This document shows positions 1 to 64,000 of a stretch of DNA of 64,000 bases, piece by piece (within the stretch, counting starts at the first letter, position 1; every line of letters starts with the position of its first letter). The notes below the pieces were generated by a model, which was not told the DNA's origin, did no database searches, and saw nothing but the letters and a program-made list of their open reading frames with translations. Origin of the DNA: an uncultured Bacteroidales bacterium (GTDB lineage Bacteria > Bacteroidota > Bacteroidia > Bacteroidales > Paludibacteraceae); the NCBI GenBank assembly GCA_902778935.1, contig CACYZT010000001.1:1-64000 (forward strand), read 5' to 3'. Made by a program: the position numbers and the translations under genes.

Positions 1-67
1 CTCGACTTGCATGTGTTAGGCCTGTCGCTAGCGTTCATCCTGAGCCAGGATCAAACTCTTCGTTGTA
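1..67 (-). rRNA. 16S ribosomal RNA, 5' end only
   Basis: Read on the minus strand, this stretch contains the universal 5' primer site AGAGTTTGATCCTGGCTCAG followed by the Bacteroidales-type continuation (ATGAACGCTAGCGACAGG). Only the first ~67 nt are in the window; the rest of the rRNA operon lies to the left. The exact mature 5' end is inferred by analogy with other Bacteroidota (TACAACGAAGAG). Confidence 0.97.
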
Positions 68-195
68 AAAAAAATTATAACTTAGCTCAGAATAATCGAA
101 TTTATCAAGTGTAGAATTAAATCGGGAACTCACAATATCTCAGTTAAGAGATTTGTAATATTCTTGTACTACATCTTGTTATGAATAGACATTCT

Positions 196-206
196 TTCAA
201 AGATCA
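196..206 (-). promoter_or_regulatory. boxA-like element in the 16S leader
   Basis: The minus strand reads TGATCTTTGAA within the rRNA leader, close to the boxA antitermination element seen before bacterial 16S genes. A short GC hairpin (GGGGCACGCCCC) lies about 26 nt upstream. The function is inferred from position. Confidence 0.5.
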
Positions 207-260
207 CTGTTTTGCTTGTGCTCTTTTGGGGCGTGCCCCATTTTTGAGCGAAAGCGGATG

Positions 261-292
261 CAAAGGTACTGCTTTTTTTTGAACTGACCAAA
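261..292 (-). promoter_or_regulatory. rRNA operon promoter
   Basis: Bacteroidota-type promoter on the minus strand: TTTG at 292-289, a 20-nt spacer, and TACCTTTG at 268-261. The leader to the 16S 5' end is about 190 nt. Confidence 0.85.
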
Positions 293-396
293 TATTTTTG
301 CATTTTTTTTGCATTTTCTTTGTAAAGTACTGAAAATCAATAATGTAAAAATTTGCCATTTTTAGGGCATTTTTGGCGTTTTTGCGTTCAAGGACG

Positions 397-432
397 AAAA
401 AAGCCCTTTTCGGAGTGAAAAGGGGCTTTCTT
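397..432 (-). terminator. Terminator after pfkA
   Basis: On the minus strand an AAGCCCC/TTTT stem pairs with AAAAGGGCTT around a 7-nt loop and is followed by a T-run. It lies about 55 nt past the pfkA stop. A-runs on the other side make it potentially bidirectional. Confidence 0.8.
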
Positions 433-486
433 CATACGCGTATATACGTATATAAGGAACGCGCGCACACGCGATAGGCAGTGTGT

Positions 487-1470
487 TTAGAGGCTGAGAA
501 CCTGGAGTGCCTGCCATTTATCGTCCTTGATATCCTTCTTCTCCTTAATGGCTTTGGTGAGCGGGACATAGATGACTTCTCCGTTCTGGAGTCCGACCAT
601 GATTGAGCGCTGTTCCTCAAGGAGGGCTTGTACAGCGGCGCAGCCGAAACGGGAAGCGAGGATACGATCAAAAGCGGTAGGCGAACCGCCTCGTTGGAGG
701 TGTCCGAGAATCGTAACGCGTGTTCCGTACTCCGGATGGGACTGTTCGATAATTTTAGCCACTGCTTGCGCTCCGCCGGGGATAGCGTGCTCCTGCACGA
801 GGACAATACCGCTATTCTTGTGTTTGCGTCGTCCTTGGCCGATGGCCGCTTCCAGTTGCTCCTCAAGCGTGGCGCGCTCAGGGATGATAGCCGCTTCGGC
901 TCCCGCCGCTATAGCAGCATTGAGGGTAAGGAATCCTGCATCGCGTCCCATGACTTCGACCAAGAAGAGCCGCTCATGGCTGGTTCCGGTATCGCGCAGT
1001 TTGTCCACACATTCCATAATCGTATTAAGCGCGGTGTCGTAACCGATAGTGGAGTCCGTTCCCCAGAGGTCGTTGTCAATCGTTCCTGGGATGCCGATAA
1101 TAGGGATATTATACTCCTGCGCGAGAAGTCGTGCGCCGGTGAACGAACCATCGCCTCCGATGACGATTAGGGCGTCAATATGCTCTTTCTGAATGGTTTC
1201 GTAGGCGCGTTTGCGTCCCTCGAGAGTCTTGAACTCCTCGCTACGGGCAGATTTGAGGATGGTTCCTCCGCGCTGGATGATACCGCTCACGTCCTGCGTT
1301 GTGAACTCCTGAACCTCATCGTCCATAAGCCCTTTGAAGCCACGGAAGATAGCTTTGACACGGATGTTATTAGCAATCGCTGCGCGGGTGACAGCCCGCA
1401 CGGCAGCGTTCATACCCGGAGCATCACCACCAGAGGTCAATACTCCGATTGTTTTGATTTTATATTCCAT
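487..1470 (-). CDS. pfkA: ATP-dependent 6-phosphofructokinase
   Basis: Phosphorylates fructose 6-phosphate to fructose 1,6-bisphosphate in the cytoplasm, the committed step of glycolysis. At 327 aa it has the usual length of the bacterial PfkA family. Visible landmarks: SGGDAPGMN near residue 13 (ATP site), GGDGSFTGA near 104, PGTIDNDL near 128 (catalytic Asp), and MGRDAG near 170. The Gly-Gly-Asp-Gly form indicates ATP rather than pyrophosphate use. The start is an ATG 44 nt after the SprT-like gene; its promoter lies inside that upstream gene's 3' end. A clear hairpin terminator follows. Confidence 0.97.
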
Positions 1471-1485
1471 AATGATATAATGTTT

Positions 1486-1501
1486 AACGGATTAACGGAT
1501 A
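1486..1501. repeat. 8-bp tandem repeat (AACGGATT x2)
   Basis: AACGGATT followed by AACGGATA in the gap between pfkA and its upstream neighbour. A minimal member of the 7-8-bp gap-filling repeats seen across the window. Confidence 0.45.
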
Positions 1502-1514
1502 TATGTATAAAGGA

Positions 1515-1988
1515 TTAATAATCGAGCGCAAAGTTACTACTTTTTTTTGATTTACGCAAGAAATATGCCTTTATTTGTTCTTTTTTTTCAGGATAAAGTT
1601 CGAGAAGTTGTTCTTTGGAGAGGCGATAGGAGATGGTGACATGCCGGTTGCCATCGGCGTTGATGCGCGCCATCTCACGGCGAAATAGCCGGCCATGAGA
1701 AGAGGTGTCCCGGAGCTGGTTGACCGCGATATAATAATGGATCATCTCATGGAGAATGGTGTCCTGGATGAGGTCTTCGGGGAGGTCGATGCGCGTGTTG
1801 ATGCGGAGGACGAAGTTCTCGTTGCGAAGCGGTCCAAAGAGCCACGAGCGGCGGCGGGTAAAAGTCACTTTGCCGAGGAAGGTGCGCGCGTTCGAGAGTT
1901 TGATCGGAATCGGTGGCAGAGAAGAAGCAAAGAAACGTGCGTTGAACTCGTCAAAGCAGGATTGTATGTAAGGGATGGTGGGGGTCAC
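1515..1988 (-). CDS. SprT-like zinc metalloprotease domain protein
   Basis: A 157-aa protein consisting essentially of one SprT-like domain. The zinc site is visible: HEMIH at residues 80-84 and a following His in SSHGRLF near residue 98. SprT/Spartan-type domains act on DNA-bound or unfolded proteins, but the target here is unknown. The start is GTG at 1988, overlapping the TGA stop of the upstream small gene (GTGA), which implies translational coupling. The 3' end contains the pfkA promoter. The C-terminal zinc ribbon of full SprT proteins is not evident. Confidence 0.85.
   Translation of the reverse strand: MTPTIPYIQSCFDEFNARFFASSLPPIPIKLSNARTFLGKVTFTRRRSWLFGPLRNENFVLRINTRIDLPEDLIQDTILHEMIHYYIAVNQLRDTSSHGRLFRREMARINADGNRHVTISYRLSKEQLLELYPEKKEQIKAYFLRKSKKSSNFALDY
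1529..1559 (-). promoter_or_regulatory. pfkA promoter inside the sprT-like gene
   Basis: Minus strand: TTGC at 1559-1556 and TAACTTTG at 1536-1529, with 20 nt between TTG and TAnnTTTG. The whole element lies in the last 45 bases of the upstream coding region, whose final residues (KSKKSSNFALDY) are therefore partly dictated by a promoter. Confidence 0.8.
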
Positions 1989-2329
1989 GTAAATGGATGC
2001 GCCACTTTGTAATCGTGGATAAGAGAGTTAAATTTCCAGGCACGCGAGGTGGCGTACGTCTTGCCGTTGGAGGCGACGTGTTTTGCGGCCTCGAAATCGG
2101 ATTTCAGTTGGGCTTTGTCCTCGGGAGAGGTCAAGAGTTTGAGTTGGGAGTTGGCATGCTTGAAGGCAGCGGAGTTCCATTGCTGGCGAGGAGATTGATT
2201 TTTCTGGTAGTTTTCCTCGCGTGTACGGTAAAATTGCTTGCCGTTTCGCATGTAAAAAAAGCCACTGTCACGGCCGTTGGTCTTGCCGTGGATTTGCTCG
2301 ATGCCGGATGATGTTTTTATTTCTGACAT
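1985..2329 (-). CDS. Small conserved Bacteroidales protein, function unknown
   Basis: I do not recognise a named function. From ATG at 2329 it is 114 aa, polar and basic, with a striking segment GKTNGRDSGFFYMRNGKQFY in its first third, a pattern I associate with conserved hypothetical proteins of Bacteroidales. No signal peptide or membrane segment. The reading frame extends upstream to 2488, but that extension crosses an AT palindrome, an 11-bp repeat array and most of the leader, and the promoter sits at 2486-2516, so 2329 is the sensible start. The stop overlaps the GTG of the SprT-like gene, so the two are coupled. Confidence 0.75.
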   Translation of the reverse strand: MSEIKTSSGIEQIHGKTNGRDSGFFYMRNGKQFYRTREENYQKNQSPRQQWNSAAFKHANSQLKLLTSPEDKAQLKSDFEAAKHVASNGKTYATSRAWKFNSLIHDYKVAHPFT

Positions 2330-2351
2330 AAAAAGAGGATTTTTTAAAGGT

Positions 2352-2377
2352 ATATTATATATAAATATATAATATAG
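2352..2377. repeat. AT-rich palindrome in the leader
   Basis: TATATTATATAT and its complement face each other across 2 nt, immediately upstream of the small gene starting at 2329 and downstream of the 11-bp array. Similar palindromes sit next to the arrays near 27.0, 49.0 and 49.1 kb. Confidence 0.6.
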
Positions 2378-2430
2378 TATTATACATAAATTTGGGCTCG
2401 TTTTTGGTGTAACAGGTAAGTTACGTTGGC

Positions 2431-2463
2431 TTTGACCGTCGTTTGACCGTCGTTTGACCGTCG
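2431..2463 (-). repeat. 11-bp tandem array, site 1 (three perfect units)
   Basis: Three perfect contiguous 11-mers, TTTGACCGTCG on the plus strand, equal to CGGTCAAACGA units on the transcribed minus strand. It starts about 20 nt downstream of the -7 box of the promoter at 2486-2516, inside the untranslated leader. Confidence 0.9.
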
Positions 2464-2485
2464 TTCCGATATGGTAAAGCGGGTG

Positions 2486-2516
2486 CAAAGGTACAACAAA
2501 AAAATGAGATATGCAA
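2486..2516 (-). promoter_or_regulatory. Promoter of the small gene / sprT-like operon
   Basis: TTGC at 2516-2513 and TACCTTTG at 2493-2486, canonical 20-nt distance from TTG. The leader to the ATG at 2329 is about 150 nt and holds array site 1. Confidence 0.85.
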
Positions 2517-2643
2517 GGGGAATGGGGATTTTTTTAAGAAAAATAGGCCACTTTATTCCGAAATAGGCATATTTAGGAAGGGGAGCACCGCAGGTAAACC
2601 GCCCTAAGCCGGATGACATCCAGCGGAATGGACACAGAAAAAA

Positions 2644-2667
2644 CGCGCCATCGGAGGTGGCGCGCTT
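2644..2667 (-). terminator. Terminator after the membrane protein gene
   Basis: Minus strand GCGCGCCA and TGGCGCGT flank a short loop and are followed by a T-run, 17 nt after the stop at 2684. Confidence 0.85.
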
Positions 2668-2683
2668 AGGGGAGAGGGAGCCG

Positions 2684-3337
2684 TTACTCAACTGCGGGGG
2701 CTTCGGCAGGGGTGTCGCCGAGGAAAGCGCCGGAGGTGAGTTGCTTATAGATAGATGCCTCGACACCTAAGATAGCCGGAACGGCGAAAATAGTAAGGAT
2801 AAAGATGAGTATCTTACCGATTGTTTCGAGCCAAGATACTTCGCCTATGCCAAAGAGAAATTGGATGATTACGATGACCAGTTGGAGACAGAAGACAAGC
2901 AAGAACTCGGTACCGAAAATACGCCATTTATGTCCGTACGTGAGGCGATTAGACTCATGCAGCGCATCCATGGCAGACATGTCTTTGTCCACAAAAAGTA
3001 CGACAGCGAACGACCAAGCCACGGAAATAACGAATCCCGGAATAATACCAAAAAGGAAACCTACCAAGATAGCCCCCGTCATAAGGGCGGAGAGGATGAA
3101 GTACTCGCCCATGTTACGGCGGTATTTGCCGTCAAAAATGAAGAGCGGGTTGATGACCGTGCCTTTCGCCATCTCCGCAGGGAGCGAGCTGACCGCGATG
3201 GTGGTTCCGACATTGAGGTACGGGATCCAGATAGTCACGAGGTAGAGAACTACCGTTAGAATGAGGCTCAGATAGTTGACCAGAGCGATGGCGAGACCAT
3301 CCTTGATGGTTGCCATAATGGCGAGTTTTTTATCCAT
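2684..3337 (-). CDS. Multi-pass membrane protein of unknown function
   Basis: About 217 aa with roughly five to six hydrophobic segments, including one at the N-terminus (after MDKKLAIMATIKDG) and a pair near the C-terminus. Amphipathic segments between them resemble the DUF975/Gdpd_C-type integral membrane proteins of Bacteroidota, but I cannot assign a family with certainty. No catalytic motif is visible. The ATG at 3337 is preferred because the frame upstream crosses the promoter; MI two codons earlier (3343) is an alternative. It is a single-gene unit with its own promoter and terminator. Confidence 0.75.
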   Translation of the reverse strand: MDKKLAIMATIKDGLAIALVNYLSLILTVVLYLVTIWIPYLNVGTTIAVSSLPAEMAKGTVINPLFIFDGKYRRNMGEYFILSALMTGAILVGFLFGIIPGFVISVAWSFAVVLFVDKDMSAMDALHESNRLTYGHKWRIFGTEFLLVFCLQLVIVIIQFLFGIGEVSWLETIGKILIFILTIFAVPAILGVEASIYKQLTSGAFLGDTPAEAPAVE

Positions 3338-3376
3338 AATCATTTTAGTTTGGTTGGTTAAACACCTTTGCGACTG

Positions 3377-3407
3377 CAAAGATACGAAGATTTTTGGAGA
3401 TATGCAA
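3377..3407 (-). promoter_or_regulatory. Promoter of the membrane protein gene
   Basis: TTGC at 3407-3404 and TATCTTTG at 3384-3377, with the invariant 20-nt distance. Leader about 35 nt. Confidence 0.85.
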
Positions 3408-3481
3408 GAGAAAATGAAAAAAAACACAGAAAATCGCAGAAAAAGAGCAAAAAAGGGAACAGATAGGCGGTCGCGGCTACC

Positions 3482-3615
3482 CTGTACGCCGCTACCCTAT
3501 TGCTTGTAAACAAGCAGCGCGACCGCAAGGGTCGCGCCGTTCTATGCTCGCGCTTTTTCCTCGGACTGGGAAGTCCTCGGGCGCTTCGCTCATGTGCTTT
3601 TGCGGCTACGTCTTA
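3482..3615. repeat. Chain of short palindromes between genes
   Basis: Consecutive small inverted repeats fill the gap before dnaK's 3' end: GCTTGTAAACAAGC, a GCGCGACC/GGTCGCGC hairpin with a GCAAG loop, GGACT/AGTCC, and GGCTA/TAGCC. No reading frame here looks coding. Similar chains occur at 5.6, 25.2, 32.8-33.1 and 40.2 kb. Confidence 0.6.
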
Positions 3616-3630
3616 GCCACAAGGGCACGA

Positions 3631-5553
3631 TTATTTCACTTCTTCGAAGTCGACGTCTTCGGCGTTGTTGCCGTTGTTCGAGCCGTTGTTGTCAGTAGGA
3701 CCGTTGGTCGGGCCTTGTTGCGGGCCGGCTTGGCCTTGCTGAGCTTGCTGTTGGGCAGCGTACATCTCAGCGGAGGCAGCTTGGAAAGCAGTCATGAGTT
3801 CGTTGTTAGCTGCTTCGCAGGCATCTGCGTCACGCTTCTCATACGCCTCTTTGAGTTTCTTGAGCGCTTCCTCAATCGGAGCTTTCTTGTCAGCCGGAAT
3901 CTTATCGCCGAGTTCAGCTAACTGCTTCTCTGTCTGGAAGATAGTAGCGTCCGCCTTATTGAGCTTGTCAGCCTGCTCCTTAGCCTTCTTATCGGCTTCG
4001 GCATTAGCTTCCGCTTCAGCTTTCATTCGCTTGATCTCGTCGTCAGACAGACCGCTGGATGCTTCGATACGAATCTTCTGCTCCTTGCCGGTAGCTTTAT
4101 CCTTAGCGGTGACGTTCAAGATACCGTTTGCGTCGATATCGAAGGTCACTTCGATCTGCGGCTCGCCACGACGTGCCGGCATGATACCATCGAGGTGGAA
4201 GATACCGATTTGCTTGTTCTGAGCCGCCATCGGACGCTCGCCTTGGAGGACTTTGATCTCTACAGAAGGCTGGTTATCAACGGCTGTGGTGAAGGTCTCG
4301 GTCTTCTTGGTCGGGATAGTGGTGTTAGCCTCGATCATCTTGGTCATGACACCACCCATGGTCTCGATACCGAGGCTCAGCGGGGTTACATCGAGAAGGA
4401 GGACATCTTTGACATCGCCCGTGAGGACACCACCCTGGATAGCTGCACCGACTGCTACAACCTCGTCCGGGTTAACGCCCTTCGACGGCGCTTTGCCGAA
4501 GAATTTCTCTACTGCGGCCTGGATAGCCGGGATACGCGTCGAACCACCAACCAGGATGATTTCGTCGATATCGGATGTCTTCAATCCGGCATGCTCGAGC
4601 GCGGTCTTACACGGCGCGATAGTACGCTGGATGAGGTCATCGATGAGTTGCTCGAATTTCGCACGCGTCAGGGTCTTAACAAGGTGCGCAGGAACACCGT
4701 TCACCGGCATAATATACGGCAGGTTGATTTCCGTGGTGGTAGCTGAAGAGAGCTCGATTTTTGCTTTCTCAGCCGCCTCTTTCAGACGCTGCATAGCCAT
4801 CGGGTCTTTGCTCAGGTCGGCACCGCCGTTCTCAGCCTTGAACTCGGCTACAAGCCAATCGATGATACGATGGTCGAAATCATCGCCTCCGAGGTGGGTA
4901 TCACCGTCGGTTGCTTTTACCTCGAAGACACCGTCACCAAGTTCGAGCACAGATACATCGTGGGTACCACCACCGCAGTCGAAGACTACAATCTTCATAT
5001 CCTTGTTGGACTTGTCAAGGCCGTAAGCCAGGGCAGCTGCAGTAGGCTCGTTGACGATACGACGTACGTTCAGACCTGCGATCTCGCCGGCCTCCTTGGT
5101 AGCCTGACGTTGCGAGTCATTGAAGTATGCCGGCACTGTGATGACAGCTTCGGTAACCTCCTGTCCGAGGTAGTCCTCAGCGGTCTTCTTCATCTTCTGA
5201 AGGATGATAGCCGAGATCTCCTGCGGCGTATAGAGACGTCCGTCGATGTCCACACGGGGAGTGTTGTTGTCGCCCTTTGTTACTTTATAAGGAACACGCG
5301 CGATTTCAGACTGCAAGCGGTCGTAGGTCTCGCCCATGAAACGCTTGATAGAATAAATAGTTTTGGTCGGGTTCGTAATGGCTTGACGTTTAGCAGGGTC
5401 GCCTACTTTACGCTCGCCACCATCGATGAATCCAACAACAGAAGGAGTAGTACGCTTACCTTCAGCGTTAGCAATGACGATAGGTTCGTTACCCTCCATT
5501 ACGGCTACACACGAGTTCGTGGTACCGAGGTCAATTCCAATAATTTTAGACAT
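3631..5553 (-). CDS. dnaK: Molecular chaperone DnaK (Hsp70)
   Basis: ATP-dependent chaperone that binds exposed hydrophobic peptides in the cytoplasm, working with DnaJ and GrpE (not in this window). 640 aa, full length. The N-terminal ATPase carries [11 protein letters not shown] (residues 4-14), [14 protein letters not shown] near 190 (usual DLGGGT has Cys here) and [10 protein letters not shown] near 340. The substrate-binding domain ([14 protein letters not shown]) and a helical lid follow, ending in a Q/G/N-rich tail and the acidic DVDFEEVK that matches the usual EEVD-like end. No CIRCE operator or standard -7 box is apparent upstream; the gap holds a GACCG hairpin array. Confidence 0.98.
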
Positions 5554-5588
5554 AGTAGTATATTTTTTAGTTCAACAATTCAATTTAT

Positions 5589-5672
5589 GACCGTCCTGCG
5601 GACTGATAGACCGCTGCGCTGACAGACCGTTTCACTGACAGACCGCTGCGCTGTTAGAACGAGTCACTCTAA
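5589..5672. repeat. GACCG hairpin array (five 16-20-bp units)
   Basis: Five head-to-tail units beginning GACCG/GAACG: one 20-bp unit (GACCGTCCTGCGGACTGATA) and four 16-bp units such as GACCGCTGCGCTGACA. It sits between the dnaK start and the terminator of the era operon. The first two units recur inside era about 400 bp away in the same orientation. Confidence 0.85.
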
Positions 5673-5693
5673 AAATGACAAACTCTATGCCAA

Positions 5694-5730
5694 ACAAAAA
5701 AAAACTGCCAAACATGACAATTTGGCAGAT
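5694..5730 (-). terminator. Terminator of the gdhA-kbl-tdh-M16-era operon
   Basis: Minus strand CTGCCAAA and TTTGGCAG pair around an 8-nt loop and are followed by a long T-run, about 40 nt after the era stop. Confidence 0.9.
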
Positions 5731-5766
5731 TAAGAGGCTTGACACCCGTTTATTCCGTGCGGTGTG

Positions 5767-6741
5767 TCATGTCAGGTCGTAACCGTAGTGCTTGAGTCGT
5801 CCTGTGTTAGAACGCCAATCGCGATCCACCTTGACGAAGAGCTGGAGGAAGACTTTTTTCTGGAAGAAGTCCTCGATTTCCTGCCGAGCCTGCATCCCTA
5901 CCCGCTTGAGGGCAGAACCACCTTTGCCGATGATGATGCCTTTCTGGCTTTCGCGTTCGCAATAGATGATGGCGCTGATATGCAACCTAGTTGCATGACC
6001 GTCCTGCGGACTATAAGACCGCTCCGCTGTTGGAACTTCTTTGAAGGACTCTACTTCGACTTCGACGGAGTACGGGATTTCCTTGTCGTAGTTCTGGAGG
6101 ATTTTCTCGCGGATGATTTCATTGACGAAGAAGCGCTCGGACTTATCGGTCAGTTGGTCTTTGGGGAAGAAAGGCGGTCCAACGGGCAGCGCATTCTTGA
6201 TTGCTTCGAAGAGTTGGTCCACTCCAAAGCGTTCCTGCGCCGAGATAGCGAAGATTTCCGCCTCAGGCAGTTGTGCTTGCCAGAACGCGACGAGCGAGTC
6301 GAGCGTTTCCTGCGTAGTGAGGTCTATCTTATTGATTATAAGGAAGACGCGCGTACCGGCAGCAGACATCTTTTTCACTTTCTCGACGAAGTCGGGATTG
6401 CGGTCAATGGTGTCCTGCGGTTCTGTCACATAGAGCAGCACATCGGCATCGACGAGTGCTGAACGCGAGAATTCCAGCATTTTCTCCTGCAAGCGATAAT
6501 TAGGCGCAAGGACTCCGGGAGTGTCCGAATAGACCATCTGGAAGTCCTCGCCATTAACGATACCGAGGATGCGATGACGGGTGGTTTGCGCCTTCGATGT
6601 GATAATCGAGAGTCGCTCTCCCACCAAGGCATTCATCAGCGTCGATTTGCCTACATTGGGGTTACCAACAATGTTTACGAACCCACTGCGGTGAGTCCGT
6701 AAACACTGGTCATTTGTCTTTTGTAACTGGTTAGTAGCCAT
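5767..6741 (-). CDS. era: GTPase Era, with an in-frame repeat insertion
   Basis: Era binds 16S rRNA through its KH domain and supports 30S subunit assembly. G1 GNPNVGKST, G3 DTPG, G4 NKID and G5 SAQ are all present, followed by a KH domain with GIIIGKGGSALKRVG. The start at 6741 lies one base past the stop of the M16 gene; an in-frame ATG at 6759 would overlap that gene. About 324 aa, longer than usual: between VESFKE and LHISAIIY the normal short loop is replaced by some 17 residues (VPTAERSYSPQDGHATR) encoded by a copy of the GACCG element (5997-6032) plus a small palindrome (5980-5996). All GTPase and KH motifs remain intact. Confidence 0.96.
   Translation of the reverse strand: MATNQLQKTNDQCLRTHRSGFVNIVGNPNVGKSTLMNALVGERLSIITSKAQTTRHRILGIVNGEDFQMVYSDTPGVLAPNYRLQEKMLEFSRSALVDADVLLYVTEPQDTIDRNPDFVEKVKKMSAAGTRVFLIINKIDLTTQETLDSLVAFWQAQLPEAEIFAISAQERFGVDQLFEAIKNALPVGPPFFPKDQLTDKSERFFVNEIIREKILQNYDKEIPYSVEVEVESFKEVPTAERSYSPQDGHATRLHISAIIYCERESQKGIIIGKGGSALKRVGMQARQEIEDFFQKKVFLQLFVKVDRDWRSNTGRLKHYGYDLT
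5980..6032. repeat. GACCG element inserted inside era
   Basis: A 20-bp unit (5997-6016) and a 16-bp unit (6017-6032) match the first two units of the intergenic array at 5589 almost exactly. A 17-bp palindrome (ATGCAAC/GTTGCAT arms, 5980-5996) adjoins them. The insertion keeps the era reading frame and adds about 14 residues near position 240. Confidence 0.85.
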
Positions 6742-6742
6742 A

Positions 6743-9649
6743 TTACATGACTGCGTCAAAGAGTTCCTGAACGGAATTGAAGATCTTAGCCGGTGACAGT
6801 TTGGTTACCTTGCATCCCATCTTCGCCTCTATTTCCTTGAGGTTGATTTTCTTGGGGTCACCCATCAGAATGATGGTAACAGGTTTGCCCTTGATATTAT
6901 CCTCGTAGAATTTCTCTATGTCGTTGAACGTAAGTGCATCAACAGCAGCTGCATTAACCTTAGCCGGGTCCTCGGTATAACCGAGACGCTGCCAGTACTC
7001 ATAGGTCGAGCCCTTGCCACGCATGGACGGTTTAGCCGTTTGTCCGGCCTGCTTGAGCGCTGCACGGAGAGCCTCGAGGTTCGTCGAGTCTTTCGGCATG
7101 TCATTGAGGATATCCATGTACGCATTGATTGCATCCACCACTTTGTCACTCTGAGTACCTACATAGCCATAGAAATAGCAGTCTTTACCCGGGAGCGCAG
7201 GAGTAGCATCGACACCGTAAGCCGTATAAGCCATGGAGCGTTTCTCACGAATCTCATACATGATAAGACCAGTGAAACCGCCGGACAGATACTGGTTGAA
7301 GGCGTCAGAGACTACATCCGAAGCGATGTCATACGGACGACCATTGATATAGAAATAGAGGTCTGCCTGCTGTACGTTGCTATTCGGCAAGAAGAGTACG
7401 GTCGGTTTGTCATACGACTGACGATCCTGGATGAATGGCGACTTGGAGGGCTGCATACCTTCTGTCAACGGCAGTTCAGCAATCAGTTTCTCCTTCGGAA
7501 GCGTACCGCAGTAGAAGACGTCAAGCGCGTAGGTACGAGCGGACGCAATCAGGCGCTGAACCTGTACTCCATCCATATTCCAGATATCGATGAACTTCAC
7601 CTCATCGAGGTAAGCGGATTTCTTACCATAGAGGGCGTACTGCAGGAGAGCCGATTTCTGTACAGCTGTACGTTTCTGACGGCTGAGACGCGAGAAGAAC
7701 TCCGAACCCTTAACGTTATCCAACTGCTTCTGCTCGAGGTACGGCATCAACAGCTGACGGTTCACGAGATTCATAATCTTATCGATATTCTCATCCTCGC
7801 CGGAGATAGAAACGGTGAAGTACGAATCGCTGCAACCATAGGAGACAGAGCCACCGAGTTCAGCCAGTTTAACCTTGAAGTCCTCACCCTTGGTCTCCGG
7901 CATAACACCTGCATCATTGATGAGCACTGTTGCATAAGGCAGCAACGGCATCTCGTGTGCGCCGACACCATAACGGAGCGTAAGCGTGAAGACATCATTC
8001 TTCGTATTCGGCGTATAGTGCAGCGTAACATTGCTTGCGATAGGACTAACCTGCACATCGCTGAAATCGTTGAAAGTCTGCTTGATAGCCTCTTTCGGGA
8101 GCTGCTTGAATGCTTTCGCATACTCGGTCTCTTCACGCGAAGGCTCAACCGGTTTGATATTCGGTTTGGGCAGCGTCTTCGGCTTCGGAGTCTTGGTGTC
8201 CTCATCGAACGAGATAGTCATGTACGGAGCATCGAAATATTTCTTAGCCACGCGTACGATCTCTTCCTTCGTCAGATTCTGGATACGCTCGTTCTCCGTG
8301 AAGATATCATCGGTCGGTTTGTTGTAAACAAACGAGTAGAGAAGGCTCTGAATCTTTGCCTCCGGATTCTCTTCCTGCACCTTATAGGACTGCGCGTAGA
8401 GGCGCTTCACGTTCTTAATGAGCTCATCGTCGATTTGGCCATTTTTGATTTTGTCCAATTCCTTCATAACGATAGCTTTGGTAGCCTTGTCGGACTCGAA
8501 CATCTGCTGGTTAGCATCATAGTACGGGATAGCCTGAATCACGATACGTCCGGTGTTACGGCGCGCATCGCTATAAGCATACGAAGCCGACACATCACCT
8601 TTGGTATTGATCTTATCGAGCAAACCAATCTGACCATTGTAGAGCAATGCGCAAACGAAATCCAGCGCTTCCTCGTCCGGGTCGCCTTCCTTCACACCTT
8701 GATAGATCCAAGCCACCTGCGGGTTATAACCGAGGTTATAGTGCTTGGTGGGGTTGCCGGCGAACGAAACCTCCGGATACGAAGGACGAGCGGGCAACTC
8801 TTTAGGTTGCAGACGGCCGAAAGTCTGAGCAATCATCGGTTTGGTCTTCTCGGTATCGAAGTCACCGACGATGATAAGCGCCATGTTGTTCGGCACATAC
8901 CAGGTGTTGTAGAACTCAATCAGTTTGGACAAACGCGGGTTCTTGAGGTGCTCGGGCAGACCAATCACGTCACGCTCGTACGGAGAACCTTTGTAGATAT
9001 CCTCCTGGAGCTGCTTCTGAACCTGCGACGAAGGCTCATTGGCATACATGTTATACTCCTCGAACACATTCTCCAACTCCGCCTGGAAGGTACGGAAAAC
9101 CGGGTCAATCAGACGATCGGAGAAAATGGTCAACCAGCGGTACATCTCAGCAGCAGGGAATGAGTTGTGATACGCTGTGAGGTCATAGGACGTGAAGGCG
9201 TTCACACCCTCGGCACCGATGAGGTCCAGCAGAACGAAGAAATCTTCGAGCGAAGAGATCTTTGCCTGACGCATAGAAGCCTCGTTGATTTGGGTAGCCA
9301 ACTGCTCACGAACCTTCGGGTCCGTGGACTCGCTGTATTGGTCGTAGAGGGCTATGATAGAATCATAGATGGGTTTCTCTGCTTCCCAATCGAGCGCACC
9401 GATTTTCTGTGTACCCTTGAACAACATGTGCTCGAGGTAGTGCGCCAAACCGGTGTATTCAGCAGGTTCATCGACCGCACCTGCACGAACGGCTATGTAG
9501 CCGGTTACGTCAGGCGCATCGTGGTCTTCCCACAACAACACCGTCAGACCATTGTCTAACTTGTACTCAGTTAGTCCCTCACGGGTTAGAGCTGAGCTCA
9601 TGGCGATGCTGCCTATCAGCAGCAGAGCGCTAAGTAAAATCTTTTTCAT
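6743..9649 (-). CDS. M16-family zinc protease (pitrilysin/insulinase type), exported
   Basis: 968 aa with a clear signal peptide (MKKILLSALLLIGSIAMSSA), so periplasmic or outer-membrane associated. The inverted zinc motif HYLEH lies at residues 70-74, with the downstream acidic ligand in ENVFEEYN near 170. A second, inactive M16 half follows, giving the four-domain clamshell typical of ~950-aa Bacteroidota PqqL-like proteases. The substrate is unknown; the family degrades short unfolded peptides. It follows tdh after a 69-nt gap filled by 8-bp repeats, and its stop is one base from the era start, so it is probably in the amino-acid catabolic operon. Confidence 0.93.
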   Translation of the reverse strand: MKKILLSALLLIGSIAMSSALTREGLTEYKLDNGLTVLLWEDHDAPDVTGYIAVRAGAVDEPAEYTGLAHYLEHMLFKGTQKIGALDWEAEKPIYDSIIALYDQYSESTDPKVREQLATQINEASMRQAKISSLEDFFVLLDLIGAEGVNAFTSYDLTAYHNSFPAAEMYRWLTIFSDRLIDPVFRTFQAELENVFEEYNMYANEPSSQVQKQLQEDIYKGSPYERDVIGLPEHLKNPRLSKLIEFYNTWYVPNNMALIIVGDFDTEKTKPMIAQTFGRLQPKELPARPSYPEVSFAGNPTKHYNLGYNPQVAWIYQGVKEGDPDEEALDFVCALLYNGQIGLLDKINTKGDVSASYAYSDARRNTGRIVIQAIPYYDANQQMFESDKATKAIVMKELDKIKNGQIDDELIKNVKRLYAQSYKVQEENPEAKIQSLLYSFVYNKPTDDIFTENERIQNLTKEEIVRVAKKYFDAPYMTISFDEDTKTPKPKTLPKPNIKPVEPSREETEYAKAFKQLPKEAIKQTFNDFSDVQVSPIASNVTLHYTPNTKNDVFTLTLRYGVGAHEMPLLPYATVLINDAGVMPETKGEDFKVKLAELGGSVSYGCSDSYFTVSISGEDENIDKIMNLVNRQLLMPYLEQKQLDNVKGSEFFSRLSRQKRTAVQKSALLQYALYGKKSAYLDEVKFIDIWNMDGVQVQRLIASARTYALDVFYCGTLPKEKLIAELPLTEGMQPSKSPFIQDRQSYDKPTVLFLPNSNVQQADLYFYINGRPYDIASDVVSDAFNQYLSGGFTGLIMYEIREKRSMAYTAYGVDATPALPGKDCYFYGYVGTQSDKVVDAINAYMDILNDMPKDSTNLEALRAALKQAGQTAKPSMRGKGSTYEYWQRLGYTEDPAKVNAAAVDALTFNDIEKFYEDNIKGKPVTIILMGDPKKINLKEIEAKMGCKVTKLSPAKIFNSVQELFDAVM

Positions 9650-9678
9650 ACAATAAATATTATATTGGTTTGTATTTT

Positions 9679-9718
9679 CGATAAATCGAGATATCGGTAT
9701 TCCGATAAAACGAAGTTG
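9679..9718. repeat. 8-bp tandem array (CGATAAAT-like, five units)
   Basis: CGATAAAT, CGAGATAT, CGGTATTC, CGATAAAA, CGAAGTTG in register, abutting the tdh stop codon. The unit is related to that of the array before kbl (11944-11983). Confidence 0.75.
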
Positions 9719-10744
9719 TTACCATTCCAAAAGCACTTTTCCGCACTGGCCGCTTACCATGACGTCGAATCCCTGCTGGAAATCATCGAACTTGAATCGA
9801 TGCGTGATAACCGGGCTGAGATCGAGTCCACCGAGCAACATCTGCTCCATCTGGTACCATGTCTCCCACATACGGCGTCCGGTTATACCCTTGATTGTCA
9901 GCGCGTTGAAGATAACATCGGACCAGTTAACCTGTGTGTTGGACGGCAGGATACCGAGTTGGGCGATGTTCGCTCCTTTGTACATGTGCTCAATCATATC
10001 GTTGAAAGCAGAAGGTGCGCCGGACATCTCCAGACCTACGTCAAAACCGCGTATTCCGAGCTGCTCCATCGCTCCCTGTATGGTTTCGCCTTTGGAGCCA
10101 TCGACCGTGAGCGTGGCTCCCATTCGTTTGGCGATATCGAGTCTGAGCGGGTTGATATCCGTTACAACGATATTCTTTGCTCCGGCGAAGCGGCATATAC
10201 CTGCAGCCATTGTACCAATCAGTCCTGCACCCGTAATCAGCACATCTTCACCGAGTAAGGGGAAAGCGAGAGCTGTATGAGTGGCGTTTCCGAAGGGGTC
10301 CATGATGGCTGCGAAATCATCGGGTATCTCGTCGCGCAGTTTGACTACATTCGACTCCGGTATCGTCACATACTCGGCGAAACAGCCGTCTTTGCCCATG
10401 ATACCTACCGAGATAGTGTTCTCGCAGACATGTCCCATTCCGCGACGGCAGTTACGGCAATGTCCGCAGGTGATGTGTCCTTCCGCCGTCACACGGTCGC
10501 CGACCTTGACATTACGGACACCGGCACCTACCCACGCTACCTCTCCGACGAACTCATGTCCCATCGTGTAAGGCGGTTTGCAATGTGCCTGCGACCACTC
10601 ATCCCATTTGTACATGTGCAAGTCGGTGCCGCAGATAGCTGCCTTCTTGACGCGAATGAGCACATCGTTGACGTTCACTTCCGGCATCGGGACCTCTTCC
10701 ATCCACAGTCCGGGCTTCGCATATTTCTTAACTAATGCTTTCAT
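9719..10744 (-). CDS. tdh: L-threonine 3-dehydrogenase
   Basis: Zinc- and NAD-dependent oxidation of L-threonine to 2-amino-3-ketobutyrate. 341 aa, the family's usual length. Catalytic zinc ligands are visible in CGTDLHMYKWDEW (Cys near residue 38) and GHEFVGEV; the structural zinc lobe is CGHCRNCRRGMGHVC; the NAD-binding GAGLIGTMAAG follows. Its ATG is one base after the kbl stop (TAAGATG), so the two enzymes are co-translated. They convert threonine to glycine and acetyl-CoA together. Confidence 0.97.
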   Translation of the reverse strand: MKALVKKYAKPGLWMEEVPMPEVNVNDVLIRVKKAAICGTDLHMYKWDEWSQAHCKPPYTMGHEFVGEVAWVGAGVRNVKVGDRVTAEGHITCGHCRNCRRGMGHVCENTISVGIMGKDGCFAEYVTIPESNVVKLRDEIPDDFAAIMDPFGNATHTALAFPLLGEDVLITGAGLIGTMAAGICRFAGAKNIVVTDINPLRLDIAKRMGATLTVDGSKGETIQGAMEQLGIRGFDVGLEMSGAPSAFNDMIEHMYKGANIAQLGILPSNTQVNWSDVIFNALTIKGITGRRMWETWYQMEQMLLGGLDLSPVITHRFKFDDFQQGFDVMVSGQCGKVLLEW

Positions 10745-10745
10745 C

Positions 10746-11936
10746 TTATTTTAACACAGCAAGTTTCGTGCCAATCTTAATAAAGGCTGCAATTCCTTTG
10801 TCTAATTGTTCGCGTGTGTGCGCCGCAGAAACCTGTACACGGATACGCGCCTGCCCTTTCGGAACAACGGGATAATAGAACCCCGTGACGTATATACCCT
10901 CTTCCTGCAAGGCAGCTGCGAACTCCTGGCTCAGACGTGCGTCATACAGCATAACCGCACAGATAGCAGATTGCGTCGGTTTGATATCAAAGCCTGCGGC
11001 TTTCATCTTCTCCACGAAATACGCGGTGTTCTCGTGCAAACGGTCTTGCAGTTCATTCGAACGCGTCAGGATTTCAAAGGTCTTGATACCTGCAGCTGCA
11101 ATCATCGGCGGGATGGAGTTCGAGAAGAGATACGGGCGACTACGCTGACGCAACAAGTCAATAATCTCTTTCTTACCCGTTGTGAAACCGCCTACCGAGC
11201 CACCGAAAGCTTTTCCGAGCGTACCGGTAATGATTTCCACTTTGCCGCGAAGGTTGTACAACTCCGTCACGCCGTGGCCTGTCTTGCCTACTACGCCGGC
11301 AGAGTGCGACTCATCAACCATGACGAGCGCGTTGTATTTCTTCGCCAACTCGTAAATCTTATCCAGCGGACACACATTGCCGTCCATGGAGAAGACGCCG
11401 TCAGTAGCGATGATTCGGAACCGCTGTGCTTGCGCTTCTTTGAGTTTCTCCTCCAGGTCCGCCATGTCGCCATTCGCATAGCGGTAACGCACCGCCTTGC
11501 ACAGACGCACGCCGTCGATGATAGAAGCGTGGTTGAGCGCATCGGAGATGATAGCATCTTCTTCCGTCAACAGCGGTTCGAACAAACCGCCATTCGCGTC
11601 AAAACAAGCGGCATAGAGAATCGTGTCCTCGGTACCGAAGAAATCGGAGATGACGCGCTCCAGCTCTTTGTGCGTATCCTGCGTGCCGCAGATGAAACGC
11701 ACGGACGCCATACCGTAACCACGCGCATCCATACGGGCTTTCGCAGCCTCGATAAGCTCTTTGTTATCCGCCAGACCGAGGTAGTTGTTCGCGCAGAAAT
11801 TGATGACATCCTTGCCTCCCTCTACCTGAATGGCAGAAGACTGCGGTGTGATGATGACGCGCTCGTTCTTATAGAGCCCTGCATCCTTGATTTCCTGCAA
11901 GGTCGATTGCAGATGTTTTTGAAAATCAGCGTACAT
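10746..11936 (-). CDS. kbl: Glycine C-acetyltransferase (2-amino-3-ketobutyrate CoA ligase)
   Basis: PLP enzyme that splits 2-amino-3-ketobutyrate with CoA into glycine and acetyl-CoA. 396 aa, full length, alpha-oxoamine synthase family. Recognisable landmarks: NNYLGLAD near residue 48, the DESHSAGVVG segment near 210, and the PLP lysine in GTLGKAFGGSVGG near 240. It lies directly upstream of tdh in the classic kbl-tdh order, and 48 nt after gdhA; that gap is nearly all 8-bp repeat. Confidence 0.97.
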   Translation of the reverse strand: MYADFQKHLQSTLQEIKDAGLYKNERVIITPQSSAIQVEGGKDVINFCANNYLGLADNKELIEAAKARMDARGYGMASVRFICGTQDTHKELERVISDFFGTEDTILYAACFDANGGLFEPLLTEEDAIISDALNHASIIDGVRLCKAVRYRYANGDMADLEEKLKEAQAQRFRIIATDGVFSMDGNVCPLDKIYELAKKYNALVMVDESHSAGVVGKTGHGVTELYNLRGKVEIITGTLGKAFGGSVGGFTTGKKEIIDLLRQRSRPYLFSNSIPPMIAAAGIKTFEILTRSNELQDRLHENTAYFVEKMKAAGFDIKPTQSAICAVMLYDARLSQEFAAALQEEGIYVTGFYYPVVPKGQARIRVQVSAAHTREQLDKGIAAFIKIGTKLAVLK

Positions 11937-11943
11937 AATTTTC

Positions 11944-11983
11944 CGATATTTCGAGAAATCGATATTTCGATGTTTCGAGTTTT
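11944..11983. repeat. 8-bp tandem array (CGATATTT-like, five units)
   Basis: CGATATTT, CGAGAAAT, CGATATTT, CGATGTTT, CGAGTTTT in register. It occupies nearly the whole gap between the gdhA stop (11985) and the kbl start (11936). Confidence 0.8.
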
Positions 11984-11984
11984 T

Positions 11985-13328
11985 TTAGATGATGCCCTGC
12001 TCAAGCATCGCGGTAGCTACTTTCATAAAGCCGGCGATGTTGGCACCTTTGACGTAGTCAATATGTCCGTCTGGTTGGCGTCCGAACTTCACACATTGCC
12101 CGTGGATGGACTCCATGATATGGTGCAAACGGTCGTCCACTTCTTCGGCTTTCCAACTCAGGTGCTCGGCGTTCTGCGTCATCTCAAGACCCGAAGTAGC
12201 CACACCACCGGCGTTAACCGCCTTACCCGGCGCAAAGAGCACACCGTTGTTCTGGAAGAAATGAATAGCGCCCGGCTGGCAGCCCATGTTCGAAACCTCA
12301 CAGCAGCACCAGCAACCGTTAGCCTTCAGTTCTTTTGCATCGTCTTCGCTCAGCTCATTCTGGAAGGCGCATGGCAGGGCGATGTCGCAAGGCACAGACC
12401 ACGCTTTCTTGCCCGCCGTAAAGACGCACTCTTTCGGGAACTTATCGCTCATATCCTGCACTTTATTGCGGTTCGAAGCACGCATAACGAGCATATATTC
12501 AATCATTTGAGGAGTGATACCATCCTTGATAGCCACTACACCGTCCGGACCGGAGATAGCCACTACTTTAGCGCCCAGTTCGACAGCTTTCTTGGCTGCG
12601 CCCCATGCTACGTTTCCGAAGCCGGAGATAGCGACCGTCTTACCTTTGATATCTTTGCCTGCCTCGTGTAGGAGATGTTGCGTGAAATAGAGTGCTCCAT
12701 AACCGGTTGCCTCCGGACGGAGAATCGAACCGCCCCATGTCATTCCTTTGCCGGTTAACACGCCCGTATGATACTCACGCGCGAGCTTCTGGTACATGCC
12801 GTTGAGGAAACCTATCTCGCGTCCGCCGACACCTACGTCTCCGGCTGGAATATCCTGGTCGGGACCGATGCAACGCCAGAGCTCCAGCATGAACGCCTGG
12901 CAGAAACGCATAATCTCTGCATCAGACTTACCCACCGGGTCGAAATCTGAACCACCTTTCGCACCGCCCATCGGCAATGTGGTTAACGCATTTTTGAATG
13001 TCTGCTCGAAGCCCAGGAACTTCAGCATCGACGGCGTTACGGCTCTATGGAAACGCAAACCGCCTTTGTACGGGCCGATGGCGCTGTTGAACTGAACGCG
13101 GTAACCGAGGTTCGTCTGTACCTCGCCTTGGTCATCTATCCATGTGACGCGGAAAGTGAAGATACGGTCTGGTTCTACCATCCGCTCTACGATTTTCGCC
13201 TCTTCAAATTCGGGGTGCTGGTTATACACCTCTTCAATCGACTCCAAAACCTCTTGTACCGCCTGTAGGTACTCTGCTTCCCCCGGGTGCTTCGCAGCAA
13301 GCTGCGACATAATAGTTTGTACTTTCAT
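11985..13328 (-). CDS. gdhA: Glutamate dehydrogenase (NADP-type)
   Basis: Interconverts glutamate and 2-oxoglutarate plus ammonia in the cytoplasm. 447 aa, the length of hexameric bacterial GDH-I. The substrate site GPYKGGLRFH (near residue 90) and catalytic GGAKGGSDFDP (near 122) are present, with the Rossmann segment VAISGFGNVAWGAA near 235. The fingerprint is the NADP-dependent biosynthetic type, although the catabolic genes downstream suggest it may also feed nitrogen from threonine breakdown. It is first in the operon with its own promoter. Confidence 0.97.
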   Translation of the reverse strand: MKVQTIMSQLAAKHPGEAEYLQAVQEVLESIEEVYNQHPEFEEAKIVERMVEPDRIFTFRVTWIDDQGEVQTNLGYRVQFNSAIGPYKGGLRFHRAVTPSMLKFLGFEQTFKNALTTLPMGGAKGGSDFDPVGKSDAEIMRFCQAFMLELWRCIGPDQDIPAGDVGVGGREIGFLNGMYQKLAREYHTGVLTGKGMTWGGSILRPEATGYGALYFTQHLLHEAGKDIKGKTVAISGFGNVAWGAAKKAVELGAKVVAISGPDGVVAIKDGITPQMIEYMLVMRASNRNKVQDMSDKFPKECVFTAGKKAWSVPCDIALPCAFQNELSEDDAKELKANGCWCCCEVSNMGCQPGAIHFFQNNGVLFAPGKAVNAGGVATSGLEMTQNAEHLSWKAEEVDDRLHHIMESIHGQCVKFGRQPDGHIDYVKGANIAGFMKVATAMLEQGII

Positions 13329-13387
13329 TATATTGTTTGTTTAAGGATATATACTACCTGTTTATTAGTATCTAATAAAATCGGGCA

Positions 13388-13418
13388 CAAAGTTACTACA
13401 TTTTTTTCATATACGCAA
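13388..13418 (-). promoter_or_regulatory. gdhA operon promoter
   Basis: TTGC at 13418-13415 and TAACTTTG at 13395-13388, canonical spacing. The leader is about 55 nt. Confidence 0.85.
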
Positions 13419-13430
13419 GCATTTCAACAA

Positions 13431-13457
13431 AAAAAGCGGCTAAGCCGCTCTTTTTTT
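13431..13457 (-). terminator. Terminator after the outer-membrane barrel gene
   Basis: AGCGGC and GCCGCT around a 3-nt loop with T-runs on both strands. It overlaps the stop of the barrel gene at 13456 and may serve both directions. Confidence 0.85.
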
Positions 13458-15954
13458 AGTTGCCACCACCGACGCCACCACCGCCGCCGAGGCGGGAGGA
13501 TTCGTCGAGATCGCCCACTTTACGGTTCTTATGCTGCTGGTATTGGCCGAACATCCATGTAACGGACAGCATCACACGCTGCTGGCGGATGGTGTTTTTG
13601 TACCAACTTTTGTTACCCTGCTGCTGGCCCATATCGTCGGTACGGAAACTGAGCGAACGGAACAGGTCCTGCACGTTGAGGTTGAAAATCAAGCCTTTTT
13701 TCATGTACATCTTACGGACTCCGAACGAAGCGAAATAGGTACTTCCGGACTTGTTATAACCGGTGAGCATCGGCGAGGACCAGTTGGCATCAAAGGTCAT
13801 GGTCCAATCTTTGGGTAAGTAAGCAGAGAGCGTGCCGCCGACATAGCCGTAATGGCTTTTCATCAGATATTGGGGTGTGCCATCCGCATTCTTTTCATAA
13901 GACTTGTTGATGAAATGCAACCAGCCGGCATTGACCGTGAGAGCGAGCCATGCGCCTTGCATCGATTTGGAGCCATCCTCCATCGTTGCATATTTCGGCA
14001 CAAGGGGAAGTTCGGTCAGAGAGAGGTTCACGCCGTGGGTGGTACAAGTACCGAAATTGGTCCATTGGGAAAAGCCGATACCATTCGGAAGAATCGTCGT
14101 CTTGGACGAGAACATATCCTGCGTGTGAGCGAAATTGAACGTCATATTCAGGTATTGCGTCCATGAGAAATGCAGCTCGACATCGTTGTTAAACTCCGGC
14201 GTGAGGTTGGTATTTCCCTTCTGGATAGAATAGGCATCGACATAGGACGTGAAGGGATTGAGCATCCAGTAATTCGGTCGTTTAATGCGTCGCGAATAAG
14301 ACGCCGAAACGGATATCGGCTGTTGAATCTTGCCCAGCGGTTTAGAGGTATAACCGACATAGGCCGTTGGGAAGGGGTCGAAATAGGACTTGTTGATGAC
14401 GGAATCCAAGCCATCATCCTTCCAGTCGCCGTGCGAGAAGGTATATTCGCCGCGGAGACCGAGTTTGACAGACCAGTGTTCGCCAAACTGCTTACCGACA
14501 GAGATATAAGCCGCAGCCACATGTTCGTCATAGCGGAAGGCATTATGGTCCGTAGGGCGTGCAGCTCCATTTCGGGTGGAGTCGGTCGTCATGTTGTTGT
14601 CGGTCGAAGAGAGCGCATACTTGACGCCGGCTTCAATCATGCCGGTTTTCCAGAACTTGGTTTGAAAATCCAGTTTCGCGGAGTAGATATTGACGATTTG
14701 CTTGCTACGGATGTCTATTCCAAGCGATTTGATGCCACCGAAAGGCTTGTCGTAGTTCGTTTCTTGGAAATTGGTGGAACCGTTATTATAACGGTTGTAG
14801 TCGATATTTACCGTCAGCTCGCGCTCCAGCGCTTCGGAGAAAGTGTGGGTGTAGTTGAGGTTCGCCGTGTGTTGCGGAGCAGACAGTTTGTTCTGAGAAT
14901 TGGTCGTGCTATTCGTGGTGTCCGTGCCTTGAATCATATAGGCGGTGTTGAGTCCGGGCACGATATGCTGGTCCACATTCATATACGGCACCTGGAGGAT
15001 AAAACCGAACGTGTTGAGCGAGTCAATATACCAATCGTTGCCGAGTTTGAGCATGTAGTACTGGAAGGTAACATCGTAGTCGGAATAGGAATAGTTCTTC
15101 AACGCGGGCGTCTCGCGGTAGGACTCAAAATCGATATCGTTCTGCGCAAAGACCTGCGTTAACTGGCCGAACGTGTATGTTTTCTCGCCGCGGTAATTAA
15201 GCATGAGAGAGACCATATCTTGATTCAGCCAGCGCTTGACATCGCCGAAATACATGCCGCCATAACCGGCAGAAAGCATACCATTGAGACCTTTCATCAT
15301 ATTGCGCTTGGTCTTGATATTGATAATACCACCCTGCCCCGATGCATCGTATTTGGCCGAAGGATTGGAGATGATTTCTATCTTCTCTATCGTGTTGCCG
15401 TCGGTTCCGTCCAGCATGGCTTTGAGTTGCTGTCCGGAGAGGTAAGAAGGCTTGCCGTCCACCCAAATCTCAACCGATTTACCGTTTACGGTAATGTTGC
15501 CGTCTTTGTCGATGCGCACACCCGGCGCACGGCGGAGGATATCATTTCCGTTCGAACCCGCAGAAAGGGGTGAAGCGGAGACATTCACCACCAACTTATC
15601 CATTTGCCGCTCGATAAGCGGTTTCTTGGCTTTTACCTCGACTTCTTTGAGTTTTTCGGTCTCTTCGCGAAGCACGAAATCCGGTCCGCCAAACATGGTC
15701 TGATAACCGACATACGAAGCCTGGATGATGAGATTTGATATTTGAGATTTGGAATTTGAGATTTCTATCTCGTATTTGCCGTCGTCATCCGTGATAGCAC
15801 CGGTAAGGAGGGTTGAGTCTTGCGTCAGCACAGAAATCGTGACGAAAGGCATAGCCTCACCACGGGTGTTCATCACACTTCCCTTAATCGTCTCTGCCGA
15901 TACCATCACACATCCCAGCGTCAGCAGAGCCATCATCAGTTGTATTCTTCTCAT
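13456..15954 (-). CDS. Outer-membrane beta-barrel protein with carboxypeptidase-like and plug domains
   Basis: From ATG at 15954 about 832 aa. Signal peptide MRRIQLMMALLTLGCVMVSA, then a CarboxypepD_reg-like domain (KGSVMNTRGEAMPFVTISV), a TonB-receptor-like plug segment (DILRRAPGVRIDKDGNITVNG) and a long barrel. This is the OMP_b-brl_3 type of TonB-receptor relative common in Bacteroidota. The ligand is unknown. The C-terminus is unusual, ending in a glycine-rich RLGGGGGVGGGN rather than an aromatic barrel end. Residues ~64-75 (SNSKSQISN) are encoded by a 7-bp tandem repeat. The frame extends to 16008 but crosses the promoter region. Confidence 0.9.
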   Translation of the reverse strand: MRRIQLMMALLTLGCVMVSAETIKGSVMNTRGEAMPFVTISVLTQDSTLLTGAITDDDGKYEIEISNSKSQISNLIIQASYVGYQTMFGGPDFVLREETEKLKEVEVKAKKPLIERQMDKLVVNVSASPLSAGSNGNDILRRAPGVRIDKDGNITVNGKSVEIWVDGKPSYLSGQQLKAMLDGTDGNTIEKIEIISNPSAKYDASGQGGIINIKTKRNMMKGLNGMLSAGYGGMYFGDVKRWLNQDMVSLMLNYRGEKTYTFGQLTQVFAQNDIDFESYRETPALKNYSYSDYDVTFQYYMLKLGNDWYIDSLNTFGFILQVPYMNVDQHIVPGLNTAYMIQGTDTTNSTTNSQNKLSAPQHTANLNYTHTFSEALERELTVNIDYNRYNNGSTNFQETNYDKPFGGIKSLGIDIRSKQIVNIYSAKLDFQTKFWKTGMIEAGVKYALSSTDNNMTTDSTRNGAARPTDHNAFRYDEHVAAAYISVGKQFGEHWSVKLGLRGEYTFSHGDWKDDGLDSVINKSYFDPFPTAYVGYTSKPLGKIQQPISVSASYSRRIKRPNYWMLNPFTSYVDAYSIQKGNTNLTPEFNNDVELHFSWTQYLNMTFNFAHTQDMFSSKTTILPNGIGFSQWTNFGTCTTHGVNLSLTELPLVPKYATMEDGSKSMQGAWLALTVNAGWLHFINKSYEKNADGTPQYLMKSHYGYVGGTLSAYLPKDWTMTFDANWSSPMLTGYNKSGSTYFASFGVRKMYMKKGLIFNLNVQDLFRSLSFRTDDMGQQQGNKSWYKNTIRQQRVMLSVTWMFGQYQQHKNRKVGDLDESSRLGGGGGVGGGN
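15732..15766. repeat. 7-bp tandem array inside the barrel gene
   Basis: Five in-register 7-mers: GATTTGA, TATTTGA, GATTTGG, AATTTGA, GATTTCT. They encode part of the N-terminal CarboxypepD_reg-like domain. Confidence 0.75.
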
Positions 15955-15985
15955 AATTACTTTGATTGTTTGTTGAAATCGAGTG

Positions 15986-15993
15986 CAAAAGTA
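15986..15993 (-). promoter_or_regulatory. Possible -7 box for the barrel gene
   Basis: TACTTTTG on the minus strand, 32 nt before the ATG at 15954. No TTG is found 20 nt upstream, so this is weaker than the other promoters. Confidence 0.4.
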
Positions 15994-16041
15994 CTGCTTT
16001 TTGCGCATATGGGATATGAAAAAACGGACATTCTGTTGTTT

Positions 16042-16902
16042 TCAGGCAAAAAAGACGGAGAAATCAGCCGTCAAAGGGATGCCTAACATGCGGAATTGAC
16101 TCGGTGAGACGCATCCCATCTGCTGAAACTCCAGCGCCATGTGGCTCAAGTCATAGTATCCGTGGTTCAGGGCAACTGCCATGAGGTCAATGGGTTTGTC
16201 TTCAGCGGCTATCCGCTGCATCTCTTGTATCGTGCGGTGGAAACGGCGCAAGCGGATGAACTGTTTCGGCGGGATGCCGACATAACTGCGGAAGACACGC
16301 AGGAACTGGCGTTCACCAAGACATGCCACAGACGCCATTTCGGCAGCTGAGATATTGCCTTTCGCCTCATCACAAGCCGCTACGACTTTGCATATTCTCG
16401 CATAATTCACATCCTCTTTGAGGGGAAGACGGCCTAAAAAGAAAGCATCCAACTGCGTTGTTATGTCCTCTGCCCGCGGAGTGGATTTGAAGATTCTATC
16501 CAGCTGCAGCAGGCCTTCATCGCCGGACTCCTGCGCCTTCAAGACTTTTCCGGACAACTGCTGCAAGTCCATTCCCGTTAAGACATGCATACCTCCGGGT
16601 TCAAAATCCATCAACATCCCTTCGAACCAACCGCTGAGCGTCGTCAGGCCGAGCGTTTTCTGATTGGCGCCAAGAAGCATCAGTTCGTCCGATTGTTTGT
16701 TGCCTATCTCGACCATACTATTTCTGACAAAGATAAAACTGCCGTAGTTGGGCAACAAAGGCTGCACATGCTTGCCATTCACAAAACGCGGGTCGTCCTC
16801 CGGCGGGGCCATCGTGTCCGTCGAACCCTCCGCACGCACGTACACATAGCGTGAGATATAAGGACGTAAAGTCGGAGCGGGCTGAATGATTTGGAAATAC
16901 AT
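16042..16902 (-). CDS. AraC-family transcriptional regulator
   Basis: 286 aa. An N-terminal ligand-sensing-like region (residues 1-150) precedes a C-terminal double helix-turn-helix: NISAAEMASVACLGERQFLR and the second HTH with YDLSHMALEFQQMGCVSPSQF, the classic AraC signature. It probably binds DNA and responds to a small molecule; the regulon is unknown. ATG at 16902 shares one base with the TGA of the histidine kinase (TGATG), so translation is coupled. An AraC protein paired directly with an NtrY-like kinase is not a standard two-component arrangement. Confidence 0.9.
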   Translation of the reverse strand: MYFQIIQPAPTLRPYISRYVYVRAEGSTDTMAPPEDDPRFVNGKHVQPLLPNYGSFIFVRNSMVEIGNKQSDELMLLGANQKTLGLTTLSGWFEGMLMDFEPGGMHVLTGMDLQQLSGKVLKAQESGDEGLLQLDRIFKSTPRAEDITTQLDAFFLGRLPLKEDVNYARICKVVAACDEAKGNISAAEMASVACLGERQFLRVFRSYVGIPPKQFIRLRRFHRTIQEMQRIAAEDKPIDLMAVALNHGYYDLSHMALEFQQMGCVSPSQFRMLGIPLTADFSVFFA

Positions 16903-18926
16903 CAAACGGGCTTTTTGAAATAGACAAAGAAAGTGGTGCCTTTGGATGAGGTCTCGAACTCTATGCGTCCGCCGGAACCTTCAACGATATGCTTGGAGAT
17001 GGCGAGTCCAAGTCCGTTACCATTAGACTTGGTGGTGAAATTCGGCCGGAAAATCTTCTCGCGGATATCTTCCGCGATACCCGGTCCGTTATCGGAGATA
17101 GAGATCTGCACCTCGGTGTCCGAATAAGCGGAGTTGAGCATGACGATGACGTCAGGGGTTAGGGGGTTAGGGGTTAGGGGATTAGGGGTTAGCGCCTGAA
17201 TGGCATTGCGGATGATGTTCACAAAGACCTGCGAGACCTGTTCCTGGTCAGCGAGTACAGTCACACCGCTGTCTGCACCGACATAGCGAATAGGTATCTG
17301 CTCATCGTTGGCGCGCTGGAGCGTAATGACATGCGACAGTTTCTCGGCTATGTCCACTTCGGTCGTCACGACGTCAGGCTGCTTGGCGAACGTGGAGAAC
17401 GACTGCGCTATATGCGCGAGGTTGTCAATCTCGGACACCAGCATCGCTGTCGCTTTCTCAAAATAGGCATCAAACTGCTCTGTGCCACGCAAGCGTTGCA
17501 GTTTCTGCACAGACAGTTTCATGGGCGTGAGAGGATTGTTTATCTCGTGCGCTATCTGCCGCGCCATAGTTCGCCATGCGCCTTCGCGTTCTGCTTTTGC
17601 CAACTGCTCAGCCGACTCTTCCACCCTATCCACCAGCACGTTATAGCGCTCCACCAGCGCACCGAGTTCATCGTGATAGGGGTATTCGATATGGTTGTTT
17701 TTCGCGCCCATCGTGAAATGCCGCATTTTGTCCGTCATCATAGATATCGGCGCCGTCATGCTCCGTGCCGCCCAGAACGAGAAGAACAACGCCAACAGCA
17801 GCACGATGATATACGGCGGTAAGAGACGTGCCAAGAGCGTATCAATCTGCGCATTCAGCGTCTGTTCGCTCATGAAATACGGCACCGCTATATAACCGAT
17901 AGTAACAAACGAACCGTTATGGAAAGGCACATACGACACGAGATACGGGTGCGACGCCAACTGCTCGGAACACACGGCAGTGTGGTCTTCAGAGAAAATA
18001 GCCTCCGGAGCCATGCGACGCGAGAGGATACCGCTATTGAACAAAGCCGGCGACGAGGATGCCAAAATCTCACCCGAGAGCGAATAGACATTGATATCCT
18101 GATTCATGTCATAACCCAGGTCGTGCAAGTCAATCGACAAACCCTGCGCCTGTGTTTCCGTCAACGTCACATCCCAGTAATAGAGCGAACGCAGATAGGA
18201 CTGGATATACTCCGAACGCATCTGGAGGTCGTGCCGCTGATGCTGCTCGTAGTTCGTGTGCACATAACTGATGGACATGAAAAAGATATAGATAAATACC
18301 GCCAGCACAGGCGTGAGAATGATATACATGATACGCGTCGAAAGATGCATATTGCGAATCCCGCGATTGCGAATCAGACCGATGATACCGATGAGTATCA
18401 CGAGTCCGAAAAGCACATGGCAAAGGATGAACGAGAGTCGCGAACGGGAATAACGCGTGGTGTCCGACTCTAACAACCGGCGGAAAGAGAAAGTCTGCGC
18501 AGCCACGGCATTGATGTCCGTATAGTCCTCTATCTCCCTGTAACTGAGCGGAATAACCGTCAGCACATTATATGTCCCTGCCCGTGTCCAACGGGCTTTG
18601 GTCTGCGCGTTCGCAAAACTCTGGTCGCGCCATGTGTCGTAAGCCGTCAGATACACGGCGTCCGAAGCCAACCTGTTCGACGACCAATAAACCATCTGCT
18701 GTGCATCAAAGACATAGAACAGGACCTCATCATCTTTCTCCGCGATAGCTCGAATCGTATCCAGCGATGAGTTTCGCAGCAATGCCTCACAGAGCTGCTC
18801 CGTACGCTGCTCTGCCACATGTTGCTTTGCCTCCAGCGCTTTCTCTGCCGAATTACGACAGGCGACAAAGGCGCAGAGCACTACCATCAGCACCCACAAA
18901 CGAACTATGTAACCTACTCTTTTCAT
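16902..18926 (-). CDS. Sensor histidine kinase, NtrY-like
   Basis: About 674 aa. Hydrophobic segments near residues 5-24, 145-167, 175-198 and 370-392 frame an extracytoplasmic sensing region (~200-365); a HAMP-like linker follows. The phospho-acceptor box AHEINNPLTPMKLS (His ~460) is the NtrY/PAS-less kinase form, and the GHKL ATPase has NIIRNAIQA, DNGPGI and NGNGLGLA. Between the N box and the next strand sits LTPNPLTPNPLTP (residues ~579-591), encoded by a GGGGTTA repeat. No response regulator is adjacent. The start at 18926 lies only a few bases from the predicted transcription start. Confidence 0.93.
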   Translation of the reverse strand: MKRVGYIVRLWVLMVVLCAFVACRNSAEKALEAKQHVAEQRTEQLCEALLRNSSLDTIRAIAEKDDEVLFYVFDAQQMVYWSSNRLASDAVYLTAYDTWRDQSFANAQTKARWTRAGTYNVLTVIPLSYREIEDYTDINAVAAQTFSFRRLLESDTTRYSRSRLSFILCHVLFGLVILIGIIGLIRNRGIRNMHLSTRIMYIILTPVLAVFIYIFFMSISYVHTNYEQHQRHDLQMRSEYIQSYLRSLYYWDVTLTETQAQGLSIDLHDLGYDMNQDINVYSLSGEILASSSPALFNSGILSRRMAPEAIFSEDHTAVCSEQLASHPYLVSYVPFHNGSFVTIGYIAVPYFMSEQTLNAQIDTLLARLLPPYIIVLLLALFFSFWAARSMTAPISMMTDKMRHFTMGAKNNHIEYPYHDELGALVERYNVLVDRVEESAEQLAKAEREGAWRTMARQIAHEINNPLTPMKLSVQKLQRLRGTEQFDAYFEKATAMLVSEIDNLAHIAQSFSTFAKQPDVVTTEVDIAEKLSHVITLQRANDEQIPIRYVGADSGVTVLADQEQVSQVFVNIIRNAIQALTPNPLTPNPLTPDVIVMLNSAYSDTEVQISISDNGPGIAEDIREKIFRPNFTTKSNGNGLGLAISKHIVEGSGGRIEFETSSKGTTFFVYFKKPV
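17155..17191. repeat. GGGGTTA array inside the kinase gene
   Basis: GGGGTTA, GGGGGTTA, GGGGTTA, GGGGATTA, GGGGTTA: alternating 7- and 8-bp units giving a 15-bp, frame-preserving period. It encodes LTPNP repeats in the ATPase domain. The same unit family recurs at 60978-61001. Confidence 0.85.
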
Positions 18927-18936
18927 TATTCGAGTG

Positions 18937-18967
18937 CAAAGGTACTGCTTTTTTTTTACATACGCAA
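18937..18967 (-). promoter_or_regulatory. Histidine kinase promoter, very short leader
   Basis: TTGC at 18967-18964 and TACCTTTG at 18944-18937. The ATG begins at 18926, only 10 nt past the box, so the leader is at most about 5-7 nt. Confidence 0.85.
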
Positions 18968-18981
18968 GCACGCGTGCGTTT

Positions 18982-19013
18982 TTTGTTCGTTTTTCCTCTT
19001 TCTTTTTCTTTTG
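18982..19013 (+). promoter_or_regulatory. Promoter of a candidate structured RNA
   Basis: TTTG at 18982-18985, a 20-nt spacer and TTCTTTTG at 19006-19013 (one mismatch to TAnnTTTG). Divergent from the kinase promoter. Confidence 0.5.
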
Positions 19014-19017
19014 AGCT

Positions 19018-19394
19018 CGTACATAGGCAGCTTAGTACTTCGCCGTCCTCTCTCCACGTGAGGACGTTGTTATCTTGTATCGCCCCCTGTCTTTGTATCA
19101 CGTTTAACGAGGTTACAAATGCCAGCGGTCTGCCCGTTACAAGATAAATGCGGGTGTAGCCTCGGAGCGTTCTCCCGTTGAAGCGGGAGAAAGTCCGTGA
19201 CCGCTCCGCCTAAGAGGGAGCTGTTACATCGTTCCACGATGTGCTGATTCTTCTTTTAGCTTTTAGGGTATCCTGTCGCGCGTTTTCCATGAGCGCGGTT
19301 GTTCTTTTCTTGGCGTTTCACTCATCTTGGTAGTTTCATCGTCTTGTAGACGGCGCCTATTTCGTCCATTGTTAGGGATATTATCCCGTTTTTA
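19018..19394 (+). ncRNA. Candidate structured non-coding RNA, ~375 nt
   Basis: No convincing reading frame lies here. On the plus strand there is a promoter-like element at 18982-19013 and a hairpin plus T-run (GGGAT/ATCCC, 19375-19393) at the end. In between are nested helices CGGAGCG/CGCTCCG (19163-19169 with 19202-19208) enclosing TTCTCCCG/CGGGAGAA (19170-19177 with 19184-19191), ACATCG/CGATGT (19226-19242), CGTCCTC/GAGGACG (19044-19066), and long-range pairs joining the ends: ATAGG 19023-19027 with CCTAT 19356-19360, and CGCCGTC 19041-19047 with GACGGCG 19349-19355. The last pair competes with the CGTCCTC helix. It matches neither RNase P nor tmRNA as I know them. Confidence 0.5.
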
Positions 19395-19414
19395 AAGAAA
19401 AAATGCCTCTCCTC

Positions 19415-19445
19415 TTGCATATCTGCCGAAAAAGTAGGATTTTTG
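19415..19445 (+). promoter_or_regulatory. Promoter of orphan repeat transcript A
   Basis: TTGC at 19415-19418 and GATTTTTG at 19438-19445 with the 20-nt distance. Its spacer and downstream bases closely match the promoter at 33127-33157. Confidence 0.6.
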
Positions 19446-19449
19446 CACC

Positions 19450-19605
19450 GTTTTTCGGACCAATCCCGACAGTCAACCGACGGTGAACCGACAGTCAACC
19501 GACAGTCAAGGCTAAGATAAGGCTAAGATCACCCTACTTTCATGCTAAGCTTGACCGATTAAAGAATATCGGCGACATCTCTGCCGCCGATACCCTTTCT
19601 TCCTT
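19450..19605 (+). ncRNA. Orphan promoter-array-hairpin transcript A (putative)
   Basis: From the predicted start this ~150-nt stretch contains an 11-bp phased array (19466-19531) and ends in a hairpin, TATCGGCG/CGCCGATA (19567-19592), followed by a pyrimidine/T-rich run. No substantial reading frame is present. It resembles the unit at 33163-33310 in promoter, leader and array, arguing for one family of transcripts. Confidence 0.4.
19466..19531 (+). repeat. 11-bp tandem array, site 2 (six units)
   Basis: Six consecutive 11-mers in perfect phase: CCGACAGTCAA, CCGACGGTGAA, CCGACAGTCAA, CCGACAGTCAA, then GGCTAAGATAA and GGCTAAGATCA. It begins about 20 nt after the -7 box of the promoter at 19415. 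Confidence 0.95.
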
Positions 19606-19689
19606 TCCGCAGAATCAGATTCCGCTCCTCACCTCACCTCTTGTCCCTGCAAGGTATATACTTTCTCCCCGCGATGGATGAGGATATTA

Positions 19690-20208
19690 TTATCCATAGA
19701 TTCTATGCTTTTCTTCTTCCGTAAAGGCATTGAAACGCGCTATCCAATAATCGGATTTCTCATAAGCGAACTCTCCTCTATCAATTTCCGATTCTCGTTT
19801 CGGGTGTAAAATCACATTGTTTCCTTCTCCCATGTGTTCTGTCCAAGTCAACTCAGCAAACGGAGACTCTTGTTGCTGACCTATATGGTGTAATTCATAA
19901 GGGTCACCATTAGGGTCACGAGGAGGAAAACCTTCACCTATAAGATCGGCGTTATTATATTCTTTCCACTCATCGTACTTTTTCAAACCTTGTTGCGGTG
20001 AGTCGCGAAGCCAAGTATTACGACGAATGGAATAATCAGCCCAATTTATGTCTGTGCGACATAGAGCCCATTTGTCTCCTATACGACGTGCGACCAAATT
20101 CGCACGCATATAGAGATCCGCTTCTTCTATCGAACCAATATAGCTGACAATATCATCCGGCCAGCCTGTGCGTTGACGGATAAGTTGTTGCTGCTGGGAG
20201 TCTAACAT
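19690..20208 (-). CDS. Stand-alone LHH-type HNH nuclease (orphan toxin-like)
   Basis: 172 aa. The second half carries the LHH signature of the HNH/Endo VII superfamily: NGDPYELHHIGQQQESPFAEL, followed by a His in WTEHMGEGNNVILHPK. The N-terminal part (GWPDDIVSYIGSIEEADLYM, RTDINWADYSI) also matches the region that precedes LHH domains at the C-termini of Rhs, CDI and T6SS toxins. No delivery domain or signal is present. ATG at 20208 directly abuts the upstream stop (TAAATG). No immunity gene follows: downstream is non-coding. It is the last gene of a four-gene unit in a region that looks AT-richer than its neighbours. Confidence 0.82.
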   Translation of the reverse strand: MLDSQQQQLIRQRTGWPDDIVSYIGSIEEADLYMRANLVARRIGDKWALCRTDINWADYSIRRNTWLRDSPQQGLKKYDEWKEYNNADLIGEGFPPRDPNGDPYELHHIGQQQESPFAELTWTEHMGEGNNVILHPKRESEIDRGEFAYEKSDYWIARFNAFTEEEKHRIYG

Positions 20209-20436
20209 TTACATTCGTTTGGCTTCCATGTATCCCGAACTAATAGCTGCAGGGCAACGACTAAGATCTATACCACATTGTTGGGCAAATGCTTGTATAA
20301 TACGTTTCTTGCCTTCGGTTGTATAAACAGGGCTGGAAGTCGATTCGTAGGGAACACGAACACTCAAACCAACTGGTAATTGGATACCGTTACCAACATA
20401 CTTATGCGTAACGGTTACTTCAAACATGTATGTCAT
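20209..20436 (-). CDS. Small protein, DUF6140-like
   Basis: 75 aa, beginning with a beta-rich segment (FEVTVTHKYVGNGIQLPVGL, then RVPY) and ending in a short helical part. It resembles small Bacteroides proteins annotated DUF6140 as far as I can recall; this is a pattern judgement. No signal peptide or membrane segment. Its start is 3 nt after the zinc-ribbon stop and its stop abuts the nuclease ATG, so it is translated with the nuclease. It could be an immunity or adaptor protein, but nothing in the sequence proves that. Confidence 0.65.
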   Translation of the reverse strand: MTYMFEVTVTHKYVGNGIQLPVGLSVRVPYESTSSPVYTTEGKKRIIQAFAQQCGIDLSRCPAAISSGYMEAKRM

Positions 20437-20439
20437 AAT

Positions 20440-20580
20440 TTATTTACCTCCCATTAATTTTGAAAGTCCCTCCATGATGTCTACAGCAACACCTAACTTG
20501 CTAATATGCCCACATTTCGGACAAACTGCTAATCCGTAATACGAATTACCACATTTCGGACAAACTCTCATTTTGCTCAT
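20440..20580 (-). CDS. 46-aa double CPKCG zinc-ribbon protein
   Basis: A short frame from ATG at 20580: MSKMRVCPKCGNSYYG, then a second VCPKCGHIS, and a 22-residue helix ending MGGK. The two CPKCG knuckles form one zinc ribbon of the kind often found at the termini of membrane or regulatory proteins; here it is a free miniprotein. It lies 31 nt after the membrane protein gene and 3 nt before the 75-aa gene, in tight operon spacing. The coding call rests on the paired cysteine motifs and on spacing. Confidence 0.78.
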   Translation of the reverse strand: MSKMRVCPKCGNSYYGLAVCPKCGHISKLGVAVDIMEGLSKLMGGK

Positions 20581-20611
20581 GATTCCTAATTAAAATTATT
20601 AAGTTAATGTA

Positions 20612-21169
20612 TTAAGATTTATTTTTTTTGTAATCACCCTTGGCCTCATTAATAAATGATTTAAGAGAGTCAGACTCTTTTAATACTTCTTTCACTGCTT
20701 CTCCAAGATTAGCTTCCGAAATAACTCCGTTTCCTTTGCGTGCTAATAGCAAAAGAGCTTTAAGGTAAACATATCCGGACGCAAGGGTAAGTGCATATAC
20801 AAGAGCACTCATAATTATTGCGGAACCTATTGTTCCTATACCTGGAATAAACTTAAGTGCACTTGCCGCCGCCATTCCAACGCCATATGCAGCAAGATTC
20901 GTGGCAACACCTGAGGCGATTGTTTTTAAGACATTTTCTTTGATAGACAGTCCAATTTTTGAGTTAATACGAACATACATTCCCCAAATTGAGACTGCCG
21001 CAGCTGCAACATCCGCCCCAGGAATTGGAATCCAACTTGAACCCACAGCAAGAGCACTATGTGTTTTTACTACATTAGACAATTCTCCGGGGAGTAATTT
21101 GTCTGCTTGTTTGTTCAATGCTTCTACTAAATCCACTGCAACGCGGAGAATTTTTTGATCTGTACTCAT
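20612..21169 (-). CDS. DUF697-like helical membrane protein
   Basis: 185 aa. A polar N-terminal helix is followed by IPIPGADVAAAAVSIWGMY, which fits the (P)xPxxD signature of DUF697/YcjF-type domains often linked to GTPases. Then come two glycine-rich hydrophobic segments (around LAAYGVGMAAASALKFIPGI and SAIIMSALVYALTLASGYVY) and a lysine-rich tail. It probably inserts in the inner membrane. It is first gene of the nuclease unit, preceded by a ~360-nt structured leader. Whether it is effector, pore or anchor is unknown. Confidence 0.7.
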   Translation of the reverse strand: MSTDQKILRVAVDLVEALNKQADKLLPGELSNVVKTHSALAVGSSWIPIPGADVAAAAVSIWGMYVRINSKIGLSIKENVLKTIASGVATNLAAYGVGMAAASALKFIPGIGTIGSAIIMSALVYALTLASGYVYLKALLLLARKGNGVISEANLGEAVKEVLKESDSLKSFINEAKGDYKKNKS

Positions 21170-21244
21170 GAATATTGATTTTTAGTTTTGCCTACTCACT
21201 TGGCTTTTCGGCTTACTCCATATTACAACTAATATATGCACATA

Positions 21245-21530
21245 CAAAAAGCGCAGACCTCGCTGTTGATTACTCACCAAACGAGGCCTTCGCATGCCGA
21301 TAAGTCAAATAAACAACAGGAAACCTACGCCGATATGACAAACCGCTTGCAAGAATACTGCAAGACGGGTATAGTAGTCATACCCATAGGCATCTATTGA
21401 TTACTTTGATTTGACTTATCAAGTAAAAGGTTGCGAAGCTTTCGTTTGGTCAACACAAAGCGTCAATAAACGCTATCAATATGTTCTAATCCGTTTTTTG
21501 CGGAGAGACGCTTCTCTCCATTTCGGATTT
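21245..21530 (-). ncRNA. Structured leader or independent RNA before the nuclease island
   Basis: Transcribed from the promoter at 21537-21567. Minus-strand helices include GGAGAGA/TCTCTCC with an AGCG loop (21502-21519) enclosed by AATCCG/CGGATT (21488-21493 with 21524-21529), an 11-bp long-range stem TTTGACTTATC/GATAAGTCAAA (21299-21309 with 21410-21420) enclosing two smaller hairpins, and a final GGCCTCG/CGAGGTC hairpin (21256-21288) followed by five Ts. The last could terminate an independent ~285-nt RNA or attenuate the downstream operon. No frame of note is present. Confidence 0.5.
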
Positions 21531-21536
21531 TCGGTG

Positions 21537-21567
21537 CAAAGATAGTGAAAAGTTTTCAATTATGCAA
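21537..21567 (-). promoter_or_regulatory. Promoter of the nuclease island
   Basis: TTGC at 21567-21564 and TATCTTTG at 21544-21537, canonical spacing. It lies about 365 nt before the first ATG of the island. Confidence 0.8.
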
Positions 21568-21607
21568 ATAAAAGTTACTTTTTGTAGCCATTTTAGCACT
21601 TTTGATA

Positions 21608-21630
21608 CAAAAAAGCGCACTTTCGTGCGC
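21608..21630 (-). terminator. Terminator of a short minus-strand RNA
   Basis: GCGCAC/GTGCGC with a 4-nt loop, followed by a T-run on the minus strand. Confidence 0.8.
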
Positions 21631-21697
21631 CTATGTCATTTTTTTTGTTTGTTTTGCTCGCTTTTCCGTCCCGAGCACAACGATTCAATTTTTTTTC
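21615..21697 (-). ncRNA. Candidate ~85-nt small RNA
   Basis: A full promoter (21702-21732) and a strong terminator (21608-21630) bracket about 85 nt without a reading frame. It contains a TGCTCG/CGAGCA hairpin before the terminator stem. This could be an sRNA or simply the stub of a lost gene. Confidence 0.45.
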
Positions 21698-21701
21698 GAT
21701 G

Positions 21702-21732
21702 CAAAGTTACTACATTTTTTTGACATATACAA
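21702..21732 (-). promoter_or_regulatory. Promoter of the short minus-strand RNA
   Basis: TTGT at 21732-21729 and TAACTTTG at 21709-21702. It faces away from the transporter promoter 19 nt away. Confidence 0.75.
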
Positions 21733-21750
21733 TTTATTTTAAGTTTTTGC

Positions 21751-21781
21751 TTGCGTATGTGCGAATTTTGTAGTATCTTTG
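21751..21781 (+). promoter_or_regulatory. Promoter of the CcdA/ArsG-like gene
   Basis: TTGC at 21751-21754 and TATCTTTG at 21774-21781. The leader is about 20 nt. Confidence 0.85.
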
Positions 21782-21807
21782 CAGCCGATTTTGAGTATTG
21801 ACACTAC

Positions 21808-22530
21808 ATGATACAGATTTTTACGGCTTTATTATTAGGTTTGTTGACCATCTTAGACCCTTGTACGCTGATGACCAGCATCACAGCCATCAGTTATATA
21901 GACAAGGAGATAAACAACAAACGGCTTGTGCTGACCAACGGGCTGATGTTCGTGTCAGGCAAACTGGCGACCTACGTGTTGCTCAGCATCCCGTTTCTCA
22001 TGGGCGCGCAGACCGCGGGTATCCAGCATATGCTTTCCCATTGGGGCGAACCGATATTGGCAGGATTCATGCTCATCTGCGGTATTGTGCTGCTTTTCAG
22101 CGGACATCATCACCATGAGCACGACCATGGCATCAGCAAATGGCTCAAGGATACGGACAGCAAAGAGAGTTGGCTATGGTCTTTCATCCTCGGTATTTTC
22201 TTCGCGATTGCTTTCTGCCCGCACAGACTCGTCTATTTCCTGACGATGATTGATATCACGCTCACGCTTCCCAGCAGTTGGAACTGGCTGATGCCGATTG
22301 TGTTCGGTCTTGGGACAGGTCTGCCTATTATGCTGATTGCGTGGCTGGTAAGTTACAGCGCAGTTAGTATCGGCAAGTTAACCAGCAACATGCAGACCTT
22401 CGAGAAATGGTTCCGCCATATTTGCGCCATTCTGTTCTTGATATTAGGTGTCTATCTGGCTGTTCACTGCGTGCTGGAATACCACGAACACGGATGTTGC
22501 GAACACGAGCACTATGAGCTTTCGCTTTAA
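21808..22530 (+). CDS. CcdA/ArsG-like membrane transporter with His-rich loops
   Basis: 240 aa with about six transmembrane segments. DPCTLMTSITAISY in the first helix and AFCPHR in a later one are the paired cysteine-containing sites of the CcdA/DsbD superfamily; the closest relatives I know are the ArsG-like small transporters of Bacteroidota. A cytoplasmic or periplasmic loop reads HHHHEHDHG and the tail ends HEHGCCEHEHYE, both strong metal-binding features. Reductant transfer or metal(loid) efflux are both possible. The next gene overlaps its 3' end by 17 bp. Confidence 0.8.
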   Translation: MIQIFTALLLGLLTILDPCTLMTSITAISYIDKEINNKRLVLTNGLMFVSGKLATYVLLSIPFLMGAQTAGIQHMLSHWGEPILAGFMLICGIVLLFSGHHHHEHDHGISKWLKDTDSKESWLWSFILGIFFAIAFCPHRLVYFLTMIDITLTLPSSWNWLMPIVFGLGTGLPIMLIAWLVSYSAVSIGKLTSNMQTFEKWFRHICAILFLILGVYLAVHCVLEYHEHGCCEHEHYELSL

Positions 22531-23233
22531 ACAGTTTTTCGTTGAAGACAGCAAGTGCGCCATGAAAGTCGGAACCGACGGCGTGCTGATTGGCTGTTGG
22601 CCGTTAGCCATTAGCCATAGGCTTATTCATCGTGTCTTAGATGTCGGCACAGGTAGCGGACTGGTTGCGCTGATGCTGGCGCAGCGATGCACAGAAGCAC
22701 ATATTGACGCCATCGACATTGAAGAAGCAGCGGTAGCGCAGGCACAAGAGAACTTCATTCATTCGCCGTGGCACGACCGTCTTGACGCTTTCGTATCGCC
22801 GATACAAGATTGGCAAGGCGGACCATACGAACTGATTGCATCCAACCCACCCTATTTCCAAAACAGTCTCAAGAATCCCGACAAAGGGCGTCAGACCGCG
22901 CGACATACAGACACACTCTCCTATTCCGAATTGCTACAACACAGCGCACGGCTGTTGACAGAAAACGGTCTATTGGCACTTATCTTACCGGCTGAATCGG
23001 AAGCGGAAGTACGCGAAATGGCGAAGCAATATTCCTTATATTGTACGCACGTCACACGCGTATATAGTAAGGAGTCCAAACCTGCGAGACGCGTGCTACT
23101 GCTATTCGAGAAGTCGACGACCTCTCGACGACCGCTCGAGATTGGACTGAAAGAAGACACACTCATCCTCGAAGATGACAAAGGCGGACGAAGCCGCGAC
23201 TATCAGGAAATAACAAAGGACTTCTACCTGTAA
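22514..23233 (+). CDS. trmN6: tRNA1(Val) (adenine(37)-N6)-methyltransferase
   Basis: SAM-dependent methylation of A37 in tRNA1(Val), the YfiC/TrmN6 family. Start at 22514 (MSFRFKQFFVEDSKCAMKVG), the typical N-terminus; the frame opens further upstream but only inside the preceding gene. The SAM motif VLDVGTGSGLVALMLA and the adenine-N6 catalytic motif SNPPYF are intact. About 239 aa. The loop after TDGVLIG is enlarged by PLAISHRLIH, encoded partly by a 7-bp repeat. The gene's last codons form the left arm of its own terminator. Confidence 0.93.
   Translation: MSFRFKQFFVEDSKCAMKVGTDGVLIGCWPLAISHRLIHRVLDVGTGSGLVALMLAQRCTEAHIDAIDIEEAAVAQAQENFIHSPWHDRLDAFVSPIQDWQGGPYELIASNPPYFQNSLKNPDKGRQTARHTDTLSYSELLQHSARLLTENGLLALILPAESEAEVREMAKQYSLYCTHVTRVYSKESKPARRVLLLFEKSTTSRRPLEIGLKEDTLILEDDKGGRSRDYQEITKDFYL
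22600..22620. repeat. 7-bp tandem array inside trmN6
   Basis: GCCGTTA, GCCATTA, GCCATAG in register. It encodes an extra loop just before the SAM-binding motif. Confidence 0.6.
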
Positions 23234-23252
23234 GGCGGAAGTCCTTTATCTT
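23215..23252 (+). terminator. Terminator of trmN6
   Basis: AAAGGACTTC (23215-23224) pairs with GAAGTCCTTT (23238-23247), followed by ATCTTTT. The left arm lies within the coding region and the stop codon is in the loop. Confidence 0.9.
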
Positions 23253-23291
23253 TTGTCTTTGAGCGGCTATGCCGCGGTCTTTGCTCTTTCG

Positions 23292-24815
23292 CTATTTCGC
23301 TACATTGATAGCACGCACCTCACGGATAACCGTCACTTTGACTTGTCCCGGATAGGTCATCTCATCTTGGATGCGCTTTGCCAAATCGAACGAGAGCAAC
23401 TCGGTATCCTTGTCGGAAATCTTGTCTGCGCCTACGATGACACGCAATTCACGACCTGCCTGCAGCGCGTAAGTCTTCACAACGCCAGGGAACGACATAG
23501 CGAGGTTCTCCAGGTCCTTGAGACGCTTCACATAGCTCTCCACGATCTCACGACGTGCACCAGGACGGGCACCTGAGATGGCATCACATGCCTGCACAAT
23601 CGGCGCAATAAGCGACGTCATCTCGCACTCGTCATGGTGAGCACCGACAGCATTGCAGATATCGGGTTTCTCGCCGTATTTCTCACAGAGTTTCATACCG
23701 AGTTCTGCGTGCGGCAGTTCTACATCGTCCTCCGCCACTTTACCAAGGTCATGCAGCAATCCTGCACGCTTGGCAGCTTTCACGTTCAGCCCAAGTTCAC
23801 CCGCCATCGCGGCACACAGATTCGCCGTCTCACGGCTGTGCTGCAGCAAGTTCTGACCGTACGAAGAACGATATTTCATCTTTCCAACCAGACGAACGAG
23901 TTCAGGGTGCAGACCATGGATACCAAGGTCGATAGTGGTTCGTTTGCCCACTTCCACAATCTCGTCTTCCACTTGTTTGGTCACTTTCGCTACCACCTCT
24001 TCGATACGCGCAGGGTGAATTCGTCCGTCCTGAACGAGCTGGTGAAGCGCGAGACGCGCTATCTCACGGCGCACAGGGTCGAAGGCGGAAAGGGTGATTG
24101 CTTCCGGAGTGTCATCCACCACAATCTCCACACCCGTAGCCGCTTCCAGCGCACGGATATTACGTCCCTCACGACCGATGATACGACCTTTGACTTCGTC
24201 ATTCTCGATATGGAAGACCGAAACGGTACTCTCTGCCGCTGTCTCGGACGCTACACGCTGGATGGTCTGAATAATAATTTTCTTGGCCTCTTTGTTCGCC
24301 TCCAGACGAGCATTGTCCATGATCTCATTGACATACGACATAGCGGCTGTCTTGGCTTCGTCTTTGAGGGCCTCCACGAGTTGCACTTTCGCCTCTTCGG
24401 CACTCATTCCACTCAGTTGCTCCAACTGGCGTTCTGCCTGCTGATGCAATTTCTCAATCTCCTGCTGACGATAGTCCAGAGCCTGTTGGCGCTGCTCAAG
24501 CGATTGAGATTTCTGGTTCACTTCGTTGAGGGCTCGTTGAACATCTCCCTGACGTTGGTTCAACTGTTGCTCGCGTTGCTGCAAACGCTGCTCTTGCTGC
24601 TGTATGCGTTTGTCCTGCTCACGTACGGTATTGTCGTGCTCCAGTTTCAGGGCGATAAATTTCTCCTTGGCCTCAACAATCTTGTTTTTCTTTATCACCT
24701 CTGCTTCTTCTTCCGCTTTCTTCATGAGATTAGCGGCGGAAACGCGGGTAATAAGGTAGTAACCTCCGGCTCCAAGCGCCAGACCTACTACGGCACAAAT
24801 AATTGCTGTAATCAT
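23292..24815 (-). CDS. rny: Ribonuclease Y
   Basis: Membrane-anchored endoribonuclease that starts mRNA decay. 507 aa, standard architecture: an N-terminal transmembrane helix (residues ~2-24), a long Gln/Glu-rich coiled coil (~30-145), a KH domain with [19 protein letters not shown] (~205-225), and an HD domain with [12 protein letters not shown] (~350). All key residues are visible. It follows the zapA pair on the same strand, a common neighbourhood in Bacteroidota. Confidence 0.97.
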
Positions 24816-24880
24816 GTATTTATCGTGTTTTTAATTAATTGGTTTAACTCTTATAGTTCTTATCTCGTAAACTTGAACGA

Positions 24881-25168
24881 TTACTTAAGAACTTCATTCA
24901 GTAATTCATTCAGTTTCTTCATTTCTTTCTCCACAGGCGCGAAACTCTTCTCACGCACATCCGACTCCAGCGATACCGCTACCTCCAGCGCCGTGTACAT
25001 CCATAACTGCTCTGCCGATGCTTTGGGCAGCAGTTTAAGATAATACTGGTAGCGGCGGTTGAGCAACTCCGCAGCCTTGCGGTAGTTCGGTTCCTGCTCA
25101 CGCGGCACATCCAGTCCGACTGTATGCGCATCCAAATGGAGGTTGATATGTTGCTTGTCCAAACTCAT
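24881..25168 (-). CDS. zapA: Cell division protein ZapA
   Basis: 95 aa, cytoplasmic. ZapA binds FtsZ filaments and promotes Z-ring bundling. The N-terminal globular part has the family pattern NLHLDAHTVGLDVPREQEPNYR, and the C-terminal half is a coiled coil. Position between a small coiled-coil gene and rny supports the call. It ends 65 nt before the rny ATG. Confidence 0.88.
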   Translation of the reverse strand: MSLDKQHINLHLDAHTVGLDVPREQEPNYRKAAELLNRRYQYYLKLLPKASAEQLWMYTALEVAVSLESDVREKSFAPVEKEMKKLNELLNEVLK

Positions 25169-25174
25169 TTTTTC

Positions 25175-25209
25175 TTTCAGGCGAAGCGGTCTTACAGGCG
25201 AAGCAGGTC
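25175..25209. repeat. GACCG hairpin repeat (two units) between zapA and its partner
   Basis: In minus orientation: GACCTGCTTCGCCTGTAA (25209-25192) then a GACCGCTTCGCCTG unit (25191-25175). It fills the gap and reaches into the stop codon of the upstream coiled-coil gene. A further ACGCC/GGCGT hairpin lies at 25210-25225, in the 3' coding end. Confidence 0.75.
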
Positions 25210-25483
25210 AACGCCGCAAGGCGTTAATCGCTCTATCCACCTGTGCGATAAGCGCATTGATTCGCTTCGTAGCCTCTTCAGCCGTCTCTGCCGAACTCAT
25301 CGCGTTAGCCGTCGCCAAACGGCGGTTTTTCTGCTGCAACTCCAGCAATTCGCTATGCGTTCGTATCAGTTCCTGACGTTGACTCTCGATGTCCTCACGC
25401 AAAGCCGCATTCTCCTGCTGCAACGCCGCATAGCGCTCCAGTAAAGTGTGCAAATTCTGCGAAAGTTCATCTAATGCCTGCAT
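25208..25483 (-). CDS. ZapB-like coiled-coil protein
   Basis: 91 aa, predicted as one continuous coiled coil (ALQQENAALREDIESQRQEL and similar heptads). It lacks other domains. Its place directly before zapA suggests a division-associated partner comparable to ZapB, but sequence alone cannot prove homology. The stop codon overlaps a GACCG repeat unit. Confidence 0.7.
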   Translation of the reverse strand: MQALDELSQNLHTLLERYAALQQENAALREDIESQRQELIRTHSELLELQQKNRRLATANAMSSAETAEEATKRINALIAQVDRAINALRR

Positions 25484-25510
25484 GGATTTCCGGGTGTCGA
25501 GCCACTCGAC

Positions 25511-26722
25511 TTAGAAACTATATCCTACACCGAGACCGATGATGCCCTTGAACTGCACGCGCTCTTTTTCAACGGGATTACCGCCTTCCTCGGCAGCGAT
25601 CAGCGTGCCCGGATAGTACTTGAGGCTCGTTTGAAGCGTTACCTGCAGGCACTTGAGGAACTGATAGCTAAGCGCCACATCCCAATCTACATCAAAATGA
25701 CCAAAATAGCGGTTGTTGTTCGAATAGTCGAAATAATAGCCCGCTGCATTATAATCGTCCCTGTCTTTACCGGGGTTATTCTCCAGCCATTTCTCATACA
25801 CATTGAATCCCTTGCCTTGGTACGGGGTGAAGAGAGCCAGCGTCGTGCTGAGCTTGAAATCCTTGTAGGCATATGCGATAGAGCCCTTGAAGCTCAAACC
25901 GAACTCGGCACGGGCATTGCGGTATAACTTGTCACCGTTCTCGTCATACTTGTTCGTTCCGTGCTTATCCTGAAGCATACTGCGCAAGTCCTCATGTTTG
26001 TCCATCAGCTCCTGATAAACAGCCTGTGTCCAGTCGGCTTCCGTCTGCGAGGTGTTGCCTGCCAGCCACATCTCTTTCGTATAACGTTCATTCCATGTAT
26101 TTCCGGTGTACGCAGTCGTAATACGCCCGGCGATCGGAGACAGATAAACGGAGAAGTCCGCACCGTTCACGCTGTGCTTGTAGTCGATACCGACAGAGAT
26201 ATCGGTATAAGAAGGCGCCAGCCATTTGGAAACGATCGGATTATAGCCGTCCTGATATTGACGACCCAGCGCATACTGGCTCTGGAACGAACCGAGAACA
26301 GTCAGGTAGAAATCCTTATGGAACTCCCATCCGAATTTCGTAGCGAGTTTGATATTATCGCTGGATTTCTGGAACGGGTCCTCTTTCTGCTGAATCCACG
26401 TCAATCCAAAATCGGTGTCGAAATTCGTCTCCCATGCAATCGCATTCTTATGATAAAGTAAATGCAACTTGGCATATGCTATACCGTTCACATTATTCTT
26501 ACCGCCGGCTGTCCAGTTCACGAGCCCGGTAGCAGCGGCATTCAAACCGACTGTTCCATCGAATTTCCATGCCTTCTCTGCATTCTCCAGTTTCTTCAAA
26601 TCATCACCGGCTTTCGCAGCTGCTTCCGCGTTACCCGTTACTTTAGCCTTATCCACCTCTTGAGCGGTCATAGTGAGCGCAGCCAGAAGGCATAGCGCTA
26701 CAGATAAAAATTGTTTTTGCAT
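25511..26722 (-). CDS. DUF3078 outer-membrane protein
   Basis: About 403 aa from MQKQFLSVALCLLAALTMTA (signal peptide). The mature protein has alternating beta-strand pattern with aromatic girdles and ends GIIGLGVGYSF, a proper terminal barrel strand. The WTAGGKNNVNG motif near residue 80 is typical of DUF3078 proteins of Bacteroidota. A porin-like role is inferred. ATG at 26722 is chosen over 26731 because the signal peptide begins there. A paralogous family member lies at 44301-45467. Confidence 0.85.
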   Translation of the reverse strand: MQKQFLSVALCLLAALTMTAQEVDKAKVTGNAEAAAKAGDDLKKLENAEKAWKFDGTVGLNAAATGLVNWTAGGKNNVNGIAYAKLHLLYHKNAIAWETNFDTDFGLTWIQQKEDPFQKSSDNIKLATKFGWEFHKDFYLTVLGSFQSQYALGRQYQDGYNPIVSKWLAPSYTDISVGIDYKHSVNGADFSVYLSPIAGRITTAYTGNTWNERYTKEMWLAGNTSQTEADWTQAVYQELMDKHEDLRSMLQDKHGTNKYDENGDKLYRNARAEFGLSFKGSIAYAYKDFKLSTTLALFTPYQGKGFNVYEKWLENNPGKDRDDYNAAGYYFDYSNNNRYFGHFDVDWDVALSYQFLKCLQVTLQTSLKYYPGTLIAAEEGGNPVEKERVQFKGIIGLGVGYSF

Positions 26723-26806
26723 TGTATTCAAAAAATTGTTTGTTATACGTATGTTTGTTAATGTTTGTTTTGTCTATTATTTGTTCGGTTTTACTAAAAA
26801 ACCGCA

Positions 26807-26837
26807 CAAAGGTACAAAAAATTTCTCAAATATGCAA
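26807..26837 (-). promoter_or_regulatory. Promoter of the DUF3078 gene
   Basis: TTGC at 26837-26834 and TACCTTTG at 26814-26807, canonical spacing; leader about 80 nt. Confidence 0.85.
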
Positions 26838-26931
26838 ATAAATATTGTTCGCACGCGTAGTTTTTTGATAAAAACGTCAATTTTTACACATATTTTATAA
26901 ATATATACACAATTATTTGCTAAAAAAGTAG

Positions 26932-26939
26932 TAATTTTG
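26932..26939 (+). promoter_or_regulatory. -7 box upstream of the Big_2 surface protein gene
   Basis: GTAG followed by TAATTTTG, a good Bacteroidota -7 element. The -33 TTG is not at the expected place. It lies about 155 nt before the ATG at 27094. Confidence 0.6.
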
Positions 26940-26995
26940 CAGCGTGAATTAATATCCGGAAATGTGGCCGATACGTTTTGCAAAGGTATGCTCGA

Positions 26996-27028
26996 CTCAA
27001 CACCGAGTCAATACCGAGTCAATACCGT
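26996..27028 (+). repeat. 11-bp tandem array, site 3 (three units)
   Basis: CTCAACACCGA, GTCAATACCGA, GTCAATACCGT in phase, within the leader of the surface protein gene and 57 nt after the -7 box. Confidence 0.85.
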
Positions 27029-27078
27029 ATCCCACACCACCCTATATATACTATGTATATATCCCGTGATTTTGAAAA
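27024..27078 (+). repeat. 55-bp dispersed repeat, copy 1
   Basis: 48 of 55 positions match the reverse complement of 49101-49155. It starts at the end of array site 3, contains the AT palindrome TATATATAC/GTATATAT and ends in CCCGTGATTTTGAAAA, 15 nt before the ATG. Confidence 0.9.
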
Positions 27079-27093
27079 TAAACAAACAAAAAT

Positions 27094-30000
27094 ATGAGAA
27101 ACATTCTTAAAAAATCGTTATTCTTCACTATTGGTTGCCTTTTGGCAAGTGTAGTATGGGCTGTAGAACCAACTCTATCAATCAACGAAAGCAGTCAAGG
27201 TTCGACAAGTTATCTAAAGGCCTATACCACAGAAGGTATTACGCTTTCATCCTCTGCCAGTTTTAGCAGCGGTGCGGTACAATTAGGCAACACACCGAAT
27301 GCGTATGACCAGCACTATATTGAAGTGCTGGCTGCTAACAATACGATTGATAGTGTTAGTTTCCTCATTTCCGGTAATGGGTCGAATAAATCCATCCAAG
27401 CACCTGTTTTCGGATGGGCGCAGACCGCAACATCAAATACTGCAGACACTTATCGTATTTTGGATGCAGTTACGGTGACAGCTAACTCCTATTCAGCAGC
27501 TAAGTGGTTCACTTACAAATTTAACGGTTCCAACGTAAAATGTGTGCGCATATACCGTTCCACGAAGAATATAAGTTCCGTTAATCCTGCTTATACCGGT
27601 ACCAGCACAGCTCTTGGTTCTGGTCAAACTATTAAGGTTTATGGCCTTAAAATCTGGTTAGCTGGTGGCGGCGGAGGAGGCGGCGATGTCGCTGTAACTG
27701 GCGTATCGCTTAACAAAACCACCACATCCATCCAAGTCGGGGCTTCGGAGCAACTGACGGCTACCGTTGAACCAAATAACGCCACCAACAAAGCCGTTAA
27801 TTGGTCCAGCAACTCTCCTTCCGTTGCTACCGTGGATAATAGCGGAAATGTGACGGCTGTTGCCGAAGGAACGGCTACTATTACCGTTACCACCCAGGAT
27901 GGCAACAAAACCGCTACGTGTACCGTTACTGTCACTCCCGCTTCGAGCGATCCCGTAGCCGTTACTGGCGTGTCGCTCAACAAAACAAGTACCACCCTGA
28001 CAGTAGGCGGTTCGGAGACTTTGACGGCAACCGTTCAACCTTCGAACGCCACCAACAAAGCCGTTAATTGGTCCAGCAACCCTACTTCCGTTGCTACCGT
28101 GGATAGTAACGGAAAAGTGACAGCCGTTGGCGAAGGAACAGCTACGATTACCGTTACCACCCAGGATGGCAACAAAACAGCCACTTGTACCGTAACCGTA
28201 AATGCTGCTCCGCCTACTCCTCCTACGCCTCCCACAACGCTTTCGCTCCACTTGCCGGAAGTATATGAAGCTTCTTCAGCTGCCGGCGGTTACAATACAC
28301 CTCTGGCCGTGTATGGCGGACGCGAATATGAAGTTTATTACATCAACCGAGATGCAAGCGGTAAATTGCTCTCTATTGCTACCAGCAATGTGGATAAAGC
28401 AGGAAATATATGCGATGACAGCCAATCGACCGACAAAACGACCGTTACCAAAGACGGTTGGGCAAAAATCAGCGCAAGTAACGGTACCGGTGGCGACCAG
28501 AATGCAGCAGCACAGGCCGAATACCAGACATCGCTCAGAAGCGTGAAGTTCAATAACAACTCTCACGAATTAGTCATGCATATCCAAGGATATGACGAGT
28601 TCAGTTTCTACGGAAAGGACAATAATACGACAGCAAGCAAGAATAAGATGTTTGAGGTCTATATCGACAATGTCAAACAATACTATACACCTGCCGACTA
28701 CTCTATCCATCGTTTCCCCATCACAACCGGAGAGCATTTGATTCGTATTACAGCCATCGGTGGTAGCGACAGCAAACTGTGCGCTTTCTCGCTCCGCGTT
28801 TCGCAGGAACCGAGAGCAAAATGGCTCGATGGTAACGATTCCACGCAAATCATTTACCAGACGCAAGAGATGGACCCGATTATCTATTATACAAAGTATA
28901 ATAACATCGCCGGCGCAGAGACCGTTCTGGAATGGGTAGGCACACCGGCCAATGGTATCTCGCTCGCCAAGACTCACGGCGATGCCTTAGGCGACACATT
29001 GGCTATCAGCGGTACTGCTAACTGCCAATGCGGTGTGTACCATTACAACGTAGTCAGCAAATACAATGGTAATCCGACCCGAACCATCCCAGGCACACTG
29101 CGTGTGGCTACATCGCTTCGTCCTTCTTCACGCGACTCAGTCTTCGAAGCTTTCAAAGGCGAAGAAATCGATGAGATTGCATTCACTTATACGGCGTTGA
29201 GCGAGGACTCCGTAAAATTGACTTGGAAAACCGCAGCACCCGCAGGCATCACAGGCCACGGCGTTTCGGGCACTAAGAAATACGTCATCAGCGGTACGCC
29301 AAGCGTTACCGGAGACTATGAGTTCACCGTCAGCATAGGCGGTGGTGAGACCGTCTTCAAAGGACTGCTGAAGATAACCGAAGTGGATTTCGGCAACAAT
29401 CCTGTCATGTATCTGTACAAGAACAGTCTGGCGTACGAGAACGACGGCGTGTACCAATATCTCAAGAGTTCCGAAGGCGGTAGCGTGAACCTTATTCCCC
29501 GCAAGGCCAAAGAGAGCGGAGCTCGCGAACCATACAACTACAGCAGTTATAAATGGGTTCTTATCTCCGAAGATGTGGACGCCGACAATGCGGAGATCTT
29601 GGCTATCGTTCGCAACAATGCCTCCAACCTGCCGGTACTGAATATGAAAAGCTTCAGTTACGCAGAAGGTCGTCTGGGTTGGGGAGAACCGAACAACGGT
29701 AGTATCGACAGCACAACGAATAACGGATGTAACATCTATGTCGAGCAACCTACCCACCCGATTTTCAAAGACATAACCGCTACGGGCGGAAAGATACAAG
29801 TGCTCAACAAAGTAAGCAAACGAGGCGTTATGCCGATTGATATCAATAACTGCCCGGGGTCGTTCTGTCTGGCTACCGCTTACACGCGTAATATCGAGGA
29901 TTACTACACCGACGGCGAAAAGCAGACTATTATTCACGAGGTTCCTGTGGGATTAAACGGCAGAACCAAGAACTATATCTGCTTCCCGCTCGCGAACACC

Positions 30001-30534
30001 AAGGATAACCTGACGAGCAATGGAAAGAAACTGCTTCGTAACATCGTTAACTACCTCTTGGGCACAACCCATTTCTCCGGTCTGCCGGAACTGAAGATGA
30101 CAGGTTTTAGCGTGGCGGGTTACACGGCATCGATTAATCAGGAGGAGAACCTGATTGAACTCAACCTGACGCTTGACCAGTTTGATGCAGCAGATAGTCT
30201 GCGTGCCGTTAAACCGGTTATCACCTTGGCGGACGGAAAGACACATGTCATTCCTGGAGCAGACGAAGAGCTCGACCTGCGCTACACCACTTTCCTGCCG
30301 AAGACGTTCGTCGTAACCGATTATATCAACCGCCGTGCGTACTCCTTCTTCGTGAATATCACTCGCCCGGAAGGCATTGACGAGGTATATGAAGTCGGAC
30401 AATGGGTGAACGTATTTGATATCTACGGACGTAAGATTGCGACCACCAACGAGGATATCTATTCCATGGACCTGCCACGAGGCATGTATATCATCGTGAC
30501 TGAGAAGGGACAAAGCATCAAACTGATGAAATAA
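27094..30534 (+). CDS. Secreted surface protein with two Big_2 domains and T9SS sorting tail
   Basis: 1146 aa. Signal peptide ([23 protein letters not shown]), an N-terminal beta-rich domain, a glycine linker (GGGGGG), two bacterial Ig-like Big_2 domains (residues ~200-285 and ~290-370) with the pattern GVSLNKT...[12 protein letters not shown], further beta-rich domains, and a C-terminal type IX sorting-like end: [10 protein letters not shown], then LPRGMYII and IKLMK. Predicted to be exported by T9SS to the cell surface. The two Big_2 segments are near duplicates at DNA level. Its stop shares one base with the queF start. Function is unknown. Confidence 0.88.
27695..28200 (+). repeat. Tandem duplication encoding the two Big_2 domains
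   Basis: About 240-bp segments at 27695-27935 and 27964-28200 are highly similar, with long identical blocks around the AVNWSS and [12 protein letters not shown] codons. Confidence 0.85.
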
Positions 30535-31010
30535 TGAGGACGGACAAGGAACTGGAAGGCGTGACGCTCTTAGGTAACCAGCACACGCAGTATAGCGACA
30601 ACTACAACCCCGCGGTGCTTGAGACATTCGAGAACAAGCACCCCGAGAACGAGTACCTCGTGACTTTCAATTGTCCCGAGTTCACTACGCTCTGCCCGAA
30701 AACAGGACAGCCGGACTTTGGACATTTATACATCAGTTACATCCCGCGCGAACGGATGGTAGAGAGCAAATCGCTCAAACTGTACCTCTTCTCATTCCGC
30801 AACCACGGCGATTTCCACGAGGACTGCGTGAACATCATTATGAAGGACCTTGTAGCACTCATGGACCCGAAATACTTAGAGGTAACGGGGTGGTTCATGC
30901 CCCGCGGTGGTATCAGCATCTACCCCTTTGCCAACTATGCGGACGCCGAACACCAGGAATTGAAGGCACTGCGTCTGCGTGAACAATTTAGTAAGGCTTA
31001 TGAAAGATAG
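30534..31010 (+). CDS. queF: NADPH-dependent 7-cyano-7-deazaguanine reductase
   Basis: Reduces preQ0 to preQ1, the last step before queuine insertion in tRNA. 158 aa, the short single-domain (YkvM-type) QueF. The nucleophile Cys54 lies in [13 protein letters not shown] and Asp61 in the same stretch. ATG at 30534 overlaps the stop of the surface protein gene (TAATG). The frames of queF and queC overlap by 11 nt. It is first of a queF-C-D-E set. Confidence 0.97.
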
Positions 31011-31653
31011 TTTAATCGTTTTATCGGGTGGTCTGGACTCCACGACGATGCTCTACGAGTATCAGCACCGCATCGGAATGGCTCTCTCATTCCATTACGG
31101 CAGTAACCATAATGACAACGAGTTAGCATTTGCCAAACTCCATTGCGACCGGCTGGGTATACCGCACATGACCATTCGTCTGCCGTTTATCAAGCAGTTC
31201 TTCAAGTCTTCGCTTCTCGAGGGCGCGGACGCTATTCCGGAGGGTAACTACGATGAAGAGAACATGAAGTCCACCGTTGTGCCTTTCCGTAACGGTATTA
31301 TGCTGTCTATAGCAGCAGGTATAGCGGAGAACAACAAACTGCAATACGTCATGCTTGCTAACCATGCCGGAGACCACGCTATCTATCCGGATTGCAGGCC
31401 CGAGTTCGTCGAGGCAATGAACAATGCTATTCATTTCGGCACATGGAACGGTGTGCAACTCCTCACGCCCTATACCCATCTCACGAAGGCAGAGATAGCC
31501 TCCAAAGGTAAGGAACTGAACATCAACTACGCCGAGACATGGAGCTGCTACAAAGGCGGCGAACACCACTGTGGCGTCTGTGGCACCTGTCGCGAACGCA
31601 AACAAGCCCTCGCCCAAGCCGGAATTGAAGATAAGACGATTTACGAGAAGTAA
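31000..31653 (+). CDS. queC: 7-cyano-7-deazaguanine synthase
   Basis: ATP-dependent conversion of 7-carboxy-7-deazaguanine to preQ0. About 217 aa from [15 protein letters not shown], whose SGGLDST is the PP-loop. The zinc site near the C-terminus is [19 protein letters not shown]. The frame opens 21 nt earlier inside queF, but the Met at 31000 fits the family N-terminus. The stop codon is the first base triplet of a TAAATTG repeat array. Confidence 0.97.
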
Positions 31654-31672
31654 ATTGTAAATTGTCAAATTG
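31651..31672. repeat. 7-8-bp tandem array (TAAATTG) between queC and queD
   Basis: TAAATTG, TAAATTG, TCAAATTG, then TAAATAT. It begins exactly at the queC stop codon and fills the 30-nt gap. Confidence 0.75.
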
Positions 31673-31683
31673 TAAATATTTTT

Positions 31684-32016
31684 ATGTACTACGTTCAAAA
31701 AACAATAGAGATTTCAGCGGCGCACAACTTAATGCTGTCGTACGAAAGCAAATGTGAGGAACTGCACGGCCATAACTGGATTATTGTCGTTTACTGCAAG
31801 GCGAAAGAACTGAACGCCGACGGAATGGTGACCGACTTCACGCACATCAAACGGATTGTGAAGGATACCTTTGACCACAAGTATATCAACGAAGTGCTCG
31901 ATGTCAATCCTTCAGCAGAGAACATGGCGAAATGGATTTGTGACCATATCGAGAATTGCTACAAAGTCTCCGTCCAAGAATCCGAAGGCAACGTAGCGAT
32001 ATACGAAAAAGACTAG
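31684..32016 (+). CDS. queD: 6-carboxy-5,6,7,8-tetrahydropterin synthase
   Basis: Converts dihydroneopterin triphosphate to 6-carboxytetrahydropterin, the first committed queuosine step. 110 aa, PTPS fold. Zinc ligands His14, His28 and His30 (HGHNW) and the catalytic Cys24 (KCEELHGH) are visible, as is the acidic pocket near EKD. Its TAG stop overlaps the GTG start of queE (TAGTG). Confidence 0.96.
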   Translation: MYYVQKTIEISAAHNLMLSYESKCEELHGHNWIIVVYCKAKELNADGMVTDFTHIKRIVKDTFDHKYINEVLDVNPSAENMAKWICDHIENCYKVSVQESEGNVAIYEKD

Positions 32017-32672
32017 TGTATCGCGTCAACGAAATATTCTTTACCTTGCAGGGTGAAGGTGCGCACAGCGGAATTCCCGCTGTGTTTGTTCGTTTTAGCG
32101 GATGTAACCTGCGCTGCCCGTGGTGTGATACGGATTTCCATGAGTTCCAAGAGATGTCCGCCGAGCAAATCGTAAGCACAATGTTAGAGCTGTACGACAC
32201 ACCTAATGAGCGACGGAAGATGTGTGTGCTCACAGGCGGAGAACCAAGCCTGCAGGTGGACCAACCGCTCATTGACGCTCTGCACAAAGCCGGTTTCTAT
32301 ATCTGCATCGAGACCAACGGCACCCATGCCCTTCCGGAAGGAATAGACTGGATTACCTGCTCCCCGAAAGAGAGCTCAATCACAAATCACAAATCACAAA
32401 TCACAAATCCTCATCCACTTGCTTTGAAGAAAGTGAATGAGGTAAAAGTCGTCTTCACCGGCACGTACGACCCGGAGATTTGGCGCACCCAATTGGAAGC
32501 TGAGCACTGGATGCTGCAACCCTTGCGATATACAGGTGAATGGCTGATAGAGAATGTCGATTCATGGGAAGACGACCGCAACGACAATCTCGATGACACC
32601 GTCCGTTACATCCTCGCCCACCCCTTCTGGCGCCTCTCCGTCCAGCTCCACAAAATAGCAGGCCTCCGCTAA
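32016..32672 (+). CDS. queE: 7-carboxy-7-deazaguanine synthase (radical SAM)
   Basis: Radical-SAM ring contraction of 6-carboxytetrahydropterin. GTG at 32016 gives the family N-terminus VYRVNEIFFTLQGEGAHSG; the longer frame from 31956 only overlaps queD. The [4Fe-4S] motif is GCNLRCPWCDTDF (CX3CX2C). About 218 aa. Residues ~122-132 (ITNHKSQITN) come from a 7-bp repeat, ATCACAA, a lengthening of the loop after TCSPKES. Confidence 0.96.
   Translation: MYRVNEIFFTLQGEGAHSGIPAVFVRFSGCNLRCPWCDTDFHEFQEMSAEQIVSTMLELYDTPNERRKMCVLTGGEPSLQVDQPLIDALHKAGFYICIETNGTHALPEGIDWITCSPKESSITNHKSQITNPHPLALKKVNEVKVVFTGTYDPEIWRTQLEAEHWMLQPLRYTGEWLIENVDSWEDDRNDNLDDTVRYILAHPFWRLSVQLHKIAGLR
32379..32406. repeat. 7-bp tandem array inside queE
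   Basis: Four perfect copies of ATCACAA followed by ATCCTCA. The encoded peptide resembles the one from the barrel-gene array at 15732 (SNSKSQISN versus TNHKSQITN). Confidence 0.9.
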
Positions 32673-32759
32673 GAAGCCTGCAAACCTTCCTTCATTATTC
32701 CTATCCCCTTTTATCTTTTCCTTCTTTGGGGCTCGGATTTTGGCGGTAGTCATCCTTCG

Positions 32760-33060
32760 CTGTCCGCCCTCTGCGTGCGGACAATTCGTCCTTGCGTCCG
32801 TCACTTTGTCTATTGTTCCGGAATCATATTCCGGTTCCATCATTAGGCAGCTCGCTGCATCATTCATCATTAAGCAAGCTCTGCTTGCATCATTCCCTCC
32901 CTCCCACACGTGGCTACGAATGTTTTTTATGTTTATGTCCTTTGGACAGCAGTTACATCCTTTGGATGTGAGGTGTAGCCGCAAGGGCTACCGTAAAGTT
33001 TTCTTTTAAGGGAGCATCTTGTGGGTGCACCTCGTAAGCACCGCAGGTGCACTGCTGTCT
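32760..33060. repeat. Non-coding stretch of chained short palindromes
   Basis: No convincing gene lies between 32673 and 33411. The first part is a chain of small inverted repeats: GTCCGC/GCGGAC, CCGGAAT/ATTCCGG, GCAGC/GCTGC, GCAAGC/GCTTGC (with CATCATT between), GTCC/GGAC, ACATCC/GGATGT, GTAGCC/GGCTAC, and GTGCACCT/AGGTGCAC. A second copy of the CATCATT-GCAAGC block is at 33316-33345. Confidence 0.65.
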
Positions 33061-33126
33061 AAAGGGGTTTATCTTGGTTTATTTTCTTTTTCAGTGGACA
33101 CTACTGATGATTTTTTTTCAAAACAT

Positions 33127-33157
33127 TTGCAAATATACCGAAAAAGTTGTAATTTTG
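33127..33157 (+). promoter_or_regulatory. Promoter of orphan repeat transcript B
   Basis: TTGC at 33127-33130 and TAATTTTG at 33150-33157 with the 20-nt distance. It drives no recognisable gene. Confidence 0.75.
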
Positions 33158-33162
33158 CACCG

Positions 33163-33310
33163 ATTTTCGGTCGAATCCCGACAGTCGACCGACAGTCAAC
33201 CGACAGTCGTACACGAGGTCACTATGACGTTTTCTTCTTTGTTTTACAGGCGAATATTATTCGCCGCTCCATAAAAAAACAAGCGGGCACTCCCTGAGTA
33301 CCCGCCTGCT
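33163..33310 (+). ncRNA. Orphan promoter-array-hairpin transcript B (putative)
   Basis: From the predicted start to a terminator-like hairpin (GCGGGCACTC with GAGTACCCGC, then CTTCTTT) this is ~145 nt. It contains an 11-bp array (33178-33210) and a GGCGAAT/ATTCGCC hairpin near 33250. The longest frame from an ATG is 16 codons (MTFSSLFYRRILFAAP). Same design as 19450-19605. Confidence 0.45.
33178..33210 (+). repeat. 11-bp tandem array, site 4 (three units)
   Basis: CCGACAGTCGA, CCGACAGTCAA, CCGACAGTCGT in phase. The preceding 11-mer TCGGTCGAATC aligns with TCGGACCAATC before site 2. Confidence 0.95.
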
Positions 33311-33347
33311 TCTTTCATCATTCCATCATTCAGCAAGCTCTGCTTTA

Positions 33348-33392
33348 GCATGTACCAAAAATGCTTGGGTTTTAGGGGAAATTGGTACATGC
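33348..33392. repeat. 11-bp perfect inverted repeat near the LRR gene
   Basis: GCATGTACCAA (33348-33358) and TTGGTACATGC (33382-33392) are separated by 23 nt, starting 20 nt past the LRR gene stop. No T-run follows on the minus strand, so it is not a standard terminator. Confidence 0.8.
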
Positions 33393-33411
33393 CAATACAT
33401 GAAAGTCCCAC

Positions 33412-35319
33412 TTAACGGACTAATCGCCCGTCTATGGTGTAGGTGTTATCGTCCGTTAGTATATAGACATTACCGTTGCGGATGAGTTTCTGCGCAGGGT
33501 TGGCAGGATTTATCACAACTTCAGGTGCAGAGGAGGGAGCGGTTTCTTCATAAACCGCTTCAATTTCGATTATATCATTTATAATCATATTAGCTACTGG
33601 CCGCCAACCTAAGAAATTGAAACCAACGATTTCTGGTGCAGCAGGCACTTTCAAAACAATTTCATTGCTCAAGATATCACTACTATCATTTCCGTTAATA
33701 AAGACTATCGTGAAATCTTTGTTTTCTCCTAATGTATACTGAGCATTAACAACTAAATCTGCTGTTATATTATTAAATGTTTTATCCCATCCTATAAAGG
33801 TATATCCAGCACGCGTCGGAGCAAAGGGAGCCGTTGCAGAATTTCCTTCAGCAACAGTATCAATAGCTAATATTGAGCCATCCCAGTCCAAAAAACTTAC
33901 TATGTAAGTTGGATGGATTGTGGAATCATGTCGCAAAACGGTTACTTTCTCTTGTGAACAGTTAAAAATCACATCAACATCGCTGGTGTCCCTTAATACA
34001 AAACGGCAATTGTTTGCAGATTCTAATAATGTATATGTAAGTTGCTCCTCAAACACAAAAATACTTTTGTCTTTTGTACCATAATTAATGCTACTCCAAC
34101 TGCCAGTAGTAATCTTGAACTCATATACTCCTGGCAAAAGAGTAAAAGACTTACTGTATTCATAATCTCCAGATGCATTTAGTTGACACCCAGCTGGTTC
34201 CCAAAATAAACCATCACACCACCCATCAACTGTATATTGTGAATTAGTGAGAGTGTCTAATCCACCTCCTGCAATATAATACATACTGTCTTCACAAGTT
34301 TTAAAATATTGTGCGACTACCGTCAAATCAGCGGTAATACTATCAATATTCGCACTCCAACCCGTAAATAAATAACCCTCCCTTGTCGGATTTGCCGGTG
34401 GGGTGGCTGATGTTCCTGCTTCTACATAGGCCACTTTCAGTTCAGTTCCATCCCAATCTTGAAAATTGACACTATATACAGTAGTACCTATGGGAAAAAC
34501 ATTAGTGAACTCTTCCCATATAATCGTATTCGTATAAGTAACAACACTTGCAGCAGGAACAAATAGGGGTATCGATTTATTAACATTATAAAATACATTT
34601 GTACCTAATGAAGGAGGTGTTACAGCTTCACATGTAATATACATCAAACCAGAGCAACCCCTGAAAGCACCGTCTCCAATGTTTGTGACACTATTAGGAA
34701 TAGTAATAGATGTAAGACTTGAGCAATCATAAAACACCTCCACTCCAATGCTTGTAACATGATTAGGAATAGTAATTGATGTTAAACTTTTACACCCATC
34801 AAAAGTCCGAATTAAAATACTTGTAAGGTTAGTAGGAATATTTATCGAAGTAAGACTGGAGCAATTCTGGAAAGCAGCACCTCCAATACTTGAGACGTTA
34901 TTGGGAATAGTTATTGAGGTTAGACCTGAACAGCCAGAAAAAGCCGCACCTTTAATGGTTATCACGCTGTTGGGAATTTCTATAGATGTCATACTAGAGC
35001 AATTCACAAAAGCATTATCGTCAATACTAATGACACTATTAGGAATCGTTATGGAATTTAAATTGGAACAGTTATAAAAGGCATTTGTCGAAATATTGCT
35101 TAACCCGTCCGGCAAGGAAACATATTTTATATATGAAGCATAAGAAGACCAAGTTGGTGAATTAGTCATTATGCCTGTTCCGGTTATAACCAACGTACTG
35201 TCTTTTGAATCTAATGTCCATGAAAGATTACTTCCACATGTTCCATTTACAACAGCTGCATGTGTGAGTCCAAAATATGCTAACTCAACAAATAGTAAAA
35301 TAAAGATTTTTCTTCTCAT
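33412..35319 (-). CDS. BspA-like LRR surface protein
   Basis: About 635 aa. Signal peptide (MRRKIFILLFVELAYFGLTHA), an N-terminal cap, then about six BspA/LRR_5 repeats of ~23 residues (ITIPNSVTNIGDGAFRGCSGL), two InlB-type B-repeat modules (GYLFTGWS.., GYTFIGWD..), a beta-sandwich segment between them, and a short C-terminal module ending GNVYILTDDNTYTIDGRLVR, the tail type of exported Bacteroidales surface proteins. Probably an adhesin. Start 35319 is chosen for the signal peptide; the frame from 35346 overlaps the upstream gene. The base composition looks AT-richer than the flanking operons, suggesting acquisition. Confidence 0.9.
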   Translation of the reverse strand: MRRKIFILLFVELAYFGLTHAAVVNGTCGSNLSWTLDSKDSTLVITGTGIMTNSPTWSSYASYIKYVSLPDGLSNISTNAFYNCSNLNSITIPNSVISIDDNAFVNCSSMTSIEIPNSVITIKGAAFSGCSGLTSITIPNNVSSIGGAAFQNCSSLTSINIPTNLTSILIRTFDGCKSLTSITIPNHVTSIGVEVFYDCSSLTSITIPNSVTNIGDGAFRGCSGLMYITCEAVTPPSLGTNVFYNVNKSIPLFVPAASVVTYTNTIIWEEFTNVFPIGTTVYSVNFQDWDGTELKVAYVEAGTSATPPANPTREGYLFTGWSANIDSITADLTVVAQYFKTCEDSMYYIAGGGLDTLTNSQYTVDGWCDGLFWEPAGCQLNASGDYEYSKSFTLLPGVYEFKITTGSWSSINYGTKDKSIFVFEEQLTYTLLESANNCRFVLRDTSDVDVIFNCSQEKVTVLRHDSTIHPTYIVSFLDWDGSILAIDTVAEGNSATAPFAPTRAGYTFIGWDKTFNNITADLVVNAQYTLGENKDFTIVFINGNDSSDILSNEIVLKVPAAPEIVGFNFLGWRPVANMIINDIIEIEAVYEETAPSSAPEVVINPANPAQKLIRNGNVYILTDDNTYTIDGRLVR

Positions 35320-35330
35320 AACTTTATCAT

Positions 35331-35615
35331 TTAATAATCCAACCAAGAAGGATAACCGTCCTTATTTACAAAGGTGTTGGCAATTGCACCACAAGTAGCA
35401 GGAATGCGGCAATCCTTTTCTATAGCTTCCCAACGAGTATATGCTGCTTTGATTCCGCTTGCCATGCCTCGTTCACTACCGTAATCATCTAGGTTATTGT
35501 CTTTGAGCACCTGAATAAGTGCCGTGTAACTCATTTTAATGTTTTGACTAAATAAAACTAATGCTAATCTACCTATAAATTCATAGGTGCGATTTTCCAT
35601 GTCTTCTTTTTGCAT
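35331..35615 (-). CDS. Small conserved protein, function unknown
   Basis: 94 aa. The middle (MSYTALIQVLKDNNLDDYGS, then GMASGIKAAYTRWE) matches small Bacteroidales proteins of the type that alternates a short helix with GARGxAxxIxAAY; I know no function. It may start at 35615 or at the second Met (35600). It is 11 nt before the LRR gene on the same strand, suggesting co-transcription. No promoter of the usual kind is seen upstream. Confidence 0.7.
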   Translation of the reverse strand: MQKEDMENRTYEFIGRLALVLFSQNIKMSYTALIQVLKDNNLDDYGSERGMASGIKAAYTRWEAIEKDCRIPATCGAIANTFVNKDGYPSWLDY

Positions 35616-35885
35616 ACTGATTAATTGTTTTGGTTAATATTGTGGTTAATTATGTGTACAACAAAAAACGCGAATAACTGTTGTTATCCGCTAGTCGAGG
35701 CTGTAGGAATGGCCTTAGTTATCAGATTGCAAACAGAAACTCGCGCCGTGTATATATACGCAACACATACCTACAACAGTATAGGTATCTGTGAGTTTAT
35801 ACACTCGTGAGCATCTACATACTTGTTCTCCGAATAACTAATTGTGAAACTTCCTACATTTCCGACTAGTCAGATACAAGCGCGT
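35616..35885. other. Gap between the small gene and the RhuM cassette
   Basis: About 270 bp with no credible frame. It holds one minus-strand terminator (35661-35691). I see no standard promoter in it. Confidence 0.6.
35661..35691 (-). terminator. Terminator downstream of the RhuM cassette
   Basis: Minus strand GCGGATAAC and GTTATTCGC pair around 4 nt with one mismatch, followed by GTTTTTTG. Confidence 0.75.
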
Positions 35886-35925
35886 AAACGCCTTTTATGT
35901 ACTCTCTTTTTTACGCTGCAGAGCT
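35886..35925. repeat. 40-bp direct repeat, right-hand (3') copy of the RhuM cassette
   Basis: 39 of 40 bases match 36800-36839 in the same orientation. It begins TAAACGCCTT and ends TACGCTGCAGAGC, and lies 10 nt past the stop of the RhuM gene. The distance between copies is 914 bp. Confidence 0.95.
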
Positions 35926-35935
35926 CAGCGATAAG

Positions 35936-36793
35936 TTATTTTACTTCTTTCAATATTACATCTGGAGTCGTACCCATTAGTGTAATCGCAGAGAGTTTCT
36001 TGCCCATATCTTTGAGAGAATGTCCACAATGATATAGACTATCGTCTATTATCAACCATCGGTCGTGTGAAGGTGTTGACCACTTGTGTGTATTCACCGA
36101 CTGCACACCTTTAGAAGTATTGTGTACATCGCGCAAAGACTTATACTCACTATCCGAATAAATATCAGCCGTTACTCCTTTCGCACGCACATCTAACATC
36201 TCAAACGTAGCGGCATCAATATAAGCATCTATAATTATTACGCGTTTCTTAGCTGTCTTTATCAAATTCTCTAATAACACTCTGGCTGCAAAGAACTCTC
36301 CTTCAAAGAAAACTTGCTCTACCGGTGGCACATTTGTACGGACAAAGAAATCTATCTTTTCTTGATGGTCGGCTAAAGTGTTTTCTATGGTGTGGAACTT
36401 CTTGTCTATCCGTTCTTCCATAGCCAGTAAACGCTGATTGACCGCATAGCCTTTGAGCATATAGTCTTTAATTACTCTATTTGCCCATTGGCGGAACTTA
36501 GTACCAACGATTGATTTAACACGATAACCGACTGAAATAATGACATCTAAATTATAGAAATTAGTCTTATATACCTTCCCATCTGCGGCAGTTAGTAAGG
36601 ATTCCTTACATACTGAATCTTTGTCTAGTTCCCCTTCTTTGAAGATGTTACCAATATGCAACGTGATATTGTTACGTGTAGTATTGAACAGCATGGCCAT
36701 CTGTTGCTGTGTGAGCCATACAGTTTCATTCTCCAATTTGACCTCTATTGATAGTTGGTCATTGGGTTGATATAATACTATTTCATCCTTCAT
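35936..36793 (-). CDS. ORF6N/RhuM-family DNA-binding protein with PLD-like C-terminus
   Basis: About 285 aa from MKDEIVLYQPNDQLSIEVKL. The N-terminal half is the RhuM domain (ETVWLTQQQMAMLFNTTRNN, then NLDVIISVGYRVKS and FRQWANRVIKDYMLKGYAVN). The C-terminal part (VIIIDAYID, then SHDRWLIIDDSLYHCGHSLKD) has a single HxR/K-D segment like phospholipase D-type nuclease modules. Such genes are found in mobile and defence loci; the role is unknown. The cassette limits are sharp: 40-bp direct repeats lie just before the ATG and just after the stop. The frame extended to 36841 would translate the repeat itself. Confidence 0.88.
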   Translation of the reverse strand: MKDEIVLYQPNDQLSIEVKLENETVWLTQQQMAMLFNTTRNNITLHIGNIFKEGELDKDSVCKESLLTAADGKVYKTNFYNLDVIISVGYRVKSIVGTKFRQWANRVIKDYMLKGYAVNQRLLAMEERIDKKFHTIENTLADHQEKIDFFVRTNVPPVEQVFFEGEFFAARVLLENLIKTAKKRVIIIDAYIDAATFEMLDVRAKGVTADIYSDSEYKSLRDVHNTSKGVQSVNTHKWSTPSHDRWLIIDDSLYHCGHSLKDMGKKLSAITLMGTTPDVILKEVK

Positions 36794-36799
36794 CGTCAA

Positions 36800-36839
36800 T
36801 AAACGCCTTGTATGTACTCTCTTTTTTACGCTGCAGAGC
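36800..36839. repeat. 40-bp direct repeat, left-hand (5') copy of the RhuM cassette
   Basis: Same orientation as 35886-35925 with one mismatch. It lies 7 nt upstream of the RhuM ATG and may carry its translation or transcription start signals. Confidence 0.95.
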
Positions 36840-36894
36840 AAGTCATACTTGGAACCCTTTAACGTCCTGGGAGGCGGACGAAGATGTATGCAAC

Positions 36895-37422
36895 TTAATA
36901 CTGCGCTTTGTCATAGACATCGTCGGCGATATCGGAGCCGACGAGGCGCTCGATGATGCAGAAAGCGAAGTCGGCACTCAGACCGGGACCTTTGGCAGTA
37001 ATGATATTTTTCGACTCTACCACCAAGCCGCCTACGTAACTCTCACCCAAAGCTTCCTGGAAACCGGGGTAACAAGTAGCCTGTTTGCCTTTGAGGATAC
37101 CGAGTTTGCCGAGCACAGCGGGAGCTGCACAAATAGCAGCAATGAGTTTATCAGCTTTGTTATGCTCAACCAATAAGTCGCAAAGCGCGGAACAATCGCC
37201 GAGTTTCGTTTGTCCACCGGGAAGAATAAGCATTTCTGCGTCTGCAAAATCAATGCGTTCGATGAGTCCGTCCGCTTCAACGGCGATGTTATGTGCGCCG
37301 AGAACCATCGGATTGCCGGTAATAGAGACTGTCGTTACCGCGATATTAGCGCGGCGCAATAAATCGATTGTAGTGATAGCCTCGATTTCTTCGAAACCAT
37401 TGTCAAGAAATAAATAGTTCAT
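36895..37422 (-). CDS. DJ-1/PfpI-family protein (YajL-like)
   Basis: 175 aa, single DJ-1 domain. The nucleophile Cys98 sits in the elbow AAICAAPAVLG, with the acidic partner in NGFEEIE (residues 9-14). The length and short N-terminus fit the DJ-1/YajL/ThiJ branch, proposed to act in glyoxal or oxidative damage control; the exact reaction is unsettled. It is last in the pdxJ-exbB-exbD-tonB operon, after a gap filled with CGTTAAA repeats. Confidence 0.92.
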   Translation of the reverse strand: MNYLFLDNGFEEIEAITTIDLLRRANIAVTTVSITGNPMVLGAHNIAVEADGLIERIDFADAEMLILPGGQTKLGDCSALCDLLVEHNKADKLIAAICAAPAVLGKLGILKGKQATCYPGFQEALGESYVGGLVVESKNIITAKGPGLSADFAFCIIERLVGSDIADDVYDKAQY

Positions 37423-37427
37423 ACAAA

Positions 37428-37467
37428 CGTTAAAACGTTAAATTGTTAAACTGTTAAATCGTTAGTT
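37428..37467. repeat. 8-bp tandem array (CGTTAAAA) between tonB and DJ-1
   Basis: CGTTAAAA, CGTTAAAT, TGTTAAAC, TGTTAAAT, CGTTAGTT in register. It fills the whole gap and includes the tonB stop codon. Confidence 0.85.
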
Positions 37468-38232
37468 TAATTTGAATATATAGGTAATTGTTCCGATCTG
37501 ATCACGGTCGCCCTCGGTGAACTTGGCTTTAAGAGCCGCATCGCGAGCGAGTTGTTGGGTTTGTTTGTCAGACACATCTCCGCCGGTGACGATAGCACTA
37601 GTCACTTGTCCGGCTGCATTCACACGTATTTGGACAACCACTTTGCCTTCTTGACGGAAGTCATTGGACGGCTTGGGCAAAGTACCTTTCAGTCCACGGC
37701 CAGCGAGACTCCAAGAATTGCCTCCTTCGTTTCCTTTTCCTGAAACAGGATTGCCTTTCTGTCCTGCGCCTTGAGACGAACCATCGCCTTCGGTGTTCAT
37801 GCCTTCGGTTTTGCCGAAGAGATTACCCATTTGCTGAGCTCTTGCGATAGCCTCAGCTTCTTTCTGTTTGCGCGCCCGCTCAGCCGCTTCGCGTTCCTCT
37901 TTCTCTTTACGTGCGCGCTCTAAAGCGAGCGTCTCTTCCTCCGACATGATATGTTCCGGCGCCGAAGAAGGTTCAGGACGCGTGTTAATCTCCTTAGCAG
38001 GCGAAGAAGGAGCAGCGGGAGCCGCCTCGGTTGGCTGCTCCGCATAGGAAGAACCGCGAGAAGCAGGTTCTGTAAACTCTTCTTCGTTCAACTCGGCGAA
38101 CTCAATCTCCACTCCTTCCTCTTCGGGTACTACCGCTGACAAGCGTAAAACCCACAGCAGAAGAAAGAGCAGCGACATCACAATCAGTGTGCCGAGCGAA
38201 GCTATCATATGTCGTTCAGTCTTCTTATTCAA
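37462..38232 (-). CDS. TonB-family energy transducer
   Basis: 256 aa. Short cytoplasmic start, one transmembrane helix (residues ~12-32), an acidic then Ala/Pro/Glu-rich periplasmic linker with a charged helix (RARKEKEEREAAERARKQKE), and a C-terminal TonB domain (KVVVQIRVNAAGQVTSAIVT). It is encoded with ExbB and ExbD and would couple the proton gradient to outer-membrane receptors, possibly including the barrel protein at 13.5-16 kb. The stop lies in an 8-bp repeat array. Confidence 0.9.
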   Translation of the reverse strand: MNKKTERHMIASLGTLIVMSLLFLLLWVLRLSAVVPEEEGVEIEFAELNEEEFTEPASRGSSYAEQPTEAAPAAPSSPAKEINTRPEPSSAPEHIMSEEETLALERARKEKEEREAAERARKQKEAEAIARAQQMGNLFGKTEGMNTEGDGSSQGAGQKGNPVSGKGNEGGNSWSLAGRGLKGTLPKPSNDFRQEGKVVVQIRVNAAGQVTSAIVTGGDVSDKQTQQLARDAALKAKFTEGDRDQIGTITYIFKLN

Positions 38233-38255
38233 AGATTTGAAGATTTAAAGATTCA
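38232..38255. repeat. 8-bp tandem array (AAGATTTG) between exbD and tonB
   Basis: AAGATTTG, AAGATTTA, AAGATTCA in register, exactly spanning the 25-nt gap. Confidence 0.75.
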
Positions 38256-38257
38256 AT

Positions 38258-38668
38258 TTATTGCCGCTTGGTTGCTACGACCAACTTCATGTGATGTTCG
38301 TTAGCGATGTCCAGCACGCGCACCACCTCTTTGTATGCCACGTCTTCGTCCGCATGGAGAGCGATGTACATCGTAGTGTCAGAGGCCTGAATATTCGCCA
38401 AATACGGTTCAAGCGCTTCCGGGTCTATCTGTACAGGTTTCTCCTTGCCCAGCGCCACGAAATAATTGCCAAGATTGTCAATCGACACTTTTGCTACTTG
38501 CGGGCGCGTGGCTTGTTGCGCACGAGAGGTAGGCAGGTTGATTTTGATATCGTTAGGCGAGGACATCGTGGATGCCATGACGAAGAAAAGGAGCAAGAGG
38601 AACACCAAGTCCGTCATGGAACTCATTGCGAAGGTCGCTTCTACCCTATTTCGTTTTTTCAAACTCAT
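38258..38668 (-). CDS. Biopolymer transporter ExbD
   Basis: 136 aa. One N-terminal transmembrane helix with the conserved Asp of the proton path (SSMTDLVFLLLLFFVMAS), followed by a periplasmic domain. Stator/rotor component of the TonB motor with ExbB. Its ATG overlaps the ExbB stop by one base. Confidence 0.94.
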   Translation of the reverse strand: MSLKKRNRVEATFAMSSMTDLVFLLLLFFVMASTMSSPNDIKINLPTSRAQQATRPQVAKVSIDNLGNYFVALGKEKPVQIDPEALEPYLANIQASDTTMYIALHADEDVAYKEVVRVLDIANEHHMKLVVATKRQ

Positions 38669-39363
38669 TATGCAGGTTCATTTAAGAGGTCCATAAACTC
38701 CAGCGTACGGCTCTCGAGCAGACGAACGACGCGGTCAATACGCGCCACGAGATAGTTATAGGCAAACATCGCCAGAATACCTACGATCAGACCGCCGATG
38801 GTGGTCACCATCGCCTGGTACATACCCGTGGAGAGTGCGCTTATCTCAATGATACCACCGGAAGTCTGCGCCATGTTATAGAAAGTCTGAACCATACCGA
38901 GCACGGTTCCGAGGAAACCAAGCATCGGAGCACCGCCGGCGATGGTAGCCATGATAACAAGGCCTTTCTCCAGACGTCCAACCTCCAGGTTACCTACGTT
39001 CTCCACCGCTACCTGCACGTCCTGCATCGGGCGACCGATACGCGTGATACCTTTCTCTATCATGTGCGCGGAAGGGGTATCGGTCTGCTTGCATAGATTG
39101 AGCGCAGAGTCGATTTTACCGTCATGGATATAATCGCGAATGCGGTCCATGAACGATTTGTCTTCATGCGTAGCCTGCTTGATAACCACCAGACGAGCGA
39201 TAAAGATATAGCAAGCCACTGCAAGCAGGATAGCCAGAATAACCATAATCCAGCCGCCGTATTGCGCCATTTCCCACAAGTTGATAGACGTTTCCTGTAC
39301 AGGCTCTTCTGCCTGCGTTAGCAGCTCCTCAGCGAGAGCGATTGTGTCAATTTGTAATAACAT
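38668..39363 (-). CDS. ExbB/TolQ-type proton channel protein
   Basis: 231 aa, MotA/TolQ/ExbB family. Three transmembrane helices: one after residue ~30 (GGWIMVILAILLAVACYIF), and two in the C-terminal half (GGAPMLGFLGTVLGMVQTF and MVTTIGGLIVGILAMFAYNY). It forms the pentameric channel energising TonB. Co-translated with exbD (TAATG). Follows pdxJ after a 51-nt gap with CGATTTA repeats. Confidence 0.94.
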   Translation of the reverse strand: MLLQIDTIALAEELLTQAEEPVQETSINLWEMAQYGGWIMVILAILLAVACYIFIARLVVIKQATHEDKSFMDRIRDYIHDGKIDSALNLCKQTDTPSAHMIEKGITRIGRPMQDVQVAVENVGNLEVGRLEKGLVIMATIAGGAPMLGFLGTVLGMVQTFYNMAQTSGGIIEISALSTGMYQAMVTTIGGLIVGILAMFAYNYLVARIDRVVRLLESRTLEFMDLLNEPA

Positions 39364-39375
39364 ATTAATAATTTA

Positions 39376-39409
39376 CGATTTGACGATTTATTTAGTGATT
39401 GACGATTTA
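39376..39409. repeat. CGATTTA-family array between pdxJ and exbB
   Basis: CGATTTGA, CGATTTA, a degenerate stretch, then CGATTTA. The same unit occurs before secA (48853) and at the aroK 3' end (60413). Confidence 0.7.
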
Positions 39410-39414
39410 GCTAT

Positions 39415-40131
39415 TTACTTTTTTAGGCAGTCCAAGTATTCTTGTATCGTTTCCTGGATGCCGAGATAGAGGGCGTCGCAGACGATGGCATGACCGATGG
39501 ATACCTCTGCGGTCCACGGGAAAGCCTTGATGAAGGGCTTGAGATTCTTTAGGTTCAAGTCATGTCCGGCGTTCATGCCGAGTCCCAGCTCATGTGCTTT
39601 CTCCGCCGCCGGACGATACATATCCAGGGCTTTTTTCGGGTTCTCGGTAAATATCTCCGCGTACGGACCTGTATAGAGTTCCACGCGATCTGCGCCTGTA
39701 CGCAGCGCGTACTCCACCATCAGCGGGTCGGGGTCCACAAAGATACTCACACGAATACGGTACGCGTGAAGTTGGTTCACCACGCCTTTGAGAAAATCAA
39801 GGTGTCTGCGCGTGTCCCAGCCGTGGTTGGAAGTCAGTTGGTTCGGGTCGTCAGGCACAAGCGTTACCTGCGTCGGACAGATATCGGTCACCAAGGCAAG
39901 GAACTCTTCGGTCGGGTTTCCCTCCACATTCAGTTCCGTCGTTACCATGGACTTGAGTTGATACACATCCTCCTTGCGTATATGCCGCTCGTCAGGGCGC
40001 GGATGAACGGTGATACCCTGTGCACCGAACAGCTCACAATCCACCGCGAAACGCTCTACGTCGGGCAGATTACCGCCTCGCGCGTTGCGCAAAGTGGCAA
40101 CTTTGTTGATATTTACACTAAGCTTTGTCAT
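39415..40131 (-). CDS. pdxJ: Pyridoxine 5'-phosphate synthase
   Basis: Condenses 3-amino-1-hydroxyacetone phosphate with 1-deoxyxylulose 5-phosphate to pyridoxine phosphate (DXP-dependent vitamin B6 route). About 238 aa from MTKLSVNINKVATLRNARGG, the family N-terminus; the longer frame from 40155 crosses the promoter. GITVHPRPDERHI and the HAGHDL-like NAGHDLNL motif are visible. First gene of the operon with exbB-exbD-tonB-DJ-1. Confidence 0.96.
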   Translation of the reverse strand: MTKLSVNINKVATLRNARGGNLPDVERFAVDCELFGAQGITVHPRPDERHIRKEDVYQLKSMVTTELNVEGNPTEEFLALVTDICPTQVTLVPDDPNQLTSNHGWDTRRHLDFLKGVVNQLHAYRIRVSIFVDPDPLMVEYALRTGADRVELYTGPYAEIFTENPKKALDMYRPAAEKAHELGLGMNAGHDLNLKNLKPFIKAFPWTAEVSIGHAIVCDALYLGIQETIQEYLDCLKK

Positions 40132-40152
40132 AGCTAATCCCAAAATTCGCTG

Positions 40153-40183
40153 CAAATTTACTGCTTTTTTTTGATATATGCAA
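40153..40183 (-). promoter_or_regulatory. pdxJ operon promoter
   Basis: TTGC at 40183-40180 and TAAATTTG at 40160-40153, canonical spacing. Leader about 15 nt. Confidence 0.85.
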
Positions 40184-40190
40184 GAAAAAA

Positions 40191-40223
40191 GAGAAAAAGC
40201 GCAATTTTCGTGTGCTTTTTCTC
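40191..40223 (-). terminator. Terminator upstream of pdxJ
   Basis: GAGAAAAAGC and GCTTTTTCTC form a 10-bp stem, followed on the minus strand by a T-rich run. It would stop any transcript from the remnant at 40283-40402. Confidence 0.75.
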
Positions 40224-40229
40224 AATCTT

Positions 40230-40280
40230 AGAGGCGTAGCCGGTCTTACAGCGAAGCGGTCTTACAGCCCGTAGGCGGTC
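40230..40280. repeat. GACCG hairpin array (three units, minus orientation)
   Basis: Minus strand units GACCGCCTACGGGCTGTAA (40280-40262), GACCGCTTCGCTGTAA (40261-40246) and GACCGGCTACGCCTCT (40245-40230), directly after the stop codon of a gene remnant. Confidence 0.85.
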
Positions 40281-40282
40281 TA

Positions 40283-40402
40283 TCAACGGAGCTCGGCTCC
40301 GATGATATTATAGGTCTTGCCGTTCTTCTCGATGAACAGTTGGCCGTCGCGGAGCACTTTAACGGCTTTGTCGCCGGCATTGACTGCATCAATCGCACAA
40401 AA
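40283..40402 (-). pseudogene. 3' remnant of an exported surface-protein gene
   Basis: Minus-strand frame ending at TGA 40285-40283 reads KAVKVLRDGQLFIEKNGKTY, then NIIGAELR. This matches the C-terminal tail seen in the LRR protein here (RNGNVYILTDDNTYTIDGRL). No start or upstream domain is present; the frame has no initiator before it runs into promoter-like and AT-rich sequence. A decayed or truncated gene is the simplest reading. Confidence 0.55.
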
Positions 40403-40444
40403 ATTCACTTTTTCGGTTTGGCACGATTTTTGCATGTATATATT

Positions 40445-40561
40445 ATGAAATTTCTTTGGTCTGCCATTTTGGCAGTTTGGGCCATTTATCTCAGTCTGAG
40501 ATTGGCTAAATATCCCGAAAATAACAAGAGAATAACCCGTGAATCACCCGTGTTTTGGTAG
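40445..40561 (+). CDS. Possible 38-aa membrane peptide
   Basis: Short frame from ATG 40445 with a hydrophobic segment (MKFLWSAILAVWAIYLSL) followed by a polar, basic tail (AKYPENNKRITRESPVFW). A GATTTTTG box (40425-40432) lies just upstream but has no proper -33 partner. The 3' third coincides with 11-bp array site 5. It might be a real small membrane peptide or a chance frame. Confidence 0.25.
   Translation: MKFLWSAILAVWAIYLSLRLAKYPENNKRITRESPVFW
40508..40551 (+). repeat. 11-bp tandem array, site 5 (four units)
   Basis: AAATATCCCGA, AAATAACAAGA, GAATAACCCGT, GAATCACCCGT in phase. GAATCACCCGT fits the shared consensus with sites 2-4. Confidence 0.8.
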
Positions 40562-40803
40562 GTAAACCATCGAGAAAAGAGTTGTAGTACGTCGGCATTG
40601 TGCGGGATATATGCAAATAAGGCAATTATTTTCGCAAGTGAGGCAATTTGGGGCAAGTAAGGCAATTTTGATTTGTTGTAACTTCGGCCCTCCCACTAAA
40701 GTGGGTTCCCGCCGAAGGTACGTTCGCTAAGTGTAGCGAACTCCAAATAAACCGGTAAAAATTCTCATTTATGCAAGCATAATTCGATTTTCTTACCAAT
40801 TTA
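40562..40803. other. Non-coding gap upstream of nadK
   Basis: No credible frame. It contains AGGCAATT-type degenerate repeats at 40611-40670 (about 19-21 bp apart) and a few short palindromes (CCCACTTTAGTGGG-type and CGAA/TTCG near 40690-40740). Confidence 0.5.
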
Positions 40804-40835
40804 TTTGGTAATTCAAAATTTTTGTAGTACCTTTG
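40804..40835 (+). promoter_or_regulatory. nadK operon promoter
   Basis: TTTG at 40804-40807 and TACCTTTG at 40828-40835 with a 20-nt spacer; leader about 27 nt. Confidence 0.85.
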
Positions 40836-40867
40836 TAGCCGATTTTAAATTAGCGTATTGTGGCCCT

Positions 40868-41800
40868 ATGACAATAGCGATATTTGGAAATGCGATGAAG
40901 CCGCAGACTTTGGTTGAAGTGCGGCATATATTGGAGTTTATGGAATCGAAGGGTGTGAAGGTGGTTCTGTCCCATGAGTTGAGGCAGGAACTGAACCTTC
41001 GCGAGTACCCGAGTTTCGACCACTCCTATCCGAAAGGAATGACTATCTCTGATTTGAAAAATCAGAAGACTGATTTTATGTTCCTTGAGAACGCCAACTA
41101 CGAGCCGATAGACTTTGCGCTTTCGGTAGGCGGCGACGGTACATTCCTCACGAGTGCCGCTGCCATAGGTCAGCAGAATATCCCTATTTTAGGAATTAAC
41201 TGCGGGCATTTAGGTTTCCTGGCCGAAGTGCAGACAGATGATGTGGATGATATATTGCAGAAACTGGTTGCCGGCGAATACACGATAGAGCAACGCCGAC
41301 TGCTGAACGTGAGCGTGTTCGACAAGTCAGGAGCACTCCGCGAGGGGTTGATCATGTCTCCCAACGCGCTAAACGAGATAGCGATTCTCAAAGAGGGTTT
41401 GAGTAGTATGCTGCAGATAGAGCTGAAAGTGAACGGCGAGTACCTGCACACCTATAACTCGGACGGTCTGGTCATCGCTACGCCGACGGGCAGTACGGCA
41501 TACAACCTCTCCATCGGCGGTCCGCTCATCGTTCCGCAGAACAGAGGAATCATCCTGACTCCTATTGCTCCGCACAGCCTGACGGTGAAGCCGCTGGTAG
41601 TGCCGGACGACTGGAAATTCGACATCAAAGTGTCGAGCCGTTACGATTCGTTCATGGTGTCTGTCGATGGTCGCAGCCAGAGTCTGAGTACCGACATGTG
41701 TCTTCGTATCGAGCGTGCTTCGTACACCATCAAATTGGTGCAACTCGGCGACAACAGTTTCCTGAAGAGTTTGAGGACGAAGTTGAATTGGGGGAAATAG
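40868..41800 (+). CDS. nadK: NAD kinase
   Basis: Phosphorylates NAD to NADP. About 310 aa from MTIAIFGNAMKPQTLVEVRH; the promoter position excludes the longer frame. The catalytic GGDGTFLTSA and the substrate loop PTGSTAYNLSIGGP are present, with NSDGLVIA before it. First gene of a run with lgt, fmt and an HD-domain gene. Confidence 0.96.
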   Translation: MTIAIFGNAMKPQTLVEVRHILEFMESKGVKVVLSHELRQELNLREYPSFDHSYPKGMTISDLKNQKTDFMFLENANYEPIDFALSVGGDGTFLTSAAAIGQQNIPILGINCGHLGFLAEVQTDDVDDILQKLVAGEYTIEQRRLLNVSVFDKSGALREGLIMSPNALNEIAILKEGLSSMLQIELKVNGEYLHTYNSDGLVIATPTGSTAYNLSIGGPLIVPQNRGIILTPIAPHSLTVKPLVVPDDWKFDIKVSSRYDSFMVSVDGRSQSLSTDMCLRIERASYTIKLVQLGDNSFLKSLRTKLNWGK

Positions 41801-41810
41801 GCGCTGCGCG

Positions 41811-41857
41811 CGTTAAAGAGTTAAAATGGTCGCTGAAGCGACGTTAAAGCGTTAAAA
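41811..41857. repeat. 8-bp tandem repeats (CGTTAAAG) with a hairpin, nadK-lgt gap
   Basis: CGTTAAAG and AGTTAAAA, then a TCGCT/AGCGA hairpin, then CGTTAAAG and CGTTAAAA: a 31-bp duplicated block. Same unit family as the tonB-DJ-1 gap. Confidence 0.75.
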
Positions 41858-41888
41858 TGGTTTTTATTGCATAAAAACGTTTTTTGAT

Positions 41889-42803
41889 ATGTTATCTTCT
41901 ATAGTTTGGGATGTGGACCCGATATTGATACATTTCGGGGACGGAGGAATACGCTGGTACGGCTTGTGCTGGGCGGTAGGATTGTATATATGCTGGTTGG
42001 TGAACGAACGGATGTACAAGCATGAGAACTGTCCGGCAGAGTGGCCCGACCAGATGTTCTTTTTTATGGCCGCCGGTGTGATTATCGGTGCGCGTCTGGG
42101 ACATTGCTGGTTCTACGAGTGGCATGACTACGGCCGTCCGTGGTACTTGTTCGGATGGGAGTTCAACTACCGCAATCCGTATATCGAGAACCCGCTGCGT
42201 CTTCTGCGTATCTGGGAAGGCGGTTTGAGCAGTCACGGCGGCGGAATAGGTCTTATCATCGCCGCATGGTTGCTCAACAAATACAAGTTCAGCCGTTACC
42301 CGCAGTTCGGTACGAGCTGGCTGTGGATACTCGACAGGCTGTGCGTGGGTGTGTGCTTCACGGCTATGCTGATACGTTTCGGCAACCTCATGAACAGCGA
42401 GATTTACGGCGGTCCGACCGACCTGCCATGGGGCTTTATCTTCGTTCGTAACGGCGAGACCGTTCCGTGTCATCCGACGCAGATATACGAGATTCTGTAC
42501 TGCTTTGTGGCGCTGTGTGTAACCTGGCCGATGTATTGGTACACGGATGCCCGGAGACGCGAAGGACTGCTCATCGGCGTGTTCTTCGAGATCGTGTTCG
42601 TGACGCGTTTCCTGTTGGAGTTCATCAAAAACGACCAGGAAGCCTTCGAAGCCGGCCATGTGCTGAACATGGGACAGCTGCTGAGCCTGCCGTTTATCGC
42701 GTTAGGCATATACCTTATTATACGCGCGTATAAGCGGCCGCTGAGTCCGGTGGTGGACAAACAGCCGAAGAGTCTTGAACCGAAATATCAAGACGTTAAA
42801 TAG
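41889..42803 (+). CDS. lgt: Prolipoprotein diacylglyceryl transferase
   Basis: Transfers diacylglycerol from phosphatidylglycerol to the lipobox Cys of prolipoproteins; inner-membrane enzyme with about seven transmembrane segments. 304 aa. The family signature GGLSSHGGGIGLIIA is intact, as are H and R residues around ARLGHCWFYEW and FGNLMNSEIYGGPTDLPWG. The C-terminal tail is polar. Two bases separate it from fmt. Confidence 0.96.
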   Translation: MLSSIVWDVDPILIHFGDGGIRWYGLCWAVGLYICWLVNERMYKHENCPAEWPDQMFFFMAAGVIIGARLGHCWFYEWHDYGRPWYLFGWEFNYRNPYIENPLRLLRIWEGGLSSHGGGIGLIIAAWLLNKYKFSRYPQFGTSWLWILDRLCVGVCFTAMLIRFGNLMNSEIYGGPTDLPWGFIFVRNGETVPCHPTQIYEILYCFVALCVTWPMYWYTDARRREGLLIGVFFEIVFVTRFLLEFIKNDQEAFEAGHVLNMGQLLSLPFIALGIYLIIRAYKRPLSPVVDKQPKSLEPKYQDVK

Positions 42804-42805
42804 TT

Positions 42806-43738
42806 ATGACAAAGAAAGACCTGAGGATAGTGTATTTGGGGACACCGGAGTTTGCTGCAGCGAGTCTGCAGGCCCTGGTGGAAGGCGGTTATAACGTCGT
42901 GGCGGTGGTTACGATGCCTGACAAGCCGGCAGGACGCGGACATCAGTTACAGTATTCGGACGTGAAGAAATATGCGCTGTCTGCAGGCCTGCCCGTGCTC
43001 CAACCGGAGAAGTTGAAAGATGAGGCTTTTCTGGAAGAGTTACGCAGTTATAAGGCGGATTTGCAGATAGTGGTAGCATTTAGGATGCTGCCGGAGGTCG
43101 TTTGGTCGATGCCTCGTTTGGGCACTTTTAACCTGCATGCCTCGTTACTACCTCAATACCGCGGTGCGGCACCGATTAACTGGGCTGTGATGAATGGCGA
43201 CACCGAGACAGGCGCCACCACGTTTATGCTCAAGCACGAGATAGACACGGGTAACATGATTTTGCAAGAACGGCTACCTATCGGCGCGGACGAAAACGTG
43301 GGTTCGGTACACGACCGTCTTATGGCGCTCGGCACAAGTCTGGTAACGCGCACGGTGGACCTGATTATCGACTGCGAGAACCGCGGCATCGCGTTGCCTA
43401 CCACGCCGCAACCGGAGATAAGCGACCTCCGTCCGGCACCGAAGATTTTCAAGGAGAGCTGTGAGATACAATTTACCGAGAAGACGGCTGCAGAGGTTAA
43501 GAATTTCGTTCGCGGTCTTAGTCCCTACCCTGCGGCCTGGGCCAACCTGACGATTAACGGACAAGTGTTTGAGAATGTGAAGATTTACTCTGTGGAGACA
43601 ATGGACAATGGACAATGGACAATGGACAAATCTTCCATTGTAGTGCCGTGCAAGGAAGGGGCGGTGCGCATACTGGAACTACAGGCACCGGGCAAGAAAC
43701 GGATGGACGCACGGGCATTCATGAATGGGATACATTGA
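42806..43738 (+). CDS. fmt: Methionyl-tRNA formyltransferase
   Basis: Formylates initiator Met-tRNA. 310 aa. The N-terminal formyltransferase domain has GTPEFAAASLQAL and the catalytic stretch FNLHASLLPQYRGAAPINWA; the C-terminal tRNA-binding OB-like domain follows. Residues ~264-275 (MDNGQWTMDK) are encoded by four perfect copies of GACAATG, which lengthen a loop of the C-terminal domain. ATG two bases after lgt. Confidence 0.96.
   Translation: MTKKDLRIVYLGTPEFAAASLQALVEGGYNVVAVVTMPDKPAGRGHQLQYSDVKKYALSAGLPVLQPEKLKDEAFLEELRSYKADLQIVVAFRMLPEVVWSMPRLGTFNLHASLLPQYRGAAPINWAVMNGDTETGATTFMLKHEIDTGNMILQERLPIGADENVGSVHDRLMALGTSLVTRTVDLIIDCENRGIALPTTPQPEISDLRPAPKIFKESCEIQFTEKTAAEVKNFVRGLSPYPAAWANLTINGQVFENVKIYSVETMDNGQWTMDKSSIVVPCKEGAVRILELQAPGKKRMDARAFMNGIH
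43597..43631. repeat. 7-bp tandem array (GACAATG x4) inside fmt
   Basis: Four perfect GACAATG copies and one GACAAAT. The 7-bp unit rotates through the frame, giving METMDNGQWTMD-type peptide. Confidence 0.9.
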
Positions 43739-43739
43739 G

Positions 43740-44291
43740 ATGGTAGATTATAGTGCAATCATAGACAAGTATTACTCCGGCATACCGGAGTTGCGGCATA
43801 TCTTAGTGACGCACAGCCGTCAGGTGGCGGACCGTGCGCTGGCCATCGTGGACGCTCATCCCCAATGGACAGAACAAGGGCTGGTGGACAGGCAGTTCAT
43901 CGAAGAAGCGGCTATGCTGCACGACATAGGCATCATCTTCTGCAATGCGCCGAAGATTTACTGTACGGGTTCGCACAAATACATTGAGCACGGCTATTTA
44001 GGAGCTGAACTACTGCGCGAGGAAGGGCTGCCGAAACATGCCTTAGTGGCAGAGCGGCATACTGGCGCAGGCATAACGCTGGAACAAGTACTGCGCGAGG
44101 AGTTGCCTATTCCCGAGCGCGATTATTGCCCGCAGAGCCTTGAGGAGAAAATCATCTGCTATGCGGATAAATTCTATTCGAAAAGCCACCTCGGCGAAGA
44201 GGTGAGCCTCGACAAAATCAAATACAACATCTGGAAATACGGCCACGAAGGATATCTGAGATGGCAAGCACTGGAGAAGTTGTGCAATTAG
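43740..44291 (+). CDS. HD-domain phosphohydrolase
   Basis: About 183 aa. HD residues are visible: THSRQVA (His), AAMLHDIGIIF (His-Asp), and YADKFYSKSH (Asp) near residue 140. Metal-dependent phosphohydrolase of unknown substrate. Start 43740 follows the fmt stop by one base; the annotated alternative at 43725 overlaps fmt. Last gene of the nadK run. Confidence 0.85.
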   Translation: MVDYSAIIDKYYSGIPELRHILVTHSRQVADRALAIVDAHPQWTEQGLVDRQFIEEAAMLHDIGIIFCNAPKIYCTGSHKYIEHGYLGAELLREEGLPKHALVAERHTGAGITLEQVLREELPIPERDYCPQSLEEKIICYADKFYSKSHLGEEVSLDKIKYNIWKYGHEGYLRWQALEKLCN

Positions 44292-44300
44292 CCATTTACC

Positions 44301-45467
44301 TTAGTGGAACTTATGGGCGAAGCCGATAGAGAGTAGTTCGCGGAACTGCAGTTTGGCGTGCGTATCGCCCTCCATAACCACCGAGCTGTCATAGCGCGGA
44401 TGTAACATCAGCCGTGCCGAGAGCCAGCGGTTGACAATAAAATCCAAGTTCACCTCGAGGTCCAGCTCGACGTGGTGGTAGTTCGTATAGGCAAAGAATT
44501 TCGTTTCAAGTGCAAACTCTCGCACGGGTTTCCATACATACTCCAGACGCATGGATGAACCGACATTGTGCTGGATTTGCTGTCCTTCGTTCAGTCCGTA
44601 TTCGGTGGCTTTGACTCGCGCCGTATCGCCTACGTACACCATTTTGTACGAGATAGGCGAGATGGAGATAGATAATCGCGGCACGGGTTTGAAGTCCACA
44701 CCGAACGCCCCGTTGAAGCGGAGCGGCGAGAAAGGCGCGGACTTGAGTTCATTCGAATTGGACTTGTAGGTCGGCAGTAATCGCGTCTCGAACTCCACAG
44801 AGATAGAGGCGAAGAATTTCGGCACGATGCGCAGGTTGGCTTTCGAATAGATACGAAACAAGTCATCGGTGGTGTTTACCTTATGCAGGCTGTCGGCGGA
44901 GACGGTAGAGCCGCCCATACGCCACTCGCCGAAGTTCTCCCACGTGAAACGCTCTTGGATGTAACTGATTTGTCCTTTCGCGATGCCGAGTCCGGCGAAA
45001 GACGACGAACCGCCCTGGTACCAGTTGGACGTGACGTAGTTCTGCGTGATCTGCGCCATGAGCGTCAGTTCGCGCCGCCACGGCGAGCGCATATTCCGTA
45101 TGGCCGTCAGCACGTCGTTGCGGTCCTCGACCTCATCCTTAACCCATGATTTCTCGATGACGAGTTGCGGTGTGCGGTTCATGGACTCTACCTGCAGCGA
45201 TGCGTTGTAGTTACGCAGCGAGTCAACTTCCTCCATCTCTCGTTGGATGGAGTCGAGTCTCATCAGTTCCGCCAGCGTGAGCGTATCGACCGTATCGTTC
45301 TCATGCAGCATTTCGCTCTGCCGCGCGACCATATCGAGCAACAACGCATCCATGTCGGCAGTGCGTTTCTGCTCCGCCAACTTGAAAGTATCGGTATATA
45401 ATTGCTGTGCCGTCAAGTTCATGGCGGCACAGACAATGGTTACTATGAGGATTTTAGCCTTCAGCAT
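44301..45467 (-). CDS. DUF3078 outer-membrane protein (second copy)
   Basis: About 388 aa. Signal peptide MLKAKILIVTIVCAAMNLTA, a charged helical region (~residues 25-95), then a beta-barrel-like domain with WYQGGSSSFAGLGI near 160 and barrel-end LLSIGFAHKFH. Shares the DUF3078 pattern with 25511-26722 but has an extra coiled N-terminal segment. Start 45467 follows the secA stop by five bases, so it is likely co-transcribed with secA. Confidence 0.8.
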   Translation of the reverse strand: MLKAKILIVTIVCAAMNLTAQQLYTDTFKLAEQKRTADMDALLLDMVARQSEMLHENDTVDTLTLAELMRLDSIQREMEEVDSLRNYNASLQVESMNRTPQLVIEKSWVKDEVEDRNDVLTAIRNMRSPWRRELTLMAQITQNYVTSNWYQGGSSSFAGLGIAKGQISYIQERFTWENFGEWRMGGSTVSADSLHKVNTTDDLFRIYSKANLRIVPKFFASISVEFETRLLPTYKSNSNELKSAPFSPLRFNGAFGVDFKPVPRLSISISPISYKMVYVGDTARVKATEYGLNEGQQIQHNVGSSMRLEYVWKPVREFALETKFFAYTNYHHVELDLEVNLDFIVNRWLSARLMLHPRYDSSVVMEGDTHAKLQFRELLSIGFAHKFH

Positions 45468-45472
45468 TCTTG

Positions 45473-48400
45473 TTATACACCAGCGGCACCGATTTTGCCG
45501 TGGCACTGTTTGTACTTCTTACCTGAGCCGCAGGGACAGGGATCGTTCGGACGGGGTTTCTTGTCCGCGATAATCGGTCCCTGGTGAACCTGTTCGCGGG
45601 TGTCTCGTCCGGCAGCCTGTGCCGCTCCGGAAGCCTGTGCAGCCTGCTGTACGGCGTCTTTCTGCGAACGATAACTGCTGTAGTCGGTACGGCGTTGCTG
45701 CTGTGCCTGCTGCACTTTGTCGGGTTCCTGGACGTGTATCTGTCCGCGGAGCAGGATAGCGAGGGCTCGGCGGTTGAGCGTATCCAACATCGCTTCGAAG
45801 ATATGCGCCGACTCGAGTTTGTAAATCAAGAGCGGGTCTTTCTGCTCGTACGAAGCGTTCTGAACCGACTGCTTGAGGTCGTCCAATTGGCGGAGGTGCT
45901 CTTTCCACTCATCATCGATGACGTAGAGCAACATTCGTTTCTCGAACTCCTTCACCACCTCTTTGCAATGCGTCTCAGCCGCAGCCTTGAGGTTGACGGC
46001 GATGTTATACACTTTCTTGCCGTCGGTAATCGGGATGAGGATATTCTCGTACATCTGTCCCTTGGTCTGGAAGACGTACTGGATTTGCGGGTCGGCAATC
46101 TGTGTCAGCTTGTCCATACGGCGTTTGAAACTCTCGAGGGCAGCCTCTGCGAGTTGGTCGCTCAGTTCATTGCGTTTGCCGCGGTTGAACTGTTCCTCAT
46201 CAAAGGGCAATTCGATAGCGAAGGTCTGCATGACGTCGTACTTGAGTCCTTCGTAGTCATTGGCTGTACGGGCTTCATTTAAGATGCCTTCCGCCGTCTC
46301 ATAAATCATATTCGTAATATCCACGCCTATACGCTCTCCCATGAGTGCGTGACGACGCTTGGCATAGATGAGGTTACGTTGCTGGTTCATCACATCGTCG
46401 TACTCGATGAGGCGTTTACGGATACCGAAGTTGTTCTCCTCGACCTTCTTCTGCGCCCGTTCGATAGAGTTGGATATCATCGAGTGCTCGATCATCTCTC
46501 CTTCCTGGAATCCCATTCGGTCCATGACCGAGGCGATACGCTCAGAGCCGAACATACGCATGAGGTCATCCTCGAGCGACACATAGAAGACGGAGCTACC
46601 CGGATCACCCTGACGACCGGAACGTCCGCGGAGCTGTCTGTCCACGCGTCGGCTCTCATGACGCTCGGTACCGATGATAGCCAGACCGCCGGCTTCCTTC
46701 ACTTCGGGAGTCAGCTTGATATCCGTACCACGACCGGCCATATTGGTTGCGATGGTCACGACGCCGGAACGTCCGGCTTCGGCAACGACCTGTGCCTCCT
46801 GTTGGTGCAACTTGGCGTTGAGCACGTTGTGCTTGATCTTGCGGAGCGTGAGCATTCGGCTCAAGAGCTCGGAAATCTCTACACTCGTTGTACCGACGAG
46901 GACCGGTCTGCCCTGCTCTACCATGGAGACGATCTCATCGATGACGGCGTTGTATTTCTCGCGCTTGGTGCGATAGATACGGTCGTTCATATCGTTTCGC
47001 GCGATCGGTTTGTTGGTCGGAATAACGACTACGTCGAGTTTGTATATATTCCAGAACTCACCCGCTTCGGTCTCGGCGGTACCGGTCATACCGGAGAGCT
47101 TGTGGTACATACGGAAATAGTTCTGCAGGGTGATGGTCGCAAAGGTCTGGGTAGCGCCTTCGACTTTCACATTCTCTTTGGCTTCAACCGCCTGGTGCAA
47201 GCCGTCCGACCAGCGGCGGCCCTCCATAATACGGCCGGTTTGCTCATCGACAATCTTCACTTCTCCGCCGTCAATGATATAATCGACATCTTTCTCGAAG
47301 AGAGTGTATGCCTTGAGCAGCTGGTGAACGGTGTGTACGCGCTCGGATTTGATGCTGTAGTTGGTCAGGATATCGTCCTTTTTCGCCTGTTTCTCATCGG
47401 CAGAAAGGCCTTCCGTGTGCTCGAGTTCCGCCATCTCCGAACCCACATCCGGAAGGACGAAGAAATTCGGGTCATCGGTGGTGCCGGTAAGGGCATCAAT
47501 ACCCTTGTCGGTCAACTCGATGGACTTGTTCTTCTCGTCAATGACGAAATAGAGTTCGTCCGTGGCGATATGCATATTCTTCTCATTCTCCTGGAGATAG
47601 AACTCCTCCGTCTTTTGCAGACGCACCTTGACGCCGGGTTCGGAGAGGTATTTGATGAGCGCCTTGGATTTCGGCATACCCTTGAAGGAGCGGAATAGCG
47701 CCAGTTCGCCGGCTTCTTTCTCTTTCTCGTCAGCGGAACCCATTTTGGCTTTAGCCTCAGCGAGCAGTTTGGTGGTAAGGGTAGTCTGCTGACGCACGAG
47801 TGCCGCGACGCGGTCCTTGTATTCATCGAACATCTGGTCCTCGCCGCGCGGCACCGGACCGGAGATGATAAGCGGCGTACGGGCATCATCGATGAGCACG
47901 GAGTCCACCTCATCGACGATGGCGAAGTTATGTCCGCGCTGAACGAGGTCGAGCGGGCTAATCGCCATGTTATCACGCAGATAATCGAAGCCGAACTCGT
48001 TGTTCGTACCGAAAGTGATGTCACAGGCATAAGCCTTGCGGCGGTCGTCAGAGTTGGGTTTGTGCTTGTCGATACAATCGACACTCAAGCCATGGAACAT
48101 ATAGAGCGGTCCCATCCATTCGGAGTCACGGCGTGCGAGGTAATCGTTCACGGTCACGACATGCACACCCTCGTGGGTGAGGGCATTGAGGAAGACGGGC
48201 AAGGTAGCGACGAGCGTCTTACCTTCACCGGTAGCCATCTCGGCGATGGAGCCGCGTTGCTCCTTGTCGTTTTTGACTGCTCCATGGAGCACGACGCCGC
48301 CGAAGAGCTGCACGTCATAGTGAACCATATCCCATGTGATTTCGTTACCACCCGCCATCCAGTGGTTGTGGTAGAGGGCTTTGTCACCGTTAATCTCGAC

Positions 48401-48838
48401 AAAGTCAAAACGCGGGTCGGCAGCCAGGTTCTTATCAAACTCGGTGGCGGTCACTTCGATGGTCTCGTTCTCCGCGAAACGGCGAGCGGTCGATTTGACG
48501 ATAGCGAACGCTTCGGGCAGGATATCGGTTAGCGTGATTTCGTACTGCTCACGGATTTCCTTCTCGAGTTTGTCCACTTCGTTGTAGATTTTCTCGCGTT
48601 TCTCGATAGGTGTTCCTTCGATGGACGCTTTGAGTTCGGCGATGCGGTTCTTTCTGTCCGCCACGTCGGCCTGGATGCGGTCCATGAGCGCCTGAGAGTG
48701 CGCACGGAGTTCATCATTCGACAGCGCATCGATAGTCTCATAGGCTGCCTTGGTCTTGTCCACGTACGGCTGAATAGCGCGCATATCTTTCTGCGCCTTG
48801 TTGCCGAATAATTTCGTTATAATCTCTAAAAAGTTCAT
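45473..48838 (-). CDS. secA: Preprotein translocase ATPase SecA
   Basis: Drives Sec export. 1121 aa, the long Bacteroidota form. Walker [15 protein letters not shown] (residue ~200), DEVDSVLID (~315), PPXD cross-linking region, helical scaffold with GTDIKL (AGRGTDIKL), and the C-terminal zinc tail [15 protein letters not shown]. The long insert before the tail is rich in Q and A. Divergent from lptD; its start is preceded by a CGATTTA repeat. Confidence 0.98.
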
Positions 48839-48852
48839 ATCTATAATTTACG

Positions 48853-48881
48853 ATTTGACGATTTACGATGTGCGATTTTCT
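48853..48881. repeat. 7-8-bp array (CGATTTA) in the secA leader
   Basis: CGATTTGA, CGATTTA, CGATGTG, CGATTTT in register between the secA promoter and ATG. Confidence 0.8.
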
Positions 48882-48902
48882 ATACCGCACATAAAAAGCG
48901 TG

Positions 48903-48933
48903 CAAAATTACAACTTTTTTTTGATATATGCAA
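48903..48933 (-). promoter_or_regulatory. secA promoter
   Basis: TTGC at 48933-48930 and TAATTTTG at 48910-48903, canonical spacing. The leader of ~60 nt contains the CGATTTA array. Confidence 0.85.
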
Positions 48934-48965
48934 GTTTTTTTCTTTAGAAAAATTCAAACAAAAAG

Positions 48966-48988
48966 TATATAATACATAGTATTATATA
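48966..48988. repeat. AT-rich palindrome beside array site 6
   Basis: TATATAATAC and GTATTATATA around a 3-nt loop. Confidence 0.8.
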
Positions 48989-49022
48989 GTAAATGTGGCA
49001 TTTTGTGCAATTTTGTGGTTCT

Positions 49023-49077
49023 ATTATAGTAAAGTGTCGTAAACGAGTCGTAAATGGAAGGTAAATGAGTACTGCGA
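49023..49077 (+). repeat. 11-bp tandem array, site 6 (five units)
   Basis: ATTATAGTAAA, GTGTCGTAAAC, GAGTCGTAAAT, GGAAGGTAAAT, GAGTACTGCGA in phase, in the secA-lptD intergenic region. Confidence 0.8.
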
Positions 49078-49100
49078 GGATAGAAGACGATTATCGGTAG

Positions 49101-49155
49101 ATTTCAAAATCACGGGATATATACTATGTATATATAGGGTAAGGTGGGATACGGT
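49101..49155 (-). repeat. 55-bp dispersed repeat, copy 2 (inverted)
   Basis: Reverse complement of this segment matches 27024-27078 at 48 of 55 positions. Like copy 1, it joins an 11-bp array (site 7) to an AT palindrome. Confidence 0.9.
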
Positions 49156-49206
49156 TTTACCCTTACTTGCCTCAACGATTAGTCAACGATTAGTCTTGCT
49201 TTGACT
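49152..49206 (+). repeat. 11-bp tandem array, site 7
   Basis: CGGTTTTACCC, TTACTTGCCTC, AACGATTAGTC, AACGATTAGTC, TTGCTTTGACT in phase; the two middle units are identical. Confidence 0.8.
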
Positions 49207-49281
49207 TATTTTAATAAGGATAAAAACGCGGGACTAAAGGTCAGCGCACGGGACAAAAAAAATAAAAAAACACGCGCGCGC

Positions 49282-49312
49282 TTGCATATATCAATTTTTT
49301 TTTGTACCTTTG
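49282..49312 (+). promoter_or_regulatory. lptD promoter
   Basis: TTGC at 49282-49285 and TACCTTTG at 49305-49312, canonical spacing. This fixes the lptD start downstream, at GTG 49336. Confidence 0.9.
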
Positions 49313-49335
49313 CGGCCGATTTAATTTGGAATATT

Positions 49336-52300
49336 GTGCGCATACATGTACGCGGACATATTTTGGTGTGGATTTTACTACTATTAGTAGTAGGAAATCT
49401 GCGGGCGGAGACTGAACCGAAAGGTATGGTCGATAGCCTCGTTGTGGCACATGATAGTGTGGCTGACAAGACGGACAAATCGGACGGGCTGGACAAGACA
49501 GAAAAGAGTGCGGCTGCGATGAGAGCGGACAGCGTGACGCAGAGCGTGGCTGCGATGAGAGCGGATAGCGCTATGCGGGCAATGCGGCAGAGAGCAGACA
49601 GCGTGACGCAGAGAGACAGTTTGGACCGATTCTCGGGTGTGCAGGAGAGGAAAGAGCCGAAGAAGAGTCAGCTGTCGGGACCGGTACATTACCAGTCGAA
49701 CGACTCGATGATTATGATGGGTAACGGAACGGCGTATCTGCACGGCAAAGGCGATTTGAAATACGAGTCGATGGAGCTGCAGGCTGATTTTATCCGAATG
49801 AACATGGACAGCAGTCTCATTTATGCGCACGGCGTTTGGGACGACTTAGAGGAAGAATGGGTTGGCAAGCCGGTGTTCAATGACGGAAAAGAAAGCTACG
49901 AGACCAACGAGATTACCTATAACATCAAAACGCAGAAAGGTTATATCCGTCGCGTCGTAACCCAACAGGGCGAAGGCTATATCGTAGCCGACCGTACGAA
50001 GAAGATGGACGGCGATGTGATGATGATGGGTGGCGGCAAATACACGACCTGCGACAATCATGACCACCCGCACTTCTACCTTCAGTTGACGAAAGCGAAA
50101 GTGAAGCCCGGTGAATATATCGCTGCCGGACCGTCCTACATGGTGGTAGGCGATGTGCCTTTGCCGTTAGCGTTGCCGTTCGGTTTCTTCCCGTTCACGA
50201 ACACCTACTCCAGCGGTCTGATTATGCCGCAATTCGGCGACGATTACACGCGAGGCATGTACCTGAGCAATCTCGGTTACTATTTCGCGATATGCGATTA
50301 CATGGACCTGGAAGTGACGGGCGATATCTATACACGCGGTACGTGGGCTATTCGCGCGAAGACACGATATATATGGCGATACCATTTCTCGGGCAACCTG
50401 AGCATCAACTACCGAAACGACGTGACGGGTGAGCGGGGTATGCCGGACTATAGTGCGCGTAAGAACTTCAGCCTGACATGGTCGCACAGCCAAGATGCGA
50501 AATTCAACCCGTACAGCACATTCTCGGCGAGCGTCAACTTCTCGACCAGCGGGTACAACCGCAGTAACATCAACAGCTATTACAACCCCGAGGCGTATTC
50601 GGAGAACACGAAGAACAGTACAATCAACTTCACCCAGCGTTTCCCCGACAGCCCGTGGAGCCTGAGTATGTCTGCGAGCCTGACGCAACGAACGAGCGAC
50701 TCAACCATCAGTCTGACCGCTCCGCAACTATCCGTCAACATGAGTTCGGTCTATCCGTTCAAGCTATGGCGGCAGGCTTCGCTCAAGCGCCGAGGCAAAG
50801 TGGGCGGCAAAGAGAAATGGTACGAGAAAATCAAGATGAGTTACTCGATGAACGGCAAGATAGGCATCAATAACATCAAAGAGAAAGAGTTCATCCATTC
50901 GGATTTCCTGCGCGACTGGACCGTCGGACTGAACCACTCGATACCTATCAGCGCCAGTTTCACGCTCTTCAAATACCTGACGGTAACGCCGAACCTCAAC
51001 CTGCGCGACCGAATGTATTTCACGCGCATCGACCAGCATTGGGACGAAGTGGAACAAGCGCTCGCTCGCGACACAACCACCGGATTTTACAATGTGTTTG
51101 ATTTCGATGCCGGTGTCAGCCTACAGACCACCCTGTACGGTTTCTTCACGCCTATCAAGAAACTGTTCCCCAACAGTCCCGTGGAGAAATTCCGTCATGT
51201 GCTTCGTCCTCACCTGAGCATCAGTTACCATCCGGACTTCGGCGCAGAGTTCTGGGGTTACCACGGCACGTACGACCAGCCTGTCTATGCGGGTATCGAC
51301 AGCATAACCGGCCGCAAGAAGCAGAAACTGGACGAGGAAGGTAATCCTATCTACCAGCGGCAGACCTACTCGCGTTTCAACGGTCCGTACGGTAACGCAG
51401 GTCGAGGCATGTCCGCCACACTCAATTTCGGTATCGACAACAACCTCGAAGTGAAAGTGGTCAACAAAAAAGATACAACGGGCAAGAACCCGTACAAAGT
51501 GATTAGCCTGATAGACAAATTCAGCATCGACGGAGGTTATAACTTCGCCGTGGACTCGATGAACTGGAGTCAGTTTACCGTCAACGTGCGTTTGAAATTC
51601 CCTCGGTTGAACAACTACACGCTCAATTTCTCAACCCGTCTGGACCCGTATATGTATGAACTGAACGCGTTGGGCAACCCTGTCCGAACGAACAAACAGT
51701 ACTGGCACAACGGCCGGTTCCCGCACTGGGACGGTTTCAGCTGGTATTTCAGTTACACATTCAACAACCAGACCTTCAAGAAATGGCGAGAGAAGATAGA
51801 CGGCATCAAAGGCGAGAAGAGTTCAAAGAGTTCAATTGGTTCGAAGGACTCAAAAGATTCCGATGCTGACGAACCGAACCTCGAGACGATTGAACACGAC
51901 GAGGACGGAAACGTACGGAACGCCAAGTTGGGCGGCAAGAAAGAGTCCGAAGTGGATGACGGGTATGTGCGGACCGAATTCCCGTGGAGCCTGTCTGTCA
52001 GCTATTCGCTTGCCTACGCAAACGGCAGCGAATTTGACTACCAGAAGATGCAGTACAAAATGGTATGGCGTAACTCGCTGACGCTGAGCGGTAACCTCGG
52101 TCTGGGCAAAGGATGGAAAGTGAGCGCGAACATGACCTATAACTTCGATTACAAGAAAGTGACAGCCTGCTCGTTTAACGTCAGCCGCGACCTGCACTGC
52201 TGGAACATGACCGCCAGCATTAACCCGCTTGGCCCGTTCAAGAGCTACACATTCCACATCGGTGTGAACGCGTCCATTTTGAGCGACCTCAAATATGACA

Positions 52301-52344
52301 AGAACAGTAACTCATCGACCAACAGTCGAGTGAATTGGTGGTAA
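49336..52344 (+). CDS. lptD: LPS-assembly outer-membrane protein LptD-like
   Basis: Inserts LPS in the outer membrane (LptD/OstA family). The open frame starts at 49201, but the promoter at 49282-49312 lies inside that extension; GTG at 49336 gives a signal peptide (RIHVRGHILVWILLLLVVGN) and about 1002 aa. An N-terminal low-complexity region has imperfect repeats AAMRADSVTQ. OstA-like segment follows (GTAYLHGKGDLKYESMELQA), and a long barrel. A charged insertion near residue 850 (ESSKSSIGSKDSKDSDADE type) lies before the last strands. Periplasmic LPS partners are not in the window. Confidence 0.87.
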   Translation: MRIHVRGHILVWILLLLVVGNLRAETEPKGMVDSLVVAHDSVADKTDKSDGLDKTEKSAAAMRADSVTQSVAAMRADSAMRAMRQRADSVTQRDSLDRFSGVQERKEPKKSQLSGPVHYQSNDSMIMMGNGTAYLHGKGDLKYESMELQADFIRMNMDSSLIYAHGVWDDLEEEWVGKPVFNDGKESYETNEITYNIKTQKGYIRRVVTQQGEGYIVADRTKKMDGDVMMMGGGKYTTCDNHDHPHFYLQLTKAKVKPGEYIAAGPSYMVVGDVPLPLALPFGFFPFTNTYSSGLIMPQFGDDYTRGMYLSNLGYYFAICDYMDLEVTGDIYTRGTWAIRAKTRYIWRYHFSGNLSINYRNDVTGERGMPDYSARKNFSLTWSHSQDAKFNPYSTFSASVNFSTSGYNRSNINSYYNPEAYSENTKNSTINFTQRFPDSPWSLSMSASLTQRTSDSTISLTAPQLSVNMSSVYPFKLWRQASLKRRGKVGGKEKWYEKIKMSYSMNGKIGINNIKEKEFIHSDFLRDWTVGLNHSIPISASFTLFKYLTVTPNLNLRDRMYFTRIDQHWDEVEQALARDTTTGFYNVFDFDAGVSLQTTLYGFFTPIKKLFPNSPVEKFRHVLRPHLSISYHPDFGAEFWGYHGTYDQPVYAGIDSITGRKKQKLDEEGNPIYQRQTYSRFNGPYGNAGRGMSATLNFGIDNNLEVKVVNKKDTTGKNPYKVISLIDKFSIDGGYNFAVDSMNWSQFTVNVRLKFPRLNNYTLNFSTRLDPYMYELNALGNPVRTNKQYWHNGRFPHWDGFSWYFSYTFNNQTFKKWREKIDGIKGEKSSKSSIGSKDSKDSDADEPNLETIEHDEDGNVRNAKLGGKKESEVDDGYVRTEFPWSLSVSYSLAYANGSEFDYQKMQYKMVWRNSLTLSGNLGLGKGWKVSANMTYNFDYKKVTACSFNVSRDLHCWNMTASINPLGPFKSYTFHIGVNASILSDLKYDKNSNSSTNSRVNWW

Positions 52345-52365
52345 AATAATTAACATTTAGAATAT

Positions 52366-52947
52366 ATGAAAATCGAGAATTTGAAAGTAGTAAAAGCGAC
52401 GTACGAGCTGTACATCAACGGCGAGAACGGACAGGAAGAACTGATGGAAAAAGCGACGGAGGAGGCTCCGTTAGTATGGTGTCAGGGCGAAGGAATGATG
52501 TTACCCGCCTTCGAAGCCGCGATGGACGGCAAAGAGCAAGGTGACACCTTCGATTTCGTGCTCAAGGCCGCGGACGCCTACGGCGAGTACATCCAGGAAG
52601 GACTGATGACGCTCCCGAAGAAGATGTTCTTCAACGGCGACGGCGAGTTCGACGAAGAACGCGTCTATGAGGGTGCGATCGTGCCGATGAACACAGTGGA
52701 CGGACAAGTTGTCAAGGCGCAAGTTTGCGAGATAACAGACACCGAAGTGACGATTGACCTGAACCACCCCTACGCCGGCGAAGACCTGCATTTCAAAGGG
52801 ATGATTTTGGAAATCCGCGACGTGACCGAAGGTGAATTGAAGGCTATTCGTCATCGAGGTTGCGGCAAATGTCACGGTTCCTGCGGTGACTGCGGAGACG
52901 AACATTCCTGCGGCGACTGCGGTGAAGGATGCGGAAATTGTAAATAA
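52366..52947 (+). CDS. slyD: FKBP-type peptidyl-prolyl isomerase, SlyD-like
   Basis: 193 aa. FKBP core with the IF (insert-in-flap) domain: [36 protein letters not shown] and the [12 protein letters not shown] insert region, then metal-binding C-terminus: [20 protein letters not shown] followed by [11 protein letters not shown] with ten cysteines. This Cys-rich rather than His-rich tail suggests nickel, zinc or copper binding. It begins 21 nt after lptD. Confidence 0.93.
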
Positions 52948-52967
52948 CAACAAAATACTATAAAACT

Positions 52968-54284
52968 ATGGCAAATATTGTAGCGATAGTGGGTCGTCCC
53001 AACGTAGGGAAATCGACCTTGTTTAACCGCTTGACGGGTACTCATCGGGCGATAGTGATGAACACCGCCGGCACGACGCGTGACCGTCAGTACGGCAAAG
53101 CCGAGTGGTGCGGCCGCGAGTTCTCGGTTATCGACACAGGCGGCTGGGTGGTTAACAGCGATGACACCTTCGAGAGTGAGATTAACCGTCAGGTCGATTT
53201 GGCGATACGCGAAGCGGACGTGGTGCTGCTCGTGGTGGACGTGAACCAAGGTGTGACGGAATTTGACACCGAAGTGGCTCATCTGCTTCGTCAGGCGAAA
53301 AAACCGACCATCCTGGCGGTCAACAAAGTAGATACATTCGAGAACCAATACGGTGCGGCTGAGTTCTACAAACTCGGTCTGGGCGAACCGTTCATCGTTT
53401 CGGCGGAGAACGGTCTGGGAACCGGCGATCTGCTGGACGAAGTGGTGAGCCGTTTCCGTAAGGAAGATGACAGCGACGAGGAGCTGGAAGAGTTACCGCG
53501 TTTCGCGATAGTAGGTCGTCCCAATGCCGGCAAATCAAGTATTCTAAATGCATTTATCGGCGAAGAGCGTACCATCGTGACGGACATTCCCGGCACGACG
53601 CGCGACTCGATTTACACGCGGTACAACAAGTTCGGCAAGGATTTTTACCTGGTGGACACAGCCGGTATCCGCAAGAAAGCGAAAGTGACGGAAGACCAGG
53701 AGTATTACTCGGTTGTCCGCTCCATTCGCGCCATCGAGAACAGCGATGTGTGTATTCTGATGATTGACGCCACCCGCGGCATAGAGGCGCAGGATTTGAA
53801 CATCTACTCGCTCATCCAGAAGAACAAAAAAGGTCTCGTGGTGTGCATCAACAAATGGGATTTGATAGAGAGCAAGACCAACGCCGACATCAAAGCCTAC
53901 GAAGCCGCCATACGCGAGCGTATAGCTCCGTTTACGGATTTTCCGATTATTTTCACGAGTGCCGTTACCAAACAGCGTATTTTCAAAGTGGTGGAAACGG
54001 CTATCCATGTGTATGAGAACAAGAACAAAAAAGTGCCGACAGCACAGCTGAACGACAAGTTCCTGCCCCTCATCGAGAACTATCCGCCACCTGCATGGAA
54101 AGGCAAGTATATCAAGATTAAATACTGCACCCAACTGCCGAACACGCAGATACCTACCTTTGTATTCTTCGCCAACCTGCCGCAATACGTGAAAGAACCG
54201 TACAGAAGATTCCTGGAGAACAAGTTACGCGAGTGGTGGGATTTCACCGGCACACCGGTTCAATTGTTCATCCGAGCGAAATAA
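52968..54284 (+). CDS. der: GTPase Der (EngA)
   Basis: Tandem-GTPase needed for 50S assembly. 438 aa. G domain 1: GRPNVGKST (residues 8-16), DTGG, NKVD; G domain 2: GRPNAGKSS (~180), DTAG, NKWD; C-terminal KH-like domain. All motifs intact. Follows slyD after 20 nt. Confidence 0.98.
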
Positions 54285-54341
54285 AGGCGCGGAGTGAAAG
54301 AACGATTTTTTAAGAAAAAGTTTCACTTTTTGCTTAAATGC

Positions 54342-54372
54342 TTGTATATATCAAAAAAAAGTTGTAACTTTG
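54342..54372 (+). promoter_or_regulatory. Promoter of the FAH-like/porU operon
   Basis: TTGT at 54342-54345 and TAACTTTG at 54365-54372, canonical spacing. Leader about 15 nt. Confidence 0.88.
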
Positions 54373-54391
54373 CACGCTTTTTGTTGGGTTT

Positions 54392-54922
54392 ATGAAGATA
54401 ATAGGCTTTGTTTATAGTAAAGGCGAATGGGAAATGGTGCTGAAAGGCGACTCATGTTTGCTGAACGGACGCAAGCCTATGTTCATACCCGACTGGACAA
54501 ACGAGTTAGGCGTGACGAATTGTATTCTTCTGCGCGTCAGCCGTTTGGGCAAAGAGATAGCACCACGCTTCGCGAACCGCTATTACGATGCCGTCGCTCC
54601 CGGAGCGGACTTTACAGCGCTGGACAAATTGCGTGAAGCGCAAGCAGCAGGCAAGCCCTGGACAGAAGCGATCGCGTTCGACTACTCGCTGGCGATAGGA
54701 GAATGGATTAACAATGATGGAATGAGCGCAACTACGTTGCTCAATGATGAATTGATTATTTCTCCTGAAGAAGCGATATCCAAGGCAAGCAGCGTAATGA
54801 CTATCCGGCAAGGAGATTTGATTTATATCCAAGCCAAACAACCACCGCGAGTGGTACAAAAAGAAGAAATAATCCACGTCAAAATAGACGGAGAAGAGAA
54901 ATTATATTGCAAAATCAAATGA
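54392..54922 (+). CDS. Small FAH-like protein upstream of porU
   Basis: 176 aa. The sequence suggests a divergent fumarylacetoacetate-hydrolase-like fold: MKIIGFVYSKGEW at the start and VMTIRQGDLIYIQA near the end, compared with the MTLxPGDxIxTGTP strand of FAH. The metal-binding ExE of true FAH enzymes is not visible, so catalysis is uncertain. Its stop overlaps the porU ATG (ATGA), and both share the promoter at 54342. The genomic link to porU is clear; a role in T9SS is inference. Confidence 0.55.
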   Translation: MKIIGFVYSKGEWEMVLKGDSCLLNGRKPMFIPDWTNELGVTNCILLRVSRLGKEIAPRFANRYYDAVAPGADFTALDKLREAQAAGKPWTEAIAFDYSLAIGEWINNDGMSATTLLNDELIISPEEAISKASSVMTIRQGDLIYIQAKQPPRVVQKEEIIHVKIDGEEKLYCKIK

Positions 54923-57900
54923 AAAAAGTACTATCCATAGTAGCCTTCTTGGCTTTGAGCATCTCCATGATGGCGGGTATTCACTCCTACGCGCCCAGTT
55001 CGGTATTGGCGAGTGGCAAATGGGTGAAAATCCGCGTGAGCGAGACCGGTGTGTGCCGCATGAGTTTTAGTGAGATACAGAGTGCCGGTCTGGACCCGCA
55101 ACAACTGCGTGTGTTCGGTTACGGTGGTGCGCAGAAACTGCAAGATTTCTCCAAGCCGAATATCGATGACCTGCCGCAGGTTCCGGTGTATGTAGGCGAT
55201 GGTTATGTGCTTTTCTGGGTACAAGGTTCCATCAGTTGGGAATACGCGGCAGACAAAGGACGTTTTTCGCATACCCGCAACACCTATTCGGACTACGGCT
55301 ATTATTTCCTGACCGACAACGTGGGTGAGTTACTGGCTCCACCATTTGCCGAACCGGTCAGCGGCACTCCGACCGATGTGACTTCCTATTCGGACATTCA
55401 GGTACATGACTATGACTCCGTTAACCTGATTGACCGTAACGGCGTGTCGGGTGGCGGCCGCTCGTTCTTCGGCGAACAGTTCAAAGCGAGCCAGACGCGT
55501 TCGTTCTCCTTCTCCACCCCGGATGCTATTTCTTCGGAGAAGAGCAAAGTGTATGTTGAATTGGCAGCCAGTAGTTCGGAGGCTTCTACTTTCAAAGCAA
55601 GCTGCAACGGCACCAGTGGAAGTGTGTCCATGGCCAAGATTCCGGATTTTTACACCATGGCCAGCCCGGGAACAATCACTCTATCGCCCAATACGGCTGA
55701 ATACCGACAGACGGTTTCGCTGCAACTACAGAGCAGCGTAGCCGGTACACTCGGATGGCTGGACTTTATCGAATTGACCACTCCTACTGCTCTGCGTATG
55801 CGTGGCGATTACTTACCGGTACGTACGCTGGCGAATCTGAACACCTCTACTCCTGTTCGTTTCTGCCTGGCTAACGCGAATGCGAACATGCAGGTATGGG
55901 ACGTAACCGACCTGAGTGCTATCCAACAGATGGCTACATCGCTGAGCAACGACACTCTCTATTGGACGGGGTCGCAAGCCAACGGCGTACGCGAGTACGT
56001 GGCGGTTAAGACGAACGGTTCACACTATGTATCTGCAACGGTAGTGGGTAATGTTCGTAATCAGAACCTGCATGAGTTGAGCAATATTGACTACGTCATC
56101 ATCTGTCCTTCGGGTTATGAAGCGGAGGGTATCCGTCTGGCACAGGCTCACGAGCAGAAACAAGGCATCACATGGGCGGTTGTCACAGACCAGCAGGTAT
56201 ATAACGAATTCTCTTCAGGCACACCGGATGCGACGGCTTACCGCTGGTTGATGAAGATGCTCTACGACCGCGGCAACGGTACCTCTATTGCCAAACCGCG
56301 ATGGTTGCTGCTGATGGGGCATGGTTCGTTCGACAACCGCAAGCTGCTGGCTACTTCCGGTACCAGTCTGTTACTAACATACGAATCCAAGAACTCGTTG
56401 AACGAGGTAAAAGGCTATGCGACGGATGACTATTTCGGTTTTCTGAACGACAATGAAGGCGAATCGGACACTCAGGGTCGTATGGATATAGGTGTGGGTC
56501 GTTTGCCGGTGGAGAATTTTGACGAAGCCCACTCGACGGTGGACAAGTTAATCCGCTACATAAACAACGTACACTCCGACAACAACAAGAATATCGGCAA
56601 ATGGAAGAACCAGATTGTCTATCTGGCGGACGACGGCGAGAACGGAACTCACACCGAGACGGCAGAGAAGAGCGCCGAGATGGTACGTCTTCAGAACCCT
56701 GATTTCGTGGTACACAAGATTTTCCTGGATGCCTATCCTCAGGAAGTGAATGCCAGCGGAGAGAGTTATCCTTTAGCCAAGAACCGCCTGACTAACCTGC
56801 TCAAGAACGGCGTGCTGTTCTTCGACTATTCCGGTCACGGAGGTTATAACGCTATTACCAACGAGTCCATTCTTAATATCAAAGATATCCAGAACATGTC
56901 CAACGAGAACCACGCGTTCTGGTTGTTCGCCACGTGTAGTTTCTCCCATTGCGATGCGGGCAAACGCTCCTCGGGCGAAGCGGCGGTACTGAACCCTGTG
57001 GGTGGAGCCATTGGCGTGCTGGCTGCTACGCGAACGGTGTATGCCGGTCCGAACACCGAACTGAACCGCAAGGTTTCTGCCGAACTGTTCCGTCACTCGG
57101 ATGTCTTCCATTACGACATGACCATCGGTGAGGCTGTGCGTGTAGGTAAAAACAACCTCGGTAGCGATGACAACAAAATGGCCTACGTGCTGCTGGGCGA
57201 TCCGGCTATCCGTCTGAACTACCCGACTGACTATTTCGTGAACACGAAGACACAAATGGACACGCTCAACGCGTTGAGTATCCAGCAGGTACAGGGTGAG
57301 ATTATCGACGAGGACAGTCTGGTAGTGGAAGACTTCAACGGACGTGTTGATATTACCATCTATGATAAGATGCAGTCTATCCCGACGCGCGACAACGACC
57401 ACGCGGGCGGAGAGCCGAAAGTGGTGGCGTACAACGATTACCCAAACACTATTTTCTCGGGTTCCACGCAAGTAACGGAGGGACGATTCCAATATACCTT
57501 TATGGTTCCGAAAGATATCCGTTATAACTATGGCAACGGTCGTATCGTCTATTACGCCGTTTCGCTCGACTCCGCAACGATGGAACTGTCGGAGGCTGTG
57601 GGCCACTTCGAGGACTTTACCGTTGGCGGTACCAATGCCATCGCTTTGGCAGACACGACGGGACCGGAGATGCAGATTTATCTGAACAGCAAAGCCTTCA
57701 AGGATGGCGACCGCACCTATCCTACTCCGCGTTTCTTTGCGGACCTGTATGATGAGAACGGTATCAATACCGCGGGCGCAGGTATCGGTCATGATTTGAT
57801 GATGATTATTGATGATAGTCCTATCATGATTTATTCGCTTAACGAGTACTTCACGGCGGAGAACAACAGTTACCAGAGAGGTCAGGTTAGTTATCTGATG

Positions 57901-58293
57901 GAGAAACTGGAAGACGGTCCTCACAGCTTGACTTTCCGCGCGTGGGACATGCTGAACAACAGTACCACCAAGAGTCTGAACTTCATCGTTGAGACAGGCT
58001 TAGATCCATCCATTTACTCAGTAATGACCTATCCGAACCCGGTTCGTCAGCAAGGAGTGGTTAATCTCATTGTCAACTACGACCAGCCTGACGAGCGTCT
58101 GACAACCGAAGTGTATCTGTATAACATCAACGGTCAGATGGTTTATCGTCATCAGCAGAACAATCCTGACCAAGTCAGCATCAACTTAAACGACCTTGGA
58201 TTACAGCCGGGCGTATATGTATATAATGTAAAAATCAAATCTGCATCGAGCAAGTATAGTACGAATGCGGGTAAAATTATAGTAACCAAATAG
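54919..58293 (+). CDS. porU: Type IX secretion sortase PorU
   Basis: Cell-surface gingipain-like (C25) sortase that cleaves CTD signals and attaches T9SS cargo to A-LPS. About 1124 aa. Signal peptide MKKVLSIVAFLALSISMMAG; C25 catalytic pair in FFDYSGHGGYN (His) and FWLFATCSFSHCD (Cys); Ig-like domains; and a C-terminal T9SS domain with YPNPVRQQGVVNL and GLQPGVYVYNVKI, GKIIVTK. ATG 54919 overlaps the FAH-like stop. It lies directly before porV, a common T9SS arrangement. Confidence 0.95.
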   Translation: MKKVLSIVAFLALSISMMAGIHSYAPSSVLASGKWVKIRVSETGVCRMSFSEIQSAGLDPQQLRVFGYGGAQKLQDFSKPNIDDLPQVPVYVGDGYVLFWVQGSISWEYAADKGRFSHTRNTYSDYGYYFLTDNVGELLAPPFAEPVSGTPTDVTSYSDIQVHDYDSVNLIDRNGVSGGGRSFFGEQFKASQTRSFSFSTPDAISSEKSKVYVELAASSSEASTFKASCNGTSGSVSMAKIPDFYTMASPGTITLSPNTAEYRQTVSLQLQSSVAGTLGWLDFIELTTPTALRMRGDYLPVRTLANLNTSTPVRFCLANANANMQVWDVTDLSAIQQMATSLSNDTLYWTGSQANGVREYVAVKTNGSHYVSATVVGNVRNQNLHELSNIDYVIICPSGYEAEGIRLAQAHEQKQGITWAVVTDQQVYNEFSSGTPDATAYRWLMKMLYDRGNGTSIAKPRWLLLMGHGSFDNRKLLATSGTSLLLTYESKNSLNEVKGYATDDYFGFLNDNEGESDTQGRMDIGVGRLPVENFDEAHSTVDKLIRYINNVHSDNNKNIGKWKNQIVYLADDGENGTHTETAEKSAEMVRLQNPDFVVHKIFLDAYPQEVNASGESYPLAKNRLTNLLKNGVLFFDYSGHGGYNAITNESILNIKDIQNMSNENHAFWLFATCSFSHCDAGKRSSGEAAVLNPVGGAIGVLAATRTVYAGPNTELNRKVSAELFRHSDVFHYDMTIGEAVRVGKNNLGSDDNKMAYVLLGDPAIRLNYPTDYFVNTKTQMDTLNALSIQQVQGEIIDEDSLVVEDFNGRVDITIYDKMQSIPTRDNDHAGGEPKVVAYNDYPNTIFSGSTQVTEGRFQYTFMVPKDIRYNYGNGRIVYYAVSLDSATMELSEAVGHFEDFTVGGTNAIALADTTGPEMQIYLNSKAFKDGDRTYPTPRFFADLYDENGINTAGAGIGHDLMMIIDDSPIMIYSLNEYFTAENNSYQRGQVSYLMEKLEDGPHSLTFRAWDMLNNSTTKSLNFIVETGLDPSIYSVMTYPNPVRQQGVVNLIVNYDQPDERLTTEVYLYNINGQMVYRHQQNNPDQVSINLNDLGLQPGVYVYNVKIKSASSKYSTNAGKIIVTK

Positions 58294-58364
58294 CCTATGG
58301 AACAAATCGCTTGAAACCAAACAAATGCAAAAAAAAAATAACAAAAAATAAGTACACATTAACA

Positions 58365-59570
58365 ATGAAAAAAGTAATTCTTTCTATTACAGCTGTCTTG
58401 TGCGCAGTAACGATGAATGCACAAGGTGTTCCTGATGACACGATGAATCCGCTTATCACAGCAATGCCGTCTTTGTCTATCGCGCCAGACGCACGTGCAG
58501 CAGGTCTGGGTGACCTCGGTGTGGCTACTGAAGCGGACTTTAACTCACAGTACTGGAATCCTGCCAAGTACGCTTATATGTACTCGAAGGGTGGTATAAC
58601 CGCCAACTATACCCCTTGGTTGCGCAAACTGGTAAGTGACATCGATTTGGCTTATCTCGCCGGTTTCTATAATTTCGGTGACCTCGGTGGCGGTATTGGT
58701 GCCAGCTTCACGTATTTCTCGATGGGTGACGTGCAGTTGACTGACGGTAGTGGTATGACGCCTATTACAGTTCGTCCGAACGAATGGGCACTGGACCTCA
58801 GTTACTTCCGCAAACTGCATGAGTACGTGTCGATGAGTGTGGCTGTTCGCTTCCTGTATTCGGACCTGAACAACGGTGTGAACACTTCCACCACCGGTGG
58901 TACGGAGATGCATCCGGCATGGACGATGGCAGCAGACCTGGGTATCTACTATCGCCAACCGTTTGAGTTGCCTTCCGGAACCAGCCATTTGGCTATCGGT
59001 TTGACGATTAAGAACCTCGGTGGTAAGATGGCTTATGCTACGGACGGAAGCAGCAACTTCATTCCCGCAAGCCTTAACATCGGTGCCGGTTATGAGATTC
59101 CTATTAACAAATACAACTTCCTGACGGTGAACGTAGAGGCCAACAAGATGATGGTTCCGAGCCGTTTGTCGAAATACACCACCGGTTTTGATGCTAACGA
59201 CCCGACCACATGGCGTGCAAGCCAGCAGGAGTATTCCGATTGGACTTCCGCTCGCGGTTGGTTCCAGTCCTTCGACGATGCTCCTGGTGGCTCGAAAGAG
59301 GAGTTCCAGGAAGTGCGTTGGGGTGCAGGTATCGAGTACAGCTACAACAAGCAGTTCTTTGCTCGCATGGGTTACAGCTACGAGAACTACTACAAGGGTA
59401 ACCGTAACTACCTCACTTTCGGTGCCGGTTTCCATCTCTCCATCGTGGCTCTGGATGTGTCGTACTGCGTAGGTCTGGCTTCGTCCAACCCGCTGGACCA
59501 GACGATGCGTTTCACGCTGGGCTTCGACCTCGCAGGTATCAAAGACCTCGTGGATAACCGCAAGAAATAA
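58365..59570 (+). CDS. porV: Type IX secretion outer-membrane protein PorV (LptO)
   Basis: FadL-like outer-membrane barrel that collects T9SS cargo and delivers it to PorU. About 401 aa; signal peptide MKKVILSITAVLCAVTMNAQ, then the PorV hallmark PDARAAGLGDLGVATEADFN and YWNPAKYAYM, and barrel end FTLGFDLAGIKDLVDNRKK. Start 58365 fits the signal peptide; upstream is Lys/Asn-rich and not PorV-like. 72 nt after porU. Together porU and porV support a working T9SS in this organism. Confidence 0.95.
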   Translation: MKKVILSITAVLCAVTMNAQGVPDDTMNPLITAMPSLSIAPDARAAGLGDLGVATEADFNSQYWNPAKYAYMYSKGGITANYTPWLRKLVSDIDLAYLAGFYNFGDLGGGIGASFTYFSMGDVQLTDGSGMTPITVRPNEWALDLSYFRKLHEYVSMSVAVRFLYSDLNNGVNTSTTGGTEMHPAWTMAADLGIYYRQPFELPSGTSHLAIGLTIKNLGGKMAYATDGSSNFIPASLNIGAGYEIPINKYNFLTVNVEANKMMVPSRLSKYTTGFDANDPTTWRASQQEYSDWTSARGWFQSFDDAPGGSKEEFQEVRWGAGIEYSYNKQFFARMGYSYENYYKGNRNYLTFGAGFHLSIVALDVSYCVGLASSNPLDQTMRFTLGFDLAGIKDLVDNRKK

Positions 59571-59591
59571 GTCTTTGAATCAGACCATTCC

Positions 59592-60071
59592 ATGCGTATC
59601 GGCTTTGGATATGATGTACATCAATTCGCCCCTGACCGCAAACTGTGGTTAGGGGGAATTGAGGTGCCGTGTGACCGCGGTCTGCTTGGTCACTCGGATG
59701 CCGACGTGGTTATCCATGCCTTGTGCGATGCCCTGTTAGGAGCGGCAGCCATGCGCGACATCGGTTACCATTTCCCTGACACCAAAGGGAATGAGTACGA
59801 AGGTATCGATTCGAAGATTCTCTTACGCCGTGTGATGGATATGCTCCGCGAAGCGGGTTATGAATTAGGCAACTGCGATATCACGATCTGTGCGCAGGCA
59901 CCCAAACTCAATCCGCATATAGACGCCATGCAAGCCTGTCTGGCTCAGGTGATGGGCGTTCAGCCCAACCAAGTAAGTCTGAAAGCGACAACCACCGAGC
60001 ATCTTGGTTTTGTCGGTCGCGAAGAAGGTATCGCCGCTTATGCGGTGGCATTGATAGAGAATAAAGAATAA
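59592..60071 (+). CDS. ispF: 2-C-methyl-D-erythritol 2,4-cyclodiphosphate synthase
   Basis: MEP pathway for isoprenoids. 159 aa, full length. Zinc ligands D8 and H10 (FGYDVHQF), HSDADVVIHALCDALLGA, and the CDP-site TTTEHLGFVGREEG are intact. 22 nt after porV. The stop codon lies within a GAATAAA repeat. Confidence 0.98.
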   Translation: MRIGFGYDVHQFAPDRKLWLGGIEVPCDRGLLGHSDADVVIHALCDALLGAAAMRDIGYHFPDTKGNEYEGIDSKILLRRVMDMLREAGYELGNCDITICAQAPKLNPHIDAMQACLAQVMGVQPNQVSLKATTTEHLGFVGREEGIAAYAVALIENKE

Positions 60072-60078
60072 AGAATAT
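60059..60078. repeat. 7-bp tandem array (GAATAAA) at the ispF 3' end
   Basis: GAATAAA, GAATAAA, GAATATC in register. It supplies the ispF stop codon. Confidence 0.65.
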
Positions 60079-60084
60079 CTCGAC

Positions 60085-60411
60085 GTGGGAGCTTTGTTTT
60101 TAGCCATATCACTTTCGATGCTCGCCAACTTATATCCCTTAGGCGGCAACCCGCAGGTTATCGAGCAGAACGGAGGTTATGAGAAAATCGCCGTGACGGA
60201 CAGCGCCACATTGGAGGTATATGAGGGTTCGGACTCTATCTTCGTAGTAATGACCGTTTGTGCGCCGCAATGTTCTTCCTGCGCGCGCGTATATAATAAG
60301 GAGTGGCAACTTCTTCAGACGCTCACTCCACCCTTCTCTTCTATTTTCCCGCTCGCAACCATCGAGAACGGACGTATCGTTTGGAAAGACAACGATACGT
60401 GGGAGTACTAA
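60085..60411 (+). CDS. Small exported Cys-containing protein, function unknown
   Basis: 108 aa with GTG at 60085 giving a hydrophobic N-terminus (GALFLAISLSMLANLYPL) that could be a signal peptide. A CAPQCSSCARVYN motif in the middle might bind metal or form disulphides; the context VVMTVCAPQCSSC resembles a thioredoxin-like strand without the canonical CxxC helix. No family recognised. 13 nt after ispF. Confidence 0.55.
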   Translation: MGALFLAISLSMLANLYPLGGNPQVIEQNGGYEKIAVTDSATLEVYEGSDSIFVVMTVCAPQCSSCARVYNKEWQLLQTLTPPFSSIFPLATIENGRIVWKDNDTWEY

Positions 60412-60412
60412 T

Positions 60413-60442
60413 CGATTTACGATTTGACGATTTACGATTTGA
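60413..60442. repeat. 15-bp (7+8) array CGATTTA/CGATTTGA at the aroK 3' end
   Basis: CGATTTA, CGATTTGA, CGATTTA, CGATTTGA: alternating 7 and 8 bp. On the minus strand it encodes the last aroK residues and the stop codon. Confidence 0.85.
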
Positions 60443-60971
60443 GAAATTGATACAACTCTTCGGCGATGCGTTCGTCGGAGTTTTCGTCGCATATATCCAC
60501 GTCCAGCACATGATTGGCCATGGCGTAGAAAGGTTCACGCGCTTCGAGTTGGGGAGCGATGAAAGCGAGCAGTTCTTCCTCGGTACGTCCCTGCAGCACA
60601 GGGCGTTCGCTTAAATCCGTGAGACTGAGGCGCTTGGCGAGATGCTCGGGTTTCCAACGGATATAAATACTGGTACCGAGTTCGCGCAGGCACTCCATGT
60701 TATCTTCCCAACAGGGGTAACCGCCGCCGGTAGCATAAATAACTTTCTCGTACGGCACTTCGTCCGCGAGGTCCTCAAGCACATATTTCTCTTTCTTGCG
60801 GAACTCCTCCAATCCGTAGGTGCGGATATAATCGGCTGTAGAGAGGCCGTGTATCTGCTCAAACGCATCGTCCAGATCAACGAAATGCCAGCCAAGTTTC
60901 TCGGCTAACAGGCGTCCGGCTGTGGTTTTGCCGGCTCCCATATATCCTACCAGGTAGATTGGAAGTTGCAT
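60432..60971 (-). CDS. aroK: Shikimate kinase
   Basis: Shikimate to shikimate 3-phosphate in aromatic amino acid synthesis. 179 aa. P-loop GYMGAGKTT (residues 9-17), shikimate site VDLDDAFE and EEFRKKE, and YATGGGYPC. The last residues FLKS and the stop are encoded within a CGATTTA/CGATTTGA repeat. Confidence 0.96.
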   Translation of the reverse strand: MQLPIYLVGYMGAGKTTAGRLLAEKLGWHFVDLDDAFEQIHGLSTADYIRTYGLEEFRKKEKYVLEDLADEVPYEKVIYATGGGYPCWEDNMECLRELGTSIYIRWKPEHLAKRLSLTDLSERPVLQGRTEEELLAFIAPQLEAREPFYAMANHVLDVDICDENSDERIAEELYQFLKS

Positions 60972-60977
60972 AGTTTT

Positions 60978-61001
60978 GGGGGTTAGGGGATTAGGGAGTT
61001 A
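60978..61001. repeat. 8-bp array (GGGGGTTA) between sufE and aroK
   Basis: GGGGGTTA, GGGGATTA, GGGAGTTA in register. The last unit contains the sufE stop codon. Same unit family as inside the kinase (17155-17191). Confidence 0.85.
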
Positions 61002-61418
61002 GGAGTTGTAGGCCAGTGCGTAGAGGCGGAGCTGCTTGAGCATAGCTACGACGCCGTTGCTGCGAGTGGGACTGAGGTGTTCCTGCAGGCCTATGCGCTC
61101 GATGAAATAGAGTTCGGTCTCAAGGATTTCCTTGGGCGTACTGCCGCTCAGCACGTAGAGGAGCATGGCAACGATACCTTTGACCAAGAGTGCTTCGGAG
61201 TCGCCGTTGAACCATAGTTTGCCATCCTCGTATTTGCAGCTGAACCACACTGTCGATTGGCATCCGTCAATCTTGTTCTGCTCGGTCTTTTCGGACTCGG
61301 GCATGGGGTTTTTCTGCAGTTCTTTGGCATAATCGACGATGAGTTGGTACCGGTCCATCCAATCGTCAAAGGCCTCAAACTCTTCGATTATCTCGTCTTG
61401 TCGCTCGTTAATGGTCAT
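60999..61418 (-). CDS. sufE: Fe-S cluster sulfur-transfer protein SufE
   Basis: Accepts persulfide sulfur from SufS for Fe-S assembly. 139 aa. Cys53 in IDGCQSTVWF is the sulfur-carrying residue, with the family pattern before it (PESEKTEQNKI). In the operon with ftsE and aroK. The final Ser/stop lie in a GGGGTTA-type repeat. Confidence 0.95.
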   Translation of the reverse strand: MTINERQDEIIEEFEAFDDWMDRYQLIVDYAKELQKNPMPESEKTEQNKIDGCQSTVWFSCKYEDGKLWFNGDSEALLVKGIVAMLLYVLSGSTPKEILETELYFIERIGLQEHLSPTRSNGVVAMLKQLRLYALAYNS

Positions 61419-61430
61419 ATTCGGCTGGCT

Positions 61431-62099
61431 TTAACTATTGGCGTTTAGCTCTCCGTTGGCGAAGAGCCATTTCTTTCCGGGGAACTGTTCCGGCCATTGG
61501 AGGTTATGCGTGGACATGAGGACAGTGATACCTGCCTGACTGATGGCGTACAGCAGTTCCATGATTTCCCGTCCTGTCTCTGCGTCCAGGTTGCCTGTCG
61601 GCTCGTCGGCAAGAATCATCTCCGGCGTGTTGAGCAAGGCCCGCGCGATGACGACACGTTGCTGCTCACCTCCGGACAGTTCGTACGGTTTCTTGTACGC
61701 TTTGGTATCCATGCCCACCTGCTCGAGCACTTCGTGTACATGTGCCTGCATGAGTGCTTTGTCTTTCCAACCGGTAGCACGAAGGACGAACAGGAGGTTC
61801 TCCTCCACCGAGCGGTCGGTCAGCAGTTTGTAGTCCTGGAAGATGATGCCCAGACGTCGGCGCAGGTAAGGGAGCTGACGGCGTTTGATAGTGCGCATGT
61901 CGTAGTCGAGCACACTGGCTTCGCCGGACAGAACGGGCAAAGCGCCGTAGAACGTCTTCATCAGCGACGACTTGCCGCTACCAACCTTGCCCAGCAGATA
62001 AATCATCTCACCACCCTGCACGGATATGTTCACATCGTGCAGGACGATTTGGTCGGCTTGGTGTATCTCGACGTTCTTATAGACGATTAGCTCATTCAT
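61431..62099 (-). CDS. ftsE: Cell division ATP-binding protein FtsE
   Basis: ABC ATPase of the FtsEX complex that activates peptidoglycan hydrolysis at the septum. About 222 aa from [14 protein letters not shown] (62099), overlapping the DUF349 gene by eight bases; the longer frame from 62171 only reads that gene. Walker [13 protein letters not shown], signature [16 protein letters not shown], Walker [13 protein letters not shown]. FtsX is not adjacent. Confidence 0.95.
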
Positions 62100-63561
62100 C
62101 CTCGGCATCCAGTTTAGCTTGCAGCTCGTCGAGTTGCTTCTTGAGGTCGTTGATTTTCTTCTGCATGTCATCGACGAGCTTGTTGGCTGTCTTGGACTTG
62201 GCGGTGAAGAAAAGGATATTGTTCTCCGCTGTCTTTATCTCCTGCTGCAGTCGGTCACGCATCCGACGCATGCCCTCTGCTCCTTGGCTGGCAGCGGCAC
62301 GAACGGCTTTGGCTGCTCGCTCGCCTTTGGCTTTCTGACGTTCACCTTTGATAGCCTCTCGCTTGGCGTTAAAGAAGGTGTCGCACGCCTCGGAGAACTG
62401 TTTCCAGAGCTCATCCGAATACTTACGCGCCACGGTTCCGACGGTCTTCCACTCTGCCTGCAGAGCCTGCACTTTCTCCGTAGCCTCATCCCATTGCTCT
62501 TTGGTCCAGTCGCCGTTAGCCCAGTCGCTTTTCGCTATCTCGAGAGCCTGCTCGACGAGCGAACGTTTGTGCTTGAGGTTCGAAGAGAAGGTATCGCGTA
62601 ACTCCTTGAAATACTCGGTTTTAGTATGGAAGAACCGGTCGCACTCTGCGCGGTAAGCATCATAGATAGACTGGTTGAATTTCTTCGGGGCGAAGCCGAT
62701 GGTACGCCATTCGTTCTGCATCTCTTGCACTTTGGCGGTCATCTCGTCCCATTTCTTGGTCGTGAGCGGTTCGCCGTTGACGATGGGTTCGTTGAGCGCT
62801 TTGAGGCGGTCCACGATGGCTTGCTTGCGCTCGAGGTTCTCGTGCTCTTTGGCGTGGAGGGCATCGAAATAAGCCTGGTGCTTCTTGTTGATGACGGTAG
62901 AAGCGGCTTTGAAGCGGTCCCAGAGCTGTTCGCGCAAGTCACGCGCTATCGGTCCTATCTCCGCCCATTCCTCGTGCAACTGCTGGAGAGCACGTGACGC
63001 CTCAACGATATTATCGTTATTCTGCAAGCGCTCGGCGGCTTCGCACAAGAGCGTTTTGAGCTCGAGGTTCTTCTTGAAATCCAGGTCGCGCAACTCGATG
63101 TTTATCTTCACCAGGTCGTAGAACTGCTCCTGGTACTGCTGGTATGCTTTGCGAAGCGCCTGCAGTTCGGTTGCCGGCACAGCACCGATGGTCTTCCACT
63201 CAGCCTGCAAGTCACGCATTTTCTGCAAGTTATCCATCACTCCGTCAGCGTCTGCGCCCTCAACGAGTGCCTTCATCTGCTCGAGAATAGCTTTCTTGCG
63301 GGACAAGTTCTCCGCCTGCTCTTTGGCTTCAACAGCTGACACTTCGGCACGCTTTGCCTTGTACTGAGCCAACAGTTCTTTGAACTGCTCTTCCTCTTCA
63401 TGCATCACCTGTGCCACCTCTTCGAGGGCCTCTTGCGCCTCCTCGTTATAGGACGCATAGAACTGCGTTTTGAGGTGATCTACTTGTTCTTTCACAGCCG
63501 TGACGTCCTGCTCGAGCAACTGCTTGAGTTCGTCAATAATCTCTTTTCTTGTGCTTGCCAT
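62092..63561 (-). CDS. DUF349-repeat coiled-coil protein
   Basis: About 489 aa. Several DUF349 repeats of ~70 residues, each with a W near its middle (e.g. AEWKTIGAVPATELQALRKA, EWAEIGPIARDLREQLWDRF, EWRTIGFAPKKFNQSIYDAY), then a C-terminal coiled coil. Helical and cytoplasmic; function not established. Start MASTRKEIIDEL at 63561; the frame from 63651 crosses the promoter. First gene of the operon with ftsE-sufE-aroK. Confidence 0.9.
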   Translation of the reverse strand: MASTRKEIIDELKQLLEQDVTAVKEQVDHLKTQFYASYNEEAQEALEEVAQVMHEEEEQFKELLAQYKAKRAEVSAVEAKEQAENLSRKKAILEQMKALVEGADADGVMDNLQKMRDLQAEWKTIGAVPATELQALRKAYQQYQEQFYDLVKINIELRDLDFKKNLELKTLLCEAAERLQNNDNIVEASRALQQLHEEWAEIGPIARDLREQLWDRFKAASTVINKKHQAYFDALHAKEHENLERKQAIVDRLKALNEPIVNGEPLTTKKWDEMTAKVQEMQNEWRTIGFAPKKFNQSIYDAYRAECDRFFHTKTEYFKELRDTFSSNLKHKRSLVEQALEIAKSDWANGDWTKEQWDEATEKVQALQAEWKTVGTVARKYSDELWKQFSEACDTFFNAKREAIKGERQKAKGERAAKAVRAAASQGAEGMRRMRDRLQQEIKTAENNILFFTAKSKTANKLVDDMQKKINDLKKQLDELQAKLDAEDE

Positions 63562-63587
63562 TGGTTTATTCGAATAAAATGCGGGTA

Positions 63588-63618
63588 CAAAGGTACTGCT
63601 TTTTTTTGATATATGCAA
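63588..63618 (-). promoter_or_regulatory. Promoter of the DUF349-ftsE-sufE-aroK operon
   Basis: TTGC at 63618-63615 and TACCTTTG at 63595-63588; leader about 20 nt. It is divergent from the next promoter, 18 nt away. Confidence 0.88.
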
Positions 63619-63636
63619 ATTTTTATCGTTTTTTCC

Positions 63637-63667
63637 TTGTGTATATCGCAAATTTGTTGTACCTTTG
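63637..63667 (+). promoter_or_regulatory. Promoter of the DUF1016 gene
   Basis: TTGT at 63637-63640 and TACCTTTG at 63660-63667, canonical spacing; leader about 25 nt. Confidence 0.88.
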
Positions 63668-63697
63668 CAGCGAATTTTGTTTTAGTACAAAACTAAC

Positions 63698-63994
63698 ATG
63701 AGTAATCTTATTCATATTAGCAAGGAGTATCGACTGTGGATTCAGTCGTTAAGCCAGCGTTTCCGCCGAAGTCAGATCAAAGCATCGGTGAAAGTAAATC
63801 AAGAGATGCTACGTTATTATTGGGACTTAGGACGCGACATAGTAGCACGCGATGCGGAGAATGTATATGGACATGGGTTCTATGCAAATATTAGTCAAGA
63901 CTTGCGCAATGCGATTCCCAATACGGAAGGTTTTTCGGAAACATCTATCCGTTACGCAAAACGGTTCTATGAACTTTATTTTCAGCTAATTTAG
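63698..63994 (+). CDS. YhcG/DUF1016-type nuclease, N-terminal part only (possibly broken)
   Basis: 98 aa matching the N-terminal helical domain of YhcG (DUF1016_N) proteins: SVKVNQEMLRYYWDLGRDIV, YGHGFYANISQDLRN and FSETSIRYAKRFYELY. Complete proteins of the family are about 330-360 aa with a C-terminal PD-(D/E)XK nuclease. Here the frame stops six bases before the window edge, so the gene may be frameshifted, truncated, or a stand-alone domain. The gene has a good promoter of its own. Confidence 0.75.
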   Translation: MSNLIHISKEYRLWIQSLSQRFRRSQIKASVKVNQEMLRYYWDLGRDIVARDAENVYGHGFYANISQDLRNAIPNTEGFSETSIRYAKRFYELYFQLI

Positions 63995-64000
63995 AAATCT

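What the first reader, a model, noticed from the sequence alone, without database searches (positions are those of the whole stretch)
2431..49206. Seven intergenic arrays with an exact 11-bp period and a shared consensus
At 2431-2463, 19466-19531, 26996-27028, 33178-33210, 40508-40551, 49023-49077 and 49152-49206 short units repeat with an exact 11-bp period and no spacers. Units differ between loci but align to a common pattern near CAGTCAACCGA when read in one direction (CGGTCAAACGA at site 1 minus, CCGACAGTCAA at sites 2 and 4, GTCAATACCGA at site 3, AACGATTAGTC at site 7, GAATCACCCGT at site 5). At sites 1-4 the array begins about 20-60 nt after a -7 box, in the transcribed leader and in the direction of transcription. 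Eleven bp is close to one turn of B-DNA and exactly one turn of A-form RNA, so a protein filament on DNA or a repetitive RNA-binding site are both possible. I know no described Bacteroidota element of this kind. Function is inference; periodicity and position are seen.
Basis: partly seen in the sequence, partly recalled or inferred. Interest (0 to 1): 0.82.

Follow-up and report, generated by a model that had tools for sequence, protein, structure and literature searches.

The report
Roaming 11-base tandem repeats in gut bacteria
A genus of uncultured gut bacteria carries short back-to-back repeats, most often 7 or 11 bases long, that recur at many places in the genome, change copy number and sequence quickly, and even sit inside essential genes such as an isoleucyl-tRNA synthetase, probably as tolerated passengers rather than as control switches.

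Summary
The arrays are real, but not a promoter-linked code. Four of seven window arrays were never matched in 20 shuffles, two are moderate, and 49023-49077 is near chance. They belong to dispersed families: CCGACRGTCRA (2431, 19466, 33178), the 11-mer head of an AT-palindrome element (26996, 49152), and a third element (40508). In 840 kb of the genome, tandem arrays peak at 7, 8 and 11 bp, with none at 10 or 13; 21 other genus members show the 7 and 11 peaks with other units. Arrays lie in frame inside conserved genes: of 25 parsed isoleucyl-tRNA synthetase loops, nine have 11-bp, four 7-bp, three 9-bp, one 8-bp periodicity, eight none. Between close relatives, arrays change by exactly 11 bp and one is replaced outright. 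A -7 box precedes 9 of 87 sites (control 5). Best reading: fast-evolving dispersed mini-satellites, depleted from coding sequence, tolerated in linkers and spacers; how they are copied is unknown. Most genus members have lost the Pol I 3'-5' exonuclease domain; a link is unproven.

The parts
2431..2465 (-). Family A array, CGACGGTCAAA x3.2 read on the minus strand, in the leader of a small minus-strand gene (within 1985-2488) whose product begins MSEIKTSSGIEQIHGK
   Evidence: score 22, none in 20 shuffles; leader copies aligned
19466..19531 (+). Family A array: four CCGACRGTSAA units, then two GGCTAAGATMA units (3' shoulder in the same 11-bp register)
   Evidence: 82 bp at 85% with the 33178 site
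26993..27077 (+). Dispersed element B: 11-mer head with TACCGAGTCAA units (26993-27028), then ATCCCACACCACCC and the AT palindrome ATATATAC-TAT-GTATATAT, just 5' of a Big_2-domain gene (27094-30534)
33178..33210 (+). Family A array, CCGACAGTCRA x3, in a promoter-leader; relative RUG281 has four units at the same site, with about 55 bp upstream nearly identical and 24 bp downstream identical before the sequences diverge
40397..40551 (.). Dispersed element C with degenerate 11-mers GAATAACCCGT/GAATCACCCGT at its end (40508-40551); 154 bp at 87.7% with C2:193896-194045
49102..49206 (-). Second copy of element B: palindrome within 49110-49139, 11-mer head 49152-49206 (GACTAATCGTT x2, GAGGCAAGTAA, GGGTAAAACCG on the minus strand)
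49023..49077 (.).
32378..32409 (+). 7-bp array AATCACA x4.6 (same genome-wide phenomenon, other period)
43597..43629 (+). 7-bp array GACAATG x4.7; an array of the same 7-mer fills the IleRS loop of relative G025

Best explanation
The arrays are fast-evolving, dispersed mini-satellites: short repeats of roughly 50-100 bp with an internal 11-bp register; sister families have 7, 8, 15 and 16 bp. Shown: many unrelated sites of one genome carry near-identical blocks; copy number changes by whole 11-bp units; the repeat at a site can be replaced by an unrelated one; arrays are depleted from coding sequence yet occur in frame in linkers and loops. Inferred: units multiply by replication slippage with preferred steps of about 7-8 and 11 nt and are copied to new sites by an unidentified process (template switching or ectopic gene conversion being the simplest). 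They persist where extra sequence is harmless (spacers, leaders, interdomain linkers, surface loops), so most are neutral or selfish passengers rather than regulatory sites.
For: Period spectrum in 840 kb of the own genome at threshold 16: 36 arrays at 7 bp, 16 at 8, 27 at 11, and 0 at 10, 12, 13 and 17; one shuffle of the same sequence gave 0 at every period. In 796 kb of 21 other genus members: 33 at 7 bp, 28 at 11, and 1-5 each at 8, 9, 10, 12 and 13. Dispersal: 45 near-identical unit pairs among 33 own 11-bp arrays against a null mean of 1.34, maximum 7 in 100; the same 33-mer at 8 of 12 unrelated sites in G008 and 5 of 16 in G034, with conserved shoulders fading over 20-30 bp. Site turnover: IleRS loop; junction of a flavoprotein fusion with 11-mers in six relatives and a 16-bp array in the window's genome; M16-peptidase loop with CCGAC units in five relatives and another 11-mer in the own genome. 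Exact +/-11 bp changes at three of seven sites and full replacement in one ortholog, with 10 of 12 orthologous flanks 91-100% alike. Depletion: 11 of 63 11-bp arrays lie in ORF interiors, which make up 82% of the own sequence; all 11 have consensus units stop-free in all frames on at least one strand, against 35 of 52 elsewhere, Fisher P 0.027.
Against: No donor-to-target copying event was caught, and no clean empty site at high identity was found, so the dispersal step is inferred. Some sites (IleRS loop, ABC-F-type protein, flavoprotein junction) carry arrays in many species, which could also reflect selection for a linker or a function; most loci were chosen because they carry an array, so site conservation is overestimated, and the 30 IleRS loci are those closest to an array-bearing query. 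The stop-free test is weak: in 4 of the 11 in-ORF arrays the open strand of the consensus unit is not the strand of the ORF. Two of 21 sampled genus members (G007, G028) had no array of any period in their 40-kb samples. Near divergent genes, 6 of 7 family-A arrays are antisense to the nearer gene, which is unexplained. Gene calls are crude. The genomes examined are drafts in many contigs.
Confidence: 0.6

Rival explanations
1. Regulatory or architectural sites: a protein (for example a ribbon-helix-helix or ParR-like filament former) or an RNA-binding protein recognises the repeated 11-mers in promoters and leaders.
For: Several window arrays lie in leaders downstream of a -7-like box; leaders of a small gene family keep promoter, array, AT-rich palindrome and start in that order in several species; arrays are often more alike than their flanks.
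Against: 43 of 90 sites lie in predicted ORFs; no clear strand bias in tandem spacers (15 to 10); no clear -7 box enrichment (9 versus 5 of 87); unit sequence differs between species at the same site; no unusual RNA folding in six arrays.
Confidence: 0.15
2. A non-autonomous mobile element (MITE- or REP-like) carried as a block by a transposase.
For: Block-like identical copies at unrelated sites; element B has an AT palindrome with 8-bp arms and six strict-pattern copies in 840 kb, two of them at contig ends that may be one locus.
Against: Ends are fuzzy rather than sharp. No Y1 transposase match in the own genome or in array-rich G003 and G025. I saw no terminal inverted repeats or target-site duplications in the alignments, except an inverted repeat around the replacing array of L406, but no clean filled/empty pair was available. 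Different units at one site are not expected of one transposed block. Other transposase families were not searched.
Confidence: 0.12
3. Selection for hydrophilic linkers: proteins favour disordered loop inserts, and out-of-frame 7- or 11-bp repeats are a quick way to make them.
For: Arrays lie between two Pfam domains in IleRS, the flavoprotein fusion, the EPSP-synthase/glycosyltransferase ORF, the APH/RapZ-C protein and a pyruvate oxidoreductase; a unit length that is not a multiple of three gives the same cyclic peptide in all frames when stop-free.
Against: 11-bp arrays are under-represented in ORF interiors (11 of 63); 8 of 25 parsed IleRS loops have no significant array.
Confidence: 0.08

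Closest known systems
Long simple sequence repeats of 5-11 nt (Mrazek et al. 2007, seen only as described in PMC4679880 section 3) and cyanobacterial short tandemly repeated repetitive (STRR) heptamers (recalled; heptanucleotide repeats of the Nostoc trnL intron P6b loop seen in passages of PMC3488679)
   Same: Head-to-tail short units above chance; many loci; two motif classes fill the same P6b loop; copy number varies; 7-nt units prominent
   Different: Here an 11-bp period rivals 7 bp, units are exchanged wholesale at a site, and arrays lie in frame inside conserved protein genes
TAACTGA heptamer direct repeats of Beggiatoaceae, cyanobacteria and five Bacteroidetes, including Paludibacter propionicigenes (MacGregor 2015, PMC4679880; abstract and sections 3, 12 and 15 read)
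   Same: Spacerless tandem units in spacers and some ORFs; dispersed; host range includes Bacteroidetes
   Different: That work concerns one fixed 7-mer, in its main genome mostly just upstream of starts; here many unit sequences with 11-bp period and no such positional rule
Tandem repeats of archaeal Borg elements (PMC9879509; abstract, section list and search passages seen)
   Same: Fast-evolving, independently arising repeats in spacers and ORFs that often make disordered segments; one section is headed a conserved hotspot
   Different: Borg repeats within ORFs all have unit lengths divisible by three; here 14 of 17 periodic IleRS loops have 7-, 8- or 11-bp units, and units recur at many sites of one chromosome
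Rickettsia palindromic elements (passages in review PMC10969869)
   Same: Short dispersed elements inserted in frame in unrelated genes
   Different: Those are palindromic and about 150 bp; the CCGAC arrays are direct repeats with no strong fold
Small dispersed repeats of cyanobacteria (Elhai et al. 2008; recalled, only papers citing it appeared)
   Same: Very small repeats at many unrelated sites, mechanism unknown (recalled)
   Different: Recalled as having sharper ends; here the ends fade

Membership tests
Long simple sequence repeats / STRR | Tandem units of 5-11 nt in excess of shuffled sequence | tested here: met
   shuffles; other genomes, no shuffle
Cyanobacterial STRR in the narrow sense | 7-bp unit | tested here: not met
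   The arrays of the finding have 11-bp units; separate 7-bp arrays do exist
Rickettsia palindromic elements | In-frame insertion in unrelated genes | tested here: met
Rickettsia palindromic elements | Palindromic element folding as a long hairpin | tested here: not met
   Six arrays with flanks, z from -1.6 to +0.76
MITE | Terminal inverted repeats and target-site duplication | tested here: inconclusive
   Fuzzy ends, none seen by eye for family A, but no clean filled/empty pair at high identity
REP/RAYT | Y1 transposase in the genome | tested here: not met
   PF01797 has no match at E <= 0.001 in G000, a 90%-complete genome
Borg-type in-ORF tandem repeats | In-ORF unit length divisible by three | tested here: not met
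   14 of 17 periodic IleRS loops have 7-, 8- or 11-bp units
Iteron or centromere arrays (ParR, omega type; recalled) | One cluster at an origin or centromere bound by a cognate protein | tested here: not met
   Dispersed over contigs and inside genes; binding itself not testable here

The most novel reading that the evidence does not exclude
This genus runs a DNA-writing process with a fixed step of about 11 (and 7-8) nucleotides. A replication or repair activity, possibly tied to a DNA polymerase I that has lost its 3'-5' exonuclease domain, writes, copies to new places and overwrites tandem 11-mers at permissive sites, so that the register is inherited genus-wide while the sequence written is replaced from species to species. 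Because 11 is not a multiple of three, stop-free units read as the same cyclic peptide in all frames and can extend essential proteins without regard to frame.
Probability: 0.12. Interest if true: 0.85.

Novelty: new variant of a known kind. Interest (0 to 1): 0.63.

Why it matters
Short repeats are usually explained by slippage of whatever sequence happens to be present. Here the step size is shared across a genus, the sequence is not, and the same loop of an essential tRNA synthetase has been filled with different 7-, 8-, 9- and 11-bp repeats in different species. That makes two old questions testable: what sets the step length of tandem repeat birth in bacteria, and how very small repeats spread without an obvious transposase. 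It also shows a frame-independent route by which conserved proteins gain linker segments.

Tried and rejected
RNA genes or riboswitches: one Rfam match in the window at gathering thresholds, the 16S rRNA fragment at 1-66; no tRNA. Structured RNA: no unusual folding in six arrays with flanks. Promoter-coupled signal: no clear enrichment. RAYT mobilisation: no Y1 transposase match in the own genome. Mismatch-repair or 5'-nuclease loss: MutS matches in 30 of 31 genomes and the 5'-3' exonuclease domain in 31 of 31, own genome included in both. Pol I 3'-5' exonuclease loss as cause: of 37 genus genomes, 35 give a near-complete Pol I frame; 28 of these are 771-856 aa with no PF01612 match in that frame, and 7 are 880-907 aa, five with a weak partial match and two (G007, G022) with none. 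Of 24 genomes of other families, 22 have frames of 915-978 aa; 19 of the 24 have a strong PF01612 match in Pol I, three a weak one (G044, G046, G051), and G037 and G050 none seen, the G050 frame being a fragment. Array density over all periods was 164 per Mb in 12 exonuclease-deleted genomes (127 without the own genome) against 81 per Mb in the 7 longer ones, Mann-Whitney P 0.35, no correction for relatedness, so inconclusive; G037, which lacks the match, has no arrays in 61 kb. Phage origin: one exact pattern match in viral contigs, not followed. Other families as controls: 0 period-11 arrays in 278 kb from six genomes; one of them, G060, has 7- and 10-bp arrays. Literature: no paper held both Paludibacteraceae and tandem repeat, or both 11-bp tandem repeats and Bacteroidetes.
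Full report
What was claimed and what is there. Reading the sequence confirms spacerless 11-bp units, and Tandem Repeats Finder reports period 11 at 2431, 19466, 19508, 26993, 33178, 40530 and 49172, and at a few further places such as 295 and 23114. Against 20 second-order Markov shuffles of the window, the four arrays at 2431, 19466, 26996 and 33178 were never matched. The stretch at 49152-49206 is moderate. The one at 40508 is weak under strict scoring but strong under lax scoring. The one at 49023-49077 is near chance.

The window arrays belong to dispersed families. Family A, CCGACRGTCRA, holds 2431 (minus strand), 19466 and 33178, plus further copies in the same genome; the pattern search found 22 overlapping hits against 2 for the reversed control. 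The sites at 26996 and 49152 are the 11-mer heads of one dispersed element (B): degenerate 11-mers, then an ATCCCAC stretch, then an AT palindrome with 8-bp arms. A strict pattern for B finds six copies in 840 kb, two of them near-identical sequences at the ends of contigs C9 and C10 that may be one locus. Three of the six have a scored 11-bp array within 250 bp where 0.12 is expected; by eye all six have degenerate 11-mers there. A looser BLAST adds three similar places. The site at 40508 is the end of a third element (C), with 154 bp at 87.7% to another contig. So the consensus is shared by three sites, not seven.

Period 11 is one of a few discrete periods. I scanned 839,619 bases of the 2,183,757-base genome. 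At a run score of 16 or more there are 36 arrays at 7 bp, 16 at 8, 5 at 9, 27 at 11, 18 at 14, 13 at 15, 16 at 16, and none at 10, 12, 13 or 17; periods 18-40 give 0-17 each, 22 (twice 11) the most. One Markov shuffle gave none at any period; rows at 14, 16 and 22 partly repeat 7, 8 and 11. With overlaps collapsed, 796,441 bases of 21 other genus members give 33 arrays at 7 bp and 28 at 11, while 8, 9, 10, 12 and 13 give 5, 1, 2, 2 and 1. Twelve of the 21 have a period-11 array in their sample, and G007 and G028 have none of any period. Six genomes of other families (277,918 bases) give none at 11, and one of them has 7- and 10-bp arrays. Most 11-bp units of these species differ from those of the window; G008 has CCGAC-type ones.

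Units are dispersed within a genome. Among 33 own 11-bp arrays there are 45 pairs of units within two mismatches in any rotation or strand; shuffling letters within units gives a mean of 1.34, maximum 7 in 100 trials. In relative G008 the identical 33-mer stands at 8 of 12 unrelated sites, in G034 at 5 of 16. The conserved shoulders fade over about 20-30 bp and differ from genome to genome. Period-11 excess persists about 60 bp upstream and 20-30 bp downstream of the core (90 site clusters from 151 arrays). Of 61 genomes searched, own included, 35 have a match with up to two mismatches. The high counts are all in the same genus; no other-family genome has more than two hits, about the level of the controls.

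Arrays lie inside genes. Alignments show arrays at the same place in orthologous genes, and Pfam places them (with array positions): between the catalytic and anticodon-binding domains of isoleucyl-tRNA synthetase; between an NAD/Fe-S domain and a Fer4/pyridine-nucleotide oxidoreductase part of a flavoprotein fusion; between EPSP-synthase and glycosyltransferase domains of one open frame; in the tail of a CNNM/CBS protein; between APH and RapZ C-terminal domains; between the POR and POR_N domains of an oxidoreductase in G008; in an ABC-F-type protein; and inside the C-terminal domain of an M16 peptidase. A PDB comparison confirms the IleRS and places a gap of 14 residues at the insert.

Sites turn over. 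For IleRS I searched 61 genus genomes, read the 30 best loci, and parsed 25 loops: nine have 11-bp periodicity, four 7-bp (one of them weak), three 9-bp, one 8-bp and eight none, at P < 0.01 against letter shuffles; five were unparsed. Of the nine 11-bp loops three have CCGACGG-type units (G034, G021, G008); the other six differ, for example CGAGTCGAAAA, GGAAGCTCATC and CCGAGAGATGA. In one species the 8-mer GAGATCAC resembles a GAGATCGAC-like codon string for the conserved Glu-Ile-Asp next to it, which suggests local birth (my reading). At the flavoprotein junction six relatives have CCGAC 11-mers and the window's genome has a 16-bp array. At the M16 site five relatives have CCGAC 11-mers and the window's genome has GAGAACGATAC/GAGAATGACAC-type 11-mers, periodic by eye.

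Recent change. Seven array sites of G062 were compared with 12 orthologous loci of G063, G064 and G065; ten of the 12 probes are 91-100% alike, two are 87% and 80%. Three sites (L244, L247, L251) differ from a relative by exactly one 11-bp unit. One site (L256) has a longer array in the relative. At two (L246, L257) the array differs only by substitutions. At the L251 site G064 carries AAGACTTAAGT-type 11-mers in place of CCGACGGTCAA, with a 98% matching flank. Three loci lack an array (L413, L415, L418), but their downstream sequence is not homologous or the flank is only 80% alike, so none is a clean empty site. Window site 33178 has three units where RUG281 has four; about 55 bp upstream are nearly identical and 24 bp downstream identical before the sequences diverge.

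Context statistics. With crude longest-ORF calls, 43 of 90 site clusters of family A fall in ORFs (30 sense, 13 antisense), 25 in tandem spacers (15 sense, 10 antisense), 10 convergent, 7 divergent (6 antisense and 1 sense to the nearer gene) and 5 at edges; random positions fall in ORFs in 1527 of 1800 cases. Fourteen of the 43 lie in the first tenth of the ORF, where the start is uncertain. Of the 20 that lie further inside ORFs of 300 aa or more, 18 are sense, as expected since the antisense unit contains TGA (counted from the rows). A TAnnTTTG box lies 5-75 nt upstream in 9 of 87 cases, against 5 of 87 for a control interval. Of 63 11-bp arrays of any unit in own and 21 other genus members, 11 lie in ORF interiors although interiors cover 82% of the own sample. 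All 11 have consensus units stop-free in all frames on at least one strand (35 of 52 elsewhere, Fisher P 0.027), but in 4 of the 11 that strand is not the ORF's.

Mechanism. I take as shown: dispersal with sequence identity, whole-unit copy change, replacement at a site, and depletion from coding sequence. I infer slippage with a preferred step plus an unidentified copying step. MacGregor (PMC4679880, sections 3, 12 and 15 read) reports that Mrazek and colleagues proposed a 7-nt polymerase contact to explain the abundance of heptamers; an 11-nt step would be a second such length. Most of the genus lacks the Pol I 3'-5' exonuclease domain (28 of 35 near-complete frames are short and without a match; own sequence read), a notable coincidence. 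But the density test between short and longer forms was not significant (P 0.35), 11-bp arrays also occur in the longer forms, and G037 of another family has no match to the domain and no arrays in 61 kb.

Relation to known kinds. This works like the heptamer repeats of cyanobacteria and Beggiatoaceae and like the fast-evolving repeats of Borgs, and resembles Rickettsia palindromic elements in invading genes in frame. It fails a defining feature of each narrow family: 7-bp unit, unit length divisible by three, palindromic fold. It does meet the broad definition of long simple sequence repeats. I therefore call it a new variant of a known kind. A 2025 survey of short tandem repeats covers units of one to nine bp and reports high repeat density in Bacteroidota (PMC12699852, passages seen); it would not have counted 11-bp units.

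Noticed in passing
window 27040-27069 and 49110-49139; also C2:361524, C2:285715, C9:59204, C10:102 of the same genome: A dispersed element with an AT palindrome (ATATATAC-NNN-GTATATAT, variable central triplet) between a GTATCCCAC stretch and CCCGTGA, followed by TTTTGAA in five of six copies; each copy is preceded, by eye, by degenerate 11-mers.
   Followed up: partly
G000:C11:7627-9969 (polA, L385) and genus members: DNA polymerase I has lost most of its 3'-5' exonuclease domain in most sampled members of the genus, while 19 of 24 genomes of other Bacteroidales families show a strong match to that domain.
   Followed up: partly
window 1985-2488 (minus) and L190, L101, L128, L157: A small gene family (product begins like MSEIKTSSGIEQIHGK or MSKVITSSGIDQIHGK) whose leaders often share promoter, array and an AT-rich palindrome; function unknown.
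   Followed up: no
G000 contigs C5, C9 and C2 (16-bp arrays): A 16-bp family (TCTGTCAGCGCAGCGG) in places beside small inverted repeats such as GTCCGAAGGAC and GGCCGCAGGCC.
   Followed up: no
C1:17154, C2:3086, C2:3498 of the own genome: 8-bp arrays of GGGGTTAG / CCTCTAAT type that look like eukaryotic telomere repeats.
   Followed up: no
L406 (G064:C24 near 54.8 kb): The replacing AAGACTTAAGT-type 11-mer array is flanked by a short inverted repeat, GTTCCACG...CGTGGAAC.
   Followed up: no
L372 (IMGVR_UViG_3300031673_006907): The only viral contig with an exact match to the two-unit family A pattern; not examined.
   Followed up: no
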